Of a stretch of DNA of 64,000 nt, positions 1 through 64,000 are shown one piece after another. The stretch lies in the NCBI RefSeq assembly GCF_004022485.1, contig NZ_CP034951.1, positions 2,170,001 through 2,234,000 on the forward strand. Reading direction: 5' to 3'. How positions within the stretch are numbered: the first letter of the stretch is position 1; every line of letters begins with the position of its first letter. The notes below the pieces were generated by a model. That model searched no databases. It saw only the letters and a program-made list of their open reading frames with translations, and was not told where the DNA came from. Made by a program: the position numbers and the translations under genes. The DNA comes from Aequorivita sp. H23M31 (GTDB taxonomy: Bacteria; Bacteroidota; Bacteroidia; Flavobacteriales; Flavobacteriaceae).

Positions 1-372
1 TTCAATGGGAACATCTGTTGGAGCAACCGGAGTTTCAATAACGTCCTTTTCATCATTTTCTACGGGTGTTACGGTAGATTTAATAGGCTGAACTACAGTC
101 TTCGGTTTAACCACAGTTTTTTTTACTGGCTCCACTTTTTTGGGCAGATCGATGTCCAATTGGTAATCTATAACGGGTGGATCCACTAGTACGTAACCAG
201 AATCCTTTGGATTTTCAGGAGATCCTATTTCAAAAGAAGTCTGCATTAAGAAGAAAATGGCAAGACTACTTACAATAATTCCAATTTGAAAGAAAAGGGT
301 AGAGTTCCACTTAATATTCACTTGCTTTTTTTCTTCTCTCTTGTTTCGAGGGGTTTTGACATTTGCTTCCAT
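1..372 (-). CDS. TonB-like energy transducer, N-terminal part (cut by window edge)
   Basis: The frame is open from an ATG at 372 (minus strand) to the window edge, so only about 124 N-terminal residues are visible. A basic start (MEANVKTPRNKREEKKQ) leads to one hydrophobic segment at about residues 29-48, then a Pro/Lys/Val-rich stretch with repeated VKP and VEP motifs. This is the plan of TonB: a cytoplasmic tail, one inner-membrane anchor and a periplasm-spanning rigid region. The C-terminal TonB fold lies outside the window, so the name is an inference from architecture and from the complete TonB-like gene just upstream. A hairpin terminator separates the two genes. Confidence 0.7.
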   Translation of the reverse strand, partial: MEANVKTPRNKREEKKQVNIKWNSTLFFQIGIIVSSLAIFFLMQTSFEIGSPENPKDSGYVLVDPPVIDYQLDIDLPKKVEPVKKTVVKPKTVVQPIKSTVTPVENDEKDVIETPVAPTDVPIE

Positions 373-460
373 TTTTCTCTTATTTGAAGGTTAAACAAAT
401 AATTAGCAGATTTTATACATCTGCCTAGAACTGGAATTACAACTGTTATGCCACAAAAAT

Positions 461-498
461 AAAAGTCCCGCTTCTTAATAACAAAGCGGGACTTTTTT
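461..498 (-). terminator. Rho-independent terminator after the 516-1238 gene
   Basis: A 13-bp perfect stem (461-473 with 484-496, GTCCCGC core) has a short AT loop. Its A/T-rich outer arms give a T-run in either direction. It lies 18 bases past the stop codon of the upstream minus-strand TonB-like gene. Confidence 0.8.
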
Positions 499-515
499 AT
501 GAAATAAGATATGAA

Positions 516-1238
516 TTATTGAATATCAAATACAATTGGAAGTGAATAAAGTACACCTACTGGTTTACCTCTTTGTTTTCCTGGAGTCATATCGGGCAAA
601 GATTGAACCACACGAATAGCCTCGCTTTCCAATCTTGGATGTGGGGCACGTGCACGCACATCGATTACCTTTCCATTCTTATCAATCTTAAACTGAACGG
701 AAATTCTCTGACGGCCGGCAAGACCTAGATCCCCAGCAAGATCGGTGTTGAACTTTTTATTAATAAATGCAGCTACCTTTTCAGACATACATTTTTTCTT
801 GGCGTCATTTCCTTTTTCATTCTCGCATCCTGGATAAACAGGAACATTCTCAATAACAGCAAAAGGAACGTCGGCAATTTCTTCTTCAACCACTTCCTCC
901 TTAATTTCCTTTACCTCCACAATTTTCTCATCTTGGTGGGTTTCGGTAGATTCTATGATTGTTTCCTCCACTTCGTCTTCATCTTCAATAACATCAATAA
1001 CCTCTGGAGCTGGCGGCGGCGGCGGTGGCGGTGGCGGTGGGGTCAATTGTTGGGTAATTGGGACTTCTTCAATAAGATCGTCACCAACATCCAATTTTCC
1101 AAAATCGCTGGTTGTCTTATCATAAGATTTCCATTCTATTGCCTGCCATGCCAACAAAAGCATTAAAATCATGCCGAGCTGGAAGAAAAGCATACTCCTA
1201 CGACCTACATCAGCCTTGGGATTTTTTTTGGGTTCCAT
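516..1238 (-). CDS. tonB: Energy transducer TonB family protein
   Basis: This 240-residue protein should couple the proton motive force of ExbB/ExbD to TonB-dependent outer-membrane receptors. It has a short basic cytoplasmic start, one membrane anchor at about residues 16-35, a run of ten prolines near residues 67-77, and an acidic Glu/Val-rich periplasmic linker. The C-terminal TonB fold (about 150-240) includes the typical strand VQFKIDKNGKVIDVRARAPH and a PVYPGCE motif common in Bacteroidetes TonB proteins. It is the last gene of the sprA-gcvH-vanZ run, and a strong terminator follows. Which receptors it serves cannot be told from sequence. Confidence 0.88.
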   Translation of the reverse strand: MEPKKNPKADVGRRSMLFFQLGMILMLLLAWQAIEWKSYDKTTSDFGKLDVGDDLIEEVPITQQLTPPPPPPPPPPAPEVIDVIEDEDEVEETIIESTETHQDEKIVEVKEIKEEVVEEEIADVPFAVIENVPVYPGCENEKGNDAKKKCMSEKVAAFINKKFNTDLAGDLGLAGRQRISVQFKIDKNGKVIDVRARAPHPRLESEAIRVVQSLPDMTPGKQRGKPVGVLYSLPIVFDIQ

Positions 1239-1304
1239 AATACTGTATTTAACTTGGTGCTAAAATATATAAATTATCGTTCACTCTAAAGAGAAATGGA
1301 ATTT

Positions 1305-1712
1305 TTAGGAAGTAAAAAAATGTTTTACTCTTTGAAAAATAAAAACTCCGACTAATGCTCCGCCAAAATTTGCAAGAACATCGAAAATATCGGCTGTTCT
1401 AGAAGCAGTTAAGAATTCTTGTAGAAGCTCAATTATTATGCCGAAAATAAGACTTCCCGCGAGAACAAGAATTACGTATTTGCCATCAAATCCACGATTG
1501 TTCCTTGCTGTAAAATAAAGCAGCCATACTCCCACTAACCCTGCGTGTATCAACAAGTGTACGAATTTATCCGATCCTCCTGGCAAGCTCATCTTGGGCA
1601 AATCTGACGGTGGAATTAAAAACAAGACCGTTATCACGACTGTATAGATAACGGCCAAAATAAGAATAAGAGTGGATTTATTTTCCAATAATAGCTTTAT
1701 ATCCCGCATCAT
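1305..1712 (-). CDS. VanZ-like family membrane protein
   Basis: This is a 135-residue, four-helix membrane protein. Hydrophobic segments lie near residues 14-33, 50-67, 78-98 and 112-127. Between them are the VanZ-like features [15 protein letters not shown] and a conserved ELLQEF...[19 protein letters not shown] stretch (split here). Teicoplanin-resistance VanZ gave the family its name, but most flavobacterial members have no known role. The ATG start chosen lies inside the end of gcvH (35-bp overlap), which suggests translational coupling. A TTG eight codons later would remove most of the overlap. Confidence 0.8.
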
Positions 1713-2058
1713 CCAAAAGATCTGAAATCTCGTCAGGATTTGATATTTTCATCTTAACCAACCAGCCTTCGCCGTAAGGATCGGTATTTACTTTTTCTGG
1801 CTCAGATTCCAATTCTTCATTGAATTCCAAAATTTCTCCAGATAGCGGAAGGAAAAGATCGGAAACGGTCTTCACTGCTTCAACAGTTCCAAAAACCTCA
1901 TCTCTGTCTAGAGTATCGCCCACTGTTTCTACTTCTACATATACAATGTCGCCCAGTTCGCTTTGAGCGAAATCTGTTATACCTACAGTGGCTTTATCGC
2001 CCTCAATTCGGACCCATTCGTGATCCTTGGTAAATTTCAAGTTGTTAGGAATATTCAT
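1678..2058 (-). CDS. gcvH: Glycine cleavage system H protein
   Basis: This 126-residue protein carries the lipoyl arm that shuttles the aminomethyl group between the P and T proteins of glycine cleavage. It has the family's usual length and start (KFTKDHEWV). The lipoylation site is Lys63 in [11 protein letters not shown], and the C-terminal [10 protein letters not shown] motif is present. It lies 29 bp downstream of sprA on the same strand and overlaps the VanZ-like gene, so it is probably co-transcribed with both. No P or T protein gene is nearby. Confidence 0.97.
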
Positions 2059-2087
2059 AATTCAAATTTTTGTTTATTATATTTTAT

Positions 2088-5000
2088 TTAGTTTCCAAAA
2101 TTGTAGCGGAGAGTAAATCCACTTCTAATTGTTGTTTGTGGAAAAGCAGTCGAGATTGCATATTCCGAGAAGGAATGATCATAATAGAAAATGGCCGTAA
2201 GGTTTTTAGACAGCGCATAATCTACAGTAAGCTGAGCTCCGTATATCGTTTGTCCAGCGGTGGTTTGACTGTTATCGATATCCAAGTAACGAATTACTGT
2301 AATGTTATCCCGCTTTGAAAGATCCACTTTAAAATTCAAATCGCTAACCAGTACCGATTTTGTGCCTCCAAAATTAGTTGCTATGCGAAGATCTTTTACA
2401 CGATATCCAAGTCCCACAATGTATTCCACCCCTTTTATCTCGGTGAGGAGATTATTGGCAAAACTTAGAGACAGCGCTCTATCTTTACGCATTTCGGCCA
2501 AAATCTTAACAGAATTGTTCATTTCAAAATCCACTCGGAGTAATGGGGAGAATTGCTCAGTAAGGTTAACATTGGTCAATAAGGTTTTTGCCTTGAAATT
2601 CCCCGACTGATCTACTGCTCCAGGATTTTCATAATCATAATCCAGATTGGACTGAAATTGGTTAACTGTATAATTGGCTCGGTAACCGTGGGTCAAAGAA
2701 AAACGCTTGAAATTTTGCTTAAACCATCCAATTCTCATTAAGCCCGTATATTTAATATCCCAGTTAGGAAGAGGGATATCCCTAAAGATACCTGTTTTTT
2801 CTTTACTAGGATTATCTCCCTTATAAGCTGCCAGGAAAGCCGGCAGCAACACATCCTGACTGTTTTTTCCAAAACCTACGGGAAATCCATCTTCCGTTCT
2901 AGGAATTGGCCCTCCTTGATAATAATCCTCAGCCAGTCTATTAGCAATTACCAATCGGTTATCCTTGAAATCTTCAAATGTTACTGATGTCTTCTCGTTG
3001 CTATCGTTAAATGCAGTTTTAATTAATAAAGTAGAGATATTGAAATTACCAAACGTATTTGGCGTCAACGATTGATAAAGTCCGTCGTGAACTATATAAT
3101 TTTCAGAATAATTTTCAGATTCGAGTCTGCTTCCGGTCACGTCAATCGTCAGATCCCTCAATGGTTCCATATTTACCTGAATATCCATCTGGCGGCTTGA
3201 AACCTCGGTATATTGCTGATTAAATTCTGGATAAAGGGTAAGCCAGCCTTTTCGAGCAGCTAAATCCCTAATCTCTGCCTGACTACCGAAAATAAATCCA
3301 GTTGTAGGTTTTAACGTACCAATAAAACCGGTGGATGGGATGTAACCCGGCAAGTAAATACCATTTGTCTCCTGGTAATTAAATTGTATCTTTTTAACCG
3401 CAGTCGCCAAGCCTATGAGTGTATTAATAGCTTGATCTCCCGTATTCAAAGTAGTTGAACCTGCTTGAGGCGTATTTATTCCCATTCTACCGGGAGTTCC
3501 AGATTCAGACATAAGCGCAGATCGACTTTCTTTACTTTCCTTACCTTTTTCCTCCTTATCCTTGGCTCTCTTGCTGGCAGCTTTGCCTTCTTCCTCTTCA
3601 GCTCCAGTTTCAGAAGGACGTTTTTTGCTTGACTTTATTTTCGTTAGACCTATATATCGGTAAAACGTGTTCATATCCATACTGGAGTTAATTCTATGCG
3701 TGCTTCCATTTTGGATAGAATTCCCCAGATTATAAGACCGCGTTTCACCGTTGCTCAATTCAATGGCTAGATCATTAAATTGAGTACTACTCTTTTGCCA
3801 TTGATAATCTCCGGTATAAGAATAAGTGGCCCTAATAAATTTCAAAAATGGGAACTTGCTGAATGGAAGATCATAATTTACCTGCAGGGACTGATTATGC
3901 AGATTTGGTTCACCCACATCAAAGAATCCGTCCCATACGCCTATGCTATTATCGACATATCCATCCTCATCCAAATAATTATTTATAATTCGATTATTCG
4001 CCGAGGTAAAGTTTAATCTTAGTGATTTAGTTAGGTTATAATTAAAAGTATATTGCCAATCAAAAAGATAATTTCGCTGATAAAGAGTAGGCAATCCTAT
4101 ATTACCCTCCAATAGATCAATATCTCTAAATTTCTGTTGGTTATACTGACGGATAATGTTTGAACTTACCGTAATATTGGTTGGTAGATAATTGACATTC
4201 AAATCTTTTAAAAACTGCCAATATTTTCCTCTGAAAATAGAATCGTTCTGTTTAAAGGGCTCATACGGCTTGGAGTTGAAGCTATAATTATAAGTAGCTC
4301 CTACCCTTACAGTCTGTTCGAGGGCATCTTCAACTTCAAAATCGTGGTGATCGGTTTGATTATATGAGAACGAACCAGTGAAATTCTCCACATCATAAAT
4401 CTGTGGCTTAGAATCGCCAGTACGTTCTTTTCGCACCCCAATGAAATTTACACTCTGTCTTCGGGTATAATCTACAGATTGTTCTTTTATTTGATCTCTA
4501 TCCGCATCATTAAGGGCATTGTCTAAACTTGTTTGAAGTTCTATATCCTGATAATGCGGATCATATTTCGGTGTAATAAGTTCTTCGGAACGCCCGTAAT
4601 TAAATGGCAACTGGATTCCCCATTTGGTTGGAAATAACTGGCCCAAATTCAAATTGGTTACCATATCATACTGCTGAACATCTTCCAAACTACGTTGGTT
4701 AGGCCCTTGTTCTAATGAACCAAATCCAACTGTACTTCTACGTCCGGTAGCACTAACAGTCGCAAAGTCGGCCATGTTGGCATCCAGGCTTACAACCGCG
4801 GCCCAACCGCCTTTGTTTTCGAGTTCCGAAAGTCTAAGTTCGTTAAACCACACCTCCCCACATAGTTCGTTGGAAGTAGGGTTTTTTAACCCTAACATAA
4901 TGGTTCTTACGTTTCCAAAGCTTGGATTTCCTCTAATACCAATTTGTAGTGGATTTCCACCACCGCTTACGCCACCAACAAGATCCTCCTGATCAAAAAA

Positions 5001-8000
5001 TCTAACTTCATTTGGGTCAGCATTTGGATTCGCTCTAAAATAAGCCAAGGTCTTAGTTTTTACATCCTGCAATTGTTCCAACGGAAGGTTGAGCCTGTTT
5101 GCAACTGGCCAAATTTCCTCTGGATCTGAAGTGTAAAAACGAGTAGGATCCAACGGCATTCTAATCTCGTAATAGTTGTTGGTCAAGTCGTTCCCCATTC
5201 TCATAAAGGCAACCAATTCCCCATTTGCCAATTGATTCTCGTTTTCCAAGGATTCGGCGTGCACAAACATTTCCAGGTTTTTATACTGGCGCATATCTAC
5301 ACTGAAATTTTTATAAACGGCACGACCGTCATTTGGTTTTAGCCCACATACACGAAGAGCCAAGGATTGCTCATTCTGACGAATTATATTGTTGTTATTG
5401 TTCAACTCTTCGCGTTCCAATCCTGGAGGCAATCGATATGGAATTGGCTGCCTGTTTTCATTTTCCTCGATACTAACCGATTCCACCTCAAAAAGCATAG
5501 TACTTTGGGTAGGATCTTCAAATGTTACGTCATTCAACGTTTTTTCAAAACGGCGATAATCCCCACGTACCAAATCTAACGTTCCAAAACGCATTACCGT
5601 GTTTTCCTGAAATTGGGATAAATACATACGCATAAAACGAATAGAGCGGTAATCTGAAATACCACCTATCGCTTTAGTTGGTCTACTAATGGGCACTTTA
5701 AACTGTACCCATCTTACTGGCATTGTTTGATTATCCGGAGTCGTTATCTGGATTTCTTTTACATCGGTAACAAATTGGTTATTATCTGTGTCCAATTTTC
5801 CATTTAGAGGTTTAAAGGGAACACTATATTCAAAATAACTGTTGATAGTGTTCATTGTATTGTCCCGGTTTATATCCTCTACGTCCGGCTGAGTAGTACT
5901 TCCGCGGTTGGTATCGGTTACTTCCACTGGTGAATTCCCTTCGGTTCCATTATAACGGAGATATCGTTCCAGAATACTTCCTCGAGCTTGGAGAAAATAT
6001 TCGTAATCATCATTAGAAGGATCTGGGAAATTTCTAAAATCCGGAAATTTTTCCCTTTCCTGTGCATTGTTCAATCCGTCTAGCCCCACATCTTGATTCT
6101 TTCTAGCATCTCCATCGGAGCTGAATGTATATACTAACGATTGGTTGGTTGGAACCTTTCCCCAGATAGACTTACTGGTATTGGCGTCACTGCCATCTTC
6201 AGGCAAACCGTTCTCATACTGTTTCTTTCCGTCTTTTAGAACGTCTTCGGAAATATTCCCTAAGTTGAAATTGATCATACCTCCAGGGTTATTCACATTT
6301 TCATCGTAAATAAAAGGGTCCATTATCCAGAACTGGATATACTCCACATTGGACTTTTCAAAATCGGAAGTAGTAATGGGTCGGGAAATCCCACCAAAAT
6401 TTTCCTCGGGAGTTAAAAGTCTTCCCTCATTTTGCGCCGCTTCTGGATTATAGTTATAAGGGCCGCGCTCACCTGGGTAGTAAGCGAGATCCAAAGTAAA
6501 AAGAGCTTGGGTTTGACCTTGCACAATATCTTGCTGTGGAAAAATTTCATCCCGGAAAACCCTTCTTGTAAAAGGTGAAGATAAATCTTGATCATTAATT
6601 CCATCAGGTCTTCTACTACTATAGAAAACAGGGTCAATGGTGTACCAAGCCAATTTGGCTCGTTTAAAATTATACTCCAAGCCATCCCGTTCACCACCCA
6701 AATTAGCCTCTACTGGTGTACTCGATAAAAACCAACTTTGTGGAGCACTAATATCATTGGCTGTTTGCGATGCTTCAAAATCGTCCACATATACGGTAGT
6801 TTTTCCTCCAAAGTCTGAAACTTTTGGCGCTCCGGGCAACAAATAAGCAAATTCACCGCGTAACGATAGGTTTGACTCCACATCGGTATCGATGTTGGGT
6901 AATTTGTTTACCAATCGGGTTAGGAAGGGAACCTCCGTGGAGTAGTTTGCGTTAAAGCCGAATATTGTATTGTTAATAGGTTCAACACCGTATGATGATT
7001 TTTGGGTCATCGGGCGTTCATTCAAATTGAGGTAAGTGGCTCCTATCAAAAACTTATCACTGAATTTATGTTCCACATTCAAACCTGTGAACCTTTTGGT
7101 CTGTTGTCCGAAAAGTGAATTGTTTTCAGTAGTTACTGAAATTGGAGTATTGCTATTTAAAAGTGCAGGATCAAGGATCTGCACTCTTCCCAATTGATAA
7201 TTTACCGTATAATCAACGCCTTCCACCAAAGTTCGTCCACCCGCGGTAACTCTTACAGAACCTTGCGGAATATTGAAAGCACCAATAGGGATACCATCCG
7301 CACCTGTGGATTTATAACTTCCCTTTAACTGGAACTTATTCTTTTCACTCTGCTGTTGTTCAGCCTGGGTCTTCGTAGAGCTATATAAAGTTTGGAAAAC
7401 GTATTTGTCTTGGTTTGCATTATAAGTTTCCGGTATGCTATAAACGGCACGCGGAACTCCTTCGGTTGGAGTGTTATTCAACTTATCGAATAAATGTTCC
7501 CCGAATGGCTCGACGGTGGTGAAAATAATTCTTCCATTTTGCGCATCTACAGTTAATCCTGGAATAAAATCAAAGAATCCATCTCCACCCTGTTGTGGAT
7601 CATCGTTAAAATTCAAACGATCCACATTGAAAACGCTCAATAATATCTTTTCCTTTACATCTTCTGGAAGCTCTGCGTACGGATGTTGGGGAGTTCCTCT
7701 AGCTTCCTCAATATAATTAAGCGGTGAAGGGTCCGTATAAACAATATTAAGTTTAAAATCCTCCTTTTCAAGTTGGTAAGCGCCAATGGGATAGATGTTT
7801 TTCATCATTAAATCCCAAACAGGTTCCTTAACATTGGTAACCGTGCTTTTCAACATTTTAACCACGAGGTTCTGGGCAGGACTTATTTCAATTTCTGGAT
7901 CTATAGGCGGCAACCGTGGATCGGCGCCCCCACCATTCGCTTCAACTCCATCATTGGAAAATTCACCTACCTGATAAACCTTTCCATTTGCGGTAAATTG

Positions 8001-9377
8001 GAATGCCACTCCTAAAATTTCATCGTTGTTTAATCGTTGGTTCAAGGAAATATAACCCAGCTGCGTATTCAACTGGTATTCTCCCTGATCCAATCTTCGC
8101 GCATTTTCTAGGCTAACGTAATCAATTCCATCCTTTACGGTAACCCCCGTGAATCCCTGTTTCACGGTGGCAATATCACGAATTGCCGGATTAAGGAGAG
8201 AAGAGGGTCCCCCATTTATTCCAAATGGATTGAAATCGTTGTTTCCGTTGTTGGGATAGGAATTTGCAGGTACATTAATAAATCCACCCGGTGGATTATC
8301 CAATCCGATGTTTTCAGGATTGGCTTCTCCAATATCCTGAAGGGCGACAATATTCCTAACATTGTTTGTTTGGCTGGAACGGTTGGTAATCCAAACCTCC
8401 ATCCGTGTAATTTGAACGTTGCTGTTTATAAAGGGATATTGCTTATGGGCACGGTCATAATTGTCCCTAAAATAATGCGCAAGGAAAAAGTGACGGTTAT
8501 CGTCATAATCCAATGCATAGAGTTCAAAATTGGTGACGGTTGCACCACCTTCGGCCATTACGGTTCTAGTTTCCGATTTTTGTTCAGAGAAAACTCCCGT
8601 TATAGTGGTTTTTCCAAATTGCAACTGGGCTTTTACCCCAAACAAACTTTGAGCTCCTTGAATAAGGGAGCTATTAAGCGGCATGCTTACGTTACCAACT
8701 TCAATTTTCTGTATAATATCATCCTCCGTTGGTGTATATTCAAGTTTTACCTGATTCTGGAAGTCGAAAGTACTTTCGGTGTCATAATTTGCGGTTACCT
8801 GAAGTCTCGTTCCAACCTTTGCCAAAAGACTCAGACTTATACGCTGATCAAAGTCAAATGTGAAATTACTCCGGTTTTGAGGCGAAAATTGGGGGTTGTC
8901 CTGTTTAGTATAAAGAAGTCCCAAATCCATTTCAACGGAACCCTGCGGAAGTACATCGATGGTATTTCCACCAAAAAGAGTTTCAAAGAAATTTGAGTTC
9001 ACGTAGAAAGTAGGTAGAAGGTTTTTCTGTTTTTCTTCCGAACCTTCTTTCCGGCCTTCGGCAGCATCCATTTTTTCTTTAAAATAGCTTTTAATCTGCT
9101 CGTCCTGGATCAGCTTCTGATATTCTTCACGAGTAAGAATAATGGGATAGTTTAGCTTAAAATCCCCTAAGGTCTGGGTATAAATATAACGATCCGTAAC
9201 TGGATCATAAGTATATAAATTCTGAATACTGGTGGGATTTGGAAGATTCATGGATCCCATTGAGGAACCAACGGCTGTAGTATCTTGGGCATGTGAAAGT
9301 TCGCCAAAAGACACAAAGAAAAGTAGTGCCAAAAGCTTAAACAAGCCCCCCTTATAAACGTAGTTTTTTGCGCTCAA
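2088..9377 (-). CDS. sprA: T9SS outer-membrane translocon protein SprA
   Basis: This 2429-residue protein is the giant beta-barrel channel of the type IX secretion system, through which cargo with C-terminal sorting domains crosses the outer membrane and on which gliding depends. Its length matches the family. It starts with a signal peptide (about residues 1-30, ending HAQ). Typical early features are the NLYTYDPVTDRYIYTQ stretch and DVLPQGSVEMDLG near residue 145. The C-terminal half consists of amphipathic strands and ends in a barrel-type strand (LRYNFGN). A Lys/Glu-rich low-complexity insert lies near residues 1910-1960. It starts only 4 bp after ruvA ends and is followed by gcvH. Confidence 0.97.
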   Translation of the reverse strand: MSAKNYVYKGGLFKLLALLFFVSFGELSHAQDTTAVGSSMGSMNLPNPTSIQNLYTYDPVTDRYIYTQTLGDFKLNYPIILTREEYQKLIQDEQIKSYFKEKMDAAEGRKEGSEEKQKNLLPTFYVNSNFFETLFGGNTIDVLPQGSVEMDLGLLYTKQDNPQFSPQNRSNFTFDFDQRISLSLLAKVGTRLQVTANYDTESTFDFQNQVKLEYTPTEDDIIQKIEVGNVSMPLNSSLIQGAQSLFGVKAQLQFGKTTITGVFSEQKSETRTVMAEGGATVTNFELYALDYDDNRHFFLAHYFRDNYDRAHKQYPFINSNVQITRMEVWITNRSSQTNNVRNIVALQDIGEANPENIGLDNPPGGFINVPANSYPNNGNNDFNPFGINGGPSSLLNPAIRDIATVKQGFTGVTVKDGIDYVSLENARRLDQGEYQLNTQLGYISLNQRLNNDEILGVAFQFTANGKVYQVGEFSNDGVEANGGGADPRLPPIDPEIEISPAQNLVVKMLKSTVTNVKEPVWDLMMKNIYPIGAYQLEKEDFKLNIVYTDPSPLNYIEEARGTPQHPYAELPEDVKEKILLSVFNVDRLNFNDDPQQGGDGFFDFIPGLTVDAQNGRIIFTTVEPFGEHLFDKLNNTPTEGVPRAVYSIPETYNANQDKYVFQTLYSSTKTQAEQQQSEKNKFQLKGSYKSTGADGIPIGAFNIPQGSVRVTAGGRTLVEGVDYTVNYQLGRVQILDPALLNSNTPISVTTENNSLFGQQTKRFTGLNVEHKFSDKFLIGATYLNLNERPMTQKSSYGVEPINNTIFGFNANYSTEVPFLTRLVNKLPNIDTDVESNLSLRGEFAYLLPGAPKVSDFGGKTTVYVDDFEASQTANDISAPQSWFLSSTPVEANLGGERDGLEYNFKRAKLAWYTIDPVFYSSRRPDGINDQDLSSPFTRRVFRDEIFPQQDIVQGQTQALFTLDLAYYPGERGPYNYNPEAAQNEGRLLTPEENFGGISRPITTSDFEKSNVEYIQFWIMDPFIYDENVNNPGGMINFNLGNISEDVLKDGKKQYENGLPEDGSDANTSKSIWGKVPTNQSLVYTFSSDGDARKNQDVGLDGLNNAQEREKFPDFRNFPDPSNDDYEYFLQARGSILERYLRYNGTEGNSPVEVTDTNRGSTTQPDVEDINRDNTMNTINSYFEYSVPFKPLNGKLDTDNNQFVTDVKEIQITTPDNQTMPVRWVQFKVPISRPTKAIGGISDYRSIRFMRMYLSQFQENTVMRFGTLDLVRGDYRRFEKTLNDVTFEDPTQSTMLFEVESVSIEENENRQPIPYRLPPGLEREELNNNNNIIRQNEQSLALRVCGLKPNDGRAVYKNFSVDMRQYKNLEMFVHAESLENENQLANGELVAFMRMGNDLTNNYYEIRMPLDPTRFYTSDPEEIWPVANRLNLPLEQLQDVKTKTLAYFRANPNADPNEVRFFDQEDLVGGVSGGGNPLQIGIRGNPSFGNVRTIMLGLKNPTSNELCGEVWFNELRLSELENKGGWAAVVSLDANMADFATVSATGRRSTVGFGSLEQGPNQRSLEDVQQYDMVTNLNLGQLFPTKWGIQLPFNYGRSEELITPKYDPHYQDIELQTSLDNALNDADRDQIKEQSVDYTRRQSVNFIGVRKERTGDSKPQIYDVENFTGSFSYNQTDHHDFEVEDALEQTVRVGATYNYSFNSKPYEPFKQNDSIFRGKYWQFLKDLNVNYLPTNITVSSNIIRQYNQQKFRDIDLLEGNIGLPTLYQRNYLFDWQYTFNYNLTKSLRLNFTSANNRIINNYLDEDGYVDNSIGVWDGFFDVGEPNLHNQSLQVNYDLPFSKFPFLKFIRATYSYTGDYQWQKSSTQFNDLAIELSNGETRSYNLGNSIQNGSTHRINSSMDMNTFYRYIGLTKIKSSKKRPSETGAEEEEGKAASKRAKDKEEKGKESKESRSALMSESGTPGRMGINTPQAGSTTLNTGDQAINTLIGLATAVKKIQFNYQETNGIYLPGYIPSTGFIGTLKPTTGFIFGSQAEIRDLAARKGWLTLYPEFNQQYTEVSSRQMDIQVNMEPLRDLTIDVTGSRLESENYSENYIVHDGLYQSLTPNTFGNFNISTLLIKTAFNDSNEKTSVTFEDFKDNRLVIANRLAEDYYQGGPIPRTEDGFPVGFGKNSQDVLLPAFLAAYKGDNPSKEKTGIFRDIPLPNWDIKYTGLMRIGWFKQNFKRFSLTHGYRANYTVNQFQSNLDYDYENPGAVDQSGNFKAKTLLTNVNLTEQFSPLLRVDFEMNNSVKILAEMRKDRALSLSFANNLLTEIKGVEYIVGLGYRVKDLRIATNFGGTKSVLVSDLNFKVDLSKRDNITVIRYLDIDNSQTTAGQTIYGAQLTVDYALSKNLTAIFYYDHSFSEYAISTAFPQTTIRSGFTLRYNFGN

Positions 9378-9381
9378 ATTG

Positions 9382-9963
9382 TTACAATTTTTTTAAAGCT
9401 AGTTTTATGATAGATTCTACCGAGGCTTGGGGATTTTCCTTTACGATGGAATCACAAACCTTTTCTGCCTGTTTACGAGCAAAGCCCAAGGTTTCCAAAG
9501 CAGATAACGCTTCATTTTTATTAGTATTGCTCGATTCGGTAGAAATCGATGACAGTCCGTAGACTTTCAAAATCTTATCTTTTAAATCAAGTACCAACCG
9601 TTGTGCAGTCTTAGCTCCTATCCCTTTTGCCGATTGTATTGTACGTAAATCATTTGTTGCAATAGCATCTACTATTTGCTCTGGAGCCAAAGAAGAAAGC
9701 ATGGTTCTGGCGGTACTTGGACCCACGCCCGAAACGCTAATAAGCAATTTGAAAAGTTCACGTTCGGCAAGCCCAGAAAACCCATATAGAATATGGGCAT
9801 CTTCACGAACAATTAAGTGGGTGAATAATTTAACATTTTCATCAGTGGGGAGTTCTGAAAATGTATGCAAGGAAATATTGATGGTATAACCTACTCCATT
9901 ACAATCTATCACTACATCGGTTGGATTCTTTTCAACCAGCCTGCCCTGTATGTGGCTTATCAT
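9382..9963 (-). CDS. ruvA: Holliday junction branch migration protein RuvA
   Basis: This 193-residue protein binds the four-way junction and loads the RuvB motor. The N-terminal OB fold (MISHIQGRLVEK...GVGYTINIS) is followed by the helix-hairpin-helix motifs VSGVGPSTART (about 80-90) and AKGIGAKTAQRLVLDLK (about 112-128). The RuvB-interacting domain III lies at about 150-193 (EALSALETLGFARKQAE). ruvB is in the same window at 46311-47333 but not adjacent. ruvA is followed directly by sprA and is the last core gene before the Rhs island, whose low-coordinate edge lies just upstream of this start. Confidence 0.97.
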   Translation of the reverse strand: MISHIQGRLVEKNPTDVVIDCNGVGYTINISLHTFSELPTDENVKLFTHLIVREDAHILYGFSGLAERELFKLLISVSGVGPSTARTMLSSLAPEQIVDAIATNDLRTIQSAKGIGAKTAQRLVLDLKDKILKVYGLSSISTESSNTNKNEALSALETLGFARKQAEKVCDSIVKENPQASVESIIKLALKKL

Positions 9964-10400
9964 TTTTTAACCAAAATTTAAGAGGTCAAATATAATATAA
10001 TTATTTGCAACCGCCATTGGGGTTGTGGGGAAATACATTAATGGAATATCGACTAAGAAATGTTTGAAATGTGAGTTTTTCTCTTCAAATTCAGACTCTA
10101 CTACTTGATGAAACCTTTCGGCCTACAAGGTAAGTTTATAATTACGCCTCATATCCTAAGATAATACTCTTTAGAATGTCCCCGAGCAAAGATATTGGGC
10201 GACCAAAAATGTTTATTCTGCTTTGGGGAGCGGGGACGAAAACCACACGAAAAAATGCAGGATTATAAAAGTTTAGTTGGTGCATTAAATTGTAGGAGAA
10301 CACACGATGCAGTCGTGCGGGAGGGGGAATATAAAAGCACAGTCAGGGTATTTCATTAAAGTGCAGGAGGCCACCACGATGTAATCGTGCGGGAGCGGAG
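9964..10400. other. Non-coding edge of the Rhs island
   Basis: This 437-base gap between the ruvA start and the last island gene has no convincing reading frame. Its distal half carries two copies of a short hairpin-forming repeat, listed separately. The ruvA-proximal 100 bases presumably hold the ruvA-sprA promoter, but I could not assign one. I saw no tRNA or direct repeat that would mark an attachment site. Confidence 0.6.
10283..10397. repeat. Two imperfect 44-bp repeats, each with a CACGA...TCGTG hairpin
   Basis: Copy 1 (10283-10326) and copy 2 (10354-10397) share CATTAAA, a GCAGGAG/GTAGGAG block, a small palindrome (CACGATgca/gtATCGTG type) and GTGCGGGAG. Copy 2 ends directly at the stop codon of the immunity gene at 10401. 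Its last 12 bases (GCGGGAGCGGAG) recur at 26523-26534, where another rhs fragment abuts an immunity gene. Confidence 0.5.
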
Positions 10401-10817
10401 TTATTTTATTTTACCAAACATTCTATTAGCTCTTTCTCCTTCTAAACCCTTTAACTTATTAATAGTTTTTAAGCTGTTCTCTACAGAAAAAAGGTGGAGG
10501 ATTGGCCCCATATTCTCTTTTAACCAATAACTCTTTTCTTTATTCATTATTGAATCTCCTATATCCGAAGGACTTAACATCTGTTTTATTAAATCAAAAG
10601 AAAACCAATCATTCTCGTTTGAATGATAGTTCCCTTTGAAATCTAAAAACAATTGCCCCCTATCATTTATAAATTTTAAATTCAGGATATCATTCTTTAG
10701 TATTAATAGGCCTTGCCCATTAAATTCTTTGGATGAATAAGAATCTATAAATTTAAACTCATACTCATTGTATAAGAAGGCACAATAATCAATTAAATAT
10801 TTCAAAATATCATTCAT
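10401..10817 (-). CDS. Putative immunity protein (imm5) of the broken terminal Rhs tip
   Basis: This 138-residue soluble protein has no signal peptide or membrane segment. I do not recognise the family. It starts 8 bp after the stop codon of the frameshifted tip at 10826, which is the normal toxin-immunity spacing. It is rich in Asn, Lys, Phe and Leu with mixed charge, as small cytoplasmic immunity proteins often are. The frame is intact although its toxin gene is broken, so it may persist as a defence against kin carrying the active toxin. Function is inferred from position only. Confidence 0.6.
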   Translation of the reverse strand: MNDILKYLIDYCAFLYNEYEFKFIDSYSSKEFNGQGLLILKNDILNLKFINDRGQLFLDFKGNYHSNENDWFSFDLIKQMLSPSDIGDSIMNKEKSYWLKENMGPILHLFSVENSLKTINKLKGLEGERANRMFGKIK

Positions 10818-10825
10818 CTAACTAT

Positions 10826-11343
10826 CTATTTCTTTAATGTAATATCATCAACAAATTTATATCCATTATCCATTAAATATTTTATCTCCTTTTCCAAATA
10901 GGAACCTGGTCTAACCTTACTTCTAGAGAGTGATAAAAGCACGACATCTCCCTTTTGCATTGCTTGATTTAAGAAATGCCGATTTAGTGCCCATCTTTCA
11001 TTATTTGATAAAGAACTCCACGCATCTCCTATGTCAAAATAACTTGCTCCTAATTCTTTTGCTTTACTTGTATAACCACCAGTTAAAGGATCAAAATGCC
11101 CAATAAATATGTAGAAAAATTATGATGAGTAACTGGGTCAATGGAGTTCCATCGAGCTATAACTGGGTCATATTGGCGTAAATCCATTTCATAGAGATTC
11201 AACCCCAAAGCTTCCTCGTGCTCGATACCATTAAATTTGAACTTGCGCGCAACGCTGTTCCCGCTGGGCGATACATCTGTATTATACCCTTTGTGTTCAA
11301 GCCCAAAAGGATAATAATTATGCAAAAAATTGAGCATTGGCAC
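10826..11343 (-). pseudogene. Displaced Rhs C-terminal fragment with frameshifted toxin tip (tip5)
   Basis: An rhs core tail (NNYYPFGLEHKGYNTD... to DPVTHHNFSTY) runs from 11343 to about 11110, then leaves frame and stops at 11083. In another frame a toxin-like C-terminus continues from about 11099 to a stop at 10826. It reads HFDPLTGGYTSKAKELGASY, then YFDIGDAWSSLSNNERWALN and a final GSYLEKEIKYLMDNGYKF. From memory, this AW-LS-xER-W...GD...R-GS-E-YL pattern occurs at the end of many bacterial toxin-like proteins. The usual YTAFDNNP...DPSG segment is missing, so a deletion at the FSTY junction both removed sequence and broke the frame. The N-terminal MPMLNFLH is supplied by the adjoining mobile element. 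Confidence 0.75.
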
Positions 11344-11435
11344 AGTTTTGCGCCCGAACGCCAGAGAAAAACTTTCCCGCGATTTTTTATTTATAAGAAC
11401 GTATGGTAAATATAGACATTTTCGTTTTTCACGCT

Positions 11436-11633
11436 TTATCCTTCGGGCGGTATTTTCTTTTTTTCCCCGTCTTTTCCTTTCCTTCCGAACTTTATTTTTG
11501 GCATCCTGGGGAGTACCTTTCCGAAGAAGTCTCCCATCAAGGGTATTCTGTCCTTTTCAACTTTGTTCAAAATGAGTGTCATTCTCAGTATAAAGCCGAA
11601 GATTATTATAAGTGTGATGTGGATGCTGTTCAT
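11436..11633 (-). CDS. Small putative membrane protein, copy A
   Basis: This 65-residue frame begins with a plausible membrane helix (MNSIHITLIIIFGFILRMTL) and ends in a Lys/Gly-rich basic tail (FGRKGKDGEKKKIPPEG). It is the most protein-like frame in the otherwise non-coding end of the element, and it points the same way as the recombinases. I do not recognise it. It could be chance, since the region is short and compositionally odd. Confidence 0.35.
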   Translation of the reverse strand: MNSIHITLIIIFGFILRMTLILNKVEKDRIPLMGDFFGKVLPRMPKIKFGRKGKDGEKKKIPPEG

Positions 11634-11957
11634 TGTTATACGTTTTAAATTGGTTCCTGTTATATCTTATATATGGTTTTGGACAAAAGTTTTGTTTTTG
11701 TTCAAATAAAAAAAGGACATCGGTTTTTTAGGCCTTTCCCACGAAGGTAAAACAGTGGTCTGGGTTAAGTTGTGACAGTAATTTCCGTGAAGCTTTTCTG
11801 ATGGTCAACAACCTGATGGACAGGATTCAATACTGCAAAGCTATGCAAGATTTCTTTCCTGTTAAAAGATGTTAATCCCATTTTGATAAAGGGATTCTTG
11901 ATAAAGATTTCCTTGATTGTTTTTCTAAAATTTGGGTTGATAGGTTTGGAAGATAAA

Positions 11958-11998
11958 GCCCGTCCGTTGGGGTTCGGCTCGAACTTCAGCGGACGGGC
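11958..11998. repeat. Inverted repeat H1, copy A
   Basis: A 9-bp perfect stem, GCCCGTCCG (11958-11966) with CGGACGGGC (11990-11998). A smaller nested hairpin TTCG-gct-CGAA lies at 11973-11983. A repeat copy lies 7425 bp further on. Confidence 0.8.
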
Positions 11999-12050
11999 GT
12001 ATTTGGATTGTCTTCCCGTAAGGATCTGCCACAGGAGTGGACTTTTCCGT

Positions 12051-12107
12051 CCCGATAGGAGTGGAAAGAGAGGCTGGCGGTGCGCTGGACTTTCCACTCC
12101 TATCGGG
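12051..12107. repeat. Inverted repeat H2, 18-bp perfect arms, copy A
   Basis: The arm CCCGATAGGAGTGGAAAG (12051-12068) is exactly complementary to 12090-12107, with a 21-base loop. A partial extra copy of the arm (AGGAGTGGA) lies just before at about 12033-12041. There is no T-run after it, so it does not look like a simple terminator. Confidence 0.85.
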
Positions 12108-12213
12108 ATGGCTGCCCAGCGGCATAGAGCGGCACAAGGCTTGGTTACGCAGTAAATATTAAAGGTTCGTAGTGCGGTGGCAGTAGTGGTGGCAAAGAGC
12201 GCAAAGGCCGAGG

Positions 12214-12302
12214 GGCTATTTTACATAATGGCGTTATAGAACATCTTTGGCGAAGAAGGGATGGTGCGGATGCTTCTATAACAGACCATTATGTAACATA
12301 GC
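12214..12302. repeat. Inverted repeat H3, about 30-bp arms with bulges, copy A
   Basis: Left arm 12214-12245 and right arm 12269-12302 pair over GGCTAT, TTACATAATGG, GTTATAGAA and ATC. They have one mismatch and small unpaired insertions on one side only. A 20-odd-base loop separates them. Long stems with extrahelical bases are the style of folded single-strand recombination sites such as attC, but the integron core consensus is not met. Confidence 0.8.
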
Positions 12303-12477
12303 GTGGGGCGGTTTTTATGGCGGGATTTTTTGTTTAAAGCGTTGGCACGGCTCTTTGCTTTTTTGTTTTTCCAGTTAAAAAAAATAAGAAGGTCAAAAAC
12401 AAAACAAGCAATGTGCCGTATGTGCGTGGGCCTACAAAAATCGTGACATAAAAACCGCAGAAGTGGTGTCGCGCGGA

Positions 12478-12535
12478 ACAAAACAAAACACAGGGGATTT
12501 TTGCCTTTTCGGCAATAATCTGGGTTTTGTTTTGT
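12478..12535 (-). terminator. Long palindrome after ORF6N gene, possible terminator, copy A
   Basis: Perfect 12-bp outer arms (ACAAAACAAAAC at 12478-12489 with its complement at 12524-12535) enclose an inner TTGCC-ttttc-GGCAA hairpin. It starts 7 bases past the ORF6N stop codon. The position fits a terminator for the recombinase operon, and the outer arm ends in GTTTTGTTTTGT on the minus strand. Confidence 0.55.
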
Positions 12536-12542
12536 GGGGATT

Positions 12543-13067
12543 TTATTTTCTACCAGCTTTATAGCCTATTTCCTTTCGGGGCTTTTCTTCCGGTTTTGAT
12601 AATAAATTTTGAAGGACTTTGTAAATCTCGCTGAACTGTTCATTTGTCTGGGATTCCATTTGTCGGATTTTGGCCATTATTTCCTCGTAGTTGTTCGCAA
12701 TTTTCCTTAACTGGACAAATGTCTTTATGATTTGGATGTTCATCTGTACAGCCTTTTCGCTGCTCAAAACACTTGATAGCATTAAGATTCCGTGTTCTGT
12801 AAACACAAAAGGCGCAATCCTGATTCCCATAACATCACGATTGGAAGAAGCGTATTGTGTTCTCCATTCTTCCAATTCTTCTTTGGTAAGCTCAAACATA
12901 AATTCTTCAGGAAAACGATTTATGTTCCGTCTGACTTGTTCTTTCAATCGTCTTGTCTCAACGTCATAAAGGTCTGCCAAATCCCTGTCCAACATTACTT
13001 TCTGCCCTCTTATGACGTATATCTTATTGATGATTACTTCGTCCGGGATGGTTATTTTATTGCTCAT
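12543..13067 (-). CDS. ORF6N domain protein, copy A
   Basis: This protein is 174 residues from the ATG at 13067; a longer frame opens at 13121, but its first 18 residues look like untranslated leader. The N-terminal ORF6N domain (KilA-N superfamily) is clear: IYVIRGQKVMLDRDLADLYD, then TRRLKEQVRRNINRFPEEFM and FVFTEHGILMLSSVL. A C-terminal helical tail follows (about 115-155). ORF6N proteins are phage-type DNA-binding or antirepressor proteins and are common in Bacteroidetes mobile elements. It lies 90 bp downstream of the recombinases. A role in the element's lysogeny-like control is an inference. Confidence 0.85.
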   Translation of the reverse strand: MSNKITIPDEVIINKIYVIRGQKVMLDRDLADLYDVETRRLKEQVRRNINRFPEEFMFELTKEELEEWRTQYASSNRDVMGIRIAPFVFTEHGILMLSSVLSSEKAVQMNIQIIKTFVQLRKIANNYEEIMAKIRQMESQTNEQFSEIYKVLQNLLSKPEEKPRKEIGYKAGRK

Positions 13068-13156
13068 TTCTTGATTGATATTTCGATGCAAATTTAAAAT
13101 TTTTAAAATTGGGTATCGCAATTTGCGACACCCAATTATGACTCTTGTTTTTAAGA

Positions 13157-14047
13157 CTAAACTATTGGATGGAAGTTGTTGACCATTTCGTGAAGGTTCT
13201 CTAAATCGTTCTGTAAATATCTTTCGGTCGAACTTATGTAACGATGTCCAGCCAGATATTGAACTTTTCGCAAGTTATATTGTCCTAACCAATTTGTAAT
13301 TACACTTGCCCTAATCTGCTTTATATTCTCTGCTTTTTGATTGTATTTTTTCAGTTTTTTAAAGATGTGATAGACGATTGAGTTAAAACGTGCATTCGTA
13401 TTAAAAAGCTGTTCGCTATGGTTTTGCAGTTTGTTTTGGATTGTTGGCCGAACTTCGTTCACATATTCCATAAACTCCATTATCTGCCAAGGTTTTAATT
13501 CTAGCTCCCTTGCGTTGCTTCTCCGTCTGCTCGGAACATATATTTTGCCTTTTGAGAGTTGAAGATGTTCTATTTTCAAGTTTCCTAAATCGCTTGTGTT
13601 TAAGCCTTGATAGACCATTAACCCAATAATTACCTTTGCTCTTTTTAAGGTGTATCTGTGATATTCTTCTTGGTATTTGTCGGTCTCAAAACTGTAATAT
13701 AAATCCTCCAGTTCTTCCGCTTCGAGCAGATTATAATTGATGTTTCTCTGTACGCCTTTTATGGTGGTGTTCTCTATCGGGTTATCAACTCTACAGGCTT
13801 CATCCATCAGGTAATCAAAATATATCTTTACGCTCCGCAACCTGTGGTTTACGGTCTTTTTCTTTGTTCCCTTTCGGGTAAGGTATTTTATGTATTTCAG
13901 GCAATTTTTATAATCGATTTCGTTTGCCGTGGTACTATTTCTATTGCACCATTTTATAAAGCTTTGTATTTCTGTAGCGTAAACCTTGATTGTGGTTTTA
14001 CTATAATTCTGCTCTTCCAAAAATTCGCTATATGGTTTCATTTTCAA
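13157..14047 (-). CDS. Tyrosine recombinase-like protein with altered active site (Rec2), copy A
   Basis: This 296-residue protein has an N-terminal SAM-like core-binding domain (about 1-85) and a C-terminal catalytic fold (about 105-296). The nucleophile Tyr277 (SSTERYLQ), His268 (LAGHR) and Arg246 (KQIRAS) are in place. The first catalytic arginine is Asn150 (YQGLNTSDLGNL), and the usual HxxR histidine is Lys243. It may therefore be a structural partner of Rec1 or have lost strand cleavage. Its start lies 20 bp inside the end of Rec1, which indicates translational coupling. Paired integrases of this kind occur in Tn554-like elements. Confidence 0.88.
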   Translation of the reverse strand: MKMKPYSEFLEEQNYSKTTIKVYATEIQSFIKWCNRNSTTANEIDYKNCLKYIKYLTRKGTKKKTVNHRLRSVKIYFDYLMDEACRVDNPIENTTIKGVQRNINYNLLEAEELEDLYYSFETDKYQEEYHRYTLKRAKVIIGLMVYQGLNTSDLGNLKIEHLQLSKGKIYVPSRRRSNARELELKPWQIMEFMEYVNEVRPTIQNKLQNHSEQLFNTNARFNSIVYHIFKKLKKYNQKAENIKQIRASVITNWLGQYNLRKVQYLAGHRYISSTERYLQNDLENLHEMVNNFHPIV

Positions 14048-14963
14048 GTGTTTTAAGTAAGTGTGTGTAGATTTGAGTAGATTCTAAACTACTATGTCCT
14101 AAAAAGGTTTTGATGCTTTCTAATGGTACTTCTCGCTGTAATAAATGTGTAGCTATTGAGTGCCTTAAAATGTGAAGTGTAATATTCTTTTCCATTATAT
14201 TTTTATTGTTGGTAGATGCTACAATAACTTTCAATCGATTTGCAAAACTCATTCCCTGCATTCGTGTTCCGTGATGGTTTATAAACAGAGCTTCGCTTAA
14301 ATTGGCTTGATAAAATTCTGGTCGAGCTTCAAAAATGTAATCTTCCAATATTTCTGCATTCTTTCGGTTAATTGGTACAAACCTTTCTTTGTAGTTTTTA
14401 CCTTTCCTGACAAACACTCTTTCCTTGTCAAAATAGATGTCGCTTAAATCCAAGTGTACCGCTTCATTTCTTCTTAATCCACAACTGTACAAAACGGTCA
14501 AAATGGCTTTATCTCTTAACTTAAATCTACTTTCTGTATGGCTAAATTCTGTGGCTTCAAAGAGTTCCTTAATTTCGTCCTGTGTCAAAATATTTATCTT
14601 TTCTTCAGTTGGATTGGTTTCAGATTTAAGATGAATATTGAAGTCGTTATAGTTGTGGTTCTGCAAGTATTCCTTGAACTTTTTTAAAGCCTGTTGATGT
14701 TTGTTGAGATAACTTTTGCTCAAACTTCCACTTGTTCGTTCATTGGCTCTTTCTTTGAGTTTCCTGTAATAATCCTTTATGGTTTTTGGCGTGATGTCAG
14801 TCAGCTTTTTGATGTTCTGCTTTTCAACATAATAAAAGAACTCTTGTAGATGATTCGGTAATTGATAGACTGTACTTTCTGCATAACCCAAGATGTCCAA
14901 CCATTCTTTGTAATTGGCAACGAACATTTTAAATACCTCATTTTGTAGCTTTAATTTTTTCAC
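14028..14963 (-). CDS. Tyrosine recombinase/integrase (Rec1), copy A
   Basis: This 311-residue XerC/D-like enzyme should cut and join DNA through a 3'-phosphotyrosine intermediate. The N-terminal core-binding domain covers about 1-110. The full catalytic set is visible: Arg164 (SCGLRRNEA), a lysine near 189, His264 and Arg267 (LHILRHSIATHLL), His290 (FLGHSS) and Tyr299 (STQIYTHL). It follows the ATPase by 90 bp and overlaps Rec2 by 20 bp, so the two are made together. It is too short and too divergent from host XerC/D to be the chromosome dimer resolvase, and its setting is the mobile element. Confidence 0.93.
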   Translation of the reverse strand: MKKLKLQNEVFKMFVANYKEWLDILGYAESTVYQLPNHLQEFFYYVEKQNIKKLTDITPKTIKDYYRKLKERANERTSGSLSKSYLNKHQQALKKFKEYLQNHNYNDFNIHLKSETNPTEEKINILTQDEIKELFEATEFSHTESRFKLRDKAILTVLYSCGLRRNEAVHLDLSDIYFDKERVFVRKGKNYKERFVPINRKNAEILEDYIFEARPEFYQANLSEALFINHHGTRMQGMSFANRLKVIVASTNNKNIMEKNITLHILRHSIATHLLQREVPLESIKTFLGHSSLESTQIYTHLLKTLENETI

Positions 14964-15053
14964 TTCGGTATGTGTTTTTTGGGATTCTGTGAACTACTTA
15001 TTTAAGTTGTTGATTTTCAGTTACGTTATTAGTCCATTTTACTGATTGAACTA

Positions 15054-16580
15054 TTATGAACCGTTTGAACTTCTTAACCTATCGATAATGCCCTGCAATA
15101 GGTCTTTTATTTGCTTGTTCGTGGTTTCGTAATCATCATAGTTTACGATTTCATATACATAACCTTTTCGCTTATTTCCTTTGGCTTTCTGTATGAGTTC
15201 AGCTAATTGAAGTTGCAACATATATCGTTTTTGGTTGCTTGGATTTACTCGTAAAGCTCTACGGATTTCAGCGTTTGTAAATGTGGTTTGACTTTCCTTT
15301 TTCAAGTATGCTTTTAGGTTTTCAAAAAACTGTCTGCAAGCTCCATTCAATAAATCACTTTTACGCAATAAAACTTCCTGTATAAGTCCGTTGGCTTCTT
15401 CAATATCCTCAATTGTGGTTTCTATAAATTCTTCGCCTGTTTCCTTGTCGTATTGTTTTTCCCTTTGGTATTGTTTGTAAAATGTAATCGCTTCAATAAA
15501 TTGTAAATAATGTGAGTTGGTTCTACGTGGTTTAAAAACCGATTTGGGTAATTCCAGATATTCAGCAAACGGATTGATAACCTTGATTGGTTTTAATATG
15601 CGTTGCACATTTTGTAATAAAACACGCGATGCGTGTTCTTCATCATCATTTATTTTCCCTGCACTAATCAACCTTTGGTAATCCATTATTTTCTGGTCTT
15701 GTTCTTCGCTTTCATCGATGTACAAAAGGAAGTTTCTATTTGAGTTATCTTCGTAAATACTTTCCTGCGTGGTACAACCTGCAACACTTACAGGACCTTC
15801 AACCGTTAGATGTATGGTTTTAGTTGTTCCTTTGGTGTCTTTATGAACTACCGTTTTTGTAATTCGCTTTTTAGATTGCAGTTCTCGTAATGGATAGAGT
15901 ACACTTTCCGCTCCATCTAAATCCTCAATCAATATTAATTTGTGTTGTAATTCTGTGCGATTGAAGTAGTAAAAAGCGTTTGCAGATAAGACTGTAATTT
16001 CTACTTTATCTTCTTCCGGAATGAGTTCCGATACTTTTGATTGCAAATGTGTTTTGCCAACTCCAGAACTTCCCAAGCTGATGCAATGCAATGGATTATT
16101 TGTTTTCCTTGATGTGAAGATTAAAAACATTGTTTGTCTGTTGTGTTCTTCTCCGATGACTCCAGACTTTCCAATGAGTTCGTTGGTTCGATTTAGTAAA
16201 TTGGGTTTCTTTAAAAATGTAATGGCTTGTTTTTCCTCTGTTCCTGTGAGTTCCTTAAAATAGGGTTGGTGCTGTTTCTCGTATTCTTCAATCAACAAAA
16301 ATCTGTAGTTCTCTAATTCTCTGGTTAAATCTTGTAACGTTCTACGTGCTACACTTGTACCAATTTCCAAGCGTTCTGCAATCTTTCGAGTAAACTTTTC
16401 TATTTGGTTATCGTTGTATAAATCTATTGAGTGCCTTAAAACATTATGTTCTTTTGGTTTTTGGATGGATAGCGTAATCCTTAAACTCTCTAATTTGTTG
16501 AGTTTGATTCCTCCTAAAATGTGGATTTCTAAATGTTTGGTTGTGTATTCGTAGTTGTTTGGATTGGAAGTATTGAGCAT
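15054..16580 (-). CDS. P-loop ATPase of the mobile element, copy A
   Basis: This 508-residue protein has a helical N-terminal region (about 45-110, KIAERLEIGTSVARRTLQDL). A P-loop domain follows with Walker A GSSGVGKT (about 170-177) and Walker B LILIEDLDGAES (about 215-226). The C-terminus (about 430-490) looks like a winged helix (TFTNAEIRRALRVNPSNQKR). From memory this resembles the ATPase half of phage or plasmid primase-helicase proteins in Bacteroidetes, but the CHC2 zinc finger and toprim parts are missing. It heads the recombinase transcription unit and is divergent from the XRE gene. A role in target selection or in replication of an excised circle is an inference. Confidence 0.8.
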   Translation of the reverse strand: MLNTSNPNNYEYTTKHLEIHILGGIKLNKLESLRITLSIQKPKEHNVLRHSIDLYNDNQIEKFTRKIAERLEIGTSVARRTLQDLTRELENYRFLLIEEYEKQHQPYFKELTGTEEKQAITFLKKPNLLNRTNELIGKSGVIGEEHNRQTMFLIFTSRKTNNPLHCISLGSSGVGKTHLQSKVSELIPEEDKVEITVLSANAFYYFNRTELQHKLILIEDLDGAESVLYPLRELQSKKRITKTVVHKDTKGTTKTIHLTVEGPVSVAGCTTQESIYEDNSNRNFLLYIDESEEQDQKIMDYQRLISAGKINDDEEHASRVLLQNVQRILKPIKVINPFAEYLELPKSVFKPRRTNSHYLQFIEAITFYKQYQREKQYDKETGEEFIETTIEDIEEANGLIQEVLLRKSDLLNGACRQFFENLKAYLKKESQTTFTNAEIRRALRVNPSNQKRYMLQLQLAELIQKAKGNKRKGYVYEIVNYDDYETTNKQIKDLLQGIIDRLRSSNGS

Positions 16581-16722
16581 AGTAAAACTATTTTATTCGA
16601 TTTTCGATACTTCAAAAATACAATTATATTTCTTTTATCGAACATTAATAATTTACTATTTCACTAATATTTCATATTTATATCGTTTTTCGCTACTTTT
16701 ATAACTTCTAATACAGGTTTAT
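16581..16722. promoter_or_regulatory. Divergent promoter/operator region between ATPase and XRE genes, copy A
   Basis: This 142-base, very AT-rich spacer holds two near-identical direct repeats of the form TCGwTTTTCGmTACTT, at 16597-16612 and 16683-16698. They are 86 bp apart, one near each gene start. They are good candidates for XRE binding sites that would repress both the recombinase operon and the regulator itself. Confidence 0.5.
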
Positions 16723-17088
16723 ATGAGTTTAGCTGATAACATTAAAAAATTAAGAGAAGATAAAGAGCTTCGCCAAAAAGAAGTTGCTAACGCTCTTGAT
16801 ATTGGTTATTCCAACTACAATAAAATTGAAAATGGTAATCGTGAGATTTCTGTAAAAGAGTTACAGCGACTTGCAGAGTTTTATAATATTACTATTGACC
16901 AAGTGATTAACCTTAATGGTGGTCTGCCCAAAGAAGTTGTTATAGAAGATAAACAAGCTAATGAGCAATTACGTTTGATTTCTGAACTTGATACCGATGA
17001 TAGAGCCATTATCTTTAAGATGATTGATAAAATGCTCACTTCTAAAAAGTTTAAGGATTTCTTTAATAAAAATGTAGCTTCGCTTTAG
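16723..17088 (+). CDS. XRE-family HTH regulator, copy A
   Basis: This 121-residue protein has a Cro/cI-type helix-turn-helix at about residues 6-62 (ELRQKEVANALDIGYSNYNK, then IENGNREISVKEL). A short helical C-terminus ends in KFKDFFNKNVASL. It is the only plus-strand gene of the unit. It diverges from the ATPase and converges on the immunity gene with 49 bp between stops and a shared terminator. Probably it controls the element. Its C-terminal motif recurs in a relic at 28631-28687. Confidence 0.92.
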   Translation: MSLADNIKKLREDKELRQKEVANALDIGYSNYNKIENGNREISVKELQRLAEFYNITIDQVINLNGGLPKEVVIEDKQANEQLRLISELDTDDRAIIFKMIDKMLTSKKFKDFFNKNVASL

Positions 17089-17093
17089 AGCAT

Positions 17094-17120
17094 AAAAAAG
17101 CCGCCACTTGGACGGTTTTT
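17094..17120. terminator. Bidirectional terminator between XRE and immunity genes, copy A
   Basis: AAAAAGCCGCC-actt-GGACGGTTTTT type hairpin with one mismatch, and A and T runs on the two sides. It serves the convergent XRE (+) and imm4 (-) genes. Confidence 0.65.
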
Positions 17121-17137
17121 GGATTCTATAACTTTAC

Positions 17138-17776
17138 TTATTCATTGGCTTCAACGATTAGCTGGTCAATTTCATCATCAGAGAAAGTTAAGTTTTTTAA
17201 TTCTCTATTGTTTTTGATTTTATCCATAACATCATTTTTATATGTAAAATGGATTGCTCCTAAATCATAATCAAAATACATAAACCAGCTCATATTTATA
17301 GGAAACAACAGTACATTACTAATAAAATAATGCTCTATTTCTTCACTTTTTTTTGTAAAAAAATCCTTTAATGAATTATCGCTTTTAAATAGCAAAGGAA
17401 AAGAACTATTTTCTTTATTAATCATTTTCTTTATAAAAAAACTTTTATTGTCAACCATTTCAGAAGCGGTATAACGATCTAATTTTTCAACTAACTCATT
17501 GAACCCTTCTCCCTTTGAAGTATATTCTAAAGTAGTCTTGTCTAATGGTAATTGTAAAAGCAAATACGGTTTCTCGTTTAGAAGCTTAAGTATAGTTATT
17601 AACTTTTCTATATCTACACCTCCAGGAACAATATACTTTATATAATCTGTTGTATATGACTTGTCCTTCATATAATTAAAATCATCCGATTCTAACTTGA
17701 TATCCACTTTTCGTTTCAAGTTTTCTAAAATGACCTCTATAAAGGACAAGTCGTATTCCTTATATTCATCTAACAT
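17138..17776 (-). CDS. Putative immunity protein imm4, copy A
   Basis: This 212-residue acidic protein (many Asp/Glu/Lys) has no signal peptide or membrane segment, so it is probably cytoplasmic. I do not recognise the family. It begins 14 bp after the stop codon of the Rhs tip at 17791, in the usual immunity position. If tip4 acts in the cytoplasm, this protein would bind and block it. The C-terminal half contains FPLLFKSDNSLKDFFTKKSE and a MSWFMYFDYDLGAIHFTY stretch. The function rests on position only. Confidence 0.65.
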   Translation of the reverse strand: MLDEYKEYDLSFIEVILENLKRKVDIKLESDDFNYMKDKSYTTDYIKYIVPGGVDIEKLITILKLLNEKPYLLLQLPLDKTTLEYTSKGEGFNELVEKLDRYTASEMVDNKSFFIKKMINKENSSFPLLFKSDNSLKDFFTKKSEEIEHYFISNVLLFPINMSWFMYFDYDLGAIHFTYKNDVMDKIKNNRELKNLTFSDDEIDQLIVEANE

Positions 17777-17790
17777 AATAAATCCAAGTT

Positions 17791-18768
17791 TTATTTAAAG
17801 AAAATATCTACATTTTTCCCTTCATAAGCTTTCGGTAAAGTAAAAGTATCAAACCCTTTCTTGCCGGATTGAGATGCTCTAAAAATTATTGTTTCACCAT
17901 TTTTAGTCAACTTTATCACATTGCCCGCTTTCTGATAATTCCACCCATCTTTCACTAACTGTACAAAATGTTGACCTGCACCATATGCACCTCCTTCGAG
18001 AACAGCTTTAAATTTCCCACCACCAGAAGTTAATTTGAAGGCGTCAGAAGCTTTTACCGCATATTTTAATAAATCCTTACTAGATTTTATATCCCTTAAA
18101 TATTTTAGATACTTTGGCAATTTCAATACAACTCCAAGTCCTCCAGCAGAAATATACTCTATTGAGCCCGAACTACCAATAAATTTAGCCATATATCTGC
18201 CTGTTGGATACCCTTCTTCATCCACAGAATACCAAACTCCATCTGGTCCTTTCCATTTCCTGCCGTTTGCATCTCCCATTAGCTTACCAAACCACCCTTG
18301 TTTTTCCGACACTTGAATATCTCCAAAAGGATTCGGATCTTGTTGTTCTTGACTACTTTCATTACAATCGTCACATTGTGCCGTGTTTCCATTCCCATCA
18401 GAAAAAGTGCCATTTCCAGTATTTGTCCAAGTAGTTCCACTTTCTGACCTATCAAACAAATCTCTCAAGAAACTTTCACTATCGGCACCGGTTGGGTCTG
18501 CCCAAAAAATAGGATTATTATCAAAAGCAGTATATGTAGATTGTGAAAAATGTGTAACAGGATCAATAGTAGTAAATCTACCTATCGCTGGGTCATAATT
18601 CCGAACATCCATCTCATAGATGTTTAAACCCAAACTTTCTTCTAGTTCCTGTCCATTAAATTTGAACTTGCGCGCAACGCTGTTCCCGCTGGGCGATACA
18701 TCTGTATTATACCCTTTGTGTTCAAGCCCAAAAGGATAATAATTATGCAAAAAATTGAGCATTGGCAC
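17791..18768 (-). CDS. Displaced Rhs C-terminal fragment with unrecognised toxin tip (tip4), copy A
   Basis: This is a 325-residue frame. Residues 1-8 (MPMLNFLH) come from element copy B. Residues 9 to about 97 are rhs core tail, with NYYPFGLEHKGYN, GQELEESLGLNIYEMDVRNY, DPAIGRF and the closing NNPIFWADPTG. The remaining 230 residues are the variable tip. It has a hydrophilic linker with CDDCNESS, then a region with PFGDIQVSEKQGWFGKLMGD, and a C-terminal domain ending in GYGAGQHFVQLVKDGW-like sequence and FRASQSGKKGFDTFTLPKAY. I cannot assign the domain. The fragment lacks the Rhs shell, signal peptide and obvious promoter, so it may be silent unless recombined onto a full rhs. Confidence 0.8.
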   Translation of the reverse strand: MPMLNFLHNYYPFGLEHKGYNTDVSPSGNSVARKFKFNGQELEESLGLNIYEMDVRNYDPAIGRFTTIDPVTHFSQSTYTAFDNNPIFWADPTGADSESFLRDLFDRSESGTTWTNTGNGTFSDGNGNTAQCDDCNESSQEQQDPNPFGDIQVSEKQGWFGKLMGDANGRKWKGPDGVWYSVDEEGYPTGRYMAKFIGSSGSIEYISAGGLGVVLKLPKYLKYLRDIKSSKDLLKYAVKASDAFKLTSGGGKFKAVLEGGAYGAGQHFVQLVKDGWNYQKAGNVIKLTKNGETIIFRASQSGKKGFDTFTLPKAYEGKNVDIFFK

Positions 18769-18860
18769 AGTTTTGCGCCCGAACGCCAGAGAAAAACTTT
18801 CCCGCGATTTTTTATTTATAAGAACGTATGGTAAATATAGACATTTTCGTTTTTCACGCT

Positions 18861-19058
18861 TTATCCTTCGGGCGGTATTTTCTTTTTTTCCCCGTCTTTT
18901 CCTTTCCTTCCGAACTTTATTTTTGGCATCCTGGGGAGTACCTTTCCGAAGAAGTCTCCCATCAAGGGTATTCTGTCCTTTTCAACTTTGTTCAAAATGA
19001 GTGTCATTCTCAGTATAAAGCCGAAGATTATTATAAGTGTGATGTGGATGCTGTTCAT
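18861..19058 (-). CDS. Small putative membrane protein, copy B
   Basis: Identical 65-residue frame to the one at 11436-11633: one N-terminal membrane helix and a basic tail. The same doubt about whether it is a gene applies. Confidence 0.35.
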   Translation of the reverse strand: MNSIHITLIIIFGFILRMTLILNKVEKDRIPLMGDFFGKVLPRMPKIKFGRKGKDGEKKKIPPEG

Positions 19059-19475
19059 TGTTATACGTTTTAAATTGGTTCCTGTTATATCTTATATATG
19101 GTTTTGGACAAAAGTTTTGTTTTTGTTCAAATAAAAAAAGGACATCGGTTTTTTAGGCCTTTCCCACGAAGGTAAAACAGTGGTCTGGGTTAAGTTGTGA
19201 CAGTAATTTCCGTGAAGCTTTTCTGATGGTCAACAACCTGATGGACAGGATTCAATACTGCAAAGCTATGCAAGATTTCTTTCCTGTTAAAAGATGTTAA
19301 TCCCATTTTGATAAAGGGATTCTTGATAAAGATTTCCTTGATTGTTTTTCTAAAATTTGGGTTGATAGGTTTGGAAGATAAAGCCCGTCCGTTGGGGTTC
19401 GGCTCGAACTTCAGCGGACGGGCGTATTTGGATTGTCTTCCCGTAAGGATCTGCCACAGGAGTGGACTTTTCCGT

Positions 19476-19532
19476 CCCGATAGGAGTGGAAAGAGAGGCT
19501 GGCGGTGCGCTGGACTTTCCACTCCTATCGGG
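19476..19532. repeat. Inverted repeat H2, copy B
   Basis: Second copy of the 18-bp perfect inverted repeat CCCGATAGGAGTGGAAAG with a 21-base loop. Confidence 0.85.
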
Positions 19533-19638
19533 ATGGCTGCCCAGCGGCATAGAGCGGCACAAGGCTTGGTTACGCAGTAAATATTAAAGGTTCGTAGTGC
19601 GGTGGCAGTAGTGGTGGCAAAGAGCGCAAAGGCCGAGG

Positions 19639-19727
19639 GGCTATTTTACATAATGGCGTTATAGAACATCTTTGGCGAAGAAGGGATGGTGCGGATGCTT
19701 CTATAACAGACCATTATGTAACATAGC
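19639..19727. repeat. Inverted repeat H3, copy B
   Basis: Second copy of the long, bulged inverted repeat built on TTACATAATGG and GTTATAGAA arms. Confidence 0.8.
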
Positions 19728-19967
19728 GTGGGGCGGTTTTTATGGCGGGATTTTTTGTTTAAAGCGTTGGCACGGCTCTTTGCTTTTTTGTTTTTCCAGT
19801 TAAAAAAAATAAGAAGGTCAAAAACAAAACAAGCAATGTGCCGTATGTGCGTGGGCCTACAAAAATCGTGACATAAAAACCGCAGAAGTGGTGTCGCGCG
19901 GAACAAAACAAAACACAGGGGATTTTTGCCTTTTCGGCAATAATCTGGGTTTTGTTTTGTGGGGATT

Positions 19968-20492
19968 TTATTTTCTACCAGCTTTATAGCCTATTTCCTT
20001 TCGGGGCTTTTCTTCCGGTTTTGATAATAAATTTTGAAGGACTTTGTAAATCTCGCTGAACTGTTCATTTGTCTGGGATTCCATTTGTCGGATTTTGGCC
20101 ATTATTTCCTCGTAGTTGTTCGCAATTTTCCTTAACTGGACAAATGTCTTTATGATTTGGATGTTCATCTGTACAGCCTTTTCGCTGCTCAAAACACTTG
20201 ATAGCATTAAGATTCCGTGTTCTGTAAACACAAAAGGCGCAATCCTGATTCCCATAACATCACGATTGGAAGAAGCGTATTGTGTTCTCCATTCTTCCAA
20301 TTCTTCTTTGGTAAGCTCAAACATAAATTCTTCAGGAAAACGATTTATGTTCCGTCTGACTTGTTCTTTCAATCGTCTTGTCTCAACGTCATAAAGGTCT
20401 GCCAAATCCCTGTCCAACATTACTTTCTGCCCTCTTATGACGTATATCTTATTGATGATTACTTCGTCCGGGATGGTTATTTTATTGCTCAT
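19968..20492 (-). CDS. ORF6N domain protein, copy B
   Basis: Identical to the protein at 12543-13067. The start is taken at the ATG at 20492, giving 174 residues, for the same reason: the ORF6N domain begins right after it (KITIPDEVIINKIYVIRGQK). Confidence 0.85.
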   Translation of the reverse strand: MSNKITIPDEVIINKIYVIRGQKVMLDRDLADLYDVETRRLKEQVRRNINRFPEEFMFELTKEELEEWRTQYASSNRDVMGIRIAPFVFTEHGILMLSSVLSSEKAVQMNIQIIKTFVQLRKIANNYEEIMAKIRQMESQTNEQFSEIYKVLQNLLSKPEEKPRKEIGYKAGRK

Positions 20493-20581
20493 TTCTTGAT
20501 TGATATTTCGATGCAAATTTAAAATTTTTAAAATTGGGTATCGCAATTTGCGACACCCAATTATGACTCTTGTTTTTAAGA

Positions 20582-21472
20582 CTAAACTATTGGATGGAAG
20601 TTGTTGACCATTTCGTGAAGGTTCTCTAAATCGTTCTGTAAATATCTTTCGGTCGAACTTATGTAACGATGTCCAGCCAGATATTGAACTTTTCGCAAGT
20701 TATATTGTCCTAACCAATTTGTAATTACACTTGCCCTAATCTGCTTTATATTCTCTGCTTTTTGATTGTATTTTTTCAGTTTTTTAAAGATGTGATAGAC
20801 GATTGAGTTAAAACGTGCATTCGTATTAAAAAGCTGTTCGCTATGGTTTTGCAGTTTGTTTTGGATTGTTGGCCGAACTTCGTTCACATATTCCATAAAC
20901 TCCATTATCTGCCAAGGTTTTAATTCTAGCTCCCTTGCGTTGCTTCTCCGTCTGCTCGGAACATATATTTTGCCTTTTGAGAGTTGAAGATGTTCTATTT
21001 TCAAGTTTCCTAAATCGCTTGTGTTTAAGCCTTGATAGACCATTAACCCAATAATTACCTTTGCTCTTTTTAAGGTGTATCTGTGATATTCTTCTTGGTA
21101 TTTGTCGGTCTCAAAACTGTAATATAAATCCTCCAGTTCTTCCGCTTCGAGCAGATTATAATTGATGTTTCTCTGTACGCCTTTTATGGTGGTGTTCTCT
21201 ATCGGGTTATCAACTCTACAGGCTTCATCCATCAGGTAATCAAAATATATCTTTACGCTCCGCAACCTGTGGTTTACGGTCTTTTTCTTTGTTCCCTTTC
21301 GGGTAAGGTATTTTATGTATTTCAGGCAATTTTTATAATCGATTTCGTTTGCCGTGGTACTATTTCTATTGCACCATTTTATAAAGCTTTGTATTTCTGT
21401 AGCGTAAACCTTGATTGTGGTTTTACTATAATTCTGCTCTTCCAAAAATTCGCTATATGGTTTCATTTTCAA
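20582..21472 (-). CDS. Tyrosine recombinase-like protein with altered active site (Rec2), copy B
   Basis: Identical to 13157-14047, including Asn150 in place of the first catalytic arginine and Lys243 in place of the HxxR histidine. The substitutions are in both copies, so they predate the duplication and are not a one-off sequencing error. It overlaps Rec1 copy B by 20 bp. Confidence 0.88.
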   Translation of the reverse strand: MKMKPYSEFLEEQNYSKTTIKVYATEIQSFIKWCNRNSTTANEIDYKNCLKYIKYLTRKGTKKKTVNHRLRSVKIYFDYLMDEACRVDNPIENTTIKGVQRNINYNLLEAEELEDLYYSFETDKYQEEYHRYTLKRAKVIIGLMVYQGLNTSDLGNLKIEHLQLSKGKIYVPSRRRSNARELELKPWQIMEFMEYVNEVRPTIQNKLQNHSEQLFNTNARFNSIVYHIFKKLKKYNQKAENIKQIRASVITNWLGQYNLRKVQYLAGHRYISSTERYLQNDLENLHEMVNNFHPIV

Positions 21473-22388
21473 GTGTTTTAAGTAAGTGTGTGTAGATTTG
21501 AGTAGATTCTAAACTACTATGTCCTAAAAAGGTTTTGATGCTTTCTAATGGTACTTCTCGCTGTAATAAATGTGTAGCTATTGAGTGCCTTAAAATGTGA
21601 AGTGTAATATTCTTTTCCATTATATTTTTATTGTTGGTAGATGCTACAATAACTTTCAATCGATTTGCAAAACTCATTCCCTGCATTCGTGTTCCGTGAT
21701 GGTTTATAAACAGAGCTTCGCTTAAATTGGCTTGATAAAATTCTGGTCGAGCTTCAAAAATGTAATCTTCCAATATTTCTGCATTCTTTCGGTTAATTGG
21801 TACAAACCTTTCTTTGTAGTTTTTACCTTTCCTGACAAACACTCTTTCCTTGTCAAAATAGATGTCGCTTAAATCCAAGTGTACCGCTTCATTTCTTCTT
21901 AATCCACAACTGTACAAAACGGTCAAAATGGCTTTATCTCTTAACTTAAATCTACTTTCTGTATGGCTAAATTCTGTGGCTTCAAAGAGTTCCTTAATTT
22001 CGTCCTGTGTCAAAATATTTATCTTTTCTTCAGTTGGATTGGTTTCAGATTTAAGATGAATATTGAAGTCGTTATAGTTGTGGTTCTGCAAGTATTCCTT
22101 GAACTTTTTTAAAGCCTGTTGATGTTTGTTGAGATAACTTTTGCTCAAACTTCCACTTGTTCGTTCATTGGCTCTTTCTTTGAGTTTCCTGTAATAATCC
22201 TTTATGGTTTTTGGCGTGATGTCAGTCAGCTTTTTGATGTTCTGCTTTTCAACATAATAAAAGAACTCTTGTAGATGATTCGGTAATTGATAGACTGTAC
22301 TTTCTGCATAACCCAAGATGTCCAACCATTCTTTGTAATTGGCAACGAACATTTTAAATACCTCATTTTGTAGCTTTAATTTTTTCAC
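21453..22388 (-). CDS. Tyrosine recombinase/integrase (Rec1), copy B
   Basis: Identical to 14028-14963, with the complete Arg-Lys-His-Arg-His-Tyr set (Arg164, His264, Arg267, His290, Tyr299). With two intact copies in direct orientation, the array encodes its own possible excision enzyme twice. Confidence 0.93.
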   Translation of the reverse strand: MKKLKLQNEVFKMFVANYKEWLDILGYAESTVYQLPNHLQEFFYYVEKQNIKKLTDITPKTIKDYYRKLKERANERTSGSLSKSYLNKHQQALKKFKEYLQNHNYNDFNIHLKSETNPTEEKINILTQDEIKELFEATEFSHTESRFKLRDKAILTVLYSCGLRRNEAVHLDLSDIYFDKERVFVRKGKNYKERFVPINRKNAEILEDYIFEARPEFYQANLSEALFINHHGTRMQGMSFANRLKVIVASTNNKNIMEKNITLHILRHSIATHLLQREVPLESIKTFLGHSSLESTQIYTHLLKTLENETI

Positions 22389-22478
22389 TTCGGTATGTGT
22401 TTTTTGGGATTCTGTGAACTACTTATTTAAGTTGTTGATTTTCAGTTACGTTATTAGTCCATTTTACTGATTGAACTA

Positions 22479-24005
22479 TTATGAACCGTTTGAACTTCTT
22501 AACCTATCGATAATGCCCTGCAATAGGTCTTTTATTTGCTTGTTCGTGGTTTCGTAATCATCATAGTTTACGATTTCATATACATAACCTTTTCGCTTAT
22601 TTCCTTTGGCTTTCTGTATGAGTTCAGCTAATTGAAGTTGCAACATATATCGTTTTTGGTTGCTTGGATTTACTCGTAAAGCTCTACGGATTTCAGCGTT
22701 TGTAAATGTGGTTTGACTTTCCTTTTTCAAGTATGCTTTTAGGTTTTCAAAAAACTGTCTGCAAGCTCCATTCAATAAATCACTTTTACGCAATAAAACT
22801 TCCTGTATAAGTCCGTTGGCTTCTTCAATATCCTCAATTGTGGTTTCTATAAATTCTTCGCCTGTTTCCTTGTCGTATTGTTTTTCCCTTTGGTATTGTT
22901 TGTAAAATGTAATCGCTTCAATAAATTGTAAATAATGTGAGTTGGTTCTACGTGGTTTAAAAACCGATTTGGGTAATTCCAGATATTCAGCAAACGGATT
23001 GATAACCTTGATTGGTTTTAATATGCGTTGCACATTTTGTAATAAAACACGCGATGCGTGTTCTTCATCATCATTTATTTTCCCTGCACTAATCAACCTT
23101 TGGTAATCCATTATTTTCTGGTCTTGTTCTTCGCTTTCATCGATGTACAAAAGGAAGTTTCTATTTGAGTTATCTTCGTAAATACTTTCCTGCGTGGTAC
23201 AACCTGCAACACTTACAGGACCTTCAACCGTTAGATGTATGGTTTTAGTTGTTCCTTTGGTGTCTTTATGAACTACCGTTTTTGTAATTCGCTTTTTAGA
23301 TTGCAGTTCTCGTAATGGATAGAGTACACTTTCCGCTCCATCTAAATCCTCAATCAATATTAATTTGTGTTGTAATTCTGTGCGATTGAAGTAGTAAAAA
23401 GCGTTTGCAGATAAGACTGTAATTTCTACTTTATCTTCTTCCGGAATGAGTTCCGATACTTTTGATTGCAAATGTGTTTTGCCAACTCCAGAACTTCCCA
23501 AGCTGATGCAATGCAATGGATTATTTGTTTTCCTTGATGTGAAGATTAAAAACATTGTTTGTCTGTTGTGTTCTTCTCCGATGACTCCAGACTTTCCAAT
23601 GAGTTCGTTGGTTCGATTTAGTAAATTGGGTTTCTTTAAAAATGTAATGGCTTGTTTTTCCTCTGTTCCTGTGAGTTCCTTAAAATAGGGTTGGTGCTGT
23701 TTCTCGTATTCTTCAATCAACAAAAATCTGTAGTTCTCTAATTCTCTGGTTAAATCTTGTAACGTTCTACGTGCTACACTTGTACCAATTTCCAAGCGTT
23801 CTGCAATCTTTCGAGTAAACTTTTCTATTTGGTTATCGTTGTATAAATCTATTGAGTGCCTTAAAACATTATGTTCTTTTGGTTTTTGGATGGATAGCGT
23901 AATCCTTAAACTCTCTAATTTGTTGAGTTTGATTCCTCCTAAAATGTGGATTTCTAAATGTTTGGTTGTGTATTCGTAGTTGTTTGGATTGGAAGTATTG
24001 AGCAT
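22479..24005 (-). CDS. P-loop ATPase of the mobile element, copy B
   Basis: Identical to 15054-16580: a 508-residue protein with Walker A GSSGVGKT and Walker B LILIEDLDG. It is first in the recombinase transcription unit of copy B. Confidence 0.8.
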   Translation of the reverse strand: MLNTSNPNNYEYTTKHLEIHILGGIKLNKLESLRITLSIQKPKEHNVLRHSIDLYNDNQIEKFTRKIAERLEIGTSVARRTLQDLTRELENYRFLLIEEYEKQHQPYFKELTGTEEKQAITFLKKPNLLNRTNELIGKSGVIGEEHNRQTMFLIFTSRKTNNPLHCISLGSSGVGKTHLQSKVSELIPEEDKVEITVLSANAFYYFNRTELQHKLILIEDLDGAESVLYPLRELQSKKRITKTVVHKDTKGTTKTIHLTVEGPVSVAGCTTQESIYEDNSNRNFLLYIDESEEQDQKIMDYQRLISAGKINDDEEHASRVLLQNVQRILKPIKVINPFAEYLELPKSVFKPRRTNSHYLQFIEAITFYKQYQREKQYDKETGEEFIETTIEDIEEANGLIQEVLLRKSDLLNGACRQFFENLKAYLKKESQTTFTNAEIRRALRVNPSNQKRYMLQLQLAELIQKAKGNKRKGYVYEIVNYDDYETTNKQIKDLLQGIIDRLRSSNGS

Positions 24006-24147
24006 AGTAAAACTATTTTATTCGATTTTCGATACTTCAAAAATACAATTATATTTCTTTTATCGAACATTAATAATTTACTATTTCACTAATATTTCAT
24101 ATTTATATCGTTTTTCGCTACTTTTATAACTTCTAATACAGGTTTAT
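24006..24147. promoter_or_regulatory. Divergent promoter/operator region, copy B
   Basis: Second copy of the 142-base spacer with TCGwTTTTCGmTACTT repeats, here at 24022-24037 and 24108-24123. Confidence 0.5.
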
Positions 24148-24513
24148 ATGAGTTTAGCTGATAACATTAAAAAATTAAGAGAAGATAAAGAGCTTCGCCA
24201 AAAAGAAGTTGCTAACGCTCTTGATATTGGTTATTCCAACTACAATAAAATTGAAAATGGTAATCGTGAGATTTCTGTAAAAGAGTTACAGCGACTTGCA
24301 GAGTTTTATAATATTACTATTGACCAAGTGATTAACCTTAATGGTGGTCTGCCCAAAGAAGTTGTTATAGAAGATAAACAAGCTAATGAGCAATTACGTT
24401 TGATTTCTGAACTTGATACCGATGATAGAGCCATTATCTTTAAGATGATTGATAAAATGCTCACTTCTAAAAAGTTTAAGGATTTCTTTAATAAAAATGT
24501 AGCTTCGCTTTAG
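24148..24513 (+). CDS. XRE-family HTH regulator, copy B
   Basis: Identical to 16723-17088. It again converges on an imm4 gene, with a terminator hairpin between the stops. Confidence 0.92.
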   Translation: MSLADNIKKLREDKELRQKEVANALDIGYSNYNKIENGNREISVKELQRLAEFYNITIDQVINLNGGLPKEVVIEDKQANEQLRLISELDTDDRAIIFKMIDKMLTSKKFKDFFNKNVASL

Positions 24514-24518
24514 AGCAT

Positions 24519-24545
24519 AAAAAAGCCGCCACTTGGACGGTTTTT
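24519..24545. terminator. Bidirectional terminator between XRE and immunity genes, copy B
   Basis: Second copy of the GCCGCC/GGACGG hairpin with flanking A and T runs, between convergent XRE and imm4. Confidence 0.65.
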
Positions 24546-24562
24546 GGATTCTATAACTTTAC

Positions 24563-25201
24563 TTATTCATTGGCTTCAACGATTAGCTGGTCAATTTCAT
24601 CATCAGAGAAAGTTAAGTTTTTTAATTCTCTATTGTTTTTGATTTTATCCATAACATCATTTTTATATGTAAAATGGATTGCTCCTAAATCATAATCAAA
24701 ATACATAAACCAGCTCATATTTATAGGAAACAACAGTACATTACTAATAAAATAATGCTCTATTTCTTCACTTTTTTTTGTAAAAAAATCCTTTAATGAA
24801 TTATCGCTTTTAAATAGCAAAGGAAAAGAACTATTTTCTTTATTAATCATTTTCTTTATAAAAAAACTTTTATTGTCAACCATTTCAGAAGCGGTATAAC
24901 GATCTAATTTTTCAACTAACTCATTGAACCCTTCTCCCTTTGAAGTATATTCTAAAGTAGTCTTGTCTAATGGTAATTGTAAAAGCAAATACGGTTTCTC
25001 GTTTAGAAGCTTAAGTATAGTTATTAACTTTTCTATATCTACACCTCCAGGAACAATATACTTTATATAATCTGTTGTATATGACTTGTCCTTCATATAA
25101 TTAAAATCATCCGATTCTAACTTGATATCCACTTTTCGTTTCAAGTTTTCTAAAATGACCTCTATAAAGGACAAGTCGTATTCCTTATATTCATCTAACA
25201 T
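24563..25201 (-). CDS. Putative immunity protein imm4, copy B
   Basis: Identical to 17138-17776. It follows tip4 copy B by 14 bp and probably protects against the tip encoded just upstream. Confidence 0.65.
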   Translation of the reverse strand: MLDEYKEYDLSFIEVILENLKRKVDIKLESDDFNYMKDKSYTTDYIKYIVPGGVDIEKLITILKLLNEKPYLLLQLPLDKTTLEYTSKGEGFNELVEKLDRYTASEMVDNKSFFIKKMINKENSSFPLLFKSDNSLKDFFTKKSEEIEHYFISNVLLFPINMSWFMYFDYDLGAIHFTYKNDVMDKIKNNRELKNLTFSDDEIDQLIVEANE

Positions 25202-25215
25202 AATAAATCCAAGTT

Positions 25216-26271
25216 TTATTTAAAGAAAATATCTACATTTTTCCCTTCATAAGCTTTCGGTAAAGTAAAAGTATCAAACCCTTTCTTGCCGGATTGAGAT
25301 GCTCTAAAAATTATTGTTTCACCATTTTTAGTCAACTTTATCACATTGCCCGCTTTCTGATAATTCCACCCATCTTTCACTAACTGTACAAAATGTTGAC
25401 CTGCACCATATGCACCTCCTTCGAGAACAGCTTTAAATTTCCCACCACCAGAAGTTAATTTGAAGGCGTCAGAAGCTTTTACCGCATATTTTAATAAATC
25501 CTTACTAGATTTTATATCCCTTAAATATTTTAGATACTTTGGCAATTTCAATACAACTCCAAGTCCTCCAGCAGAAATATACTCTATTGAGCCCGAACTA
25601 CCAATAAATTTAGCCATATATCTGCCTGTTGGATACCCTTCTTCATCCACAGAATACCAAACTCCATCTGGTCCTTTCCATTTCCTGCCGTTTGCATCTC
25701 CCATTAGCTTACCAAACCACCCTTGTTTTTCCGACACTTGAATATCTCCAAAAGGATTCGGATCTTGTTGTTCTTGACTACTTTCATTACAATCGTCACA
25801 TTGTGCCGTGTTTCCATTCCCATCAGAAAAAGTGCCATTTCCAGTATTTGTCCAAGTAGTTCCACTTTCTGACCTATCAAACAAATCTCTCAAGAAACTT
25901 TCACTATCGGCACCGGTTGGGTCTGCCCAAAAAATAGGATTATTATCAAAAGCAGTATATGTAGATTGTGAAAAATGTGTAACAGGATCAATAGTAGTAA
26001 ATCTACCTATCGCTGGGTCATAATTCCGAACATCCATCTCATAGATGTTTAAACCCAAACTTTCTTCTAGTTCCTGTCCATTAAATTTGAACTTGCGCGC
26101 AACGCTGTTCCCGCTGGGCGATACATCTGTATTATACCCTTTGTGTTCAAGCCCAAAAGGATAATAATTATGCTCCTCAATATTTCGGTCCTTAGCTCGA
26201 TACTGCCATCTCCGTCGGTATCGGAATAGGACAGCCTGATGTTCCCCAAGTGGTCCTTGTACTATTTCCAT
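25216..26271 (-). CDS. Displaced Rhs C-terminal fragment with tip4, copy B
   Basis: The tip and core tail are identical to tip4 copy A from the NYYPFG motif onward. Upstream of that motif this copy joins a longer but damaged rhs core (26174-26538) instead of element DNA. The first ~30 residues of the 351-residue frame are rhs DNA read out of frame, so the annotated start at 26271 is arbitrary. The true rhs frame is interrupted by a single-base loss near 26185 (EILRS read instead of EIIEEHN). This was probably the tip of a longer rhs gene before it decayed. Confidence 0.75.
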   Translation of the reverse strand: MEIVQGPLGEHQAVLFRYRRRWQYRAKDRNIEEHNYYPFGLEHKGYNTDVSPSGNSVARKFKFNGQELEESLGLNIYEMDVRNYDPAIGRFTTIDPVTHFSQSTYTAFDNNPIFWADPTGADSESFLRDLFDRSESGTTWTNTGNGTFSDGNGNTAQCDDCNESSQEQQDPNPFGDIQVSEKQGWFGKLMGDANGRKWKGPDGVWYSVDEEGYPTGRYMAKFIGSSGSIEYISAGGLGVVLKLPKYLKYLRDIKSSKDLLKYAVKASDAFKLTSGGGKFKAVLEGGAYGAGQHFVQLVKDGWNYQKAGNVIKLTKNGETIIFRASQSGKKGFDTFTLPKAYEGKNVDIFFK

Positions 26272-26538
26272 TGAATAGTGGCTTTACTTTTCCATTAATG
26301 TCGTCCTCCACAAGATTATAATTGATCTTAAAAGCAAATAGATCCTTTGGCGCGCCACTTTGGTACAGGCTGCCCACATCATTGATATCCGTGAGCCAGC
26401 CCCTGCTGTTGTACTTGTAGTCCACCTTTTGCAGTGCCGAGGAACCTGACAGATCCGCACCGCCAACCTTTTTCTGGGATAACTGGCCCAAAATATTGTA
26501 TCCGTTGTTGGAAAGCAGCTGGGCGGGAGCGGAGCCGT
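26174..26538 (-). pseudogene. Damaged rhs core fragment upstream of tip4 copy B
   Basis: Rhs core is readable in pieces on the minus strand. First comes PAQLLSNNGYNILGQLSQ to FKINYNLVEDDINGKVKPLF in one frame. An internal deletion then joins this to LGNIRLSYSDTDGDGSIE in another frame, followed by a one-base deletion before NYYPFG. Compared with the full-length Rhs at 31306-34914, roughly 250 residues of YD repeats between FNGN and GNIRLSY are missing. It begins within a few bases of the imm3 stop codon, and here there is no XRE relic. Confidence 0.8.
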
Positions 26539-26539
26539 A

Positions 26540-26782
26540 CTAATGGGGGGGCTTAAAGCAATTACTTTTATTCATATCAGAGTCAAAGGAGCAATTAATC
26601 CTCAAATCATCTTCTACAACAGTAACAACATTTATAGTTCCCTTTTCATCATTTATAAATTCAACCTCATAAGCTATTGGCGTAAACTCATTATAAACCA
26701 TAACTATCGTTCCTAAAGTATCAATTGGTATATCTTCCGATATTTCCTTTTTTGATTTTACCACATCATATAATTTAAACAT
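26540..26782 (-). CDS. DUF4926 protein, probable immunity protein of the DUF6883 tip (imm3)
   Basis: This 80-residue protein is a small SH3-like beta fold. The DUF4926 pattern is LYDVVKSKKEI...IDTLGTIVMVY...YEVEFINDEKG...VVEDDLRI. It starts 9 bp after the stop codon of the Rhs fragment that ends in a DUF6883-like domain. From memory, free-standing DUF6883 and DUF4926 genes are often neighbours in other bacteria, which supports a toxin-immunity or toxin-antitoxin pair. It has no signal peptide, so it should act in the cytoplasm. Confidence 0.75.
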   Translation of the reverse strand: MFKLYDVVKSKKEISEDIPIDTLGTIVMVYNEFTPIAYEVEFINDEKGTINVVTVVEDDLRINCSFDSDMNKSNCFKPPH

Positions 26783-26791
26783 AAAATTGTT

Positions 26792-28069
26792 TTATTTTGC
26801 TGGATATCCTGTTACTAACTTTACTAATCCATCTTTATTTTTAATCCATCCAAAAGTAACGTCAACAACTCTTCCATTAGCCCCTTTGATAGCTATATTT
26901 TGAGAATATTTGGTTCCATATTTTGTTACTTCTGTTGCAATCGCTTTTTTATTATTAAATACGATTTGCTTCGCTAAATCATCAGCATTATTTATTGTAA
27001 AACCTAATGCATCTTTAAAAAACTCTGCTTTTGAGCTTCCAGTTGTGTGGTCAAAATTCAATAAATAACGAGCCAGTTTATCTTTAACACTTGCACTCAT
27101 TGCTGAACTAAAAACACTTTTAAACTTTACAAGTTTGTAAACATAAATACCTCCTTGTAGAACTTTTGCAACAGCCCATTCTCCTACTACAAATAAAACC
27201 ACTTGTCCTGCAGCTTCAGCTTTTTCTCTCTCGTTTTGAGCGATATCCTCATCTGTAGGATTATATGGGTCGTTTCCATTCAAATATGCGGTTTTTGATG
27301 GACCATTGTATGCCATTGCATAAAACTCCCCAGCATTCATTTCCCTTACAGCTTTCTTTTTCGCACATGGTGGTTTTACTGGACACCCACATTGACAATT
27401 ACCTTGATTATCGAAAGTTGCTGAACCATTTTCAGGGGTTTGATTCCAAGCATCATTAATTAAGTCTATAGGTGATTCAGAATCTGCTCCACTCGGGTCT
27501 GCGAAAAACACTGGATTATTATCAAATGCCGTATATGTAGAAAAATCATGATGAGTAACTGGGTCGATGCTTGTAAATCTAGCAATAGCTGGGTCATATT
27601 GCCTAAAATCCATTTCATAAAGATTTAGCCCCAAAGCTTCCTCGTGCTCGATACCATTAAATTTGAACTTGCGCGCAACGCTGTTCCCGCTGGGCGATAC
27701 ATCTGTATTATACCCTTTGTGTTCAAGCCCAAAAGGATAATAATTATTCTCCTGAACAATTTCAGTAGCTGCATTAATAGTCCCATCTCCATCGATGTCC
27801 GAGTAAGACAACCGTATATTCCCCAAGTGGTCCTTATATTGAAACACATACTGGAACGAATAATAATTCCCTACCGGAATGACCTTTACGTACCCTTCGG
27901 AATGCGGGAAAAAGTCCAGTTTCTCGTTCAAATATATAAAACCGTCCAAATAATCGGTGGTACTTATCTCACTGCGGTCACGTACTTCTTTTCTAAGTTT
28001 AACTCCCAAGACATCCCGCCAAAAAAGGCGGGCAGGCATAAATGTAATCAATCTCCCCGCCATTTTCAA
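26792..28069 (-). CDS. Displaced Rhs C-terminal fragment with DUF6883-like toxin tip (tip3)
   Basis: This is a 425-residue frame. Residues 1-25 are palindromic insert and out-of-frame rhs. From about GVKLRKEVRD on it is rhs core (YLDGFIYLNEKLDFFPH, LGNIRLSYSDIDGDG, NNYYPFGLEHKGYN) closing with NNPVFFADPSGADSES. The tip has a Cys-rich linker (CQCGCPVKPPC), a hydrophobic helix (VVLFVVGEWAVAKVL) and a C-terminal domain of about 95 residues. That domain carries KLARYLLNFDHTTGSSKAEF, FKDALGFTI, YGTKYSQNIAIKGANGR and a final LVTGYPAK. This is the DUF6883 pattern as I remember it. The immunity candidate follows by 9 bp. The upstream rhs is broken, so the fragment is probably a silent spare tip. Confidence 0.8.
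   Translation of the reverse strand: MKMAGRLITFMPARLFWRDVLGVKLRKEVRDRSEISTTDYLDGFIYLNEKLDFFPHSEGYVKVIPVGNYYSFQYVFQYKDHLGNIRLSYSDIDGDGTINAATEIVQENNYYPFGLEHKGYNTDVSPSGNSVARKFKFNGIEHEEALGLNLYEMDFRQYDPAIARFTSIDPVTHHDFSTYTAFDNNPVFFADPSGADSESPIDLINDAWNQTPENGSATFDNQGNCQCGCPVKPPCAKKKAVREMNAGEFYAMAYNGPSKTAYLNGNDPYNPTDEDIAQNEREKAEAAGQVVLFVVGEWAVAKVLQGGIYVYKLVKFKSVFSSAMSASVKDKLARYLLNFDHTTGSSKAEFFKDALGFTINNADDLAKQIVFNNKKAIATEVTKYGTKYSQNIAIKGANGRVVDVTFGWIKNKDGLVKLVTGYPAK
28011..28037. repeat. Palindromic insert in rhs core (CCCGCC-A6-GGCGGG)
   Basis: The sequence ACATCCCGCC-aaaaaa-GGCGGGCAGGC replaces rhs codons between YIY and LGVKLRK. The same insert, with an A4 loop, sits at the homologous codon at 30265-30290. 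It shifts the frame. Confidence 0.75.
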
Positions 28070-28420
28070 AAAGAATCTTAACGGGAAGGTTCAGGTGCCT
28101 GCCTGCCGGAAACCTGCCTGACAGAGGCACGCCAGGCAGGGTTATATACTATTTCCTTTATTTCCTTGTCCTTATCCGCAATTAGGTTGCCGTAGTTGTC
28201 GTATTTAAAGTCCGGGTCGCGCACATCAGGGTTTCGGTCGTTGTAGCCATCGGGATGGCGCTCTTGGTCTACCACATTCTGCAACTGGTTGCCCTTGTCG
28301 CATGTGTATACCAGATCGTCAATTGCGATTGGAGGATCGGCGGCATCTACCTGGCCGTTGCGGTGTAGGGTGAGCAGATTGCCGTTGCTGTCGTAACTGT
28401 AATTTGCGCTGTAGGAATCG
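28070..28420 (-). pseudogene. Frameshifted rhs core fragment upstream of tip3
   Basis: The minus strand reads rhs YD-repeat core: DAADPPIAIDDLVYTCDKGN, QLQNVVDQERHPDGYNDRNP and FKYDNYGNLIADKDKEIKE. It is closely matched by 30350-30554 and by 32640-32850 of the full-length gene. Rhs homology starts near 28420 without a start codon. A 43-bp palindromic insert at 28098-28140 throws the frame into a stop, so it is cut off from tip3. Confidence 0.85.
28098..28140. repeat. 43-bp palindromic REP-like insert in rhs core
   Basis: Alignment with 30330-30360 shows 43 extra bases exactly between CAGGTG and GTTATAT. The insert is built of CCTGCC/GGCAGG units (CCTGCCTGCCGG at one end, GCCAGGCAGG at the other) and can fold on itself. 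Its length is not a multiple of three, so it breaks the reading frame. Confidence 0.8.
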
Positions 28421-28549
28421 GCTGAAGAGACCGACAGCTAGCGCTAGGATAAAGTAGGGGCACGGGCGGGACGCCCGCGCCAGCAGGGGGTCTATCATTT
28501 CGAGCCACGTTTTTATAAGGTAGAACCGTTCTTTTGCCCGATACTCCCA
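28421..28549. other. Non-coding junction DNA with a small GC hairpin
   Basis: Between the start of rhs homology and the XRE relic lies about 130 bp with no clear gene. It contains the hairpin CGGGCG-gga-CGCCCG (28463-28477). It could be the remains of the deleted element body. Confidence 0.5.
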
Positions 28550-28687
28550 AAAAAAGATAGCCTAAAAGTCAAGAAAGCTAGCTTGCCAGCTCTAACACTA
28601 CTGCAAAGAAAAGAGCTGATGGTCGACACAATGCTGACCAACCGAAGATTCAAGGACTTCTTCAATAAGAACGTGGCGGCGTTGTAA
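28550..28687 (+). pseudogene. Relic of an XRE regulator C-terminus (same type as 16723-17088)
   Basis: The plus-strand frame ends MLTNRRFKDFFNKNVAAL-stop at 28687. The intact regulator ends MLTSKKFKDFFNKNVASL. The preceding ~25 codons (KKASLPALTLLQRKEL) fit the helical linker, but the HTH is gone. It stops 15 bases from the stop of the convergent immunity gene, as in the intact element. Confidence 0.8.
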
Positions 28688-28702
28688 AACAATAATTACA
28701 TT

Positions 28703-29161
28703 CTACTCCGCTTTGTAAGTTTCAGCCCTGATATTTTTATTATGTAAAATCTTCCCATCACATTTTTTATTATAAATTAAACTATCTGGAACATTGATAT
28801 TTAATTTATTAAAAATATACTTGCCACTTAAATTATAACTATCATATACAAATACTGGATATTTATTCTTGTAAACAAAAAAGCCTTTTAATTCTTTATT
28901 ATTTACATTTTTATATTGGGTATAATATAAATTTTGTCTAATTTTCAAAATATCCATATCTGTAGAATCTTTGAAAAAAACAGCCTCGTAGTAAGGATAA
29001 ACGCAGTTGATTAAAGTTCTATTCCCTAAACTGTCTACTTCATAAAATAAACTAATAGGATACTTTTCGATATAACTATCTAAGCTGTTTTTAAAAAACT
29101 GTTCTTCTTTATTCGTGCAACTGAATAAAAACAATGTAATAAGTGCTATTGTAATTCTCAA
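28703..29161 (-). CDS. Lipoprotein, probable immunity protein of the JAB-like tip (imm2)
   Basis: This 152-residue protein has a lipoprotein signal (MRITIALITLFLFSCTNKEE, cysteine at about 15), so it should be anchored in the envelope and face the periplasm. The rest is a small globular domain rich in Tyr, Asn and Lys. I do not recognise the family. Its ATG overlaps the stop of the upstream tip by 4 bp, which gives tight coupling. A periplasmic immunity protein would imply that the JAB-like tip acts outside the cytoplasm or is neutralised on entry. Confidence 0.7.
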   Translation of the reverse strand: MRITIALITLFLFSCTNKEEQFFKNSLDSYIEKYPISLFYEVDSLGNRTLINCVYPYYEAVFFKDSTDMDILKIRQNLYYTQYKNVNNKELKGFFVYKNKYPVFVYDSYNLSGKYIFNKLNINVPDSLIYNKKCDGKILHNKNIRAETYKAE

Positions 29162-30264
29162 AATCTTATTCTTTTAACGTTGGCGCTCTCTCTACCATAA
29201 CGGTCAATACCCCAGGTTTTGTTATCGCTCGGAAAATAAATTTGATATGATTTATATCCTAAATTATTCAAATAATGTGGGCCAACTGACGAATCACCAT
29301 AAACTGACTCTAATCTGTTTTGATATCCATTTTCTCCCGGGTGTGAGTGTATGGAATATAAACCTTGTCCCATAGACCTTGGTAAAGAAGGGGAAGAAGA
29401 CAACCCAAATTGACCATCTAAACCGCCAAGTCCTAAGGTGCCAATCTGATAGTTAAAATTGCCGTTTTTATCATTAAAACCTATAAGTCCCCATTCAACT
29501 TTTGAATTTTTCGCAGCAAAATCATATATCCTATTTACCTCGTTTTTCTCACTCCCATCTGCATAAGCTATATATTCATTAGCAGTAAATGTAGATCCCC
29601 CTATTTCCGATGTTCCATATTGTTTAGTTTTCACACTATGTGCCAAATCACTTACTATACTGCTTCCATCATCACGAACATTTGACTCTACATAATCACC
29701 ATTTTTATCAACACCGTATTTAGAATCCATTTTATACAACCTGTCTACTTCATTGCCTTGCTCATCATAATATTTTTGGTCATCAATGTGCCTAATATTA
29801 CCATTATCATCAATACCATAAGTATCTTCTAACATTCCTGTGGGGTCAATGTATCGAATTGGATTATTAAAAAATGCCCTGTATGGTGTCCAGTCCGGTG
29901 CCTTCTCCGCCAACGGGTCAACGGAAGTAAATCTACCTATCGCGGGGTCATATTGCCTAAAATCCATCTCATAGATCTCAAGTCCAAAGGGATAATAATT
30001 ATGCTCCTCAATTATTTCGGCCCTTGGCTCGATACTGCCATCTCCGTCGGTATCGGAATAGGACAGCCTAATGTTCCCCAAGTGGTCCTTGTACTGAAAC
30101 ACATACTGGAACGAATAATAATTCCCTCCCGGAATGACCTTTACGTACCCTTCGGAATGCGGGAAAAAGTCCAGTTTCTCGTTCAAATATATAAAACCGT
30201 CCAAATAATCGGTGGTAGTTATCTCACTGCGGTCACGTACTTCTTTTCTAAGTTTAACTCCCAA
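29158..30264 (-). CDS. Displaced Rhs C-terminal fragment with JAB-like peptidase tip (tip2)
   Basis: This is a 368-residue frame starting at a TTG (30264) created next to a palindromic insert. Residues 1 to about 150 are rhs core tail (LRKEVRDRSEITTTDYLDGF, LGNIRLSYSDTDGDG, YEMDFRQYDPAIGRF, NNPIRYIDPTG). The tip ends in a JAMM-type metal site: SIHSHPG near residue 305, followed by a conserved-looking SVYGDSS. This fits the JAB-like toxin family, a putative isopeptidase or protease. Compared with other cores, about 33 residues between FGLE and IYEMD are missing in frame. It has no signal peptide or shell, so it is probably a silent spare tip. Confidence 0.82.
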   Translation of the reverse strand: MGVKLRKEVRDRSEITTTDYLDGFIYLNEKLDFFPHSEGYVKVIPGGNYYSFQYVFQYKDHLGNIRLSYSDTDGDGSIEPRAEIIEEHNYYPFGLEIYEMDFRQYDPAIGRFTSVDPLAEKAPDWTPYRAFFNNPIRYIDPTGMLEDTYGIDDNGNIRHIDDQKYYDEQGNEVDRLYKMDSKYGVDKNGDYVESNVRDDGSSIVSDLAHSVKTKQYGTSEIGGSTFTANEYIAYADGSEKNEVNRIYDFAAKNSKVEWGLIGFNDKNGNFNYQIGTLGLGGLDGQFGLSSSPSLPRSMGQGLYSIHSHPGENGYQNRLESVYGDSSVGPHYLNNLGYKSYQIYFPSDNKTWGIDRYGRESANVKRIRF

Positions 30265-30290
30265 GGCATCCCGCCAAAAGGCGGGCAGGC
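30265..30290. repeat. Palindromic insert in rhs core (CCCGCC-A4-GGCGGG)
   Basis: GGCATCCCGCC-aaaa-GGCGGGCAGGC at the same rhs codon as the insert at 28011-28037. It separates the upstream rhs frame (ending in CPPFGGMPWEL) from the tip2 frame. Confidence 0.75.
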
Positions 30291-30554
30291 ATAAATGTAA
30301 TCAATCTCCCCGCCATTTTCAAAAATGATCTTTACAGGAAGGTTCAGGTGGTTATATACTATTTCCTTTATCTCCTTGTCCCTATCCGCAATTAAGTTGC
30401 CGTAGTTGTCGTATTTAAAGTCCGGGTCGCGCACATCAGGGTTTCGGTCGTTGTAGCCATCGGGATGGCGCTCTTGGTCTACCACATTCTGCAACTGGTT
30501 GCCCTTGTCGTATGTGTATACCAGATCGTCAATTGCGATTGGAGGATCGGCGGC
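30265..30554 (-). pseudogene. Frameshifted rhs core fragment upstream of tip2
   Basis: Minus-strand YD-repeat core (QLQNVVDQERHPDGYNDRNP, YGNLIADRDKEIKEIVYNHL, IFENGGEIDYIYA) runs from 30554, where rhs homology stops abruptly against an XRE relic. The palindromic insert ends the frame. No start codon or promoter belongs to it. Confidence 0.85.
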
Positions 30555-30555
30555 G

Positions 30556-30739
30556 TATCAACGCTTCTTTTGATAAAAAGACGTTACAGCGTTTTCAGGA
30601 GATAGAGAATATGGACCCCGACTTTAAAAAACACTTGTTCTCTATTATTGATTCCGTTATCAGGATTACAAAACACAACAGGCTTACGCATAAAAAAACC
30701 GCCTCGATGGGCGGTTGTTGGCTTAATTACAACTTTTAG
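30556..30739 (+). pseudogene. Relic of an XRE regulator C-terminus
   Basis: The plus-strand frame reads INASFDKKTLQRFQEIENMD, FKKHLFSIIDSVIRITKHNR and then runs through a terminator hairpin to a stop at 30739. This resembles the helical C-terminus of flavobacterial XRE regulators, with the HTH missing. It abuts rhs DNA directly (30554) and stops 5 bases from the stop of the convergent immunity gene. The arrangement is the same as at 28550 and 16723. Confidence 0.7.
30692..30718. terminator. Hairpin terminator at the XRE relic
   Basis: AACCGCC (30697-30703) pairs with GGCGGTT (30710-30716), preceded by seven A. It is equivalent to the terminator between XRE and imm4 in the intact unit. Confidence 0.65.
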
Positions 30740-30743
30740 AAAA

Positions 30744-31295
30744 CTAGTTACTTATATCCTTTGTGGGTTTACCGTTCATAAACAAAAAATCCCCAAATGT
30801 ATACCTCTTGTTCGTGCCGTTTTTCAAATCTATATCATAAATAGCTTCGTGGGCTGTATATCCAGAGAGATTTGATGTTTCCCCCAATTTCTTTAGATAA
30901 TCTATTTTTCCCTCTCTAAAATTATCTATGACGAACTTGTAATAATTGTCATCAGGATATTGATAATTTTCACTCACGGATAATTTCCTTGGATGTTCTT
31001 GACTGTTCTCAAAGTAGTAATATTTATCATTCTCAACATCATAAACAACACCTGAGAACTCTTTACTATTCCATTCAGGGTTAGGGGCATAGTGATAAAT
31101 GATATGTTTGGTATTTTGCAATTCATCCTTGAGTTCATTTAAGACCAATTTATGAGGACTTATAGATGAATTCATTACATAATCATCTTGTTTCTCCGAA
31201 GGATAGGTAGAGATTAACTCGGTATAAAACTTTGGAGCTTTACATCCAAAGCAGATTAAAATTGTCAAAGCTGGCAATAAAATTCTAGTTTTCAT
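30744..31295 (-). CDS. Lipoprotein, probable immunity protein of the full-length Rhs (imm1)
   Basis: This 183-residue protein has a lipoprotein signal (MKTRILLPALTILICFGCKA, cysteine at 18). It starts 10 bp after the stop of the metallopeptidase-tipped Rhs, the position of its immunity gene. The mature part is a soluble domain rich in Asp, Tyr and Lys (YHYAPNPEWNSKEFSGVVYD). I do not recognise it. Envelope location suggests the metallopeptidase tip attacks periplasmic or surface targets. An XRE relic converges on its stop. Confidence 0.7.
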   Translation of the reverse strand: MKTRILLPALTILICFGCKAPKFYTELISTYPSEKQDDYVMNSSISPHKLVLNELKDELQNTKHIIYHYAPNPEWNSKEFSGVVYDVENDKYYYFENSQEHPRKLSVSENYQYPDDNYYKFVIDNFREGKIDYLKKLGETSNLSGYTAHEAIYDIDLKNGTNKRYTFGDFLFMNGKPTKDISN

Positions 31296-31305
31296 ATAAA
31301 TAAAG

Positions 31306-34300
31306 TTATTGGCTACCAGCAGGTTTTATAGAGTTGACAGATTTCGCTTTTGGCCTTCTAACAAGGCTATTGAAAATTTCTAAGGTAGATTGCGTTGGAT
31401 TATACACCTTCCCAAAAGGATTTTTCGTCTTGGATTTTTGTATTAAACGAGACCTGTTGTCAGACGTACCACCTATATAGTGGGTTCTTAATTCTAGTCC
31501 TTGTTCGGCACGTAGCATATTCTCATACATTGATGCAAAAACCTCTGAATTTTTTATAGGGTCTTTCAAACCTATGTTAGGATCTGCTGGTATCCAAGTA
31601 TCACTTAAAGCACCTTTCCTTAATAGATTATTGCCCAATCCGTGAGCTAATTCGTGACCCAAAGTAATATGGAAGTTCTCGCTCAATTTTTCACTACCTC
31701 CTGTGGTTCTTATGCTTCCAGATTGGTTGGAAAAGGTATAAATATTTGTGCCATCAGTTACATTTTTACCTTTATGGTCTCCTTGAGATGTGTTTTCAAA
31801 TAAACTTACATTAACATCATCATTCTCAAATAAACCTAAAAACTGACTGCCAAAAGAATTAGGATCTCCTCCCGTTATTGCCTCCAAAGCACCTGCGATT
31901 TGACTAACATAACTACCTTCTTGGGCACTGTGCTTAATCCATTTTCCTTTCTCATTCTGCTTCTGTGTCTCACCATTCTCGTACCTATATTGAGTACCGT
32001 TTTCCCATATATAAATATAATCCCCATTTACATCTATAAATTTGACGGGATTGTTAGCTGTATATTGGTATGGATTCAAATCATAATAGGCCTCTGACAT
32101 CCTATCAACATTAAAATATCTAACAAGCCATTTATCATAATTCCTTGCACCATAGTCAATCCACTCAAGACCGAGCTCGTCCTGCTCTTCTTTTCCGTTA
32201 TACCCATAGGGGTGGTAAGTACCGTTAATGTTTGAGTTGTACCCTTTATGCTCTCCACCGAAAGGATAGTAGTTTTTCTCGTCGAGGATTTCGGTCGATG
32301 GGTCGATGGCCCCGTTCAAAGCAAGGTCCGAGTAGGACAGTCGTATGTTCCCCAAATGGTCCTTGTACTGGAAGACATATTGATAATCATAAGTGTCCCG
32401 ATCCACGCTTACCTGCACGTAGCCCTCTGGATGGTGGAAGAACTCCAATTTATCATTCTTATAAATAAAACCATCTAAGTATTCCGTTGTACTTGTTTCC
32501 CTGCCGTCATTCACTTCCTTTTTGAGCTTGTTCCCGGCGGCGTCGTAAATATATTCAATATTTCCATCGCTTCCAATACGGATTGTGGCGGGTAAGTTCA
32601 TATGGTTGTAGGTTATTTCCTTTATTTCCTTGTCCCTATCCGCAATTAAGTTGCCGTAGTTGTCGTATTTAAAGTCCGGGTCGCGCACATCAGGGTTTCG
32701 GTCGTTGTAGCCATCGGGATGGCGCTCTTGGTCTACCACATTCTGCAACTGGTTGCCCTTGTCGTATGTGTATACCAGATCGTCAATTGCGATTGGAGGA
32801 TCGGCGGCATCTACCTGGCCGTTGCGGTGTAGGGTGAGCAGGTTGCCGTTGCTGTCGTAACTGTAACTGGTGCTGTAGCTTTCAGCACGGGGAATGGACA
32901 AATCTGGGCGCTGGTAAAAAGCGGCAGTAATGCGGTTTAGCCCATCATAACTGTAGCCGTATCGCCGTTTTATATTGTCGTTGGAAGTTCGCCAGGAAGT
33001 CTCGGCTATATTGCCGTTGAACAAGGGCTTAACTGCACCGTTGATGTCATCTTCCACACTATCGTAGTTGATCTTAAAGGCAAAGAGGTCTTTGGGTTGC
33101 CCTGCTTGGCTCAGATTATCTACATTGTTAATATGGGTGAGCCATCCTCGGATATTGTATTTGTAATCCACCTTTTGCAAGGGCATAGCTCCGGTAAGAT
33201 CGCTGCCGCCTACTCTTTTTTGGGATAGTTGCCCCAAAACATTATAGCTATTTTTGGAAATTAACTGACTTGGAAAATTATTTATTGTATGAAAATGAGA
33301 TTCAGGTCTCCATTGGGGATTAAATGTAAACTCCTCCATGATTTTGTGTTCTGGCATCGATAGATCCCGTCGATGTTTTGTAATCGTTTTAACCGTATTT
33401 CCCACAAAATCAAATTTAGAATCAACGATGGTGTAACCCTTGTTCGGATAATCTTTTTGGACTCGAACAGGACGTGATTTAAAGGCATATAAAATATGTT
33501 CCATTTTTCCCTCTGTAGAATTTCGATCTGTTAAAATTCTATTCCAATTGCCCGTCGGCAGTCCTTTTGGCATTACCTTATTACCATAATCAACCGAACT
33601 CTCTCCATTACAAACGGAATATGGAATTGAGCGAGGGCCGTATTCCCAATCATAATCATCATAATAGTTTATCGTTAAAACGTGGTAGCCAGAAATAGGC
33701 TTTACTATACTAGTGTAAGAAAATGCCACTCCCCCAACTATTGTGGACGATGTACTCCTACCTTCATATAATTTGGGACCATGTTGATTCATAAGATTCT
33801 TGAGTGAAGTTATATTCACCTGCCCAGGCTGCCAAAGTGTATAAACTATCCTCCCAAATGCATCATACTTAGTTCTCAACCAGCCCTCGGCCCCATCTCC
33901 AAAAGGTGAGGTGACCGGTCCTGTTGCGATAACTTGGTCCAATTTATCATAGCCTATATATTCTTTTGTCTTGCCCGGTATTTTTTTAACCATTAGTCGG
34001 TTGCGTTGGTCGTAAACGTATTGATAACCTAAAACGTCCAAGAGTTCCTGATGGTTTCGGACTAAAGCATTATTTACTACAATCTGTTCCGATAATTTGG
34101 GTGGAAGAACAAAACTTAAGTTTCCAAATTGATCATAAACATAATAAGTATCCAACTGTAGATATTCAGGTTTTTGGCGAGGTGCATTTTTTATATAGCT
34201 TCGCTTTAAAATAGTTCTACCCTGTTTATCCTTAAATTCAGTTACTTCATTTTCTAAACTTGAACCATCCCAATTTTCATCTTTAATTGAATTTTTATAC

Positions 34301-34914
34301 AGTTGTTGAGCAGGATAATCTCCGTTATATTTTAAAAAAACATTGTCACCAATAATTTTTACACCGAAAAAATGAAGTTCATACTTAGTATTTGTTCCGT
34401 AGCTATATTTTATTTCATGGCCAGAATTCATTTTCCAATTCTCCCCGGGAGCTGATTGTTTATTAATTCTATTTAGAGGCGATTTCTCAAATTCCTTTTG
34501 ACTAAAGGGAACGGATGTAGCAGGTTCATTGGATAAATAAAAGACTTCAGTAAGTGACTGAGCCTCAGATTCAAAATTGAGACTTGCGGCATCCCGCACA
34601 TAAGGCAGGAATTCTTTTTTTTGTCTTCCTAATGAATCATATTCTATATAGGTAATCAAATCTCCGCTATTTCCGGCTTGCTGGTGAGCCACATTTTGAA
34701 TAGGCCTCCCGAGGCCATCAAAGTAGGAAATCATAACTTGAGCTCCTTGATTATTAGCTCCAGTATAAGTTGTGGTCTTTATATAATTTTGTGAATCGGT
34801 TTGAGCAAAGAGATGTTCATGAAGTGAACCGTTTAGAAATAGAATAATTACTAACCCATATCCTATCCTATCGAAAGGAGATTTTTGTAAAAAGAAGAGT
34901 ATAAAGTTTTTCAT
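31306..34914 (-). CDS. Full-length DUF6443 Rhs polymorphic toxin with HExxH metallopeptidase tip (tip1)
   Basis: This is a 1202-residue protein and the only complete Rhs with its own N-terminus in the window. It has a signal-like hydrophobic segment (about 18-37, ending FAQ). A DUF6443-type N-terminal region follows (about 40-190, YFDGLGRPIQNVAHQQAG), then YD repeats and the Rhs core (YKDHLGNIRLSYSDLALNG, YPFGGEHKGYN, NPYQYTANNPVKFIDVNG near 960). The C-terminal tip holds LGHELAHGLGNNL near 1085, a zincin HExxH motif, with a downstream Glu in NSEVFASMYEN. It resembles M91-type effector peptidases. The Rhs shell should encapsulate and release the tip. Its core is the parent type for the broken fragments at 26-30 kb. 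Confidence 0.9.
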   Translation of the reverse strand: MKNFILFFLQKSPFDRIGYGLVIILFLNGSLHEHLFAQTDSQNYIKTTTYTGANNQGAQVMISYFDGLGRPIQNVAHQQAGNSGDLITYIEYDSLGRQKKEFLPYVRDAASLNFESEAQSLTEVFYLSNEPATSVPFSQKEFEKSPLNRINKQSAPGENWKMNSGHEIKYSYGTNTKYELHFFGVKIIGDNVFLKYNGDYPAQQLYKNSIKDENWDGSSLENEVTEFKDKQGRTILKRSYIKNAPRQKPEYLQLDTYYVYDQFGNLSFVLPPKLSEQIVVNNALVRNHQELLDVLGYQYVYDQRNRLMVKKIPGKTKEYIGYDKLDQVIATGPVTSPFGDGAEGWLRTKYDAFGRIVYTLWQPGQVNITSLKNLMNQHGPKLYEGRSTSSTIVGGVAFSYTSIVKPISGYHVLTINYYDDYDWEYGPRSIPYSVCNGESSVDYGNKVMPKGLPTGNWNRILTDRNSTEGKMEHILYAFKSRPVRVQKDYPNKGYTIVDSKFDFVGNTVKTITKHRRDLSMPEHKIMEEFTFNPQWRPESHFHTINNFPSQLISKNSYNVLGQLSQKRVGGSDLTGAMPLQKVDYKYNIRGWLTHINNVDNLSQAGQPKDLFAFKINYDSVEDDINGAVKPLFNGNIAETSWRTSNDNIKRRYGYSYDGLNRITAAFYQRPDLSIPRAESYSTSYSYDSNGNLLTLHRNGQVDAADPPIAIDDLVYTYDKGNQLQNVVDQERHPDGYNDRNPDVRDPDFKYDNYGNLIADRDKEIKEITYNHMNLPATIRIGSDGNIEYIYDAAGNKLKKEVNDGRETSTTEYLDGFIYKNDKLEFFHHPEGYVQVSVDRDTYDYQYVFQYKDHLGNIRLSYSDLALNGAIDPSTEILDEKNYYPFGGEHKGYNSNINGTYHPYGYNGKEEQDELGLEWIDYGARNYDKWLVRYFNVDRMSEAYYDLNPYQYTANNPVKFIDVNGDYIYIWENGTQYRYENGETQKQNEKGKWIKHSAQEGSYVSQIAGALEAITGGDPNSFGSQFLGLFENDDVNVSLFENTSQGDHKGKNVTDGTNIYTFSNQSGSIRTTGGSEKLSENFHITLGHELAHGLGNNLLRKGALSDTWIPADPNIGLKDPIKNSEVFASMYENMLRAEQGLELRTHYIGGTSDNRSRLIQKSKTKNPFGKVYNPTQSTLEIFNSLVRRPKAKSVNSIKPAGSQ

Positions 34915-34956
34915 AGGTATCGATTTAGTCAGTTCAAAATCGCTTATTGATATATC

Positions 34957-37900
34957 CTATGGATTGGATCTATAGTGATAATTGGTTTCACTCAAAATTT
35001 GTTCATCAAGATCGCGGGTTTTCTCCAATCTCCCAAAATCGTCATATTTATACCAGATAGTTTCTCCTTTTGGATCTGTAACGCTTTCTATACCTACTAG
35101 CGGAAAATAGGTGAAGGTGGTAACCATTGCCTTTGATAAACCATACCTAATTTTTCTCAATTCACCCTGCAGCTGTTCTGTATTGGATGGATTATTTATT
35201 TTATTGAAATTAAGACCAAGAGCAGAATTCGTTGCCTCCAAATAGGTTGCGTTTTCAACTTTAGCCACTGGATATTGATTATTATATCCCCATATATAGG
35301 CAGTTCGCGGGCCATCTTTTTTAGAAACATCCCTGGGGTTACTGTAATCGTCATAATCATGATACACAATTCGGGTGTCCATCTGGGACGTATTTATGGG
35401 AATCGTTCCTCCTTTAAAAGTATGGATATATTTTGGGAGATATTTGTTGGTGCCATTCGGAAATAAATCATATTCTGCCCGCGTAGTATGAAGCAAAATG
35501 TCATTTCCATTTTGGTTAAGAGTTTTTCGTACTTCTATTGGTTCTACGATACGATTAGCGGCGATAAGTTCAGCCATAAACGGTTCGGTTGCGAGCATAT
35601 CATTTGGATATAGAAATTCGGTTATTTCTGTCTCTTCTGGGTTGCTCGTACCTACTTTTTTGGAATGTAGTTGCTTATTACTTTCGTTGTAAGTGAATTC
35701 AGTACCGTTAATTATCCTGTAGAAGGAATCAAAATATTCTGTTACAACACTTTTTGTTAGTTTTGTCCAGCCTTTGGCTTCACGCATGGGTAGCATTCTT
35801 ATGTGTGAAGCGGGAAAACCTTGAGCATCACAATATACCACTCCGACATGATTCTGATCATTATTAACATAGTACAAATAATCATCGAATTTGTACCTAT
35901 AAGCATAGGGACATTGATGTAGTAAATCCAATGATAGTGAAATACCGGTAATAATTAATTCCTCTTCAGAAAATCCATAGGAATTGTGCGTTTCTTTTAT
36001 CGTTTTATTTATATTGTTTAAAACACGTTGATTTTTAAGCAACCCTCTCTTATAATCATAGTTATGGGAGGGCAAAAAAGGATAGTCCAACATATACCCA
36101 TCAAAATGGTCTGGGTCATCACCGGTTTCCGGAAAATCAATGGGGGATAAAAAGGTGGATTCAATTTTGCCATTATTTTCAAAATCGGGCGTAATGGATT
36201 TCACCGTTACATTTTTATAACCCACATCCGCTCCATGTGTTTTGACATAAGAAAGATTGTTTAATTTGGTTTTCACATTATATGTAACTGGGGGTTGGTC
36301 ATGTGAAGTTACAATTCCCAATGTAGTTGTAAAATGGGTTTGTAAGGTTATCCCATAATCAAATAAAGGTTTAGGGTAGGAAAGTGCGCCACTACTCTTT
36401 GAATTGTCAGACAGCAGGGAATAATCATAATCTTTTTTGATGGTAGGAACGGTGCCACTCGTATTTTCGTAATACTCAACAGACTTGATACGTATACCCC
36501 CTCCGTGTACATATTGCTTTTGAAGAGTGGTGGGTTCTAAAAAGACCACGGTGAAAGGAACCTCAAAAGGGCTGCCCATATATTGGTTCAAGACGTATAA
36601 ACTATAAGAATAATCTTGGTCGGGGGAAAATGAAAAATTACACCATTCTTCTCCTGAGCAGGGAATAGACATATCTGGTGCAGCTTCGCCAGTAATGTTA
36701 TTTATGCTTCTTAATTTCAAAAAATTATCTCTTAAGTTCCTAATGTCGATTTCTAAAATAATTCTTTCTGCAATAATGCTGCCTGTTCCTGAATAAAACA
36801 ACTCTACTCCTTCCTGGTCACCAACACGTAGAACTTTTTCTTCGGCACCCAAATATTGTGTATTCTCGGGATTTTCATGAAAATCGGTCACCGTATCCTT
36901 TCCAATAAAGGAGTATGTGGAGGCCTCGAAATTAAATTTTATCTCCCCTCCTGTGGGTAGTTGCATTCTTTCTAAAACCCCAACGGTCGCATAATTTTTT
37001 TCTATGACATCAGGAACTGATTGGGGTTCCAATTCAAAATACCCCCATGGATTTTTAATTACTCTCCCACTATATCTTCTATCATTGTAGGTCAATTTAT
37101 AACTCTGATAGTCCGGATTTTCAAGTCTTCTACCATAATCTCGAACTTCCGTTAAAATCAGTCTCTTTAAATTTCTTCCTGTTCCTATTGAATAAGGGAC
37201 TGTATGATAATCGTAACGGAAAGTCAGCTTCTTTCGCAGATTTCCTCTCCAGTCTTTTATCACAACACTTTGAAGCTTTTGGGCACCATGATTTGGAGGT
37301 AAATTGCTGTCATCTCTCTGAGAATCTGTGGAGAGAATAATTTTAGCTATACCTGATATTTCTATTATTTTTATTTTCTTAGATTTAATCTCAGTTGTGG
37401 TAGTACCAATAATCTCCTTAGGCTTCATTCTTTTAATATTTTGAGGAAAATCTTGGTCTCCATAATGGCTTCGGATAAATTCTACAGTAGGCGAGATAAG
37501 GGTATTTCTGGTGGCTGAGTTAGAATATGTTGTCTCTAGGTGATCTTTATAAGTGAAAGTGATTATAGGATTCCCGAAAGGATCCTTTACCTTAGTTAAA
37601 TGAAAGGCAGTGGGATAGGGAAGTACCATGGAAGTAATGGATGAACTGGAACTATTATCAAAATAGGTTAAAAAGGAAGCACTAGAAGTATATTCGCAAA
37701 AATCTATTTCGTCAAAAATATAATTAATTCCATTTTCATCTATAATAGTAAATCCCTCTATGCCAAAGGTTTCTGGGTCGTAATCAATATTTATTTTATA
37801 ATTGGTATTATTATCCAAAGGAACCACATTTAACCTGTTATTCTGTACGTTTTTTCTAATTATAAACCTACCCGAGTGACCCATAAAATTAAATTGGTAG

Positions 37901-38460
37901 AGGTCGTGCTGGGTATCATATTTACCGTGTTCATAGCCATCCCATTTAAATTCTGCAACTTCGTTGTTAGGATCATATCCCCCATTTATGAGACCCTCGG
38001 CTACATAATAATAATTGGAATATTCCGCTAAAATGCCGCCAGGATTGTTATGAAATATTCCCACTTTACCTTTTCCTGCCGTGCTAGCGTACTCAAGATA
38101 TTCATCGGGCAGACCCCTTACTGTCCTTGATATAACGCCACCGGCCATTAAATTCCATCCCAATCCGGTATAGGGAGCAATTTCATCGGCATTAACGGAA
38201 GATGCATGATAACTAAGACCCATATTAAAATTTAACTTGGAATAAAGGGTTTTAGTAGAAAATATGGGAATATCAATTTGAGGCATCCCGGTATATTCAT
38301 TCACAGGGATTTCTTCAAAGCGCATTAATGAAGCAACCGCAGGTGAAGGGCCTATAATGGTTGGAAGCTCGGAGGTTAAATTCATATTGCCTGTAGCACC
38401 TTGAGACAATACTGCGTAACTATATAGAAAGTTCAGAACAAAGAGTACACGTAATATCAT
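34957..38460 (-). CDS. YD-repeat partner protein of the Rhs toxin
   Basis: This 1167-residue protein has a signal peptide (about 1-20, ending SQG). The N-terminal domain is typical of large Bacteroidetes YD-repeat proteins: AVASLMRFEEIPVNEYTGMP, LSYHASSVNADEIAPYTGLG, then WNLMAGGVISRTVRGLPDEY. Most of the middle is beta-rich without obvious motif. A final YD-repeat stretch (GETIWYKYDDFGRLEKTRD) ends the protein, with no tip domain. It lies 42 bp upstream of the DUF6443 Rhs gene on the same strand, an arrangement I remember as recurring in Bacteroidetes. It may form part of the shell or export complex; that is inference. Confidence 0.82.
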   Translation of the reverse strand: MILRVLFVLNFLYSYAVLSQGATGNMNLTSELPTIIGPSPAVASLMRFEEIPVNEYTGMPQIDIPIFSTKTLYSKLNFNMGLSYHASSVNADEIAPYTGLGWNLMAGGVISRTVRGLPDEYLEYASTAGKGKVGIFHNNPGGILAEYSNYYYVAEGLINGGYDPNNEVAEFKWDGYEHGKYDTQHDLYQFNFMGHSGRFIIRKNVQNNRLNVVPLDNNTNYKINIDYDPETFGIEGFTIIDENGINYIFDEIDFCEYTSSASFLTYFDNSSSSSITSMVLPYPTAFHLTKVKDPFGNPIITFTYKDHLETTYSNSATRNTLISPTVEFIRSHYGDQDFPQNIKRMKPKEIIGTTTTEIKSKKIKIIEISGIAKIILSTDSQRDDSNLPPNHGAQKLQSVVIKDWRGNLRKKLTFRYDYHTVPYSIGTGRNLKRLILTEVRDYGRRLENPDYQSYKLTYNDRRYSGRVIKNPWGYFELEPQSVPDVIEKNYATVGVLERMQLPTGGEIKFNFEASTYSFIGKDTVTDFHENPENTQYLGAEEKVLRVGDQEGVELFYSGTGSIIAERIILEIDIRNLRDNFLKLRSINNITGEAAPDMSIPCSGEEWCNFSFSPDQDYSYSLYVLNQYMGSPFEVPFTVVFLEPTTLQKQYVHGGGIRIKSVEYYENTSGTVPTIKKDYDYSLLSDNSKSSGALSYPKPLFDYGITLQTHFTTTLGIVTSHDQPPVTYNVKTKLNNLSYVKTHGADVGYKNVTVKSITPDFENNGKIESTFLSPIDFPETGDDPDHFDGYMLDYPFLPSHNYDYKRGLLKNQRVLNNINKTIKETHNSYGFSEEELIITGISLSLDLLHQCPYAYRYKFDDYLYYVNNDQNHVGVVYCDAQGFPASHIRMLPMREAKGWTKLTKSVVTEYFDSFYRIINGTEFTYNESNKQLHSKKVGTSNPEETEITEFLYPNDMLATEPFMAELIAANRIVEPIEVRKTLNQNGNDILLHTTRAEYDLFPNGTNKYLPKYIHTFKGGTIPINTSQMDTRIVYHDYDDYSNPRDVSKKDGPRTAYIWGYNNQYPVAKVENATYLEATNSALGLNFNKINNPSNTEQLQGELRKIRYGLSKAMVTTFTYFPLVGIESVTDPKGETIWYKYDDFGRLEKTRDLDEQILSETNYHYRSNP

Positions 38461-38500
38461 AGTATAATTTTTTTGTTAGATACTAATTCAAGGGCTCAAA

Positions 38501-40099
38501 TCAATCTCTTTTCAAAATCTTTACTGACTCCGTAGCCACATTGGTAGTTATGGTAACAATATAAACTCCTACAGAGAGACCCTGAAGGTCAATTGGGACC
38601 GTGCGATTTTTTATGGTAAAAAATTGAATGAGTTTTCCTGAAATATCATAGACTCGGGCATCACCACTATCGAAATCATGGTTTACTATAACATTTGTAA
38701 AGGTGGTAGTGGGATTTGGGAAAGCTTCCAGCCCTTCAAATCGCTCTCTCTCCTTCATTTTATCCTCATCTTTTAACTTTACAACCCAAAAATCCTTTTT
38801 CCCTTTACCAGTATTTTTATCGCGTGAAGCCTCTCCACCGGAAGTTCCTGCCAGAAGGTATCCGCCATCCCGGGTTTCAAAAAGTTTGCGAAGATTGTCC
38901 TCACCCGTGCTTCCCACCGTCTGTTTCCATTTTTCCTCACCTGTAATAGTAATTTTGAGAGCGATGTAATCGTTGATTCCTTTTTTATCAGATCGGGATA
39001 ATCCAATATTTTCAGTCTTAGCATGACCTCCTATTAAATAATCTCTCTCTTCATTTTGGGTTATGGAAGTAAGCACATCTGTCTCCCCAAAATCATAGGT
39101 ATTCTGCCATTCAATCTCACCTGTCTCAGTTAGTTTAATTATCCAAAAATCCGTTCCTTTTCCATTGGATTTTGCTTTGCTTCCAGAAGTATTGGACCTG
39201 GAATTGCCACCTGCCAAATAACCGCCCTCCTTACATTCCAATAAAACGGATAGATGATCATCGCTCTCCCCGCCTAAGGTTCTCTGCCACTCCATCTCTC
39301 CATATTTGTTGAGTTTGATAATCCAATAATCTCCTTCGCCAAAACTTTCCTCATTTTTGTTGCCAGAAATAGGAGAATTGCTCCAACCTCCCACAATAAA
39401 ACCCTCATCCTTTGTGGGCAAAATACTCTCTAATTGGTCCATAAGTTTACCACCAGAGGTTCTTTGCCACTCTATTACTCCATTAGGATCTAACTTCACA
39501 ATCCAATAGTCCAAACTACCGAAATGGGGGGATGTTTTGTTTCCCGAGACTCCACTTTCCGAGGATCCGCCAACAATGTAACCACCATCTTTTGTTTGAT
39601 GAATTTCTTTTACAATATCTCTACCAGAACCCCCAATAGTCACCTGCCATTCTTCATCTCCCTTTGCATTTAGCTTGATAATCCAATAGTCCTCATTACC
39701 AAAACAATCTTCTATTTTATCTCCTCCCTTCAGAGAATTCGAAGAACCCGCAAGAATAAAACCCCCATCTCTTGTATTTGTAATACTACTAAGGAAATCG
39801 GCGCCCATTCCTCCAAAGCTCTTTTGCCAGTCCAAATCTCCGCGCTCGTCCATCTTCCAAATCCAATAATCAAGATTATTTATATTTTCCTGTTCCTTAT
39901 TTCCTGTTTTACCTGAAAGCGAACTTCCTGCAAGGATAAAACCATAATCTGCCGTGGGCTGCGCATCCATCAAATATTCTGAATGCAAACCTCCATAAGA
40001 CTTTTCCCATTGTATTTCTTGCGCCTTAGAATGTGAGTTGCACAAAAAAAGAATAGGGATAAGGTATAAACCAACCTGGGTATAGGGATAATTATTCAT
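38501..40099 (-). CDS. Secreted repeat protein with type IX sorting domain
   Basis: This 532-residue protein has a signal peptide (about 8-26). Seven or so repeats of about 55 residues follow, with the pattern W-(Q/K)-(K/R)-x-GG...D-x-L-x-x-I...DGGF/Y-I-L/V-G-G-S-S...DYWI-x-KL, a beta-propeller-like array. The C-terminal sorting domain (about 455-532, LEAFPNPTTTFTNVIVNHDF to SVKILKRD) marks it as cargo of the SprA translocon encoded in this window. It is 40 bp upstream of the YD-repeat gene on the same strand, so it may share its transcript. Its function, perhaps surface adhesion, is not shown. Confidence 0.85.
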   Translation of the reverse strand: MNNYPYTQVGLYLIPILFLCNSHSKAQEIQWEKSYGGLHSEYLMDAQPTADYGFILAGSSLSGKTGNKEQENINNLDYWIWKMDERGDLDWQKSFGGMGADFLSSITNTRDGGFILAGSSNSLKGGDKIEDCFGNEDYWIIKLNAKGDEEWQVTIGGSGRDIVKEIHQTKDGGYIVGGSSESGVSGNKTSPHFGSLDYWIVKLDPNGVIEWQRTSGGKLMDQLESILPTKDEGFIVGGWSNSPISGNKNEESFGEGDYWIIKLNKYGEMEWQRTLGGESDDHLSVLLECKEGGYLAGGNSRSNTSGSKAKSNGKGTDFWIIKLTETGEIEWQNTYDFGETDVLTSITQNEERDYLIGGHAKTENIGLSRSDKKGINDYIALKITITGEEKWKQTVGSTGEDNLRKLFETRDGGYLLAGTSGGEASRDKNTGKGKKDFWVVKLKDEDKMKERERFEGLEAFPNPTTTFTNVIVNHDFDSGDARVYDISGKLIQFFTIKNRTVPIDLQGLSVGVYIVTITTNVATESVKILKRD

Positions 40100-40252
40100 A
40101 TCCTGATTATTTAGATGACGATTGAAATGAATGAGCTTGTTTTATTGCTAATTTTATACTAATTTAACACTTCATCCAAGGTAAGGACTTTAGTAGAAAC
40201 TCCCCAACACTTTTAGATTATAATTTATAACCTATAGTTATATTTTAAAAAT

Positions 40253-40636
40253 ATGTTTAGGGTAGCTCACAAAATAAAGACGTATAGGGAAATGCGTAAT
40301 TATTCTCAGGAATATTTGGCGAGTATGATAGGTATATCCCAACCAGCCTATGCTAAAATTGAACAGGGAAAAACGAAGATTACCCTGGAAAGACTGAAGC
40401 AGATTTCAGAAATTCTAATGGTGGAACACTTGCATCTCCTTGATGAAGTAAAGGTGGCTATTCAAACCATCCAAATAAATAATACAAGCCCGTCAGATTT
40501 TGTTGAGGTGCTACATCCCGATTTAAAAATTGTTTATGAAAAACTGGTTATGACATTAGAAAATGAAAACAGAAGATTGATTGAGGAGAATGAAAGATTA
40601 AAAATACTTTTGGAACAAAAAAGCGGTAGATATTAA
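40253..40636 (+). CDS. XRE-family HTH regulator at the island edge
   Basis: This 127-residue protein has a cI-type HTH at about 8-62 (NYSQEYLASMIGISQPAYAK). Its coiled-coil C-terminus (about 95-125, LENENRRLIEENERLKILLE) probably mediates dimerisation. It diverges from the T9SS-cargo/Rhs run with a 153-bp spacer, so it is well placed to control that run. It differs from the XRE proteins of the 7.4-kb unit. It is the last island gene before maeB, with 175 bp of featureless DNA between. Confidence 0.9.
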   Translation: MFRVAHKIKTYREMRNYSQEYLASMIGISQPAYAKIEQGKTKITLERLKQISEILMVEHLHLLDEVKVAIQTIQINNTSPSDFVEVLHPDLKIVYEKLVMTLENENRRLIEENERLKILLEQKSGRY

Positions 40637-40811
40637 TTTATAATATTACTTCTTGCATAGGATTATCAGCGGCGTGGAAATTTGTATTGGTCTTAATATA
40701 CCTGAAGCAAGTATGATTTAAAATAAAGTAATTAAAATATACTTCTATACCAATTTCCCACTGTAGATAAAATTAATTTAAAATCAAAATAACAAAAAAC
40801 ATCTTTAACTA

Positions 40812-43091
40812 TTATACCACCCCTATCTCCTTCCGCTGCGCATCCACTACCGTAACAGCGGTCATATTCACCATTTCATCCACGCTGGCACCCATTTGAA
40901 CAATGTGGACAGGTTTTCGCATTCCCAACATTATGGGACCGATGGATTCCACGTTGTTTATTTCCTTTAACAACTTGTAATTGCTGTTGGCTGATTCCAG
41001 ATTCGGAAATATCAAAGCATTGACTTTTTTCCCTGCGAGTTTGCAAAAAGGGAATTTTTTCTGGAGCAACTCCGGGTTTAAAGCGAAATCGGCTTGCAAT
41101 TCGCCATCGATTATCATATCGGGATTGCTTTTATGAAGCAACTCTACTGCTTCCCTTACTTTTGTTGCTTTCGGATCTTTGGACGAACCGAAATTGGCGT
41201 ACGAAATCATGGCAATGACGGGCTCCAGCCCGAACATTTTCATGGTATAATTGGTCATCTGGGCAATTTTTGCAAGTTCCTTTGCTGTTGGATCAATGTT
41301 AATGGCGGTATCTGAAAAGAATAAAGGTCCACGTTTGGTCAACATCAAATTTGTCGTCGCTGCCTTGGTAACCCCTTCAAATCGGCCTATGGTCTCAAAA
41401 ACCGGTTTTACCACCAACGGATAGGAACGGGAATAGCCTGAAATCATCCCATCCACATCGCCTTCGTGCAGCATCATTCCCGCATAATAATTCCGTTCCA
41501 TCATTAATTTCTGGGCATCGTAAAGAGTCACACCGGTGCGCTGTCTCTTTCTCCAGAATTTTTCGGCATATAAGTTCACCTTATCACTTCCCCGTGCATC
41601 TTTAGGATCGATTATTTCCAGATCAGCATCAAACTCCAATTGTTTCATAAAGTCGGCTATAACATCTCTTTTTCCGAGTAAAACTGGAATTGCAATCCCT
41701 TCTTCATATACAATCTGGGCAGCCTTGAGCACATCCAAATGGTCTGCTTCCGCAAAAACAATGCGTTTGGGATCCATTTTTGCACGGTTGAGAAGGAGTC
41801 GGATAATTTTGTTGTCACTTCCCATTCTGGCATAAAGGTCATCCTGGTAGTTTTCCCAATTGGTGATACCTTTAGTTGCCACTCCACTTTCCATCGCCGC
41901 CTTTGCTACTGCGGGAGGAACGGCAGCAATTAACCGTGGGTCGAAGGGCTTTGGAATAATATATTCGCGGCCAAATGTAAGTTTCGTTTCTCCATAAGCA
42001 ATATTAACCTGTTCCGGAACGGGTTCTTTAGCGAGATTGGCTAATGCTTTTACGGCAGCCATTTTCATAGCTTCGTTGATTTTGGTAGCGCGAACGTCCA
42101 AGGCGCCTCGAAAGATATAGGGGAAGCCAAGAACATTATTTACTTGGTTGGGATGGTCGGTGCGACCCGTAGCCATTATAATATCCTTTCTGGTTTTCAT
42201 TGCCAGGTTATAATCAATCTCAGGATCTGGATTGGCCAAAGCAAAAACAATGGGATTCACAGCCATCGTTTTGAGCATTTTGGCCGAAAGGATGTCTTTA
42301 ACGGAAAGCCCAATAAAAACATCCGCATCCTTTATTGCTTCTTCAAGCGTATCTATTTTTCTAGAGGAAGCGAATTCGGCTTTTTCTTCGGAAAGATTTT
42401 CCCTATCTCTTCTTATAACCCCTTTACTATCAAGCATCACAATGTTTTCAGACTGAGCACCGAATGCTTTGTAAAGTCGGGTACAGGAAACCGCCGCCGC
42501 ACCAGCACCACTGATAACGATAGAGACCTCTTCTATCTTTTTTTCAGCAAGTTCCAATGAATTAAGTAAAGCAGCAGCAGAAATAATTGCCGTTCCGTGC
42601 TGGTCGTCGTGCATAACCGGAATATCCAATTCCGCTTTCAATCTTCTTTCTATCTCAAAAGCTTCGGGAGCCTTAATATCCTCGAGATTGATTCCACCGA
42701 AAGTGGGCGCGATATTCTTTACTGTGTTTACAAAATCGTCAATATTATCCGCTTTCAATTCGATATCAAATACATCGATATCAGCGAAAATCTTAAAAAG
42801 CAAAGCCTTACCTTCCATTACCGGCTTTGAAGCTTCTGGACCAATGTTTCCAAGGCCCAAAACTGCCGTTCCATCTGAAATCACCGCAACAAGATTTCCT
42901 TTGTTGGTATATTTATAAACTTTGCTAATATCTTTTTCTATCTCTAAACAAGGATCCGCGACTCCTGGAGAATAGGCTAGACCAAGATCGCGTTGGGTAG
43001 CGTATTTTTTTGTGGGAACCACTTGGATTTTTCCAGGGCGTGGTTTGGCGTGGTATAAGAGGGCTTCATGACGTTTGTTTTGCTTGCTCAT
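40812..43091 (-). CDS. maeB: NADP-dependent malic enzyme with phosphotransacetylase-like domain
   Basis: This protein is 759 residues from the ATG at 43091; an in-frame start at 43202 would add 37 residues unlike the family, so I prefer the inner one. Residues 1 to about 430 form the malic enzyme (ATQRDLGLAYSPGVADPCLE, VMHDDQHGTAII, IVISGAGAAAVSCTRLYKAF for NADP). Residues about 440-759 form the phosphate acetyltransferase-like regulatory domain (MISGYSRSYPLVVKP, ANSNYKLLKEI). It decarboxylates malate to pyruvate with NADPH. Flavobacteria, as I recall, usually have it next to ruvA-sprA; here it is 30.8 kb away across the Rhs island. Confidence 0.95.
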   Translation of the reverse strand: MSKQNKRHEALLYHAKPRPGKIQVVPTKKYATQRDLGLAYSPGVADPCLEIEKDISKVYKYTNKGNLVAVISDGTAVLGLGNIGPEASKPVMEGKALLFKIFADIDVFDIELKADNIDDFVNTVKNIAPTFGGINLEDIKAPEAFEIERRLKAELDIPVMHDDQHGTAIISAAALLNSLELAEKKIEEVSIVISGAGAAAVSCTRLYKAFGAQSENIVMLDSKGVIRRDRENLSEEKAEFASSRKIDTLEEAIKDADVFIGLSVKDILSAKMLKTMAVNPIVFALANPDPEIDYNLAMKTRKDIIMATGRTDHPNQVNNVLGFPYIFRGALDVRATKINEAMKMAAVKALANLAKEPVPEQVNIAYGETKLTFGREYIIPKPFDPRLIAAVPPAVAKAAMESGVATKGITNWENYQDDLYARMGSDNKIIRLLLNRAKMDPKRIVFAEADHLDVLKAAQIVYEEGIAIPVLLGKRDVIADFMKQLEFDADLEIIDPKDARGSDKVNLYAEKFWRKRQRTGVTLYDAQKLMMERNYYAGMMLHEGDVDGMISGYSRSYPLVVKPVFETIGRFEGVTKAATTNLMLTKRGPLFFSDTAINIDPTAKELAKIAQMTNYTMKMFGLEPVIAMISYANFGSSKDPKATKVREAVELLHKSNPDMIIDGELQADFALNPELLQKKFPFCKLAGKKVNALIFPNLESANSNYKLLKEINNVESIGPIMLGMRKPVHIVQMGASVDEMVNMTAVTVVDAQRKEIGVV

Positions 43092-43290
43092 ATTTCTATT
43101 GCTTTTTCGGAAAAAAATACCGAGATTTATTTGAATCCTTTTAAGAAAATCAAAGGTACGGGTTTTGAAGAATGGAAAAGTATAGATTTCTGGTTTTAGC
43201 ATAACCGATGTTTCCCAATATTTTTAAAAAATAGATAAGAATTCAAATTTTTTGAGATTACTTGCACTCTTATTAGAATTATAACTCTCC

Positions 43291-45150
43291 TTGAAAAAAC
43301 TTTTAATTTTAATTCTGTTTTTAAGTCTTGGCTCCCAACTTTTTGCCCAGGACAATAAAACCGTAAAGGATAGTACCGATATTTATAAAAAGATAGAGAC
43401 CTATTCCAAAAAAAGCAAATTCACAAAACTGTTTCACAAATGGATTTTTAGACCGACAAAACGGGAGCATAAAAATGTGAAAAGAGTCAAACCTGATTAT
43501 AAGCGGTATACAGGGAAAATCGTTCGGAATATTATAATAAATTCTAAAGATCCGTTTGGATATTCCATAACAGACACTACTGCAACTCCGCATAGTTGGC
43601 TTGAAAAAGCTGGAAATACCGTCCATATTAAATCTAAGGAAATGGCGATACGGAATTTCTTATTATTAAAAGAAAACAAACCGTTGGATACTTTTCTGAT
43701 TGCGGAATCTGCCCGACTTCTGCGAAAACAAAACTTTATACGCGAGGTAAAAATCACTCCCAAATCTATTCCCAACTCAAAAGACTCTGTTGATGTAATA
43801 ATAACTACGCTCGATTCCTGGAGTCTCGTTCCCAAGGGATCTTATTCCAAGTCAGAAATAAGTGTGGGAGCTCGAGAACGGAATATAATGGGTACCGGCC
43901 ATGAATTGAATGTAAGATATTCAAACCGGCGCGACGATGGAGATAATGCCTTTGACGTCAGTTATACTGTACCAAACTTTAAGAATACTTTTATTGCCAG
44001 CACAGTTCAATATAAAACAGAATACGATAACTACTTTGATAAGAATATTTCCATTGATAGGCCATTCTATTCTCCACTGACTCGCTGGGCAGGGGGGATT
44101 TTGCTGAGAGAACGCTATTTGGGCCTTGAATTTCCCGATGATTCATTAATTAAGGTTCGAGAAAATATTCGGTTTTTAGCTCAGGATTACTGGGGAGGTC
44201 ATGCTTTTAAATTGCTTAAAGGAGATTCTGAAACCGAAAGAAGTACTAACCTAATTGTAAGTGCCCGAGCCCTTATTGTAAATTACAGAGAAAAACCTCC
44301 CGTTGAATACGACAGTATAAATTTCTTTTCCGGAGAAAGATTTTATCTCTTTAGTACTGGTATTACTTCCCGGCGTTTCGTGGAAGACAGTTATATTTTT
44401 AAGGACGGGATAATCGAGGACGTGCCGGTAGGACTTGTTTATTCGATTACAGGCGGGGTTCAAAACAAAAACCATATTAATAGGATGTATTTGGGAGGAC
44501 AGATATTTTATGGAAACTATTTTCAATGGGGATTTTTAAGTACCAATTTTGAATTGGGAACATTTTTCAATAAGTCAATAACTGAACAAACAGCCTATAG
44601 TTTTAATGTCAGCTATTTCTCAAACCTATTAAATCTTGGTGGAGAATGGAAAATGCGTCAATTTGTAAAACCCCAAATAATTATTGGAATTAACCGGCTT
44701 AACTCTTATGGCGATAGAATTTCGCTTAATGACGATGTTAAGTTTAGCGCTATTTATGACATTTCTAATCTGCAGGAAAATGGGAGCATTGAAGGATTTG
44801 ACGGAATAGCACTCGGCACCAAAAAATATGTCCTTGCATTACAAACTCAGTTTTATTCACCTTGGGAATTATGGGGATTTCGCCTAAACCCCTTTGTCAA
44901 TATTACAGGTGGAATGCTCACTGGCGGAGAGAATAGTTTTGGGACCAATAAAATATATTCATCAGTAAGTATAGGTGCCATAATACGAAATGACTATTTG
45001 GTGTTCGATTCCTTTCAATTCTCACTTACTTATTATCCAGAAATTCCCGGGCAAGGGGATAATATATTTAAAACAAACTCCTATACCAGCGAAGACTTCG
45101 GCTTTGAAGATTTCGAGATTGGAAAACCACATACTGTAATATATAAGTAA
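43291..45150 (+). CDS. Outer-membrane beta-barrel protein with POTRA-like N-terminus
   Basis: This 619-residue protein starts at a TTG; the frame opens directly into a complete signal peptide (MKKLLILILFLSLGSQLFAQ), so TTG is very likely real. Residues about 75-175 look like POTRA-type modules (YTGKIVRNIIINSKDPFG, NKPLDTFLIAESARLLRKQN, DSVDVIITTLDSWSLVP). The rest consists of alternating amphipathic strands expected of a 16-stranded barrel (GARERNIMGTGHELNVRYSN). It is BamA/TamA-like in plan, but the partner and substrate are unknown. It is divergent from maeB with a 199-bp spacer and convergent with queG. Confidence 0.75.
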   Translation: MKKLLILILFLSLGSQLFAQDNKTVKDSTDIYKKIETYSKKSKFTKLFHKWIFRPTKREHKNVKRVKPDYKRYTGKIVRNIIINSKDPFGYSITDTTATPHSWLEKAGNTVHIKSKEMAIRNFLLLKENKPLDTFLIAESARLLRKQNFIREVKITPKSIPNSKDSVDVIITTLDSWSLVPKGSYSKSEISVGARERNIMGTGHELNVRYSNRRDDGDNAFDVSYTVPNFKNTFIASTVQYKTEYDNYFDKNISIDRPFYSPLTRWAGGILLRERYLGLEFPDDSLIKVRENIRFLAQDYWGGHAFKLLKGDSETERSTNLIVSARALIVNYREKPPVEYDSINFFSGERFYLFSTGITSRRFVEDSYIFKDGIIEDVPVGLVYSITGGVQNKNHINRMYLGGQIFYGNYFQWGFLSTNFELGTFFNKSITEQTAYSFNVSYFSNLLNLGGEWKMRQFVKPQIIIGINRLNSYGDRISLNDDVKFSAIYDISNLQENGSIEGFDGIALGTKKYVLALQTQFYSPWELWGFRLNPFVNITGGMLTGGENSFGTNKIYSSVSIGAIIRNDYLVFDSFQFSLTYYPEIPGQGDNIFKTNSYTSEDFGFEDFEIGKPHTVIYK

Positions 45151-45330
45151 AATCGGTAGATTATCTTTAAAAAGAAACAAGATCGCTACGGTTTCCAAAC
45201 CCAAGAGCCAATCCCGAGCTTTCGGGAAGGCCTATATTTGTAATATTCTACCTATTTAAGGTCTTCTAATGTAAGCCAAGAAAACACTCAAATAAAATTT
45301 GATTCCACTCCTCTCCCAACATTGCTGGTC

Positions 45331-46269
45331 TCAATCCTTTAAGAATTGAATATTGCGCTGAAGTCCTGAAAATTTGGTCCGTTTTACTGCGCTTTTTTTA
45401 AATACGCTTTTAAAAACCTCTTCTGTAATTTCTTCCCAATCGCTCCTGTCCATATTGAGCAAATCAGGATGGGGATTGAACAATGGTTCGTTATGGGTTT
45501 GACTAAATCGGTTCCAGGGGCAAACATCCTGGCAAATGTCACACCCGAACATCCAATTTTCAAATTTTCCCTTTTCCGATTCGGGAATTTGGTTTTTCAA
45601 TTCAATGGTGAAATACGAAATGCATTTACTTCCATCAACTACGCGCTCCGCAACAATGGCCCCTGTGGGACAAGCATCGATACAGGCAGTGCAACTACCG
45701 CAATGATCGGTAACGGGACTGTCATATTCGAGTTCCAAATCCAAGATCAGTTCAGAAACGAAATAAAATGAACCTCTTTGTTTAGTTAGTAGAAGACTGT
45801 GTTTTCCAATCCAACCTAAACCACTTTTGGATGCCCAAGCTTTATCCAAAACAGGCGCAGAATCCACAAAGGCACGACCACCCACATCTCCAATTTCTTC
45901 GGAAATAAAATCCATCAGCAGTTTAAGTTTATCCTTGATTACAAAGTGATAATCTGTGCCGTAAGCATATTTCGAAATTTTATAGGTATCCTCCCTTTGG
46001 GTCTCGGCAGGAAAGTAATTGTAAAGAAGAGAAATCACACTTTTCGAGTCTGGAACTAAAATTGTGGGATCTAAACGTTTGTCGAAATGGTTCTCCAGAT
46101 AAGCCATTTCCCCATTCATATTCGCCTTTAAATAGGATTCCAATCTAGGAGCTTCTTCTTCAAGAAATCCTGCCTTACTGATACCGCAAGACAAGAATCC
46201 GAGACGTTTGGCCTCAGCTTTAATAAGGTCTGTGTATTTGGATTTATTGCTCAAAGGATTTTTATACAA
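45331..46269 (-). CDS. queG: Epoxyqueuosine reductase QueG
   Basis: This 312-residue enzyme makes queuosine from epoxyqueuosine in position 34 of tRNAs, using cobalamin and two 4Fe-4S clusters. The motifs seen are an N-terminal [15 protein letters not shown], the cobalamin-domain ...[20 protein letters not shown], and the ferredoxin-like pair [15 protein letters not shown] and [11 protein letters not shown]. The C-terminal HEAT-repeat part of the E. coli enzyme is absent, as is usual in Bacteroidetes. It follows ruvB by 41 bp on the same strand and may be co-transcribed with it. Confidence 0.95.
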
Positions 46270-46310
46270 ATTGGTAAACTAGGGGAATGTGGTCCACGTT
46301 AATCTACCTA

Positions 46311-47333
46311 TTAGAATAGGCCACCCTGTATTGGACCCTTTACTTTTCCTAGATGTCTATAAGCTGCCTCGGTTACCTCCCGACCGCGGGGAGTGCGCAT
46401 TATAAACCCTTCCTGGATTAAAAAAGGCTCATAGACTTCCTCTATAGTTTCAGGACTTTCAGATACTGCGGTGGCAATAGTGGTAATGCCTACTGGACCA
46501 CCCTTAAATTTTTCGATAATAGTAGAAAGGATTTTGTTATCCATTTCGTCTAAACCGTGAGCATCTACATTCAGCGCTTCCAACCCAAATTTGGCTATTT
46601 CAATATCGATTTTTCCATTCCCTTTTATTTGGGCGAAATCCCGAATACGTCTGAGCAAAGCATTGGCAATCCGCGGCGTACCACGACTACGACCCGCAAT
46701 CTCAATTGCCGATTCCATGCTAATAGGAACATTTAAAATCCCAGCGCTGCGTTGAACAATAGTGGTAAGAAGATCGGTGGTGTAATATTGTAACCTTGAT
46801 GATATTCCAAAACGCGCTCGCATTGGGGCGGTTAATAACCCAGAACGTGTTGTTGCTCCAATTAAAGTAAATGGATTCAAGTTAATTTGAACTGATCGGG
46901 CATTGGGGCCGGACTCAATCATTATATCGATTTTGTAATCCTCCATTGCAGAATACAAATATTCTTCCACAACTGGGCTCAATCGGTGGATTTCGTCAAT
47001 AAAAAGCACATCCCGTTCTTCCAGGTTGGTCAACAATCCCGCAAGATCGCCAGGCTTGTCCAAAACGGGCCCGGAAGTGACCCGGATATTCACGTTCAAC
47101 TCATTGGCAAGGATATAGGCCAAGGTAGTCTTACCCAAACCTGGAGGTCCGTGAAACAAGGTATGATCTAATGCCTCTCCTCGTAAATTAGCGGCCTGAA
47201 CAAATATTCGAAGATTTTCCAATGCTTGATCCTGCCCAGTAAAATCCTCAAAACTGAGGGGGCGGAGTTTTTTCTCGATATCGAGGTCCTGAGGTGAAAA
47301 ATTTTCTCCCGTGGGATCAAGGTGTTCATTCAT
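46311..47333 (-). CDS. ruvB: Holliday junction branch migration ATPase RuvB
   Basis: This 340-residue AAA+ motor works with RuvA. Walker [12 protein letters not shown] lies at about 62-72, Walker [12 protein letters not shown] at about 108-118, sensor [10 protein letters not shown] and the arginine-finger region [13 protein letters not shown] follow. The C-terminal winged helix ends in [15 protein letters not shown]. Its start lies just past the terminator of the oxidase operon, so it should have its own promoter in 47334-47365. ruvA lies 36 kb away. Confidence 0.97.
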
Positions 47334-47365
47334 ATCACAAAGATAGCAATCCTCTTGGACTCCTA

Positions 47366-47402
47366 TAAAAAAGAGAGCCGTACTTTTAGGTACAGCTCTC
47401 TT
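47366..47402 (-). terminator. Terminator of the ACIII/cytochrome oxidase operon
   Basis: A 13-bp stem with one mismatch, AAGAGAGC-c-GTAC (47371-47383) with GTAC-a-GCTCTCTT (47390-47402). It is followed on the minus strand by a T-run, and lies 50 bp past the coxA stop. Confidence 0.85.
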
Positions 47403-47451
47403 GTAATTTAGTTCAATTAAATAAAATTGAAATTTGGTTCTTATGAAACGG

Positions 47452-49281
47452 TTAATGGTTTAACTCATCCTCATTTTCCATAAGTGGGAGGTCCTGCGGA
47501 ATAAAATCCTGTCCCGGAATAACATAATCCGTTTCATCCTTATTGAGTTTACTGTAGTCATATGCCCAACGATATACGTGTGGAATAGGACCATCCCAAT
47601 TTCCGTGAACGTGCTTAATATCTGTAGTCCACTCCAAAGTTGTAGCATTCCACGGATTTTTAGGTCCAATCTTTCCATAAAAAATGGAATGTATGAAGTT
47701 ATACAAGAATACAACTTGAACTGATATTGTCATTATAGCAAAGATTGTCATTACTATATTGATATCGTGAAGATCATCAAAGTATGGGAAATTGGTATTT
47801 GTATAATATCTTCTTGGAAGTCCCGCTAGACCAACAAAGTGCATTGGGAAGAATATTCCGTATGCTCCAATTGCGGTAACCCAGAAATGGACATATCCAA
47901 GTTTCTTGTTCATTAATCTACCTTGGAACATTTTCGGGAACCAATGGTAAATCCCTGCCAGGAATCCATAAGCTGCCGAGATACCCATAACCAAGTGGAA
48001 GTGAGCAACTACGAAATAAGTATCGTGAACGTTAATATCCAACGCGCTGTCTCCTACAATAAGTCCTGTTAAGCCTCCGGTGATGAAGGTAGAAACAAAA
48101 CCAATAGACCATAAGGTCGCCACGTTCATTTGAATATTTCCGCGCCACATCGTCGTAATCCAGTTAAAGGATTTAACTGCTGAAGGGATTGCGATCAACA
48201 AGGTTGTAAAAGTAAATACTGACCCTAAGAAGGGGTTCATTCCGGATACGAACATATGGTGTCCCCAAACCAAGGTTGAAAGGAAACCAATGGCCAATAG
48301 CGAAGCAACCATCGCGCGATATCCAAAGATTGGCTTACGGGAGTTTGTTGCAAGTATTTCTGATACTATACCCATTGCCGGTAAGATTACAATATAAACT
48401 TCCGGGTGCCCCAGAAACCAAAATAAGTGTTCGAACAATACCGGTGAACCACCTTGATGGTGAAGTACTTCACCCGCAATATAAATGTCTGACAGAAAGA
48501 ATGACGTTCCGAAACTTCTATCCATAATCAACATAAGAGCGGCCGAGAACAATACGGGGAAAGACACCAATCCAACCAGGGCTGTAACCAAAAATGACCA
48601 TACAGTCAATGGAAGACGGGTCATTGACATACCTTTGGTACGCAGGTTCAAAATAGTAACGATAAAGTTAAGGGAACCCAATAGGGACGATGCAATAAAG
48701 ATTGCTATAGAAATTAACCATAAAGTCATCCCTGCTCCTGAACCGGGAATGGCCTGGGGAAGCGCACTTAGTGGAGGATAAATTGTCCATCCCGCCGATG
48801 CAGGTCCCGCCTCTACAAAAAGAGAACAAAGCATTATAACACTAGAGATAAAGAACAACCAATAGGAAACCATGTTCAGGAAGCCCGAGGCCATATCTCT
48901 TGCACCAATCTGTAAGGGAATCAGTAGATTACTAAAGGTACCACTAAGCCCTGCTGTTAAAACGAAGAATACCATTATGGTACCGTGGATGGTAACCAAT
49001 GCGAGGTAAACACTAGGATCCATAACGCCATCGGCACCCCATTTCCCTAAAAGAATCTCATAAATAGTGAAATGGTGGTCAGGCCAAGCCAATTGTAATC
49101 TAAATAACAAAGACATCAAAATACCGATAACACCCATAAAAATACCGGTAATCATATATTGCCTAGAAATCATTTTATGATCTTGGCTGAAGACATATTT
49201 TGTTATAAACGTCTCTTTATGATGATGTCCAAAATCATCGTGGTGATGATCTAATGCGTTAACCTGTGCGTGTGCTGACAT
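47452..49281 (-). CDS. coxA: Cytochrome c oxidase subunit I
   Basis: This 609-residue protein is the proton-pumping catalytic subunit of haem-copper oxygen reductase in the inner membrane, with at least 12 helices. Key sites are the CuB/Tyr motif [18 protein letters not shown], the haem and CuB histidines in [10 protein letters not shown] and [15 protein letters not shown], and an N-terminal haem ligand in [12 protein letters not shown]. The N-terminus is His-rich ([11 protein letters not shown]). It is last in the actABCDEF-coxBA run and 27 bp after coxB. The terminator at 47366-47402 closes the operon. Confidence 0.97.
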
Positions 49282-49308
49282 ATCTTTATAAACTAATTAT
49301 ATTTAATA

Positions 49309-50370
49309 TTATTTGTTAAGCTGCTCTGCTAAGGTAGGCTGTTCAGCTAACCAAGATTTATAATCATCTTCAGATTCAACTATAATCTTCATCTGCATAT
49401 TATAATGGCTCACTCCACAAATCTTATTACAGAGAAGTAAATAGTCAAACTCATAGGGCTCCAAAGGCTCATCACCAATAGCTACAAGTTCCTTGCTCCT
49501 TTTTTCTCTAATTTCGTTGATATTCTTTACCTTATTAATAATATGATCGGTTTGTCTCATCTCTTCCGTAGTAACTGTAGGAGTCAAGGCAAATTGTGTA
49601 ATCATACCTGGAACACAGTTCATTTGTGCTCTAAAGTGTGGCATATATGCGGAATGCAATACATCTTGTGAACGAATTTTAAACAATACCTTTCTGCCAA
49701 CAGGCAAATGGATTTCTGAAGTCACTTTATCATCCTGACCGTTTGGATCTGCAGGATCCACACCGAGTTGGTTTATTCCTTCAATTAATCGAACGTTGGC
49801 ATCCCCGAGTGTATTATCATTACCGCCATAGCGCGCATGCCATGAGAACTGTTTGGCATAAAGCTCTACGATTAAGGGATCATCATCTCTGTCCACATTC
49901 ATAATATCCGTCCAAGTAAACAGACCGTAAATAATAAGACCCGCTAGGGTTACCACCGGTATAATGGTCCAAATAAACTCAAGTTTATCATTATCGGCAT
50001 AAAATGTAGCGCGCTTCATTTTAGAGCCTCGGTAGATAAAAGCGAAGTAATGCAAAAGAGCTTGTGTAATTATTCCCACGACAAAAATAAGGATCATGGT
50101 TACAAGCATCAGATTGTCAATTTGTGATCCATGTTCCGATCCGGATTCAGGCAAAAGAGTGCCGCCCCAGAACCAAAAGGATAAAATTGTCAAAATGTAA
50201 ATGAATGCCAGAAATCCTAACATCAGATAACCCTGACTGTTATTGTCTTTATCTGAAGCAATATCGGCGTGGCCAATTGGTCTTATTTGCGCCAATTGGA
50301 ATATCCTGTTCATTTGCCAAACAGCAACTCCGAATAATAAGATTACGAGAATAATTAAAAATACGGTCAT
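49309..50370 (-). CDS. coxB: Cytochrome c oxidase subunit II
   Basis: This 353-residue protein carries the binuclear CuA centre that accepts electrons from cytochrome c. The CuA ligands are seen as CNKICGVSHYNM near residue 310 and in HSAYMPHFRAQMNCVPGM. Four hydrophobic segments are predicted (about 1-18, 48-70, 88-115, 130-155), two more than the classical subunit II. The LEFIWTIIPVVTLAGLI helix is typical. It sits between actF and coxA, which supports a supercomplex of alternative complex III with the oxidase. Confidence 0.95.
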   Translation of the reverse strand: MTVFLIILVILLFGVAVWQMNRIFQLAQIRPIGHADIASDKDNNSQGYLMLGFLAFIYILTILSFWFWGGTLLPESGSEHGSQIDNLMLVTMILIFVVGIITQALLHYFAFIYRGSKMKRATFYADNDKLEFIWTIIPVVTLAGLIIYGLFTWTDIMNVDRDDDPLIVELYAKQFSWHARYGGNDNTLGDANVRLIEGINQLGVDPADPNGQDDKVTSEIHLPVGRKVLFKIRSQDVLHSAYMPHFRAQMNCVPGMITQFALTPTVTTEEMRQTDHIINKVKNINEIREKRSKELVAIGDEPLEPYEFDYLLLCNKICGVSHYNMQMKIIVESEDDYKSWLAEQPTLAEQLNK

Positions 50371-50391
50371 CTTTTAAATCTTCGTTTAAAA

Positions 50392-51768
50392 TTAAAAATG
50401 GTAGTTTTCACTCTCCCTAATGAATGGATCATTTTCAGGTTTCAAGGAAGTTTTGCCTAAACTTGCTCCCACAACCAAAATAAACAAGCCTAAAAAGAAA
50501 AATACGGCTCCAATTTCAGGGATTCCAAAATGATAGTGATGTCCCACAGTGGATGGCATAACCAATAGATATACATCTATATAATGTCCTATCAATACAA
50601 TTATACCTGTAATTACTACGAGCCAAGGGATTCTTTTGAAATCGCTGTTCATAAGCATCAAGATAGGAAAAACGAAATTAAGAACCAACATTCCGAAAAA
50701 CAAAAGTCTATATTCCTGAATGCGAATAACAAAATAAGTCACCTCCTCTGGAATGTTCGCGTACCAGATCAACATAAATTGGCTGAACCACAAATACGTC
50801 CAAAAAATACTGAAAGCGAAAATATATTTAGCTAAATCGTGTAGGTGCTTATCACTGACGAATGGAATGAATCCACAAGCTTTAAGGTGAATAGTCACCA
50901 GAGCTATTGCCGTAATTCCCGATACAAATAAGCTGGCGAAAACATACCAAGGGAACATAGTACTGTACCAGTGGGGAGTCATGGACATAAACCAATCCAT
51001 TGCCATTGTAGCTTCGGTCAATATAAAGAAAATCAAGAAAAACACAGATATCTTGAAGTTCTTACGGTAAGGGGTATAATCTGTTGCTACTGCCTGCTCC
51101 AACGAGTATTTTCTAGAGAAATGACGGTAGAGGTTCCAACCCAATAGATAGATTACCGCTCTGATTACAAAGAAGGGAAAATTGAGATATCCCGCTTTGC
51201 CCTGCAAAATCTTATCGCCTGCAACCAACTCATCATTTTGCCAGGGAAAGAAATGTGTTCCAGCGAAAACTAGAATAAGGACCACAATAATAGACCCAGG
51301 CAGGAGATATGCCGTAATGCCCTCCATAACCCTATACAAAACGGGTGACCATCCAGATTGGGATGCAAATTGGATAGCGTAGAAAACCAAAGCTCCAAGA
51401 GCAATCATCATAAAGAAGAATGCAGCTACTAGAGTGGCGGACCATGGTCGGGTTTGCATTTGATGCAGGACGTGTTCTTCATGGCTACTTACCCCATGGC
51501 CTTCTGGTCTCAAATCGGTTGCATGCTCCATGGCTGCTTCCGAATAACCTTTTTCTCCTCTGGCTCGATCCACAAAATTCGCGGTATCATCGGCATTATG
51601 CGATGCCACCCCGTGATGCGCTTCTTGTTCGGATAGAATTTGCCTTACTTCATCCGTGTTTTTTGGAACTGTTAAAAACCCATAGACAATTCCAATGAGT
51701 CCGAGGACCACCAGAATGATGGAAAACAGTCTCAATTTACTAGGCAGCGTATATATATCTTTAGCCAT
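50392..51768 (-). CDS. actF: Alternative complex III subunit ActF
   Basis: This 458-residue integral membrane protein of about 10 helices belongs to the quinol:cytochrome c oxidoreductase. The first helix (about 12-32) is followed by a His-rich soluble loop (GHGVSSHEEHVLHQMQTRPW), then helices from about 105 on. Typical motifs are MAMDWFMSMTPHWYSTMFPW and FSQFMLIWYANIPEE. It is related to ActC/NrfD and probably forms part of the quinol and proton path. It lies 14 bp after actE and 21 bp before coxB. Confidence 0.93.
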   Translation of the reverse strand: MAKDIYTLPSKLRLFSIILVVLGLIGIVYGFLTVPKNTDEVRQILSEQEAHHGVASHNADDTANFVDRARGEKGYSEAAMEHATDLRPEGHGVSSHEEHVLHQMQTRPWSATLVAAFFFMMIALGALVFYAIQFASQSGWSPVLYRVMEGITAYLLPGSIIVVLILVFAGTHFFPWQNDELVAGDKILQGKAGYLNFPFFVIRAVIYLLGWNLYRHFSRKYSLEQAVATDYTPYRKNFKISVFFLIFFILTEATMAMDWFMSMTPHWYSTMFPWYVFASLFVSGITAIALVTIHLKACGFIPFVSDKHLHDLAKYIFAFSIFWTYLWFSQFMLIWYANIPEEVTYFVIRIQEYRLLFFGMLVLNFVFPILMLMNSDFKRIPWLVVITGIIVLIGHYIDVYLLVMPSTVGHHYHFGIPEIGAVFFFLGLFILVVGASLGKTSLKPENDPFIRESENYHF

Positions 51769-51782
51769 TCTCTTTTATTTCT

Positions 51783-52445
51783 TTATTTATTTTGAATTTC
51801 GCCTGCTGTATTTGCTCCAGTGGTTTCAGGGATTTTATCGGCATCTTCTTCTGCTGATGCCTTACCAGCGGTTTCTAAAACTCCTGGCTCGCCCAACAAA
51901 CTAGCTTTTAAGTCCATTACGTGCATTGCAATTTGCCAACGCTCTTTCTCACTGGTTTGTGAAGCGTAAGAACCCATTGCATTTAAACCGTAAGTGGATA
52001 CGTGGTATATTCCACCCGGATTAATTGTTCTTCCTGGATCGGCATAGCTAGGAATACCTAAAAACTTCTCCCTTTGTACTAAGATTCCCTTTCCATCGCC
52101 CTTATCACCGTGACAGACTGCGCAATAGATGGTGTATAATTGATTTCCTACCGCAAGATTCTTCTCGTTAACCTCATACGGACTTTTAAGGTCCGCCTTA
52201 GCTTTTAGCAACCCATCAGGCGTGTCATCATAAGTATAAGGAACGAAACCTCTAGGGACACTATTTTCTGCCGGCATCATTGCAGACTGCTCACCAGGAA
52301 AAATAGGGTAAGCACCATAGGTTTCATAACTTGGAGACACATACATATTTGGGAAATACTGGTAGTTCGGGCTCTTCTTGTTAAAACAAGAAGTCAAACT
52401 AACGGATACCGCAATAAGCAATGCTATATTCAATAAAGTTTTCAT
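51783..52445 (-). CDS. actE: Alternative complex III cytochrome c subunit ActE
   Basis: This 220-residue lipoprotein (signal ending SLTSCFNKKS) has a single c-type haem site CAVCHGDKGDGKG at about residue 115 and a likely Met ligand near GLNAMGSYASQ. It transfers electrons within ACIII towards the oxidase on the periplasmic side. The C-terminus is an Ala/Glu-rich tail. Its stop lies 14 bp before actF, and its start is one base from the end of actD. Confidence 0.93.
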   Translation of the reverse strand: MKTLLNIALLIAVSVSLTSCFNKKSPNYQYFPNMYVSPSYETYGAYPIFPGEQSAMMPAENSVPRGFVPYTYDDTPDGLLKAKADLKSPYEVNEKNLAVGNQLYTIYCAVCHGDKGDGKGILVQREKFLGIPSYADPGRTINPGGIYHVSTYGLNAMGSYASQTSEKERWQIAMHVMDLKASLLGEPGVLETAGKASAEEDADKIPETTGANTAGEIQNK

Positions 52446-52446
52446 A

Positions 52447-52983
52447 CTAGTGATTTTGTTCAGTTTGGATTAAACTAATCTCCGATGCGCCTGTGTCATA
52501 CAAAAATTTTGTAAGCATTTCAATATCGTGATTTTCTACGTCAACTTCCATTAGAAACCGATCGTCGGTAGTTCGCAAATCAGGATTTTCCGCCTTTTTA
52601 AATGGCCATAATCTACTTCGCATATAGAAAGTAATTACCATTAAGTGACCAGCAAAAAACACGGTCATCTCAAACATGATCGGAATAAAGGTTGGCATGT
52701 TCTGTGAAAATGTAAAACTAGGCTTACCTCCAATATTTTGGGGCCAGTCCATAATCATCATATAATTCATCATCCATATAGCTACAGCCAATCCGACTAA
52801 ACCATATAAAAATGAAGTGATGGCCATACGTGTAGGCGCAAGTCCCACAGCAGCATCCAAGCCGTGCACCGGAAACGGGGTATAAACCTCCGATATATGG
52901 TAATTTTCAGCACGGGTTTGCTTTACAGCGTGCAACAGCAAATCGTCGTCAGTATAAATTGCGTGTATTTTATTTGTTGCCAT
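52447..52983 (-). CDS. actD: Alternative complex III subunit ActD (DUF3341)
   Basis: This 178-residue protein has an N-terminal soluble domain (AIYTDDDLLLHAVKQTRAEN, SEVYTPFPVHGLDAAVGL), then two helices at about 55-80 and 100-122 joined by MDWPQNIGGKP. This is the DUF3341 pattern. It is a structural subunit bridging the membrane parts of ACIII. It starts 2 bases from the end of actC. Confidence 0.93.
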   Translation of the reverse strand: MATNKIHAIYTDDDLLLHAVKQTRAENYHISEVYTPFPVHGLDAAVGLAPTRMAITSFLYGLVGLAVAIWMMNYMMIMDWPQNIGGKPSFTFSQNMPTFIPIMFEMTVFFAGHLMVITFYMRSRLWPFKKAENPDLRTTDDRFLMEVDVENHDIEMLTKFLYDTGASEISLIQTEQNH

Positions 52984-52985
52984 AA

Positions 52986-54788
52986 TTATTTTTCGTTTTT
53001 AAACATTAAGGCTTGTCCTGCCCAGTCATCTCGTCTAGCTTTCCCTGGGAACTCACTGATAATTTCATCAAGAAGAGCATATTCTTCTTCTCCCATTCTA
53101 CTTATCTGATCGAAGGTGAAGATTCCCATCTGGTGGAGTTTTTGCTCCATTAGGGGTCCAATACCTTTAATCTTTTGTAAATCATCTTGAGCTTGAACTG
53201 CTGGATCAAAAGTTCCAACCAAAGCCAGTAAACGATTTATGTTGTGCCTATGTTTCTCAACATCCAATGGCAATACTTCAGCATCGTCATTCTCATCTGG
53301 ATCAAATGAATTCACAAAATGTTTTCCTTGAACATTGGCCGAGGGTCCAAAAGCAGCAGGATATTCCTCAACTTCCTGAACATGACTAACGTTATCACCG
53401 TGTTCCGCACGAAGTCTCTTAAAGCCAGCGCCAGATGTTTTCAAAATAGTTTTCACTTCAGCCTGCGCAATAACCGGGAATGTACGGGCATACAATAAGA
53501 AAAGTACGAAGAAAAATCCTATAGTTCCCATAAAAGTTCCTATGTCCACAAAAGTAGGTTGGAACATTGCCCAAGAAGATGTAAGACGGTCCTTACTCAA
53601 ATCCACCACAATAATATCAAACCGTTCGAACCACATACCGATGTTGATAATAAGTGCAACAAAGAATGTCCAACGAATATTTCTTCTTAGACTTTTCACC
53701 CAAAGTGAAAGTGGCACGACCATGTTACAGATTATCAATGCCCAGAAGGCCCACCAATAAGGTCCGGTAGCAGCTCCGAAAGATAGATATGTATAATTTT
53801 CATAAGGTACTCCGGAATACCATCCGATGAAATACTCAATAAGATAAGCTACTGCAACAATACCACCCGTTAGGATAATTACCTTGTTCATATACTCAAT
53901 ATGAAGTACGGTAATATAGTCTTCTAAGTGTGAAACTTTTCTCATTATAATAAGAAGCGTCTGCACCATTGCAAATCCAGAGAAAATCGCCCCCGCAACA
54001 AAATAAGGAGGATAGATTGTACTGTGCCATCCAGGAACTACAGAGGTAGCAAAGTCAAAGGATACAATAGTATGCACAGAAAGCACCAGCGGAGTTGCCA
54101 AACCGGCCAAAACCAAGGAAACCTCTTCAAAACGTTGCCAATCCTTTACACGTCCACTCCAACCAAAACTAAGGATGCCATATATCTTTTTTTGAAATGG
54201 ACTCTTGGTTCTATCTCGAATCATTGCAAAGTCAGGTAAAAGACCTGTCCACCAGAAAACAAGTGATATTGATAGATAGGTAGAGATCGCGAACACGTCC
54301 CAAAGTAGTGGTGAGTTAAAGTTAACCCACAGCGACCCAAATTGGTTGGGAAGCGGCAATACCCAATAAGCTAACCAAGGACGCCCCATGTGAATAATCG
54401 GGAACAAACCTGCCTGAACTACGGCAAAAATTGTCATTGCTTCCGCAGATCGGTTTACGGCCATTCTCCATTTCTGGCGGAAAAGTAAAAGTACCGCAGA
54501 AATCAGCGTTCCGGCGTGCCCAATACCTACCCACCAAACAAAGTTGGTAATATCCCAAGCCCATCCAATGGTCTTATTCAATCCCCATACTCCAATTCCA
54601 GTAGAAACCGTATAGATTATACATCCCAACCCCCATAAAAATGCAATAAGGGCAATGGTAAAAACTATCCACCAAGATTTATTAGCCTTTCCGAGTACGG
54701 GTGCCGCAATATCAACACTGATGTCATGATAGGACTTCTCTCCCAGAACCAAAGGCTCTCTAATAGGTGCTTCGTAGTGTGACGACAT
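52986..54788 (-). CDS. actC: Alternative complex III membrane subunit ActC (NrfD-like) with C-terminal HhH extension
   Basis: Residues 1 to about 445 of this 600-residue protein are an NrfD/PsrC-type quinol-binding membrane subunit with about 10 helices (WWVGIGHAGTLISAVLLLFR, MGRPWLAYWVLPLPNQFGSL, VSFDFATSVVPGWHSTIYPP). The last 150 residues are soluble. After an acidic linker comes a helix-hairpin-helix-like segment (DDLQKIKGIGPLMEQKLHQM, then GIFTFDQISRM) with a final DDWAGQA motif, as in small HhH proteins. This tail is cytoplasmic by topology and unexpected in a respiratory subunit. It is 35 bp after actB. Confidence 0.93.
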   Translation of the reverse strand: MSSHYEAPIREPLVLGEKSYHDISVDIAAPVLGKANKSWWIVFTIALIAFLWGLGCIIYTVSTGIGVWGLNKTIGWAWDITNFVWWVGIGHAGTLISAVLLLFRQKWRMAVNRSAEAMTIFAVVQAGLFPIIHMGRPWLAYWVLPLPNQFGSLWVNFNSPLLWDVFAISTYLSISLVFWWTGLLPDFAMIRDRTKSPFQKKIYGILSFGWSGRVKDWQRFEEVSLVLAGLATPLVLSVHTIVSFDFATSVVPGWHSTIYPPYFVAGAIFSGFAMVQTLLIIMRKVSHLEDYITVLHIEYMNKVIILTGGIVAVAYLIEYFIGWYSGVPYENYTYLSFGAATGPYWWAFWALIICNMVVPLSLWVKSLRRNIRWTFFVALIINIGMWFERFDIIVVDLSKDRLTSSWAMFQPTFVDIGTFMGTIGFFFVLFLLYARTFPVIAQAEVKTILKTSGAGFKRLRAEHGDNVSHVQEVEEYPAAFGPSANVQGKHFVNSFDPDENDDAEVLPLDVEKHRHNINRLLALVGTFDPAVQAQDDLQKIKGIGPLMEQKLHQMGIFTFDQISRMGEEEYALLDEIISEFPGKARRDDWAGQALMFKNEK

Positions 54789-54823
54789 ATTTATTTCTTA
54801 ATATTTGGTTCTTGATTAATGTT

Positions 54824-57800
54824 TTATTCTTCTGCTGTATTTCTCACCATCATCTGGTACATAACATTCGGCTTTGTGCCCAAATCTTCCAAGACGTGGT
54901 ACATACGGTCCCCATCTTTCAATTTGCGAATTTCAGAATCGGCATCATTGACGTCTCCAAAGACAATAGCTCCAGTATCACAAGCAATGGAACAGGCTGT
55001 TTGGAATTCGCCATCTTTTACCGGTCTTCCTTCACGCTTGGCTTCCAAAATAGTTAATTGAGTCATTTGGATGCACAATGAACATTTTTCCATAACTCCT
55101 CTGGAACGCACAACCACATCTGGGTTGAGAACCATTCGTCCAAGGTCATTGTTCATGTTATAGTCAAACTCGTCATTTTCATTATATAAAAACCAGTTGA
55201 ATCTTCGCACTTTGTATGGACAGTTGTTGGCACAATAACGAGTTCCAACGCATCTGTTATAAGCCATATGGTTTTGACCCTGACGACCGTGAGAAGTTGC
55301 GGCAACTGGACAAACAGTTTCGCAAGGAGCGTGGTTACAATGCTGACAAAGCATAGGTTGAAAAGCAACCTGCGGATTTTCGTAAGACGGATTCTCAATA
55401 ATAGAATACGTATCAAAAGCAGGAAGATTTTCTAAAGTCTCTATTTCTTCCTGGAAAGTATCACCAGCAGAATAATAGCGGTCAATTCGCAACCAGTGCA
55501 TATCGCGGAACTTTCTTACCTCATCCTTTCCTACTACAGGAATGTTGTTTTCGGCGTGGCAAGCAATAACACATGCCCCACAACCGGTACAGGTATTCAA
55601 ATCGATAGACATATTGAAATGATGCCCGATGGATTCATCAAAAGGACTCCATATATCTGCCTTACGGTCTCTTACTGTTACGTGTTGATGATCGTATTCT
55701 ACTGTTGGAATAGGATTGAAAAAATCCTTATCCTTAGTATTGAAAATCTCAATTGTAGTTTCTTTAATAATATCCTCACTACGGCCAGCCATAGTATTTT
55801 GCAACTGCACGCAAGCAAATTCGTGCATACCCCCTACTTTTTCAAGGGTGACGTTTTGGACAGAAGAAAAATTCTGGTATAATGGATAGGCATTTAAACC
55901 AGTTCGCATTTCGGCTTGAATAGAAGCAGTTTTTCCGTAACCCAAGGCCATACCAACCGAACCTCTTGCTTGTCCTGGCTGTATAATAACGGGAACGTTC
56001 TCTATTACCACGTTACCCAACTTTATATTCACATAGCTACCATCCAAAGCACCATTGGAAACGTGTTTGTTCACAAGTCCTAAGTCTTTGGCATCTGCAG
56101 CCGAAACTGTCACATAGTTATCCCAAGAAGCTCTGGTGATAGGATCCGGGAATTCCTGCAACCAAGGGTTATTCGCCTGACGACCATCACCCATACCGGT
56201 TTTGGTATATAGGGTAAGCTCAAGACCAGAGGTATCCTGAGTATTAAATAACGCTCCATCAGAAGAACTACTTTCCATAACGCCTGCTCCTTCTGTAGAA
56301 GTTGCCTTCCCATAAGCAAAGATTTCAGAATCGCTAACGGTGCAACCATCGTGAAGCGCCTGGCTCCAAGTTTTATCAGTTAAAATGGAACTTGTCCAAT
56401 TTTCTTTTATATAATCGTAATAACTCTTATTGGATCCTGTCCATTTCAATAAAGAGTCCTGAAACTGTCTAGTATTGAACAAAGGACGGATAGTAGGCTG
56501 GGTAAGGCTATAACTTCCCTTTTTCATTTCTATGTCATCCCAAGATTCAAGGTAATGGGGAGTAGCAGCAACCATTTTAGCCAAAGCAGCGGTTGCCTCT
56601 TTCTTCATTCCAAAAGCAAGGGTCATTTCAAGATTTTTATATGCCTCAGCAAATTCTTTCCCGTTTGGCAATGAATAAACTGGATCCACATCAACGGTAA
56701 TTAAACCTTTGATACTTCCAGACATTACACCGTTTACAACGGCCAGAACTTCAGAATTACTTCCTTGTCTTATTAGTCGCGGTTTTGACGAATCCATCGC
56801 CTCGCTATTGGCGTTAAAATCCAAAGCGATTTTCTGTGCTTCAACAAAGGGAAGCCCTGTAATTATCAACGCTCGGTTTCCAGCCTTGTGAAGTTGCGCT
56901 TTAGCTTTGTTAACTGCATCAGCAATATTTTCCGGAAGACCAGAAGTACTTCCACCCGTTAAAGCCTTAAGTACTTGCAGCTGCTGTGAAGGGGTAGCTG
57001 GAATTCTTTTATCTGCTTTTCCACCAGTTAATGTAAGGTTTGCTTCAAATTGAATATGTCTGGATATCTTTCCATTTTTAGGCAGACGGCTCTGGGCATA
57101 ACTTTTACTGTGCCCACCGCCTTGCCAATCTCCCAAGAAATCTGCACCAACTGAAACAACAACATCTGCCTTTGAGAAGTCGTAATCCGGAAGGGCTCTA
57201 AAACCGTATTTATTTTGGAATGCATCAAGCACCTCAGAACTTGATACGGTATCGTACACCACGTGGCGGACGTTTGGATATTTGGCTATAAATTCAGAAA
57301 TCAATTTTGATGTAGAAGGACTGGCAAAAGTACGGGTAAGCAGAACGATGTCCTTACCGGTCATTTCATTCATCTTCTGGGCCATCGCGGTATCAAATTC
57401 AGGCCAAGAAACGTCGGCGCCGTCTATTTGTGGGCCAGCAAGTCGATTTTTATCATATAAAGAAAGAACAGATGCCTGAACCCTGGCATTCACGCTACCA
57501 CTGTTTTTGGCCAAATCGTTAGGCTGAACTTTGATAGGCCGTCCTTCTCTTGTTTTTACAAGAACATTGGCAAAATCAAACCCATCGGCCATGGTCGATG
57601 CGTAATAATTTGCTACTCCCGGAACTATTTCATCGGGCAATAAAACATAGGGAATCGATTTGATTACAGGACCATCACAAGCTGCCAATGTTGCGGCAGC
57701 AGTGGAAAAGCCCACATATTTCAAGAAATCACGACGGGTGGTAGAGGAAGCCTCTAGCGCCTCCTTATTGCCAAGAAATTCGTCAGTCGGGATTTCAGTT

Positions 57801-57889
57801 ACAAACTCTTTTTGCTCGAGCCCCTGAACAATTTTGCTATCTGGGTTAAGCTCTTCAAAACTCTTCCAGTATTTCTTGTTTGATGCCAT
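54824..57889 (-). CDS. actB: Alternative complex III iron-sulfur/molybdopterin-like subunit ActB
   Basis: This 1021-residue protein has a Tat-type signal TTRRDFLKYVGFS followed by LAAC (about 51-70). A large region resembling the molybdopterin oxidoreductase fold comes next (no cofactor expected in ACIII). The C-terminal ferredoxin-like region (about 745-1000) has four Cys clusters: CTGCGACVIACHAENN, CQHCNHAPCETVCPVAA, CVGTRYCANNCPYKVRR and CSLCIQM with CSIACDTGAI. It relays electrons from quinol to the haem subunits on the periplasmic side. It lies 153 bp after actA and 35 bp before actC. Confidence 0.95.
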   Translation of the reverse strand: MASNKKYWKSFEELNPDSKIVQGLEQKEFVTEIPTDEFLGNKEALEASSTTRRDFLKYVGFSTAAATLAACDGPVIKSIPYVLLPDEIVPGVANYYASTMADGFDFANVLVKTREGRPIKVQPNDLAKNSGSVNARVQASVLSLYDKNRLAGPQIDGADVSWPEFDTAMAQKMNEMTGKDIVLLTRTFASPSTSKLISEFIAKYPNVRHVVYDTVSSSEVLDAFQNKYGFRALPDYDFSKADVVVSVGADFLGDWQGGGHSKSYAQSRLPKNGKISRHIQFEANLTLTGGKADKRIPATPSQQLQVLKALTGGSTSGLPENIADAVNKAKAQLHKAGNRALIITGLPFVEAQKIALDFNANSEAMDSSKPRLIRQGSNSEVLAVVNGVMSGSIKGLITVDVDPVYSLPNGKEFAEAYKNLEMTLAFGMKKEATAALAKMVAATPHYLESWDDIEMKKGSYSLTQPTIRPLFNTRQFQDSLLKWTGSNKSYYDYIKENWTSSILTDKTWSQALHDGCTVSDSEIFAYGKATSTEGAGVMESSSSDGALFNTQDTSGLELTLYTKTGMGDGRQANNPWLQEFPDPITRASWDNYVTVSAADAKDLGLVNKHVSNGALDGSYVNIKLGNVVIENVPVIIQPGQARGSVGMALGYGKTASIQAEMRTGLNAYPLYQNFSSVQNVTLEKVGGMHEFACVQLQNTMAGRSEDIIKETTIEIFNTKDKDFFNPIPTVEYDHQHVTVRDRKADIWSPFDESIGHHFNMSIDLNTCTGCGACVIACHAENNIPVVGKDEVRKFRDMHWLRIDRYYSAGDTFQEEIETLENLPAFDTYSIIENPSYENPQVAFQPMLCQHCNHAPCETVCPVAATSHGRQGQNHMAYNRCVGTRYCANNCPYKVRRFNWFLYNENDEFDYNMNNDLGRMVLNPDVVVRSRGVMEKCSLCIQMTQLTILEAKREGRPVKDGEFQTACSIACDTGAIVFGDVNDADSEIRKLKDGDRMYHVLEDLGTKPNVMYQMMVRNTAEE

Positions 57890-58042
57890 ATTATTTGTTT
57901 ACGATTTTTGATGCACAATCTTTGACGGCGACGATTCTTGATTTTCTCGTATTAACCAATATTCTAATCACCTTTTCGTAAATCGTATATCGTAATTTTA
58001 AATTTTATTTATAATCCAACTTCTAAAAACTTAGGAATCTTC

Positions 58043-59401
58043 CTAATAGTGGCACTTGCCACATTCCAAACCACCTAATTCTGCAATGGTTAATTTTTCC
58101 ACTCCATATTTTTTGGAGAGTTCTTCGTGAATTTTTGCATAGTACTCATTCGATTCCAAATTGACATTGGTTTCTCGGTGACAGTTAATACACCATCCCA
58201 TTGTAAGTGGCGCAAACTGCTCTACCACCTCCATATTCTCAATCTCACCGTGACAAGTTTGACAGGCAATACCTGCTACAGTAACGTGCTGCGAGTGATT
58301 GAAATAAACGAAGTCTGGAAGGTTATGAATTCGAACCCATTTTACCGGTTCTGTTTTACCAGTATATTCTTGGTTATCCACATCCCAGCCAACAGCTTTG
58401 TACAGCTTGGCTATTTCACCATCGTAAAATTCCTTGGAATATTCAGGAGTGGCCGTTTCCTCGGCAACCTCAGAAATGTTTTTATGACAATTCATACAAA
58501 CATTCAAAGATGGAATTCCTGAAGTTTGACTCTTTCTAGCAGAACTATGGCAGAAGTTACAATCTATACCATTGTCGCCTGCGTGAATTTTATGGGAATA
58601 ATGAATAGGTTGAACAGGCTGATAACCTTGATCTACGCCTACTTGCATCAAATATCCAAATGCAAAATAAGTGGCTGCAAGAATAAAAAACACTGAAACC
58701 ACTAAAACCAAAAACTGATTGTGGATAAATGCTTTCCATATAGGAGTATGCTTTTCCCTTTCTTCTGGTGTAACATCAATTCCTTTGGCTACGGCGATTC
58801 TCTTTAAGGTTCCATAAACCAAGAATAGCATAATCACTAAGAGCACAAAAATAAGCACCAACGCTCCCAGGACTAGACCATTGGATACTCCGCCGCCGCT
58901 GGATGCAGCTGGTTGTGTGGCCGCAGTATCGGGAGTTACCTCCCCGGCAGGAGCTGATTTTGGTTGATCCAAATAAGCTAAAATATTATCAATGTCTCCT
59001 TCAGAAAGCGCTGGAAACGGAGGCATGGGCATTTTATTATATTCCTCAAAAATCTTTACCGCCGACGCATCGCCAGCACTAATAAGTGACTGACTATTGG
59101 TGATCCACTTATGCAACCAGTCGCGGCTCTCTTTATCAGAAATACCTCTTAGTGGTGGTCCAACTGCCTTCTTGTCCAATTTGTGACAAGCAGCACAATT
59201 GGCTTTAAACAAAGATTCCCCAGCAGCAACGTCGCCACTAGCATCCCCTGGTACTTTTGCCGGAGGCGCAGCATCCTCTGCAGGAGTAGCTGTTACGGCA
59301 GGCTCATCTTGGGAATATATGGTAGTTGAAAAAGTTAGCAGGAACACTAACAGGAGAAGCGGCAATTGTGAGCGTAGATATAAAAAATTTACCTTTTTCA
59401 T
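58043..59401 (-). CDS. actA: Alternative complex III multihaem cytochrome ActA with fused cytochrome c domain
   Basis: This protein is 452 residues from the ATG at 59401; a longer frame to 59506 lacks a family-like N-terminus, and the signal peptide (MKKVNFLYLRSQLPLLLLVF) begins at 59401. Six CxxCH haem sites are visible: CAACHK in an N-terminal class I cytochrome domain, then CNFCHS, CMNCHK, CQTCHG, CINCHR and CGKCHY at the very end. A Pro/Ala-rich linker and two helices (about 175-195 and 225-245) separate the two parts. It heads the operon and has a good promoter upstream. Confidence 0.94.
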   Translation of the reverse strand: MKKVNFLYLRSQLPLLLLVFLLTFSTTIYSQDEPAVTATPAEDAAPPAKVPGDASGDVAAGESLFKANCAACHKLDKKAVGPPLRGISDKESRDWLHKWITNSQSLISAGDASAVKIFEEYNKMPMPPFPALSEGDIDNILAYLDQPKSAPAGEVTPDTAATQPAASSGGGVSNGLVLGALVLIFVLLVIMLFLVYGTLKRIAVAKGIDVTPEEREKHTPIWKAFIHNQFLVLVVSVFFILAATYFAFGYLMQVGVDQGYQPVQPIHYSHKIHAGDNGIDCNFCHSSARKSQTSGIPSLNVCMNCHKNISEVAEETATPEYSKEFYDGEIAKLYKAVGWDVDNQEYTGKTEPVKWVRIHNLPDFVYFNHSQHVTVAGIACQTCHGEIENMEVVEQFAPLTMGWCINCHRETNVNLESNEYYAKIHEELSKKYGVEKLTIAELGGLECGKCHY

Positions 59402-59495
59402 ACTATGGGTTAAAATTATGGTCGATTTACTGGCACAGAATTGGATAACGAACAGAACTTGGTTAAATACCCATCTTGTGGCACAATTTGAGGGA

Positions 59496-59524
59496 CAAAA
59501 ATACATTATAAAGTCGATTTCAAA
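59496..59524 (-). promoter_or_regulatory. Probable Bacteroidetes-type promoter of the act-cox operon
   Basis: On the minus strand TTTG (59521-59524), 17 bases, then TATTTTTG (59496-59503, TAnnTTTG class). This is the -33/-7 layout of the Bacteroidetes primary sigma factor. It leaves a leader of about 90 bases before the actA ATG. Confidence 0.55.
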
Positions 59525-59570
59525 AATGCAAACAAAGTGTTAACCCATAATTTATATCTGTTCTAAATAA

Positions 59571-59578
59571 TAAATTTG
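59571..59578 (+). promoter_or_regulatory. Possible -7 element of the SPOR gene
   Basis: TAAATTTG matches TAnnTTTG and lies 49 bp before the ATG at 59627. No convincing -33 box is seen. Confidence 0.35.
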
Positions 59579-59626
59579 GGCGTTCCAGAGTTATTAAGTT
59601 TTACATTTGCAAAAAGAATTTTTCTT

Positions 59627-60022
59627 ATGAAATCGCAAATCTATTCCAAACTAATTATAACCAGCATTTTATTGGTTTTTGCCTGCAGCTTGGGAATGGC
59701 CCAGAGCGCAACACTTACCATTCATCAGGACCCTAAAATCACAGAATTGCTGAGTTTGAAGAAAGATCTTGAAAAGGAAAACAAACTCACCGATGGCTAT
59801 ACCATCCAGCTTTATTACGGTGAAATGGACAAAGCCAGCCAGATCTTAATAAAATACAGAGGAAGTTATGGACAGTGGCCGGCTTCAATTGAATATGAAA
59901 CTCCCAATTATAAAGTCTGGGCAGGAAATTTCTCCACCCGTATAGAAGCAGAACGAGCGCTATTGGATATACAAAAAAACTTTTCATCAGCCTTTATCTT
60001 AAAACCAGACCGTAGAAAATAA
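59627..60022 (+). CDS. SPOR domain protein
   Basis: This protein is 131 residues from the ATG at 59627; an upstream TTG frame overlaps the putative promoter and adds no signal peptide. A signal peptide (about 1-26, ending GMAQ) is followed by a helical linker and a SPOR-like fold (GYTIQLYYGEMDKASQILIK, YKVWAGNFSTRIEAERALLD). SPOR domains bind denuded peptidoglycan glycan strands, often at division sites. It is divergent from actA and convergent with the sigma factor gene. Confidence 0.85.
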   Translation: MKSQIYSKLIITSILLVFACSLGMAQSATLTIHQDPKITELLSLKKDLEKENKLTDGYTIQLYYGEMDKASQILIKYRGSYGQWPASIEYETPNYKVWAGNFSTRIEAERALLDIQKNFSSAFILKPDRRK

Positions 60023-60050
60023 GATTAGAGTTGCGAATAATCTTTGGAAA

Positions 60051-60695
60051 TTAGGAAGAAATATCTTTGGTCCGCAAGGTCTTCATCCCTTTGGCTACTA
60101 ATTTATCACAATAAATTAAATCGAACTCGAAAATTTCCTCGGGAGAATAGGTTTTCTTTATCTCCTCCTTTAACATGGACTTTGATCGGCTAAGTCTGGT
60201 TTTTACATTCCCTTCCGTAATCTTTAAAGCCTGGGAGGTTTCGCGAACACTCATTCCATTTAGTTCCCTTAGAGTAAAAACCAATCTATAGCTTTCGGGA
60301 ATTCTGTGAATGGCAGCTTCTAAAATCTCCTTAAGCTCATCATTTTGAACCCTGTCCTTTGTTTCCTCACTTTGGTTTTCAAGAAATGATTTGGAATTTT
60401 CTGTGATTTCACCGCTTAAGGGAATTCCGTGTTGCTTATATTTCTGTTTTTTATGAAAACAATTGTTGAGCATAATCCGAACAATCCAAGTTTTGAAAGA
60501 GGCACGATTTTCAAAATTTTTCAGATTTATAAAAACATCGATATAGGTTTCCTGCATTAAATCCTCTACGTCATTATGGTTGAAGCCATAGGATTTTCCC
60601 ACTTTGTACAAATATCCATTGTACCGCCGCATTATTTTTTCATAGCTTTCGATATTTCCAGAAAGGACCAGTGAAATTATTTCAATATCTTTCAT
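60051..60695 (-). CDS. ECF-type RNA polymerase sigma factor
   Basis: This 214-residue protein has sigma region 2 (about 20-90, DVEDLMQETYIDVFINLKNF) and region 4 (about 130-185, YRLVFTLRELNGMSVRETSQ, then ALKITEGNVKTRLSRSKSML). No anti-sigma factor gene follows, and the short C-terminal extension (about 185-214, with one Cys) may have a regulatory role. The downstream neighbour is convergent. It may control the cupredoxin/DUF4142 genes next to it, but that is only proximity. Confidence 0.93.
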   Translation of the reverse strand: MKDIEIISLVLSGNIESYEKIMRRYNGYLYKVGKSYGFNHNDVEDLMQETYIDVFINLKNFENRASFKTWIVRIMLNNCFHKKQKYKQHGIPLSGEITENSKSFLENQSEETKDRVQNDELKEILEAAIHRIPESYRLVFTLRELNGMSVRETSQALKITEGNVKTRLSRSKSMLKEEIKKTYSPEEIFEFDLIYCDKLVAKGMKTLRTKDISS

Positions 60696-60820
60696 GTAAA
60701 TTGTGATGGTCGTAATAAACTTGGATGGAGGGTTACTTGCTTTTTAGAGTAAATATACCGAAAAAAATTAAAAATTTCTCTTAGCCATAATCCACATAAA
60801 TTAAGTAAAGATTACAAAGA

Positions 60821-60858
60821 CAAAAGAACCGCTAAAACTAAAGTTCCAGCGGCTCTTT
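60821..60858 (-). terminator. Terminator after the cupredoxin gene
   Basis: AAAGAaCCGCT (60823-60833) pairs with AGCGGcTCTTT (60848-60858), with a T-run in the minus direction. It lies 45 bp past the stop codon at 60904. Confidence 0.7.
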
Positions 60859-60903
60859 CATCAAAAATAAGGAGATCCATCACTACCTCCTCAAAAAACT
60901 TAC

Positions 60904-61332
60904 TTAAGGATCCACAAATAATTTCCCTTTCATCGTTATATGGATGCTACAAAAATAGTCGTAGCTCTTATCGACCTTCATTTTCCAGGATTCACCGGGA
61001 GCCAAAGGACCAGAAGTCCAATTTTTATTTGGGAATTCACTGGCATCGTGAGGCACTATGTCCTTATTGATCCATACCACAGTAGCACCCTTTTTCAGAT
61101 GAAGTTCCTTCGGGTGAAATTCCATTCCGATAATTACGATTGTATCCTTACCAATATGCAATTCTCTTTTCACATTTTCTGATGCAACAGTATCCATATG
61201 TGTGTTTTGGGCATCTTCGTTTGAAATAGCTGGCGTTTCCGATTTTTTATTGGAATTGCAGCTTACAACTAGAAAAATCAAAATTACATATTTCCCAATT
61301 CCACTGGTCATAAATGAAAGGTCTAAAATCAT
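60904..61332 (-). CDS. Cupredoxin (plastocyanin-like) lipoprotein
   Basis: This 142-residue protein has a lipoprotein signal (LIFLVVSCNSNKK, cysteine near 25; another ATG seven codons in is possible). A blue-copper fold follows (about 55-142). Likely type 1 copper ligands are His in IVPHDASEFP and the Cys, His and Met of FCSIHITMKG. It would carry electrons or copper in the periplasm. Its ATG overlaps the stop of the DUF4142 gene by 4 bp, so the two are translationally coupled. Confidence 0.88.
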   Translation of the reverse strand: MILDLSFMTSGIGKYVILIFLVVSCNSNKKSETPAISNEDAQNTHMDTVASENVKRELHIGKDTIVIIGMEFHPKELHLKKGATVVWINKDIVPHDASEFPNKNWTSGPLAPGESWKMKVDKSYDYFCSIHITMKGKLFVDP

Positions 61333-62330
61333 TTCAAATCTGCTTGGGCTTTTTTGGCCATTTCTAAGTGATGTTCAAACAAAGGAACGGCACTTTGCAA
61401 CAGGTCCCTAAGTTCTTCATTTTGGGTTTGCGGAATCAAAGTGTTTTTAACAATAGAAATCGCTGCCTCATGATAAGAAACTTCATTATCGATATAAGCC
61501 TTGTCAAACTCTTTACCCTTTTTGGAATTTAGATCAGCCTTGATTTTTTCCGCACCGTCCAACAAAGATTGTGTAGTTGGATTGTCCTCTGGAGTTACGC
61601 CTAATTTTCCGGCAAGATCCACTGCCTTTTTTATAATTGCAGAGTGATCATCTACCATAGTTTGTGCAAATTTTTTCACTTCGGCATTACTACCTTTTTT
61701 AAGGGCAATTTTACCGTATTCCACATCAATCTGATTTGCAGTTACGGCAATAGACGCAATCTGGGCATCATTTAGTTCAGGAGCGTTGGCAATACCAGAT
61801 TGTGCCTGTTTGGCCATTTCCAAATGATGTTCCAACAGCGGAAGCACACTTTGCAATAAATCCTTGAGCTCTTGGTTTTCAGCTTGTGGAATTAATTTGT
61901 CCTTCACGGTCGAGATTACCGCCTCGTGGTAAGATACTTCGTTATTTATATATGCTTTGTCAAAAGCCATCCCCGATTTAGAGTTCAAATCCTCTTTCTC
62001 TTTCTTCGCACCGTCTAAAAGCGACTGGGTTGTAGCATTGTCTTCTGGGGTAACATTCAATTTTTTAGCCAAATCAGTTGCTTTTCCAATAATGGCCGTA
62101 TGATCATCGATCATAGTCTGCGCAAATTTTTGGATCTCGGGATTTGAGGATTTATCCAATGCAATTTTTCCATAATCCACATCTATCTGATTTGCCGTTA
62201 CAGCTATGGACGCTATTTCAGCATCATTCAGTGCATTGGGATCCTTTTTCTTTTCGTTACAGCTCGCTAAGAAAAAAAGGATGCTCGCGGTTAAAACAAT
62301 TGTTTTAAAAATTCTTTTTTTTGTTTTCAT
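61329..62330 (-). CDS. Lipoprotein with two DUF4142 domains
   Basis: This 333-residue protein has a lipoprotein signal (SILFFLASCNEKK). Two copies of a DUF4142 four-helix bundle follow, at about 38-182 and 188-333. Each has the same landmarks: IASIAVTANQIDV(D/E)YGKI, KFAQTM(I/V)DDH, TTQSLLDGA, FDKAYI(N/D)NEVSYHEA and LLEHHLEMAK. The halves are about 70-80 percent identical by eye, so this is a recent internal duplication. The conserved DDH and YHEA residues suggest a ferritin-like fold. Function is unknown; the family is often linked to stress in Bacteroidetes. Confidence 0.9.
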   Translation of the reverse strand: MKTKKRIFKTIVLTASILFFLASCNEKKKDPNALNDAEIASIAVTANQIDVDYGKIALDKSSNPEIQKFAQTMIDDHTAIIGKATDLAKKLNVTPEDNATTQSLLDGAKKEKEDLNSKSGMAFDKAYINNEVSYHEAVISTVKDKLIPQAENQELKDLLQSVLPLLEHHLEMAKQAQSGIANAPELNDAQIASIAVTANQIDVEYGKIALKKGSNAEVKKFAQTMVDDHSAIIKKAVDLAGKLGVTPEDNPTTQSLLDGAEKIKADLNSKKGKEFDKAYIDNEVSYHEAAISIVKNTLIPQTQNEELRDLLQSAVPLFEHHLEMAKKAQADLK

Positions 62331-62600
62331 GTTATCTTATGTATTTAGTAATGGTTTATTTTGTAGCTCTTAAAATTTCTTTTTTTGAACGTAAATTCAC
62401 CTATCATTATATTCGTCGTTCACGCTCTAAAACACATTAGAGTAAAGAAAACACAAAAAGGTTACAAAAAAATTCAGAAAACCTATCACTCCCTTTAGTT
62501 ACTTATTAAATTGAGGGAATTTTGGCAGACAACCAACTAAAAAATACAAACTTGAAACGTCTCGAATTTAATTGGAGGTTGATTTTGGCAACAGACAATA

Positions 62601-64000
62601 CTAAATACCCGAAGACAAATTCATTTTTTTCTTACGTTTTTTTGAAGGAGACAAATCCTCGATTTTATTTTTTCCCAACCAACTTCCAATTCTATTATAG
62701 TCTAGGTAGTAACTGACGCGAAGGGAAAAACTATTAAGCTGTGGTGCGTCGAAGAGATCGTGAAAATTATTTGAAAAACTTATTCCCGATTCAGCTATAG
62801 AATTCTCAATAGAATTTTGGTATAAAAGAGTAAGTTGACTCCCAGGAGCGAACCACCACGAAAACCGAAGGTCGATATTCCAATTGTTATAGGTAGTATT
62901 GTGGTTGAGGAGATAATCGGAATTGTCTAAAAGCCCACCATTATCCTGTAAGGTGAAAAATTTACTGTATTCTACTTCAGAATAATAATGACGGAAGGCC
63001 AAATTTAATGCCATCTTGTTATTGAAAATATATTGGGATTCCAGCGAATTAATTAGGGTATTGCGATCCCGTCTTCCAAATATAATATTCTGGTCCTTTA
63101 AATTAACGAATCCCTCTTCACTATCAGAAAATATCCAATCGGTTCCAAAAAATAATTTCCATTTGTCGGATATCCTATATCTGGGACGAATTTCAACCTC
63201 AATATAATCTCTCGCTATTTGATTAAACTTATTAAATTCTAAATTCACATCTAAAGCAAATTTTTTCCTGTAATCGGAAGAATACCACACCCAAATATCA
63301 TAATATGCCGGTGTTGTTACATACCAGTTTTCAACCCGAGGCTCGTAAATATCATTAGCTCCGAATGGAGTCATTTCAAAGCCTCCACCGAAGGAAGTGA
63401 ATTTTTTTGTTACAAAATTAGAATTGAAATTGAATTTAAAAACATTGTAAAGGTTTGTCTCCAGTCTTCGGGTGTAATTTAAATTGAAATTGAGGTTGAG
63501 ATTATTTAAAAAACCCTTGGGCTGCAAATATCGATATCCGTAATAACCATAATAATTGATATAATTGGTCTCACTGGAATATCCCAAATCATTAATATTA
63601 TAATCTTTGGTCCGGAAGTTAATTTCTGCCGAGAATCTATGACTTCCGCTGATTTCCGCAATGCCCGCACTGCCCTCCATCCCAAATTCTGAAGTATTAT
63701 CCTTCACCCAACTCCCAGCAGTACTTGCAGTATAATTTAAGGTATTTTTCTTATTAATTAAATCCAAATACATTCCCGTGGCATTTGCATCTCTATAATC
63801 ACCTTCTCGGATAACATTGGTATTTACAAAGGATACTGATGAATTTCCGCCAAAGCGTTGATCCAATACCAGTATATTATAATTTGACAAAGGCTCAACC
63901 AGTTCCTTTCTGCGGGTATTTGTTTCTGTATTCAATATATCTGCATATGTACGCTCCGTTATGGCATTAAAAATCCCTATACCTAGATTTTTGTCGGTTC
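62601..64000 (-). CDS. DUF5916 outer-membrane protein, C-terminal part (cut by window edge)
   Basis: The frame is open to the window edge, so the true start lies beyond 64000; the TTG at 63935 is internal. About 465 residues are visible. They start GIGIFNAITERTYADILNTE, then LVEPLSNYNILVLDQRFGGN and SSVSFVNTNVIREGDYRDAN, which is the DUF5916 signature. The rest is a C-terminal beta barrel (GYSSETNYINYYGYYGYRYL, LRVSYYLDYN) followed by a Lys-rich end. Full-length members carry an N-terminal carbohydrate-binding-like domain. The function is unknown, probably at the outer membrane. Confidence 0.88.
   Translation of the reverse strand, partial: TDKNLGIGIFNAITERTYADILNTETNTRRKELVEPLSNYNILVLDQRFGGNSSVSFVNTNVIREGDYRDANATGMYLDLINKKNTLNYTASTAGSWVKDNTSEFGMEGSAGIAEISGSHRFSAEINFRTKDYNINDLGYSSETNYINYYGYYGYRYLQPKGFLNNLNLNFNLNYTRRLETNLYNVFKFNFNSNFVTKKFTSFGGGFEMTPFGANDIYEPRVENWYVTTPAYYDIWVWYSSDYRKKFALDVNLEFNKFNQIARDYIEVEIRPRYRISDKWKLFFGTDWIFSDSEEGFVNLKDQNIIFGRRDRNTLINSLESQYIFNNKMALNLAFRHYYSEVEYSKFFTLQDNGGLLDNSDYLLNHNTTYNNWNIDLRFSWWFAPGSQLTLLYQNSIENSIAESGISFSNNFHDLFDAPQLNSFSLRVSYYLDYNRIGSWLGKNKIEDLSPSKKRKKKMNLSSGI

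Follow-up and report, generated by a model that had tools for sequence, protein, structure and literature searches.

A tandemly repeated 7425-bp unit in Aequorivita sp. H23M31, very probably an integrative element that inserts within rhs coding sequence and carries a toxin tip

By what means are the toxin tips of rhs genes exchanged, and how did two identical units, each with its own rhs core end and tip, come to lie one behind the other in Aequorivita sp. H23M31? Comparison of the analysed stretch of DNA (64,000 nucleotides, hereafter the window) with itself indicated that positions 11228-18748 match, without a mismatch over 7521 bases (7521 of 7521), the stretch that starts 7425 bp further along the numbering. 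A match of this length at this offset places the end of the repeat at 26173, so that the extent of 11228-26173 given by a first-pass annotation of the locus was exact. The second copy occupies 18653-26173; that is, the array consists of two tandem 7425-bp units followed by a third rhs core of about 96 bp. The genome (one contig, 3,682,614 bp) encodes two full copies of the unit and, beyond these, the third core (about 95-96 bp), a 93-bp core piece at 27655-27747 and two weaker core pieces with 73% and 85% identity. Within the window the repeat at the unit boundaries is 96 bp long, which is as far as the attachment core can be narrowed from the window alone. Positions 8000-30000 contain no inverted repeat pairs of at least 40 bp, and the unit thus does not have the form of a transposon with long terminal inverted repeats. 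The parts of the locus, in window coordinates, are as follows.

31306-34914, minus strand: full-length rhs gene (1202 aa) with its own tip, head of the array
26170-26536, minus strand: truncated rhs fragment, the target
26153-26169, minus strand: attL-like junction of rhs fragment and element core, AATTATTATCC followed by TTTTGG (NYYPFG codons)
18734-26158, minus strand: integrated unit, upstream copy, 7425 bp between successive crossover points, their position taken by analogy from related loci L014, L015, L019, L037 and L038
18728-18744, minus strand: element-element (attP-like) junction, ending in TTTTTTGCATAATTATTATCC followed by TTTTGG
11309-18733, minus strand: integrated unit, downstream copy, identical to the upstream copy by self-comparison
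11303-11319, minus strand: attR-like junction of element end and displaced rhs core/tip
10826-11308, minus strand: displaced (orphan) rhs core end with tip 5, the reading frame interrupted around 11083-11100
10401-10817, minus strand: putative immunity gene of the displaced tip, from its position behind that tip

The displaced fifth tip begins at the third core (11319), in agreement with its earlier description as an orphan whose rhs tail starts at the element end. Its reading frame is broken just beyond the core, the ORF at 11083-11343 stopping early, and its putative immunity protein has no relative in 298 other genomes of the family. A search of 28 genomes of the genus found no empty site; the displaced tip region turned up in this genome only, plus a 75-bp core piece in one other. 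Since the two units lie inside a truncated rhs fragment, their tip is not joined to the full-length rhs gene here.

Each unit carries the gene set that had been claimed for it, i.e. rhs core and tip, a gene in the immunity position, an XRE regulator, an ATPase, two recombinases and an ORF6N protein.

25216-26271, minus strand: rhs core end and toxin tip, upstream copy, 351-aa ORF (TIGR03696)
24563-25201, minus strand: putative immunity gene, upstream copy, 212 aa, from its position behind the tip
24148-24513, plus strand: XRE-type regulator, upstream copy, identical to the scanned downstream copy
22479-24005, minus strand: primase-helicase-type ATPase, upstream copy, 508 aa
21453-22388, minus strand: Rec2, XerD-like tyrosine recombinase, upstream copy, identical to the downstream copy
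20582-21472, minus strand: Rec1, second tyrosine recombinase, upstream copy, identical to the downstream copy
19968-20546, minus strand: ORF6N-domain protein, upstream copy, identical to the downstream copy
17791-18768, minus strand: rhs core end and toxin tip, downstream copy (TIGR03696)
17138-17776, minus strand: putative immunity gene, downstream copy, from its position behind the tip
16723-17088, plus strand: XRE-type regulator, downstream copy, divergent (PF01381)
15054-16580, minus strand: ATPase, downstream copy, 508 aa, a homologue of CHC2/Toprim primase-type proteins over their C-terminal half
14028-14963, minus strand: Rec2, downstream copy, 311 aa (PF00589, 2e-38), catalytic R, H, R, H and Y kept
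13157-14047, minus strand: Rec1, downstream copy, 296 aa (PF00589, 9e-11), without the first catalytic arginine
12543-13121, minus strand: ORF6N-domain protein, downstream copy (PF10543)

The order of Rhs-associated core (TIGR03696), variable tip and small gene corresponds to the layout of an Rhs polymorphic toxin cassette. A domain scan of the tip pair found no toxin or immunity domain, and the putative immunity protein of the downstream copy, identical to the upstream one, had no Pfam or NCBIfam match. The gene earlier called simply an ATPase can be described more closely as a counterpart of the C-terminal half of CHC2/Toprim proteins. Rec2 keeps the tyrosine-recombinase catalytic residues R, H, R, H and Y (alignment and PF00589): across the family R164 is present in 65 of 65 sequences, H264 and R267 in 64, and H290 and Y299 in 63, the remainder being gaps. 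The first catalytic arginine is absent from Rec1 in 60 of 61 members, and the ORF6N protein was detected in some family members only. Among the unit proteins no conjugation gene or relaxase was found; the ORF6N protein gave weak MobA/MobC-like scores that stayed below threshold. A Gamma-mobile-trio island was rejected as a classification, Rec2 scoring 42.8 bits with NF040693 (GmtY) where the cut-off is 340.

Is the company of recombinase block and rhs core a chance event of this one genome? In a wider set of 118 blocks in 96 loci, a profile search placed an rhs core upstream of 67 of the 80 assessable blocks and downstream of 46 of 58, so that by the profile used 13/80 blocks lack an upstream and 12/58 a downstream rhs. 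Where close relatives have a block with a left flank of 3.5 kb or more, the upstream core is present in 50 of 51 cases. The check originally proposed, namely whether the block lies beside rhs in other genomes and with a different tip each time, thus came out positive on its first half, and the link to rhs is not incidental. It did so on the second half as well: 72 distinct tips were counted among 89 blocks, and where two blocks have ATPases of 80% identity or more (152 pairs), their tips resemble each other at all in only 4 pairs. An uninterrupted reading frame joins the first block's tip to 1.5 kb or more of rhs in 31 of 42 assessable loci. Moreover, one 7869-bp element is present, with a single mismatch, in two rhs genes of the same genome whose left flanks differ. 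Identical tandem copies in short-read assemblies are possible assembler loops.

The tip swap at rhs proposed for the unit is therefore upheld by the block's position beside rhs, the varied tips and the E. coli before/after pairs described below, in the form of site-specific recombination. One alternative is that RecA-dependent homologous recombination between rhs cores moves the tips, the block being a passenger that landed once behind rhs and was later duplicated. Homology among rhs cores is long, with 96 bp identical at three places here, and general homologous recombination, with hypothetical circles, was proposed for tip exchange in enterobacterial rhs (Jackson 2009, PMC2935791, in the available part of its text); the window flanks alone would fit either process, and in L043, L045 and L065 the repeat extends to the left beyond NYYPFG. 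These three, however, end at other fixed motifs, and in many species the element ends stop at fixed rhs codon motifs. In L014, L015, L037 and L038 the tandem copies differ at the base preceding TTTGG and agree from TTTGG onward; in L019 the crossover is bounded on both sides to CCCTTTGGC, and in the mixed array L038/L025 to CCCTTTGG. The interval is thus 8-9 bp from two arrays and about 6 bp from all arrays combined (TTTGG in the NYYPFG codons). In a set of 30 short contigs, five start and three stop at TTTGG. Furthermore, the target motif tracks the recombinase. Six target motifs, all within the rhs core and before the tip, can be distinguished; in the Rec2 tree a single branch separates each of four of them from the rest, likewise HLGN after correction of one mislabelled row, and NYYPFG is clustered. 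In these comparisons element lineages differ in the conserved rhs-core motif that they use, the motif following the recombinase. Together with the 15-bp core of an E. coli relative (see below), this makes the homologous route highly improbable. The crossover does fall in the rhs core, as the first-pass annotation had it, but at a few bases of a fixed codon motif and not anywhere in the 96-bp homology; the 96 bp are common to these rhs copies but are not the recombination site.

Fixed ends with a short direct-repeat attachment core were found in flavobacterial relatives and also in the E. coli relative, which resides in cdiA. Both occupied and empty sites are known for the latter. E. coli ZYB39 contains two 7782-bp units, one base different, with GTTGTTGAGAATAAC at all three boundaries; the second cdiA of C10 represents the site without insertion, overlapping either flank by exactly 15 bp. 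In SMN013SH2 an uninterrupted cdiA includes the tip that is displaced in C10. On sequence evidence, then, this distant relative provides natural before/after pairs, with a 15-bp core corresponding to the VENN codons, and the same design also serves CdiA and, apparently, some other toxin genes. The E. coli-type relative has one recombinase, and its ATPase is 28% identical; it is therefore akin in design rather than a close homologue. Two small closed circular plasmid records from enterobacterial relatives (11,289 and 8,758 bp) are composed of such units; for the element in the window no circle was seen. No relatives of the element were found in viral contigs or phages. That the tandem copies are an assembly artefact deserves consideration, given that identical 7-kb repeats are hard to assemble and loops may be written twice, but an element-element junction is required in the reads either way, and copies also occur in records labelled complete (two plasmids and ZYB39 with its unlike copies), making this explanation very unlikely.

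We conclude that the 7425-bp unit is very probably an integrative element that attaches within the coding sequence of its target, a toxin-delivery gene. It would bring the remainder of that gene from the attachment site onward (core end and toxin tip) and the putative immunity gene, followed by its mobility genes. Rec2, with Rec1, would recombine the circular form into a chromosomal rhs gene at its NYYPFG codons, the attP of the circle comprising the element end, the NYYPFG codons and the element's own core and tip. A single crossover would join the new tip in frame and bring in its immunity gene, and the old tip with its immunity gene would stay behind the element as an orphan. The XRE protein is a probable repressor of the block, and the circle is probably replicated by the primase-helicase-type ATPase; excision, catalysis by both recombinases, and toxicity and immunity of the tip pair are likewise inferred. 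Repeated integration of the same or another unit at one spot would generate tandem and mixed arrays, and in the window the unit, present twice, would have entered an rhs fragment rather than an intact rhs gene. An ordinary integrative element landing in rhs and restoring the gene's 3′ end, in the manner of some phages at host genes, would have the same architecture; tip and immunity gene would then serve only to keep it in place, as an addiction module, and carried immunity would penalise loss. This is compatible with the same mechanism and differs in who benefits; six landing motifs before the tip and constant tip turnover nevertheless suggest that the tip is more than a repair patch, and we regard the addiction reading as possible but doubtful.

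Several known systems resemble such a tip-carrying element in part. Integron gene cassettes insert serially at a single site, newest first, and are not known to carry a recombinase of their own; here the recombinase is on board and insertion is at a coding motif within the delivery gene. An integron was rejected, Rec2 lying far under the integrase cut-off (TIGR02249, 90.5 bits versus 265) and every unit carrying recombinases. Prophages such as e14 in icd attach within a coding sequence and supply the gene's 3′ end, whereas the end supplied here brings another toxin, accompanied by its immunity gene. In shufflons a tyrosine recombinase alters the C-terminus of a surface protein by inversion within a fixed local set, whereas here new ends are acquired from outside. 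The rhs model of Jackson 2009 (PMC2935791) already includes tip gain from a circle by one crossover, the old tip downstream and orphan arrays, but in the available text has no dedicated enzyme; here recombinases accompany each tip and the crossover is site-specific. Orphan cdiA-CT/cdiI pairs in tandem arrays, with integrase and transposase genes between them, led to the suggestion of transposition and site-specific recombination for CDI orphans (Ruhe et al. 2016, PMC4927057), the portion available describing no element, attachment core or link between VENN codons and recombinase. Several polyimmunity loci adjoin XerC/D-type recombinase genes that might aid accumulation of immunity genes (Zhang et al. 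2012, PMC3482391); the text as available concerns immunity genes and not tip carriage or insertion, and describes no attachment site. The rhs arrays of Ornithobacterium hominis (PMC6421346, PMC13183296) are a flavobacterial likeness with displaced tips, one of them common to another genus, and no recombinase carrier appears in the accessible parts of those reports.

More broadly, we consider it fairly likely that a single widespread family of integrative elements that replicate drives the tip exchange of polymorphic toxins in at least two phyla (Bacteroidota and Pseudomonadota). At the DNA level, the conserved motifs directly before the variable tips (VENN in CdiA; in Rhs NYYPFG, among other core motifs) would then serve as attachment sites for recombinases that accompany each tip. 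Arrays of orphan tips would record successive insertions, and the tips would be the cargo that a self-moving weapon cassette transports. If tips have a dedicated carrier whose attachment sites are defined, the question of their exchange in Rhs and CdiA becomes directly testable; such a carrier also offers a reason for motif conservation beside tips and predicts gene-tip compatibility; the stretch between attachment motif and recombinase block could serve to find tip-immunity pairs in genomes.

Two further sequence features lie toward the element end.

19640-19727, minus strand: long imperfect palindrome, upstream copy, identical copy
18820-18827, minus strand: ACGTTCTT motif, upstream copy, identical copy
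12215-12302, minus strand: long imperfect palindrome in the non-coding end region, downstream copy (DNA fold z = -7.5)
11395-11402, minus strand: ACGTTCTT motif near the element end, downstream copy, from sequence

The palindrome is conserved, about 0.9 kb before the element end, and related stems were found elsewhere; considered as an attC-like folded recombination site, it is not where the crossover falls. ACGTTCTT is present in 40 of 53 element ends and in 119 of 11,800 random windows (1% background); by the patterns used, the end arm is missing from 19/53 ends and ACGTTCTT from 13/53. Some related blocks (L095, L102, L111 and L115) lie amid other mobile-element genes.

The two units in the window, which the first-pass annotation had described as 7425-bp units, are identical to the base (7521 of 7521 positions are equal between 11228-18748 and the stretch 7425 bp further on), and the genome, a single contig of 3.68 Mb, contains two full copies. 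On the - strand, the direction of rhs, each unit comprises an rhs-associated core end with its tip, a small gene in the immunity position and a divergent XRE gene, followed by genes for a 508-aa ATPase, Rec2 (XerD-like tyrosine recombinase), Rec1 (tyrosine recombinase) and an ORF6N protein. The tip would be toxic, the small gene would confer immunity and the XRE protein would act as a repressor. The last ~1.2 kb of the unit contain no clear gene and terminate at the next rhs core. The units belong to a longer array, made up of a full-length rhs gene, orphan cores with tips, the two units and a final displaced core with its tip, the reading frame of which is interrupted shortly past the core:

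40812-43202, malic enzyme gene, one border of the rhs region
31306-34914, full-length rhs gene, head of the array
29158-30264, orphan core with a JAB-like toxin tip (PF15659)
26792-28069, orphan core with a DUF6883 tip
starting at 11319, displaced last core and tip (tip 5 of the first-pass annotation), the third core
9382-9963, ruvA, the other border of the rhs region
2088-9377, gene for a 2429-aa protein next after ruvA, presumably SprA-like

The rhs region between the malic enzyme gene and ruvA may have been inserted into a neighbourhood that is otherwise conserved. No empty site was found for the window locus, empty sites being rare because sampling was of one genome per species.

The search with the ATPase covered 84,980 species, each represented by a single genome, and the best 80 of 125 matches were kept, corresponding to 69 loci that span 19 genera according to the record titles, nearly all of them Flavobacteriaceae as far as they could be placed. 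Within the family, an ATPase profile matched 27 of 397 genomes, and within the phylum 14 of 395, the own genome being counted in both cases. In the close-relative set, i.e. the 88 blocks in the 69 loci (best 80 of 125 matches) and in four further loci, an rhs core was located upstream on the same strand for 50 of the 51 blocks with at least 3.5 kb of left flank, and downstream for 35 of the 40 blocks with at least 5 kb of right flank. Forty more regions were fetched from the profile matches and from a further search, and the wide set comprised, after removal of duplicates, 118 blocks in 96 loci. The proposal that the block sits beside rhs genes was borne out in this wide set, with an rhs core upstream of 67 of 80 and downstream of 46 of 58 assessable blocks. 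These counts exclude L001-L012, 12 loci that are short or come from the own genome, as well as 14 loci whose contig and length marked them as repeat retrievals of loci in the set. Four near-identical pairs (L013/L017, L022/L023, L032/L036 and L066/L067) were retained, so that the blocks are not all independent. Several blocks without an rhs core belong to other toxin-like genes. At one such locus (L097, 112-19688), which also holds a Mutator-family transposase, two tandem blocks with a complete primase follow a toxin-like gene for a secreted protein other than Rhs, together with the small partner of that gene; therefore, rhs genes are not the only ones to show this design. At another (L100), the gene upstream of the block encodes a 1458-aa RHS-repeat protein of another type (PF05593). 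In L095, L102, L111 and L115, the blocks lie amid other mobile-element genes, and the rhs core is found on the downstream side only.

As the first-pass annotation had supposed, the tips differ while the block is kept: 89 blocks carry 72 distinct tips, which fall into 48 single-linkage families. When non-redundant blocks with an ATPase identity of 80% or more were paired, tip similarity could be detected in 4 of 152 pairs (1 of 12 pairs at 90% identity or more, 3 of 140 pairs at 80-90%). Furthermore, the tip is exchanged in frame: of the 42 loci that could be assessed, 31 have a single open frame that joins the first block's tip to 1.5 kb or more of upstream sequence reaching to the core end. 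The window locus is among the 11 without such a frame; a further 26 loci could not be assessed, and 28 showed no rhs upstream, in many cases because too little flanking sequence was present.

Elements of the relatives terminate in an A/T run plus CGCATA (or a variant thereof), immediately before the codons of the NYYPFG motif of the rhs core, whereas rhs genes proper have coding sequence at the position of the A/T run and CGCATA. The sequence ACGTTCTT was present near the element end in 40 of 53 cases, compared to 119 of 11,800 equally sized random windows. The arm formed by the A/T run and CGCATA was matched in 34 of 53 ends and in 179 of 5900 random windows by a regular expression that overlooks several ends where the arm is visible by eye, and reliance was therefore placed on the ends themselves. 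In tandem arrays, the left flank of the first copy is the host gene and that of the second copy is the element end. The last difference between the two flanks therefore gives the left bound of the crossover. In four loci (L014, L015, L037 and L038), the copies differ at the base immediately before TTTGG and are identical from TTTGG on. The crossover is bounded on both sides in L019, whose last copy diverges from the displaced core after CCCTTTGGC, and in a mixed array on one contig (L038/L025), where differing units follow the same element end, CCCTTTGG. Left bounds were looser for L021, L046, L058, L061 and L070, none of them contradicting this point. Moreover, out of 30 short contigs, 5 start and 3 stop exactly at TTTGG, as expected where alternative junctions coexist. 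Because the flanks in the window agree over 96 bp, analogy is the only means of placing the crossover point of its own units.

In 13 of 74 sequences, tandem copies are identical without interruption over the DNA fetched. Two or more blocks within 10 kb were seen in 21 of the 96 loci, 58 of which have room for such an arrangement. Simple tandem duplication was rejected as a complete explanation, given boundaries and an architecture that recur across many species and a crossover confined to a few bases, and site-specific insertion, with displacement of the former tip, is the reading retained here.

Besides NYYPFG, element ends were found at the YDxNGN, YDALNRI, TGNYVYE and HLGN motifs and at the FAFxINY stretch of the rhs core. 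The landing motifs map to positions ~559-820 of the rhs profile, ahead of the variable tip, and from its landing motif onward the unit supplies the remainder of the gene. In the Rec2 tree (86 rows, of which 7 were classed by hand from contig ends, 29 have no class and 3 are outside the named classes), the TGNY (4 rows), DxNGN (3), YDALNR (2) and GINY (2) targets each occupy one side of a branch. So does HLGN (L042 and L069) once L014 is reclassed, the target class having been taken from the first rhs-profile match, by which L014 was wrongly assigned to HLGN although its true end is NYYPFG. The NYYPFG target (40 rows) requires 4 changes, compared to 14.9 by shuffling. Hence the landing site follows the recombinase, with the reservation that four of the groups are small.

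Spread between genes is evident from the sequences. A 7869-bp element is present, with one mismatch, in two rhs genes of one genome with differing left flanks (L066 and L067, the latter on a contig that stops just past the element), and a 7331-bp stretch with differing right flanks is shared by two assemblies (L022 and L023). The clearest case of movement is that of a distant relative in E. coli. A query made of the primase and XerC from an Enterobacter plasmid matched 59 of 5426 E. coli genomes, and in 4 of these the match extended over 80% or more. In these four genomes, cdiA ends in a tip and a small gene, followed by XRE, a CHC2 primase, XerC, a DinJ/RelE pair and then a second, headless C-terminus; GXU-23-25-310 differs in that the tip is carried by an orphan behind cdiA and not by cdiA itself. 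The tip displaced in genomes C10 and C11 was found in 44 genomes, in 35 of them at 80% of the query or more. Among the 25 matches listed, all 23 besides C10 and C11 share their first base, which lies 307 bases into the query; 22 of the 23 carry a cdiA annotation. One of them, genome SMN013SH2, has a cdiA that continues across the site, and its exact match with the right side of C10 starts at TGTTGAGAATAAC. Genome ZYB39 carries two 7782-bp units, one base apart, with GTTGTTGAGAATAAC at three boundaries. The second cdiA of C10 is the uninterrupted site and overlaps both flanks by exactly 15 bases, GTTGTTGAGAATAAC. These shared bases encode V-V-E-N-N, the VENN motif at which CdiA toxin ends begin. 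Several orphan CdiA ends located further along these E. coli arrays (loci L126, L127 and L129) also have the VVENN codons as their exact starting point, including ends that no longer have a recombinase block.

Two circular records agree with the model's prediction, an excised form being a candidate reading for both. The Lonsdalea populi record (L124) is an 11,289-bp circular plasmid with two head-to-tail units, in one of which the primase is truncated and the recombinase absent. Their tips are colicin-DNase-like and a DNA/RNA non-specific endonuclease, and the same short Rhs core codons precede both (one recognised by eye, the other by a sub-threshold TIGR03696 match). The second record (L138, labelled Shigella flexneri) is an 8,758-bp circle with one Rhs core (TIGR03696, 100 bits) and an ADP-ribosyltransferase-like tip (PF15633), followed by a small gene, SymE, XRE, primase and XerC; it additionally contains an IS element. 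In two Bacteroidota plasmids, a full rhs gene is followed by tandem units that show no difference over the fetched sequence. The same gene order recurs after or close to other large toxin-type genes in plasmid records of Janthinobacterium and Paraburkholderia, a Providencia plasmid record shows a similar order without an evident toxin name, and those of Caballeronia and Leptospira have too few annotated genes to judge. A known plasmid was rejected as the identity of the unit, a PLSDB search with the ATPase alone as query having returned 27 records with a best identity of 37.5%, and so was a phage or satellite, the ATPase having no match in phages or viral contigs.

The ATPase aligns with the C-terminal half of 827-1031-aa proteins bearing CHC2 zinc finger and Toprim domains. 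This match makes it probable that the ATPase has a primase-helicase ancestor and functions in replicating a free form, presumably the excised circle. In Rec2, the tested catalytic residues are kept in every member without gaps. In Rec1, R246, H268 and Y277 are kept in 61 of 61 members, and position 150, where the alignment places the first catalytic arginine, is an arginine in only 1 of the 61, from a unit in L025. Judging from these residues, Rec1, kept beside an intact Rec2, may be a fixed non-cutting partner, in which case Rec2 would be the protein that cuts.

A limited literature search returned, in titles and the beginnings of abstracts, no recombinase-bearing carrier of rhs or CDI tips, and the system can be called undescribed so far only weakly, above all as regards the VENN motif. 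Recombinase genes and toxin-immunity arrays have already been linked in general terms in passages of two papers (PMC4927057, PMC3482391).

Finally, the end region of each unit in the window contains a potential fold:

12215-12302 and 19640-19727, long imperfect palindrome (fold z = -7.5 versus shuffles)

Related stems in other loci keep TTACATAA and TTATAA, and the bases between the kept stem parts change jointly on both sides (e.g. AAAAC/GTTTT, AATAG/CTATT). A strong stem of some kind was present in 60 of 100 end regions, compared to 4 of 47 random windows, the latter often shorter. The palindrome may function as an origin, in recombination or as a transcript structure.
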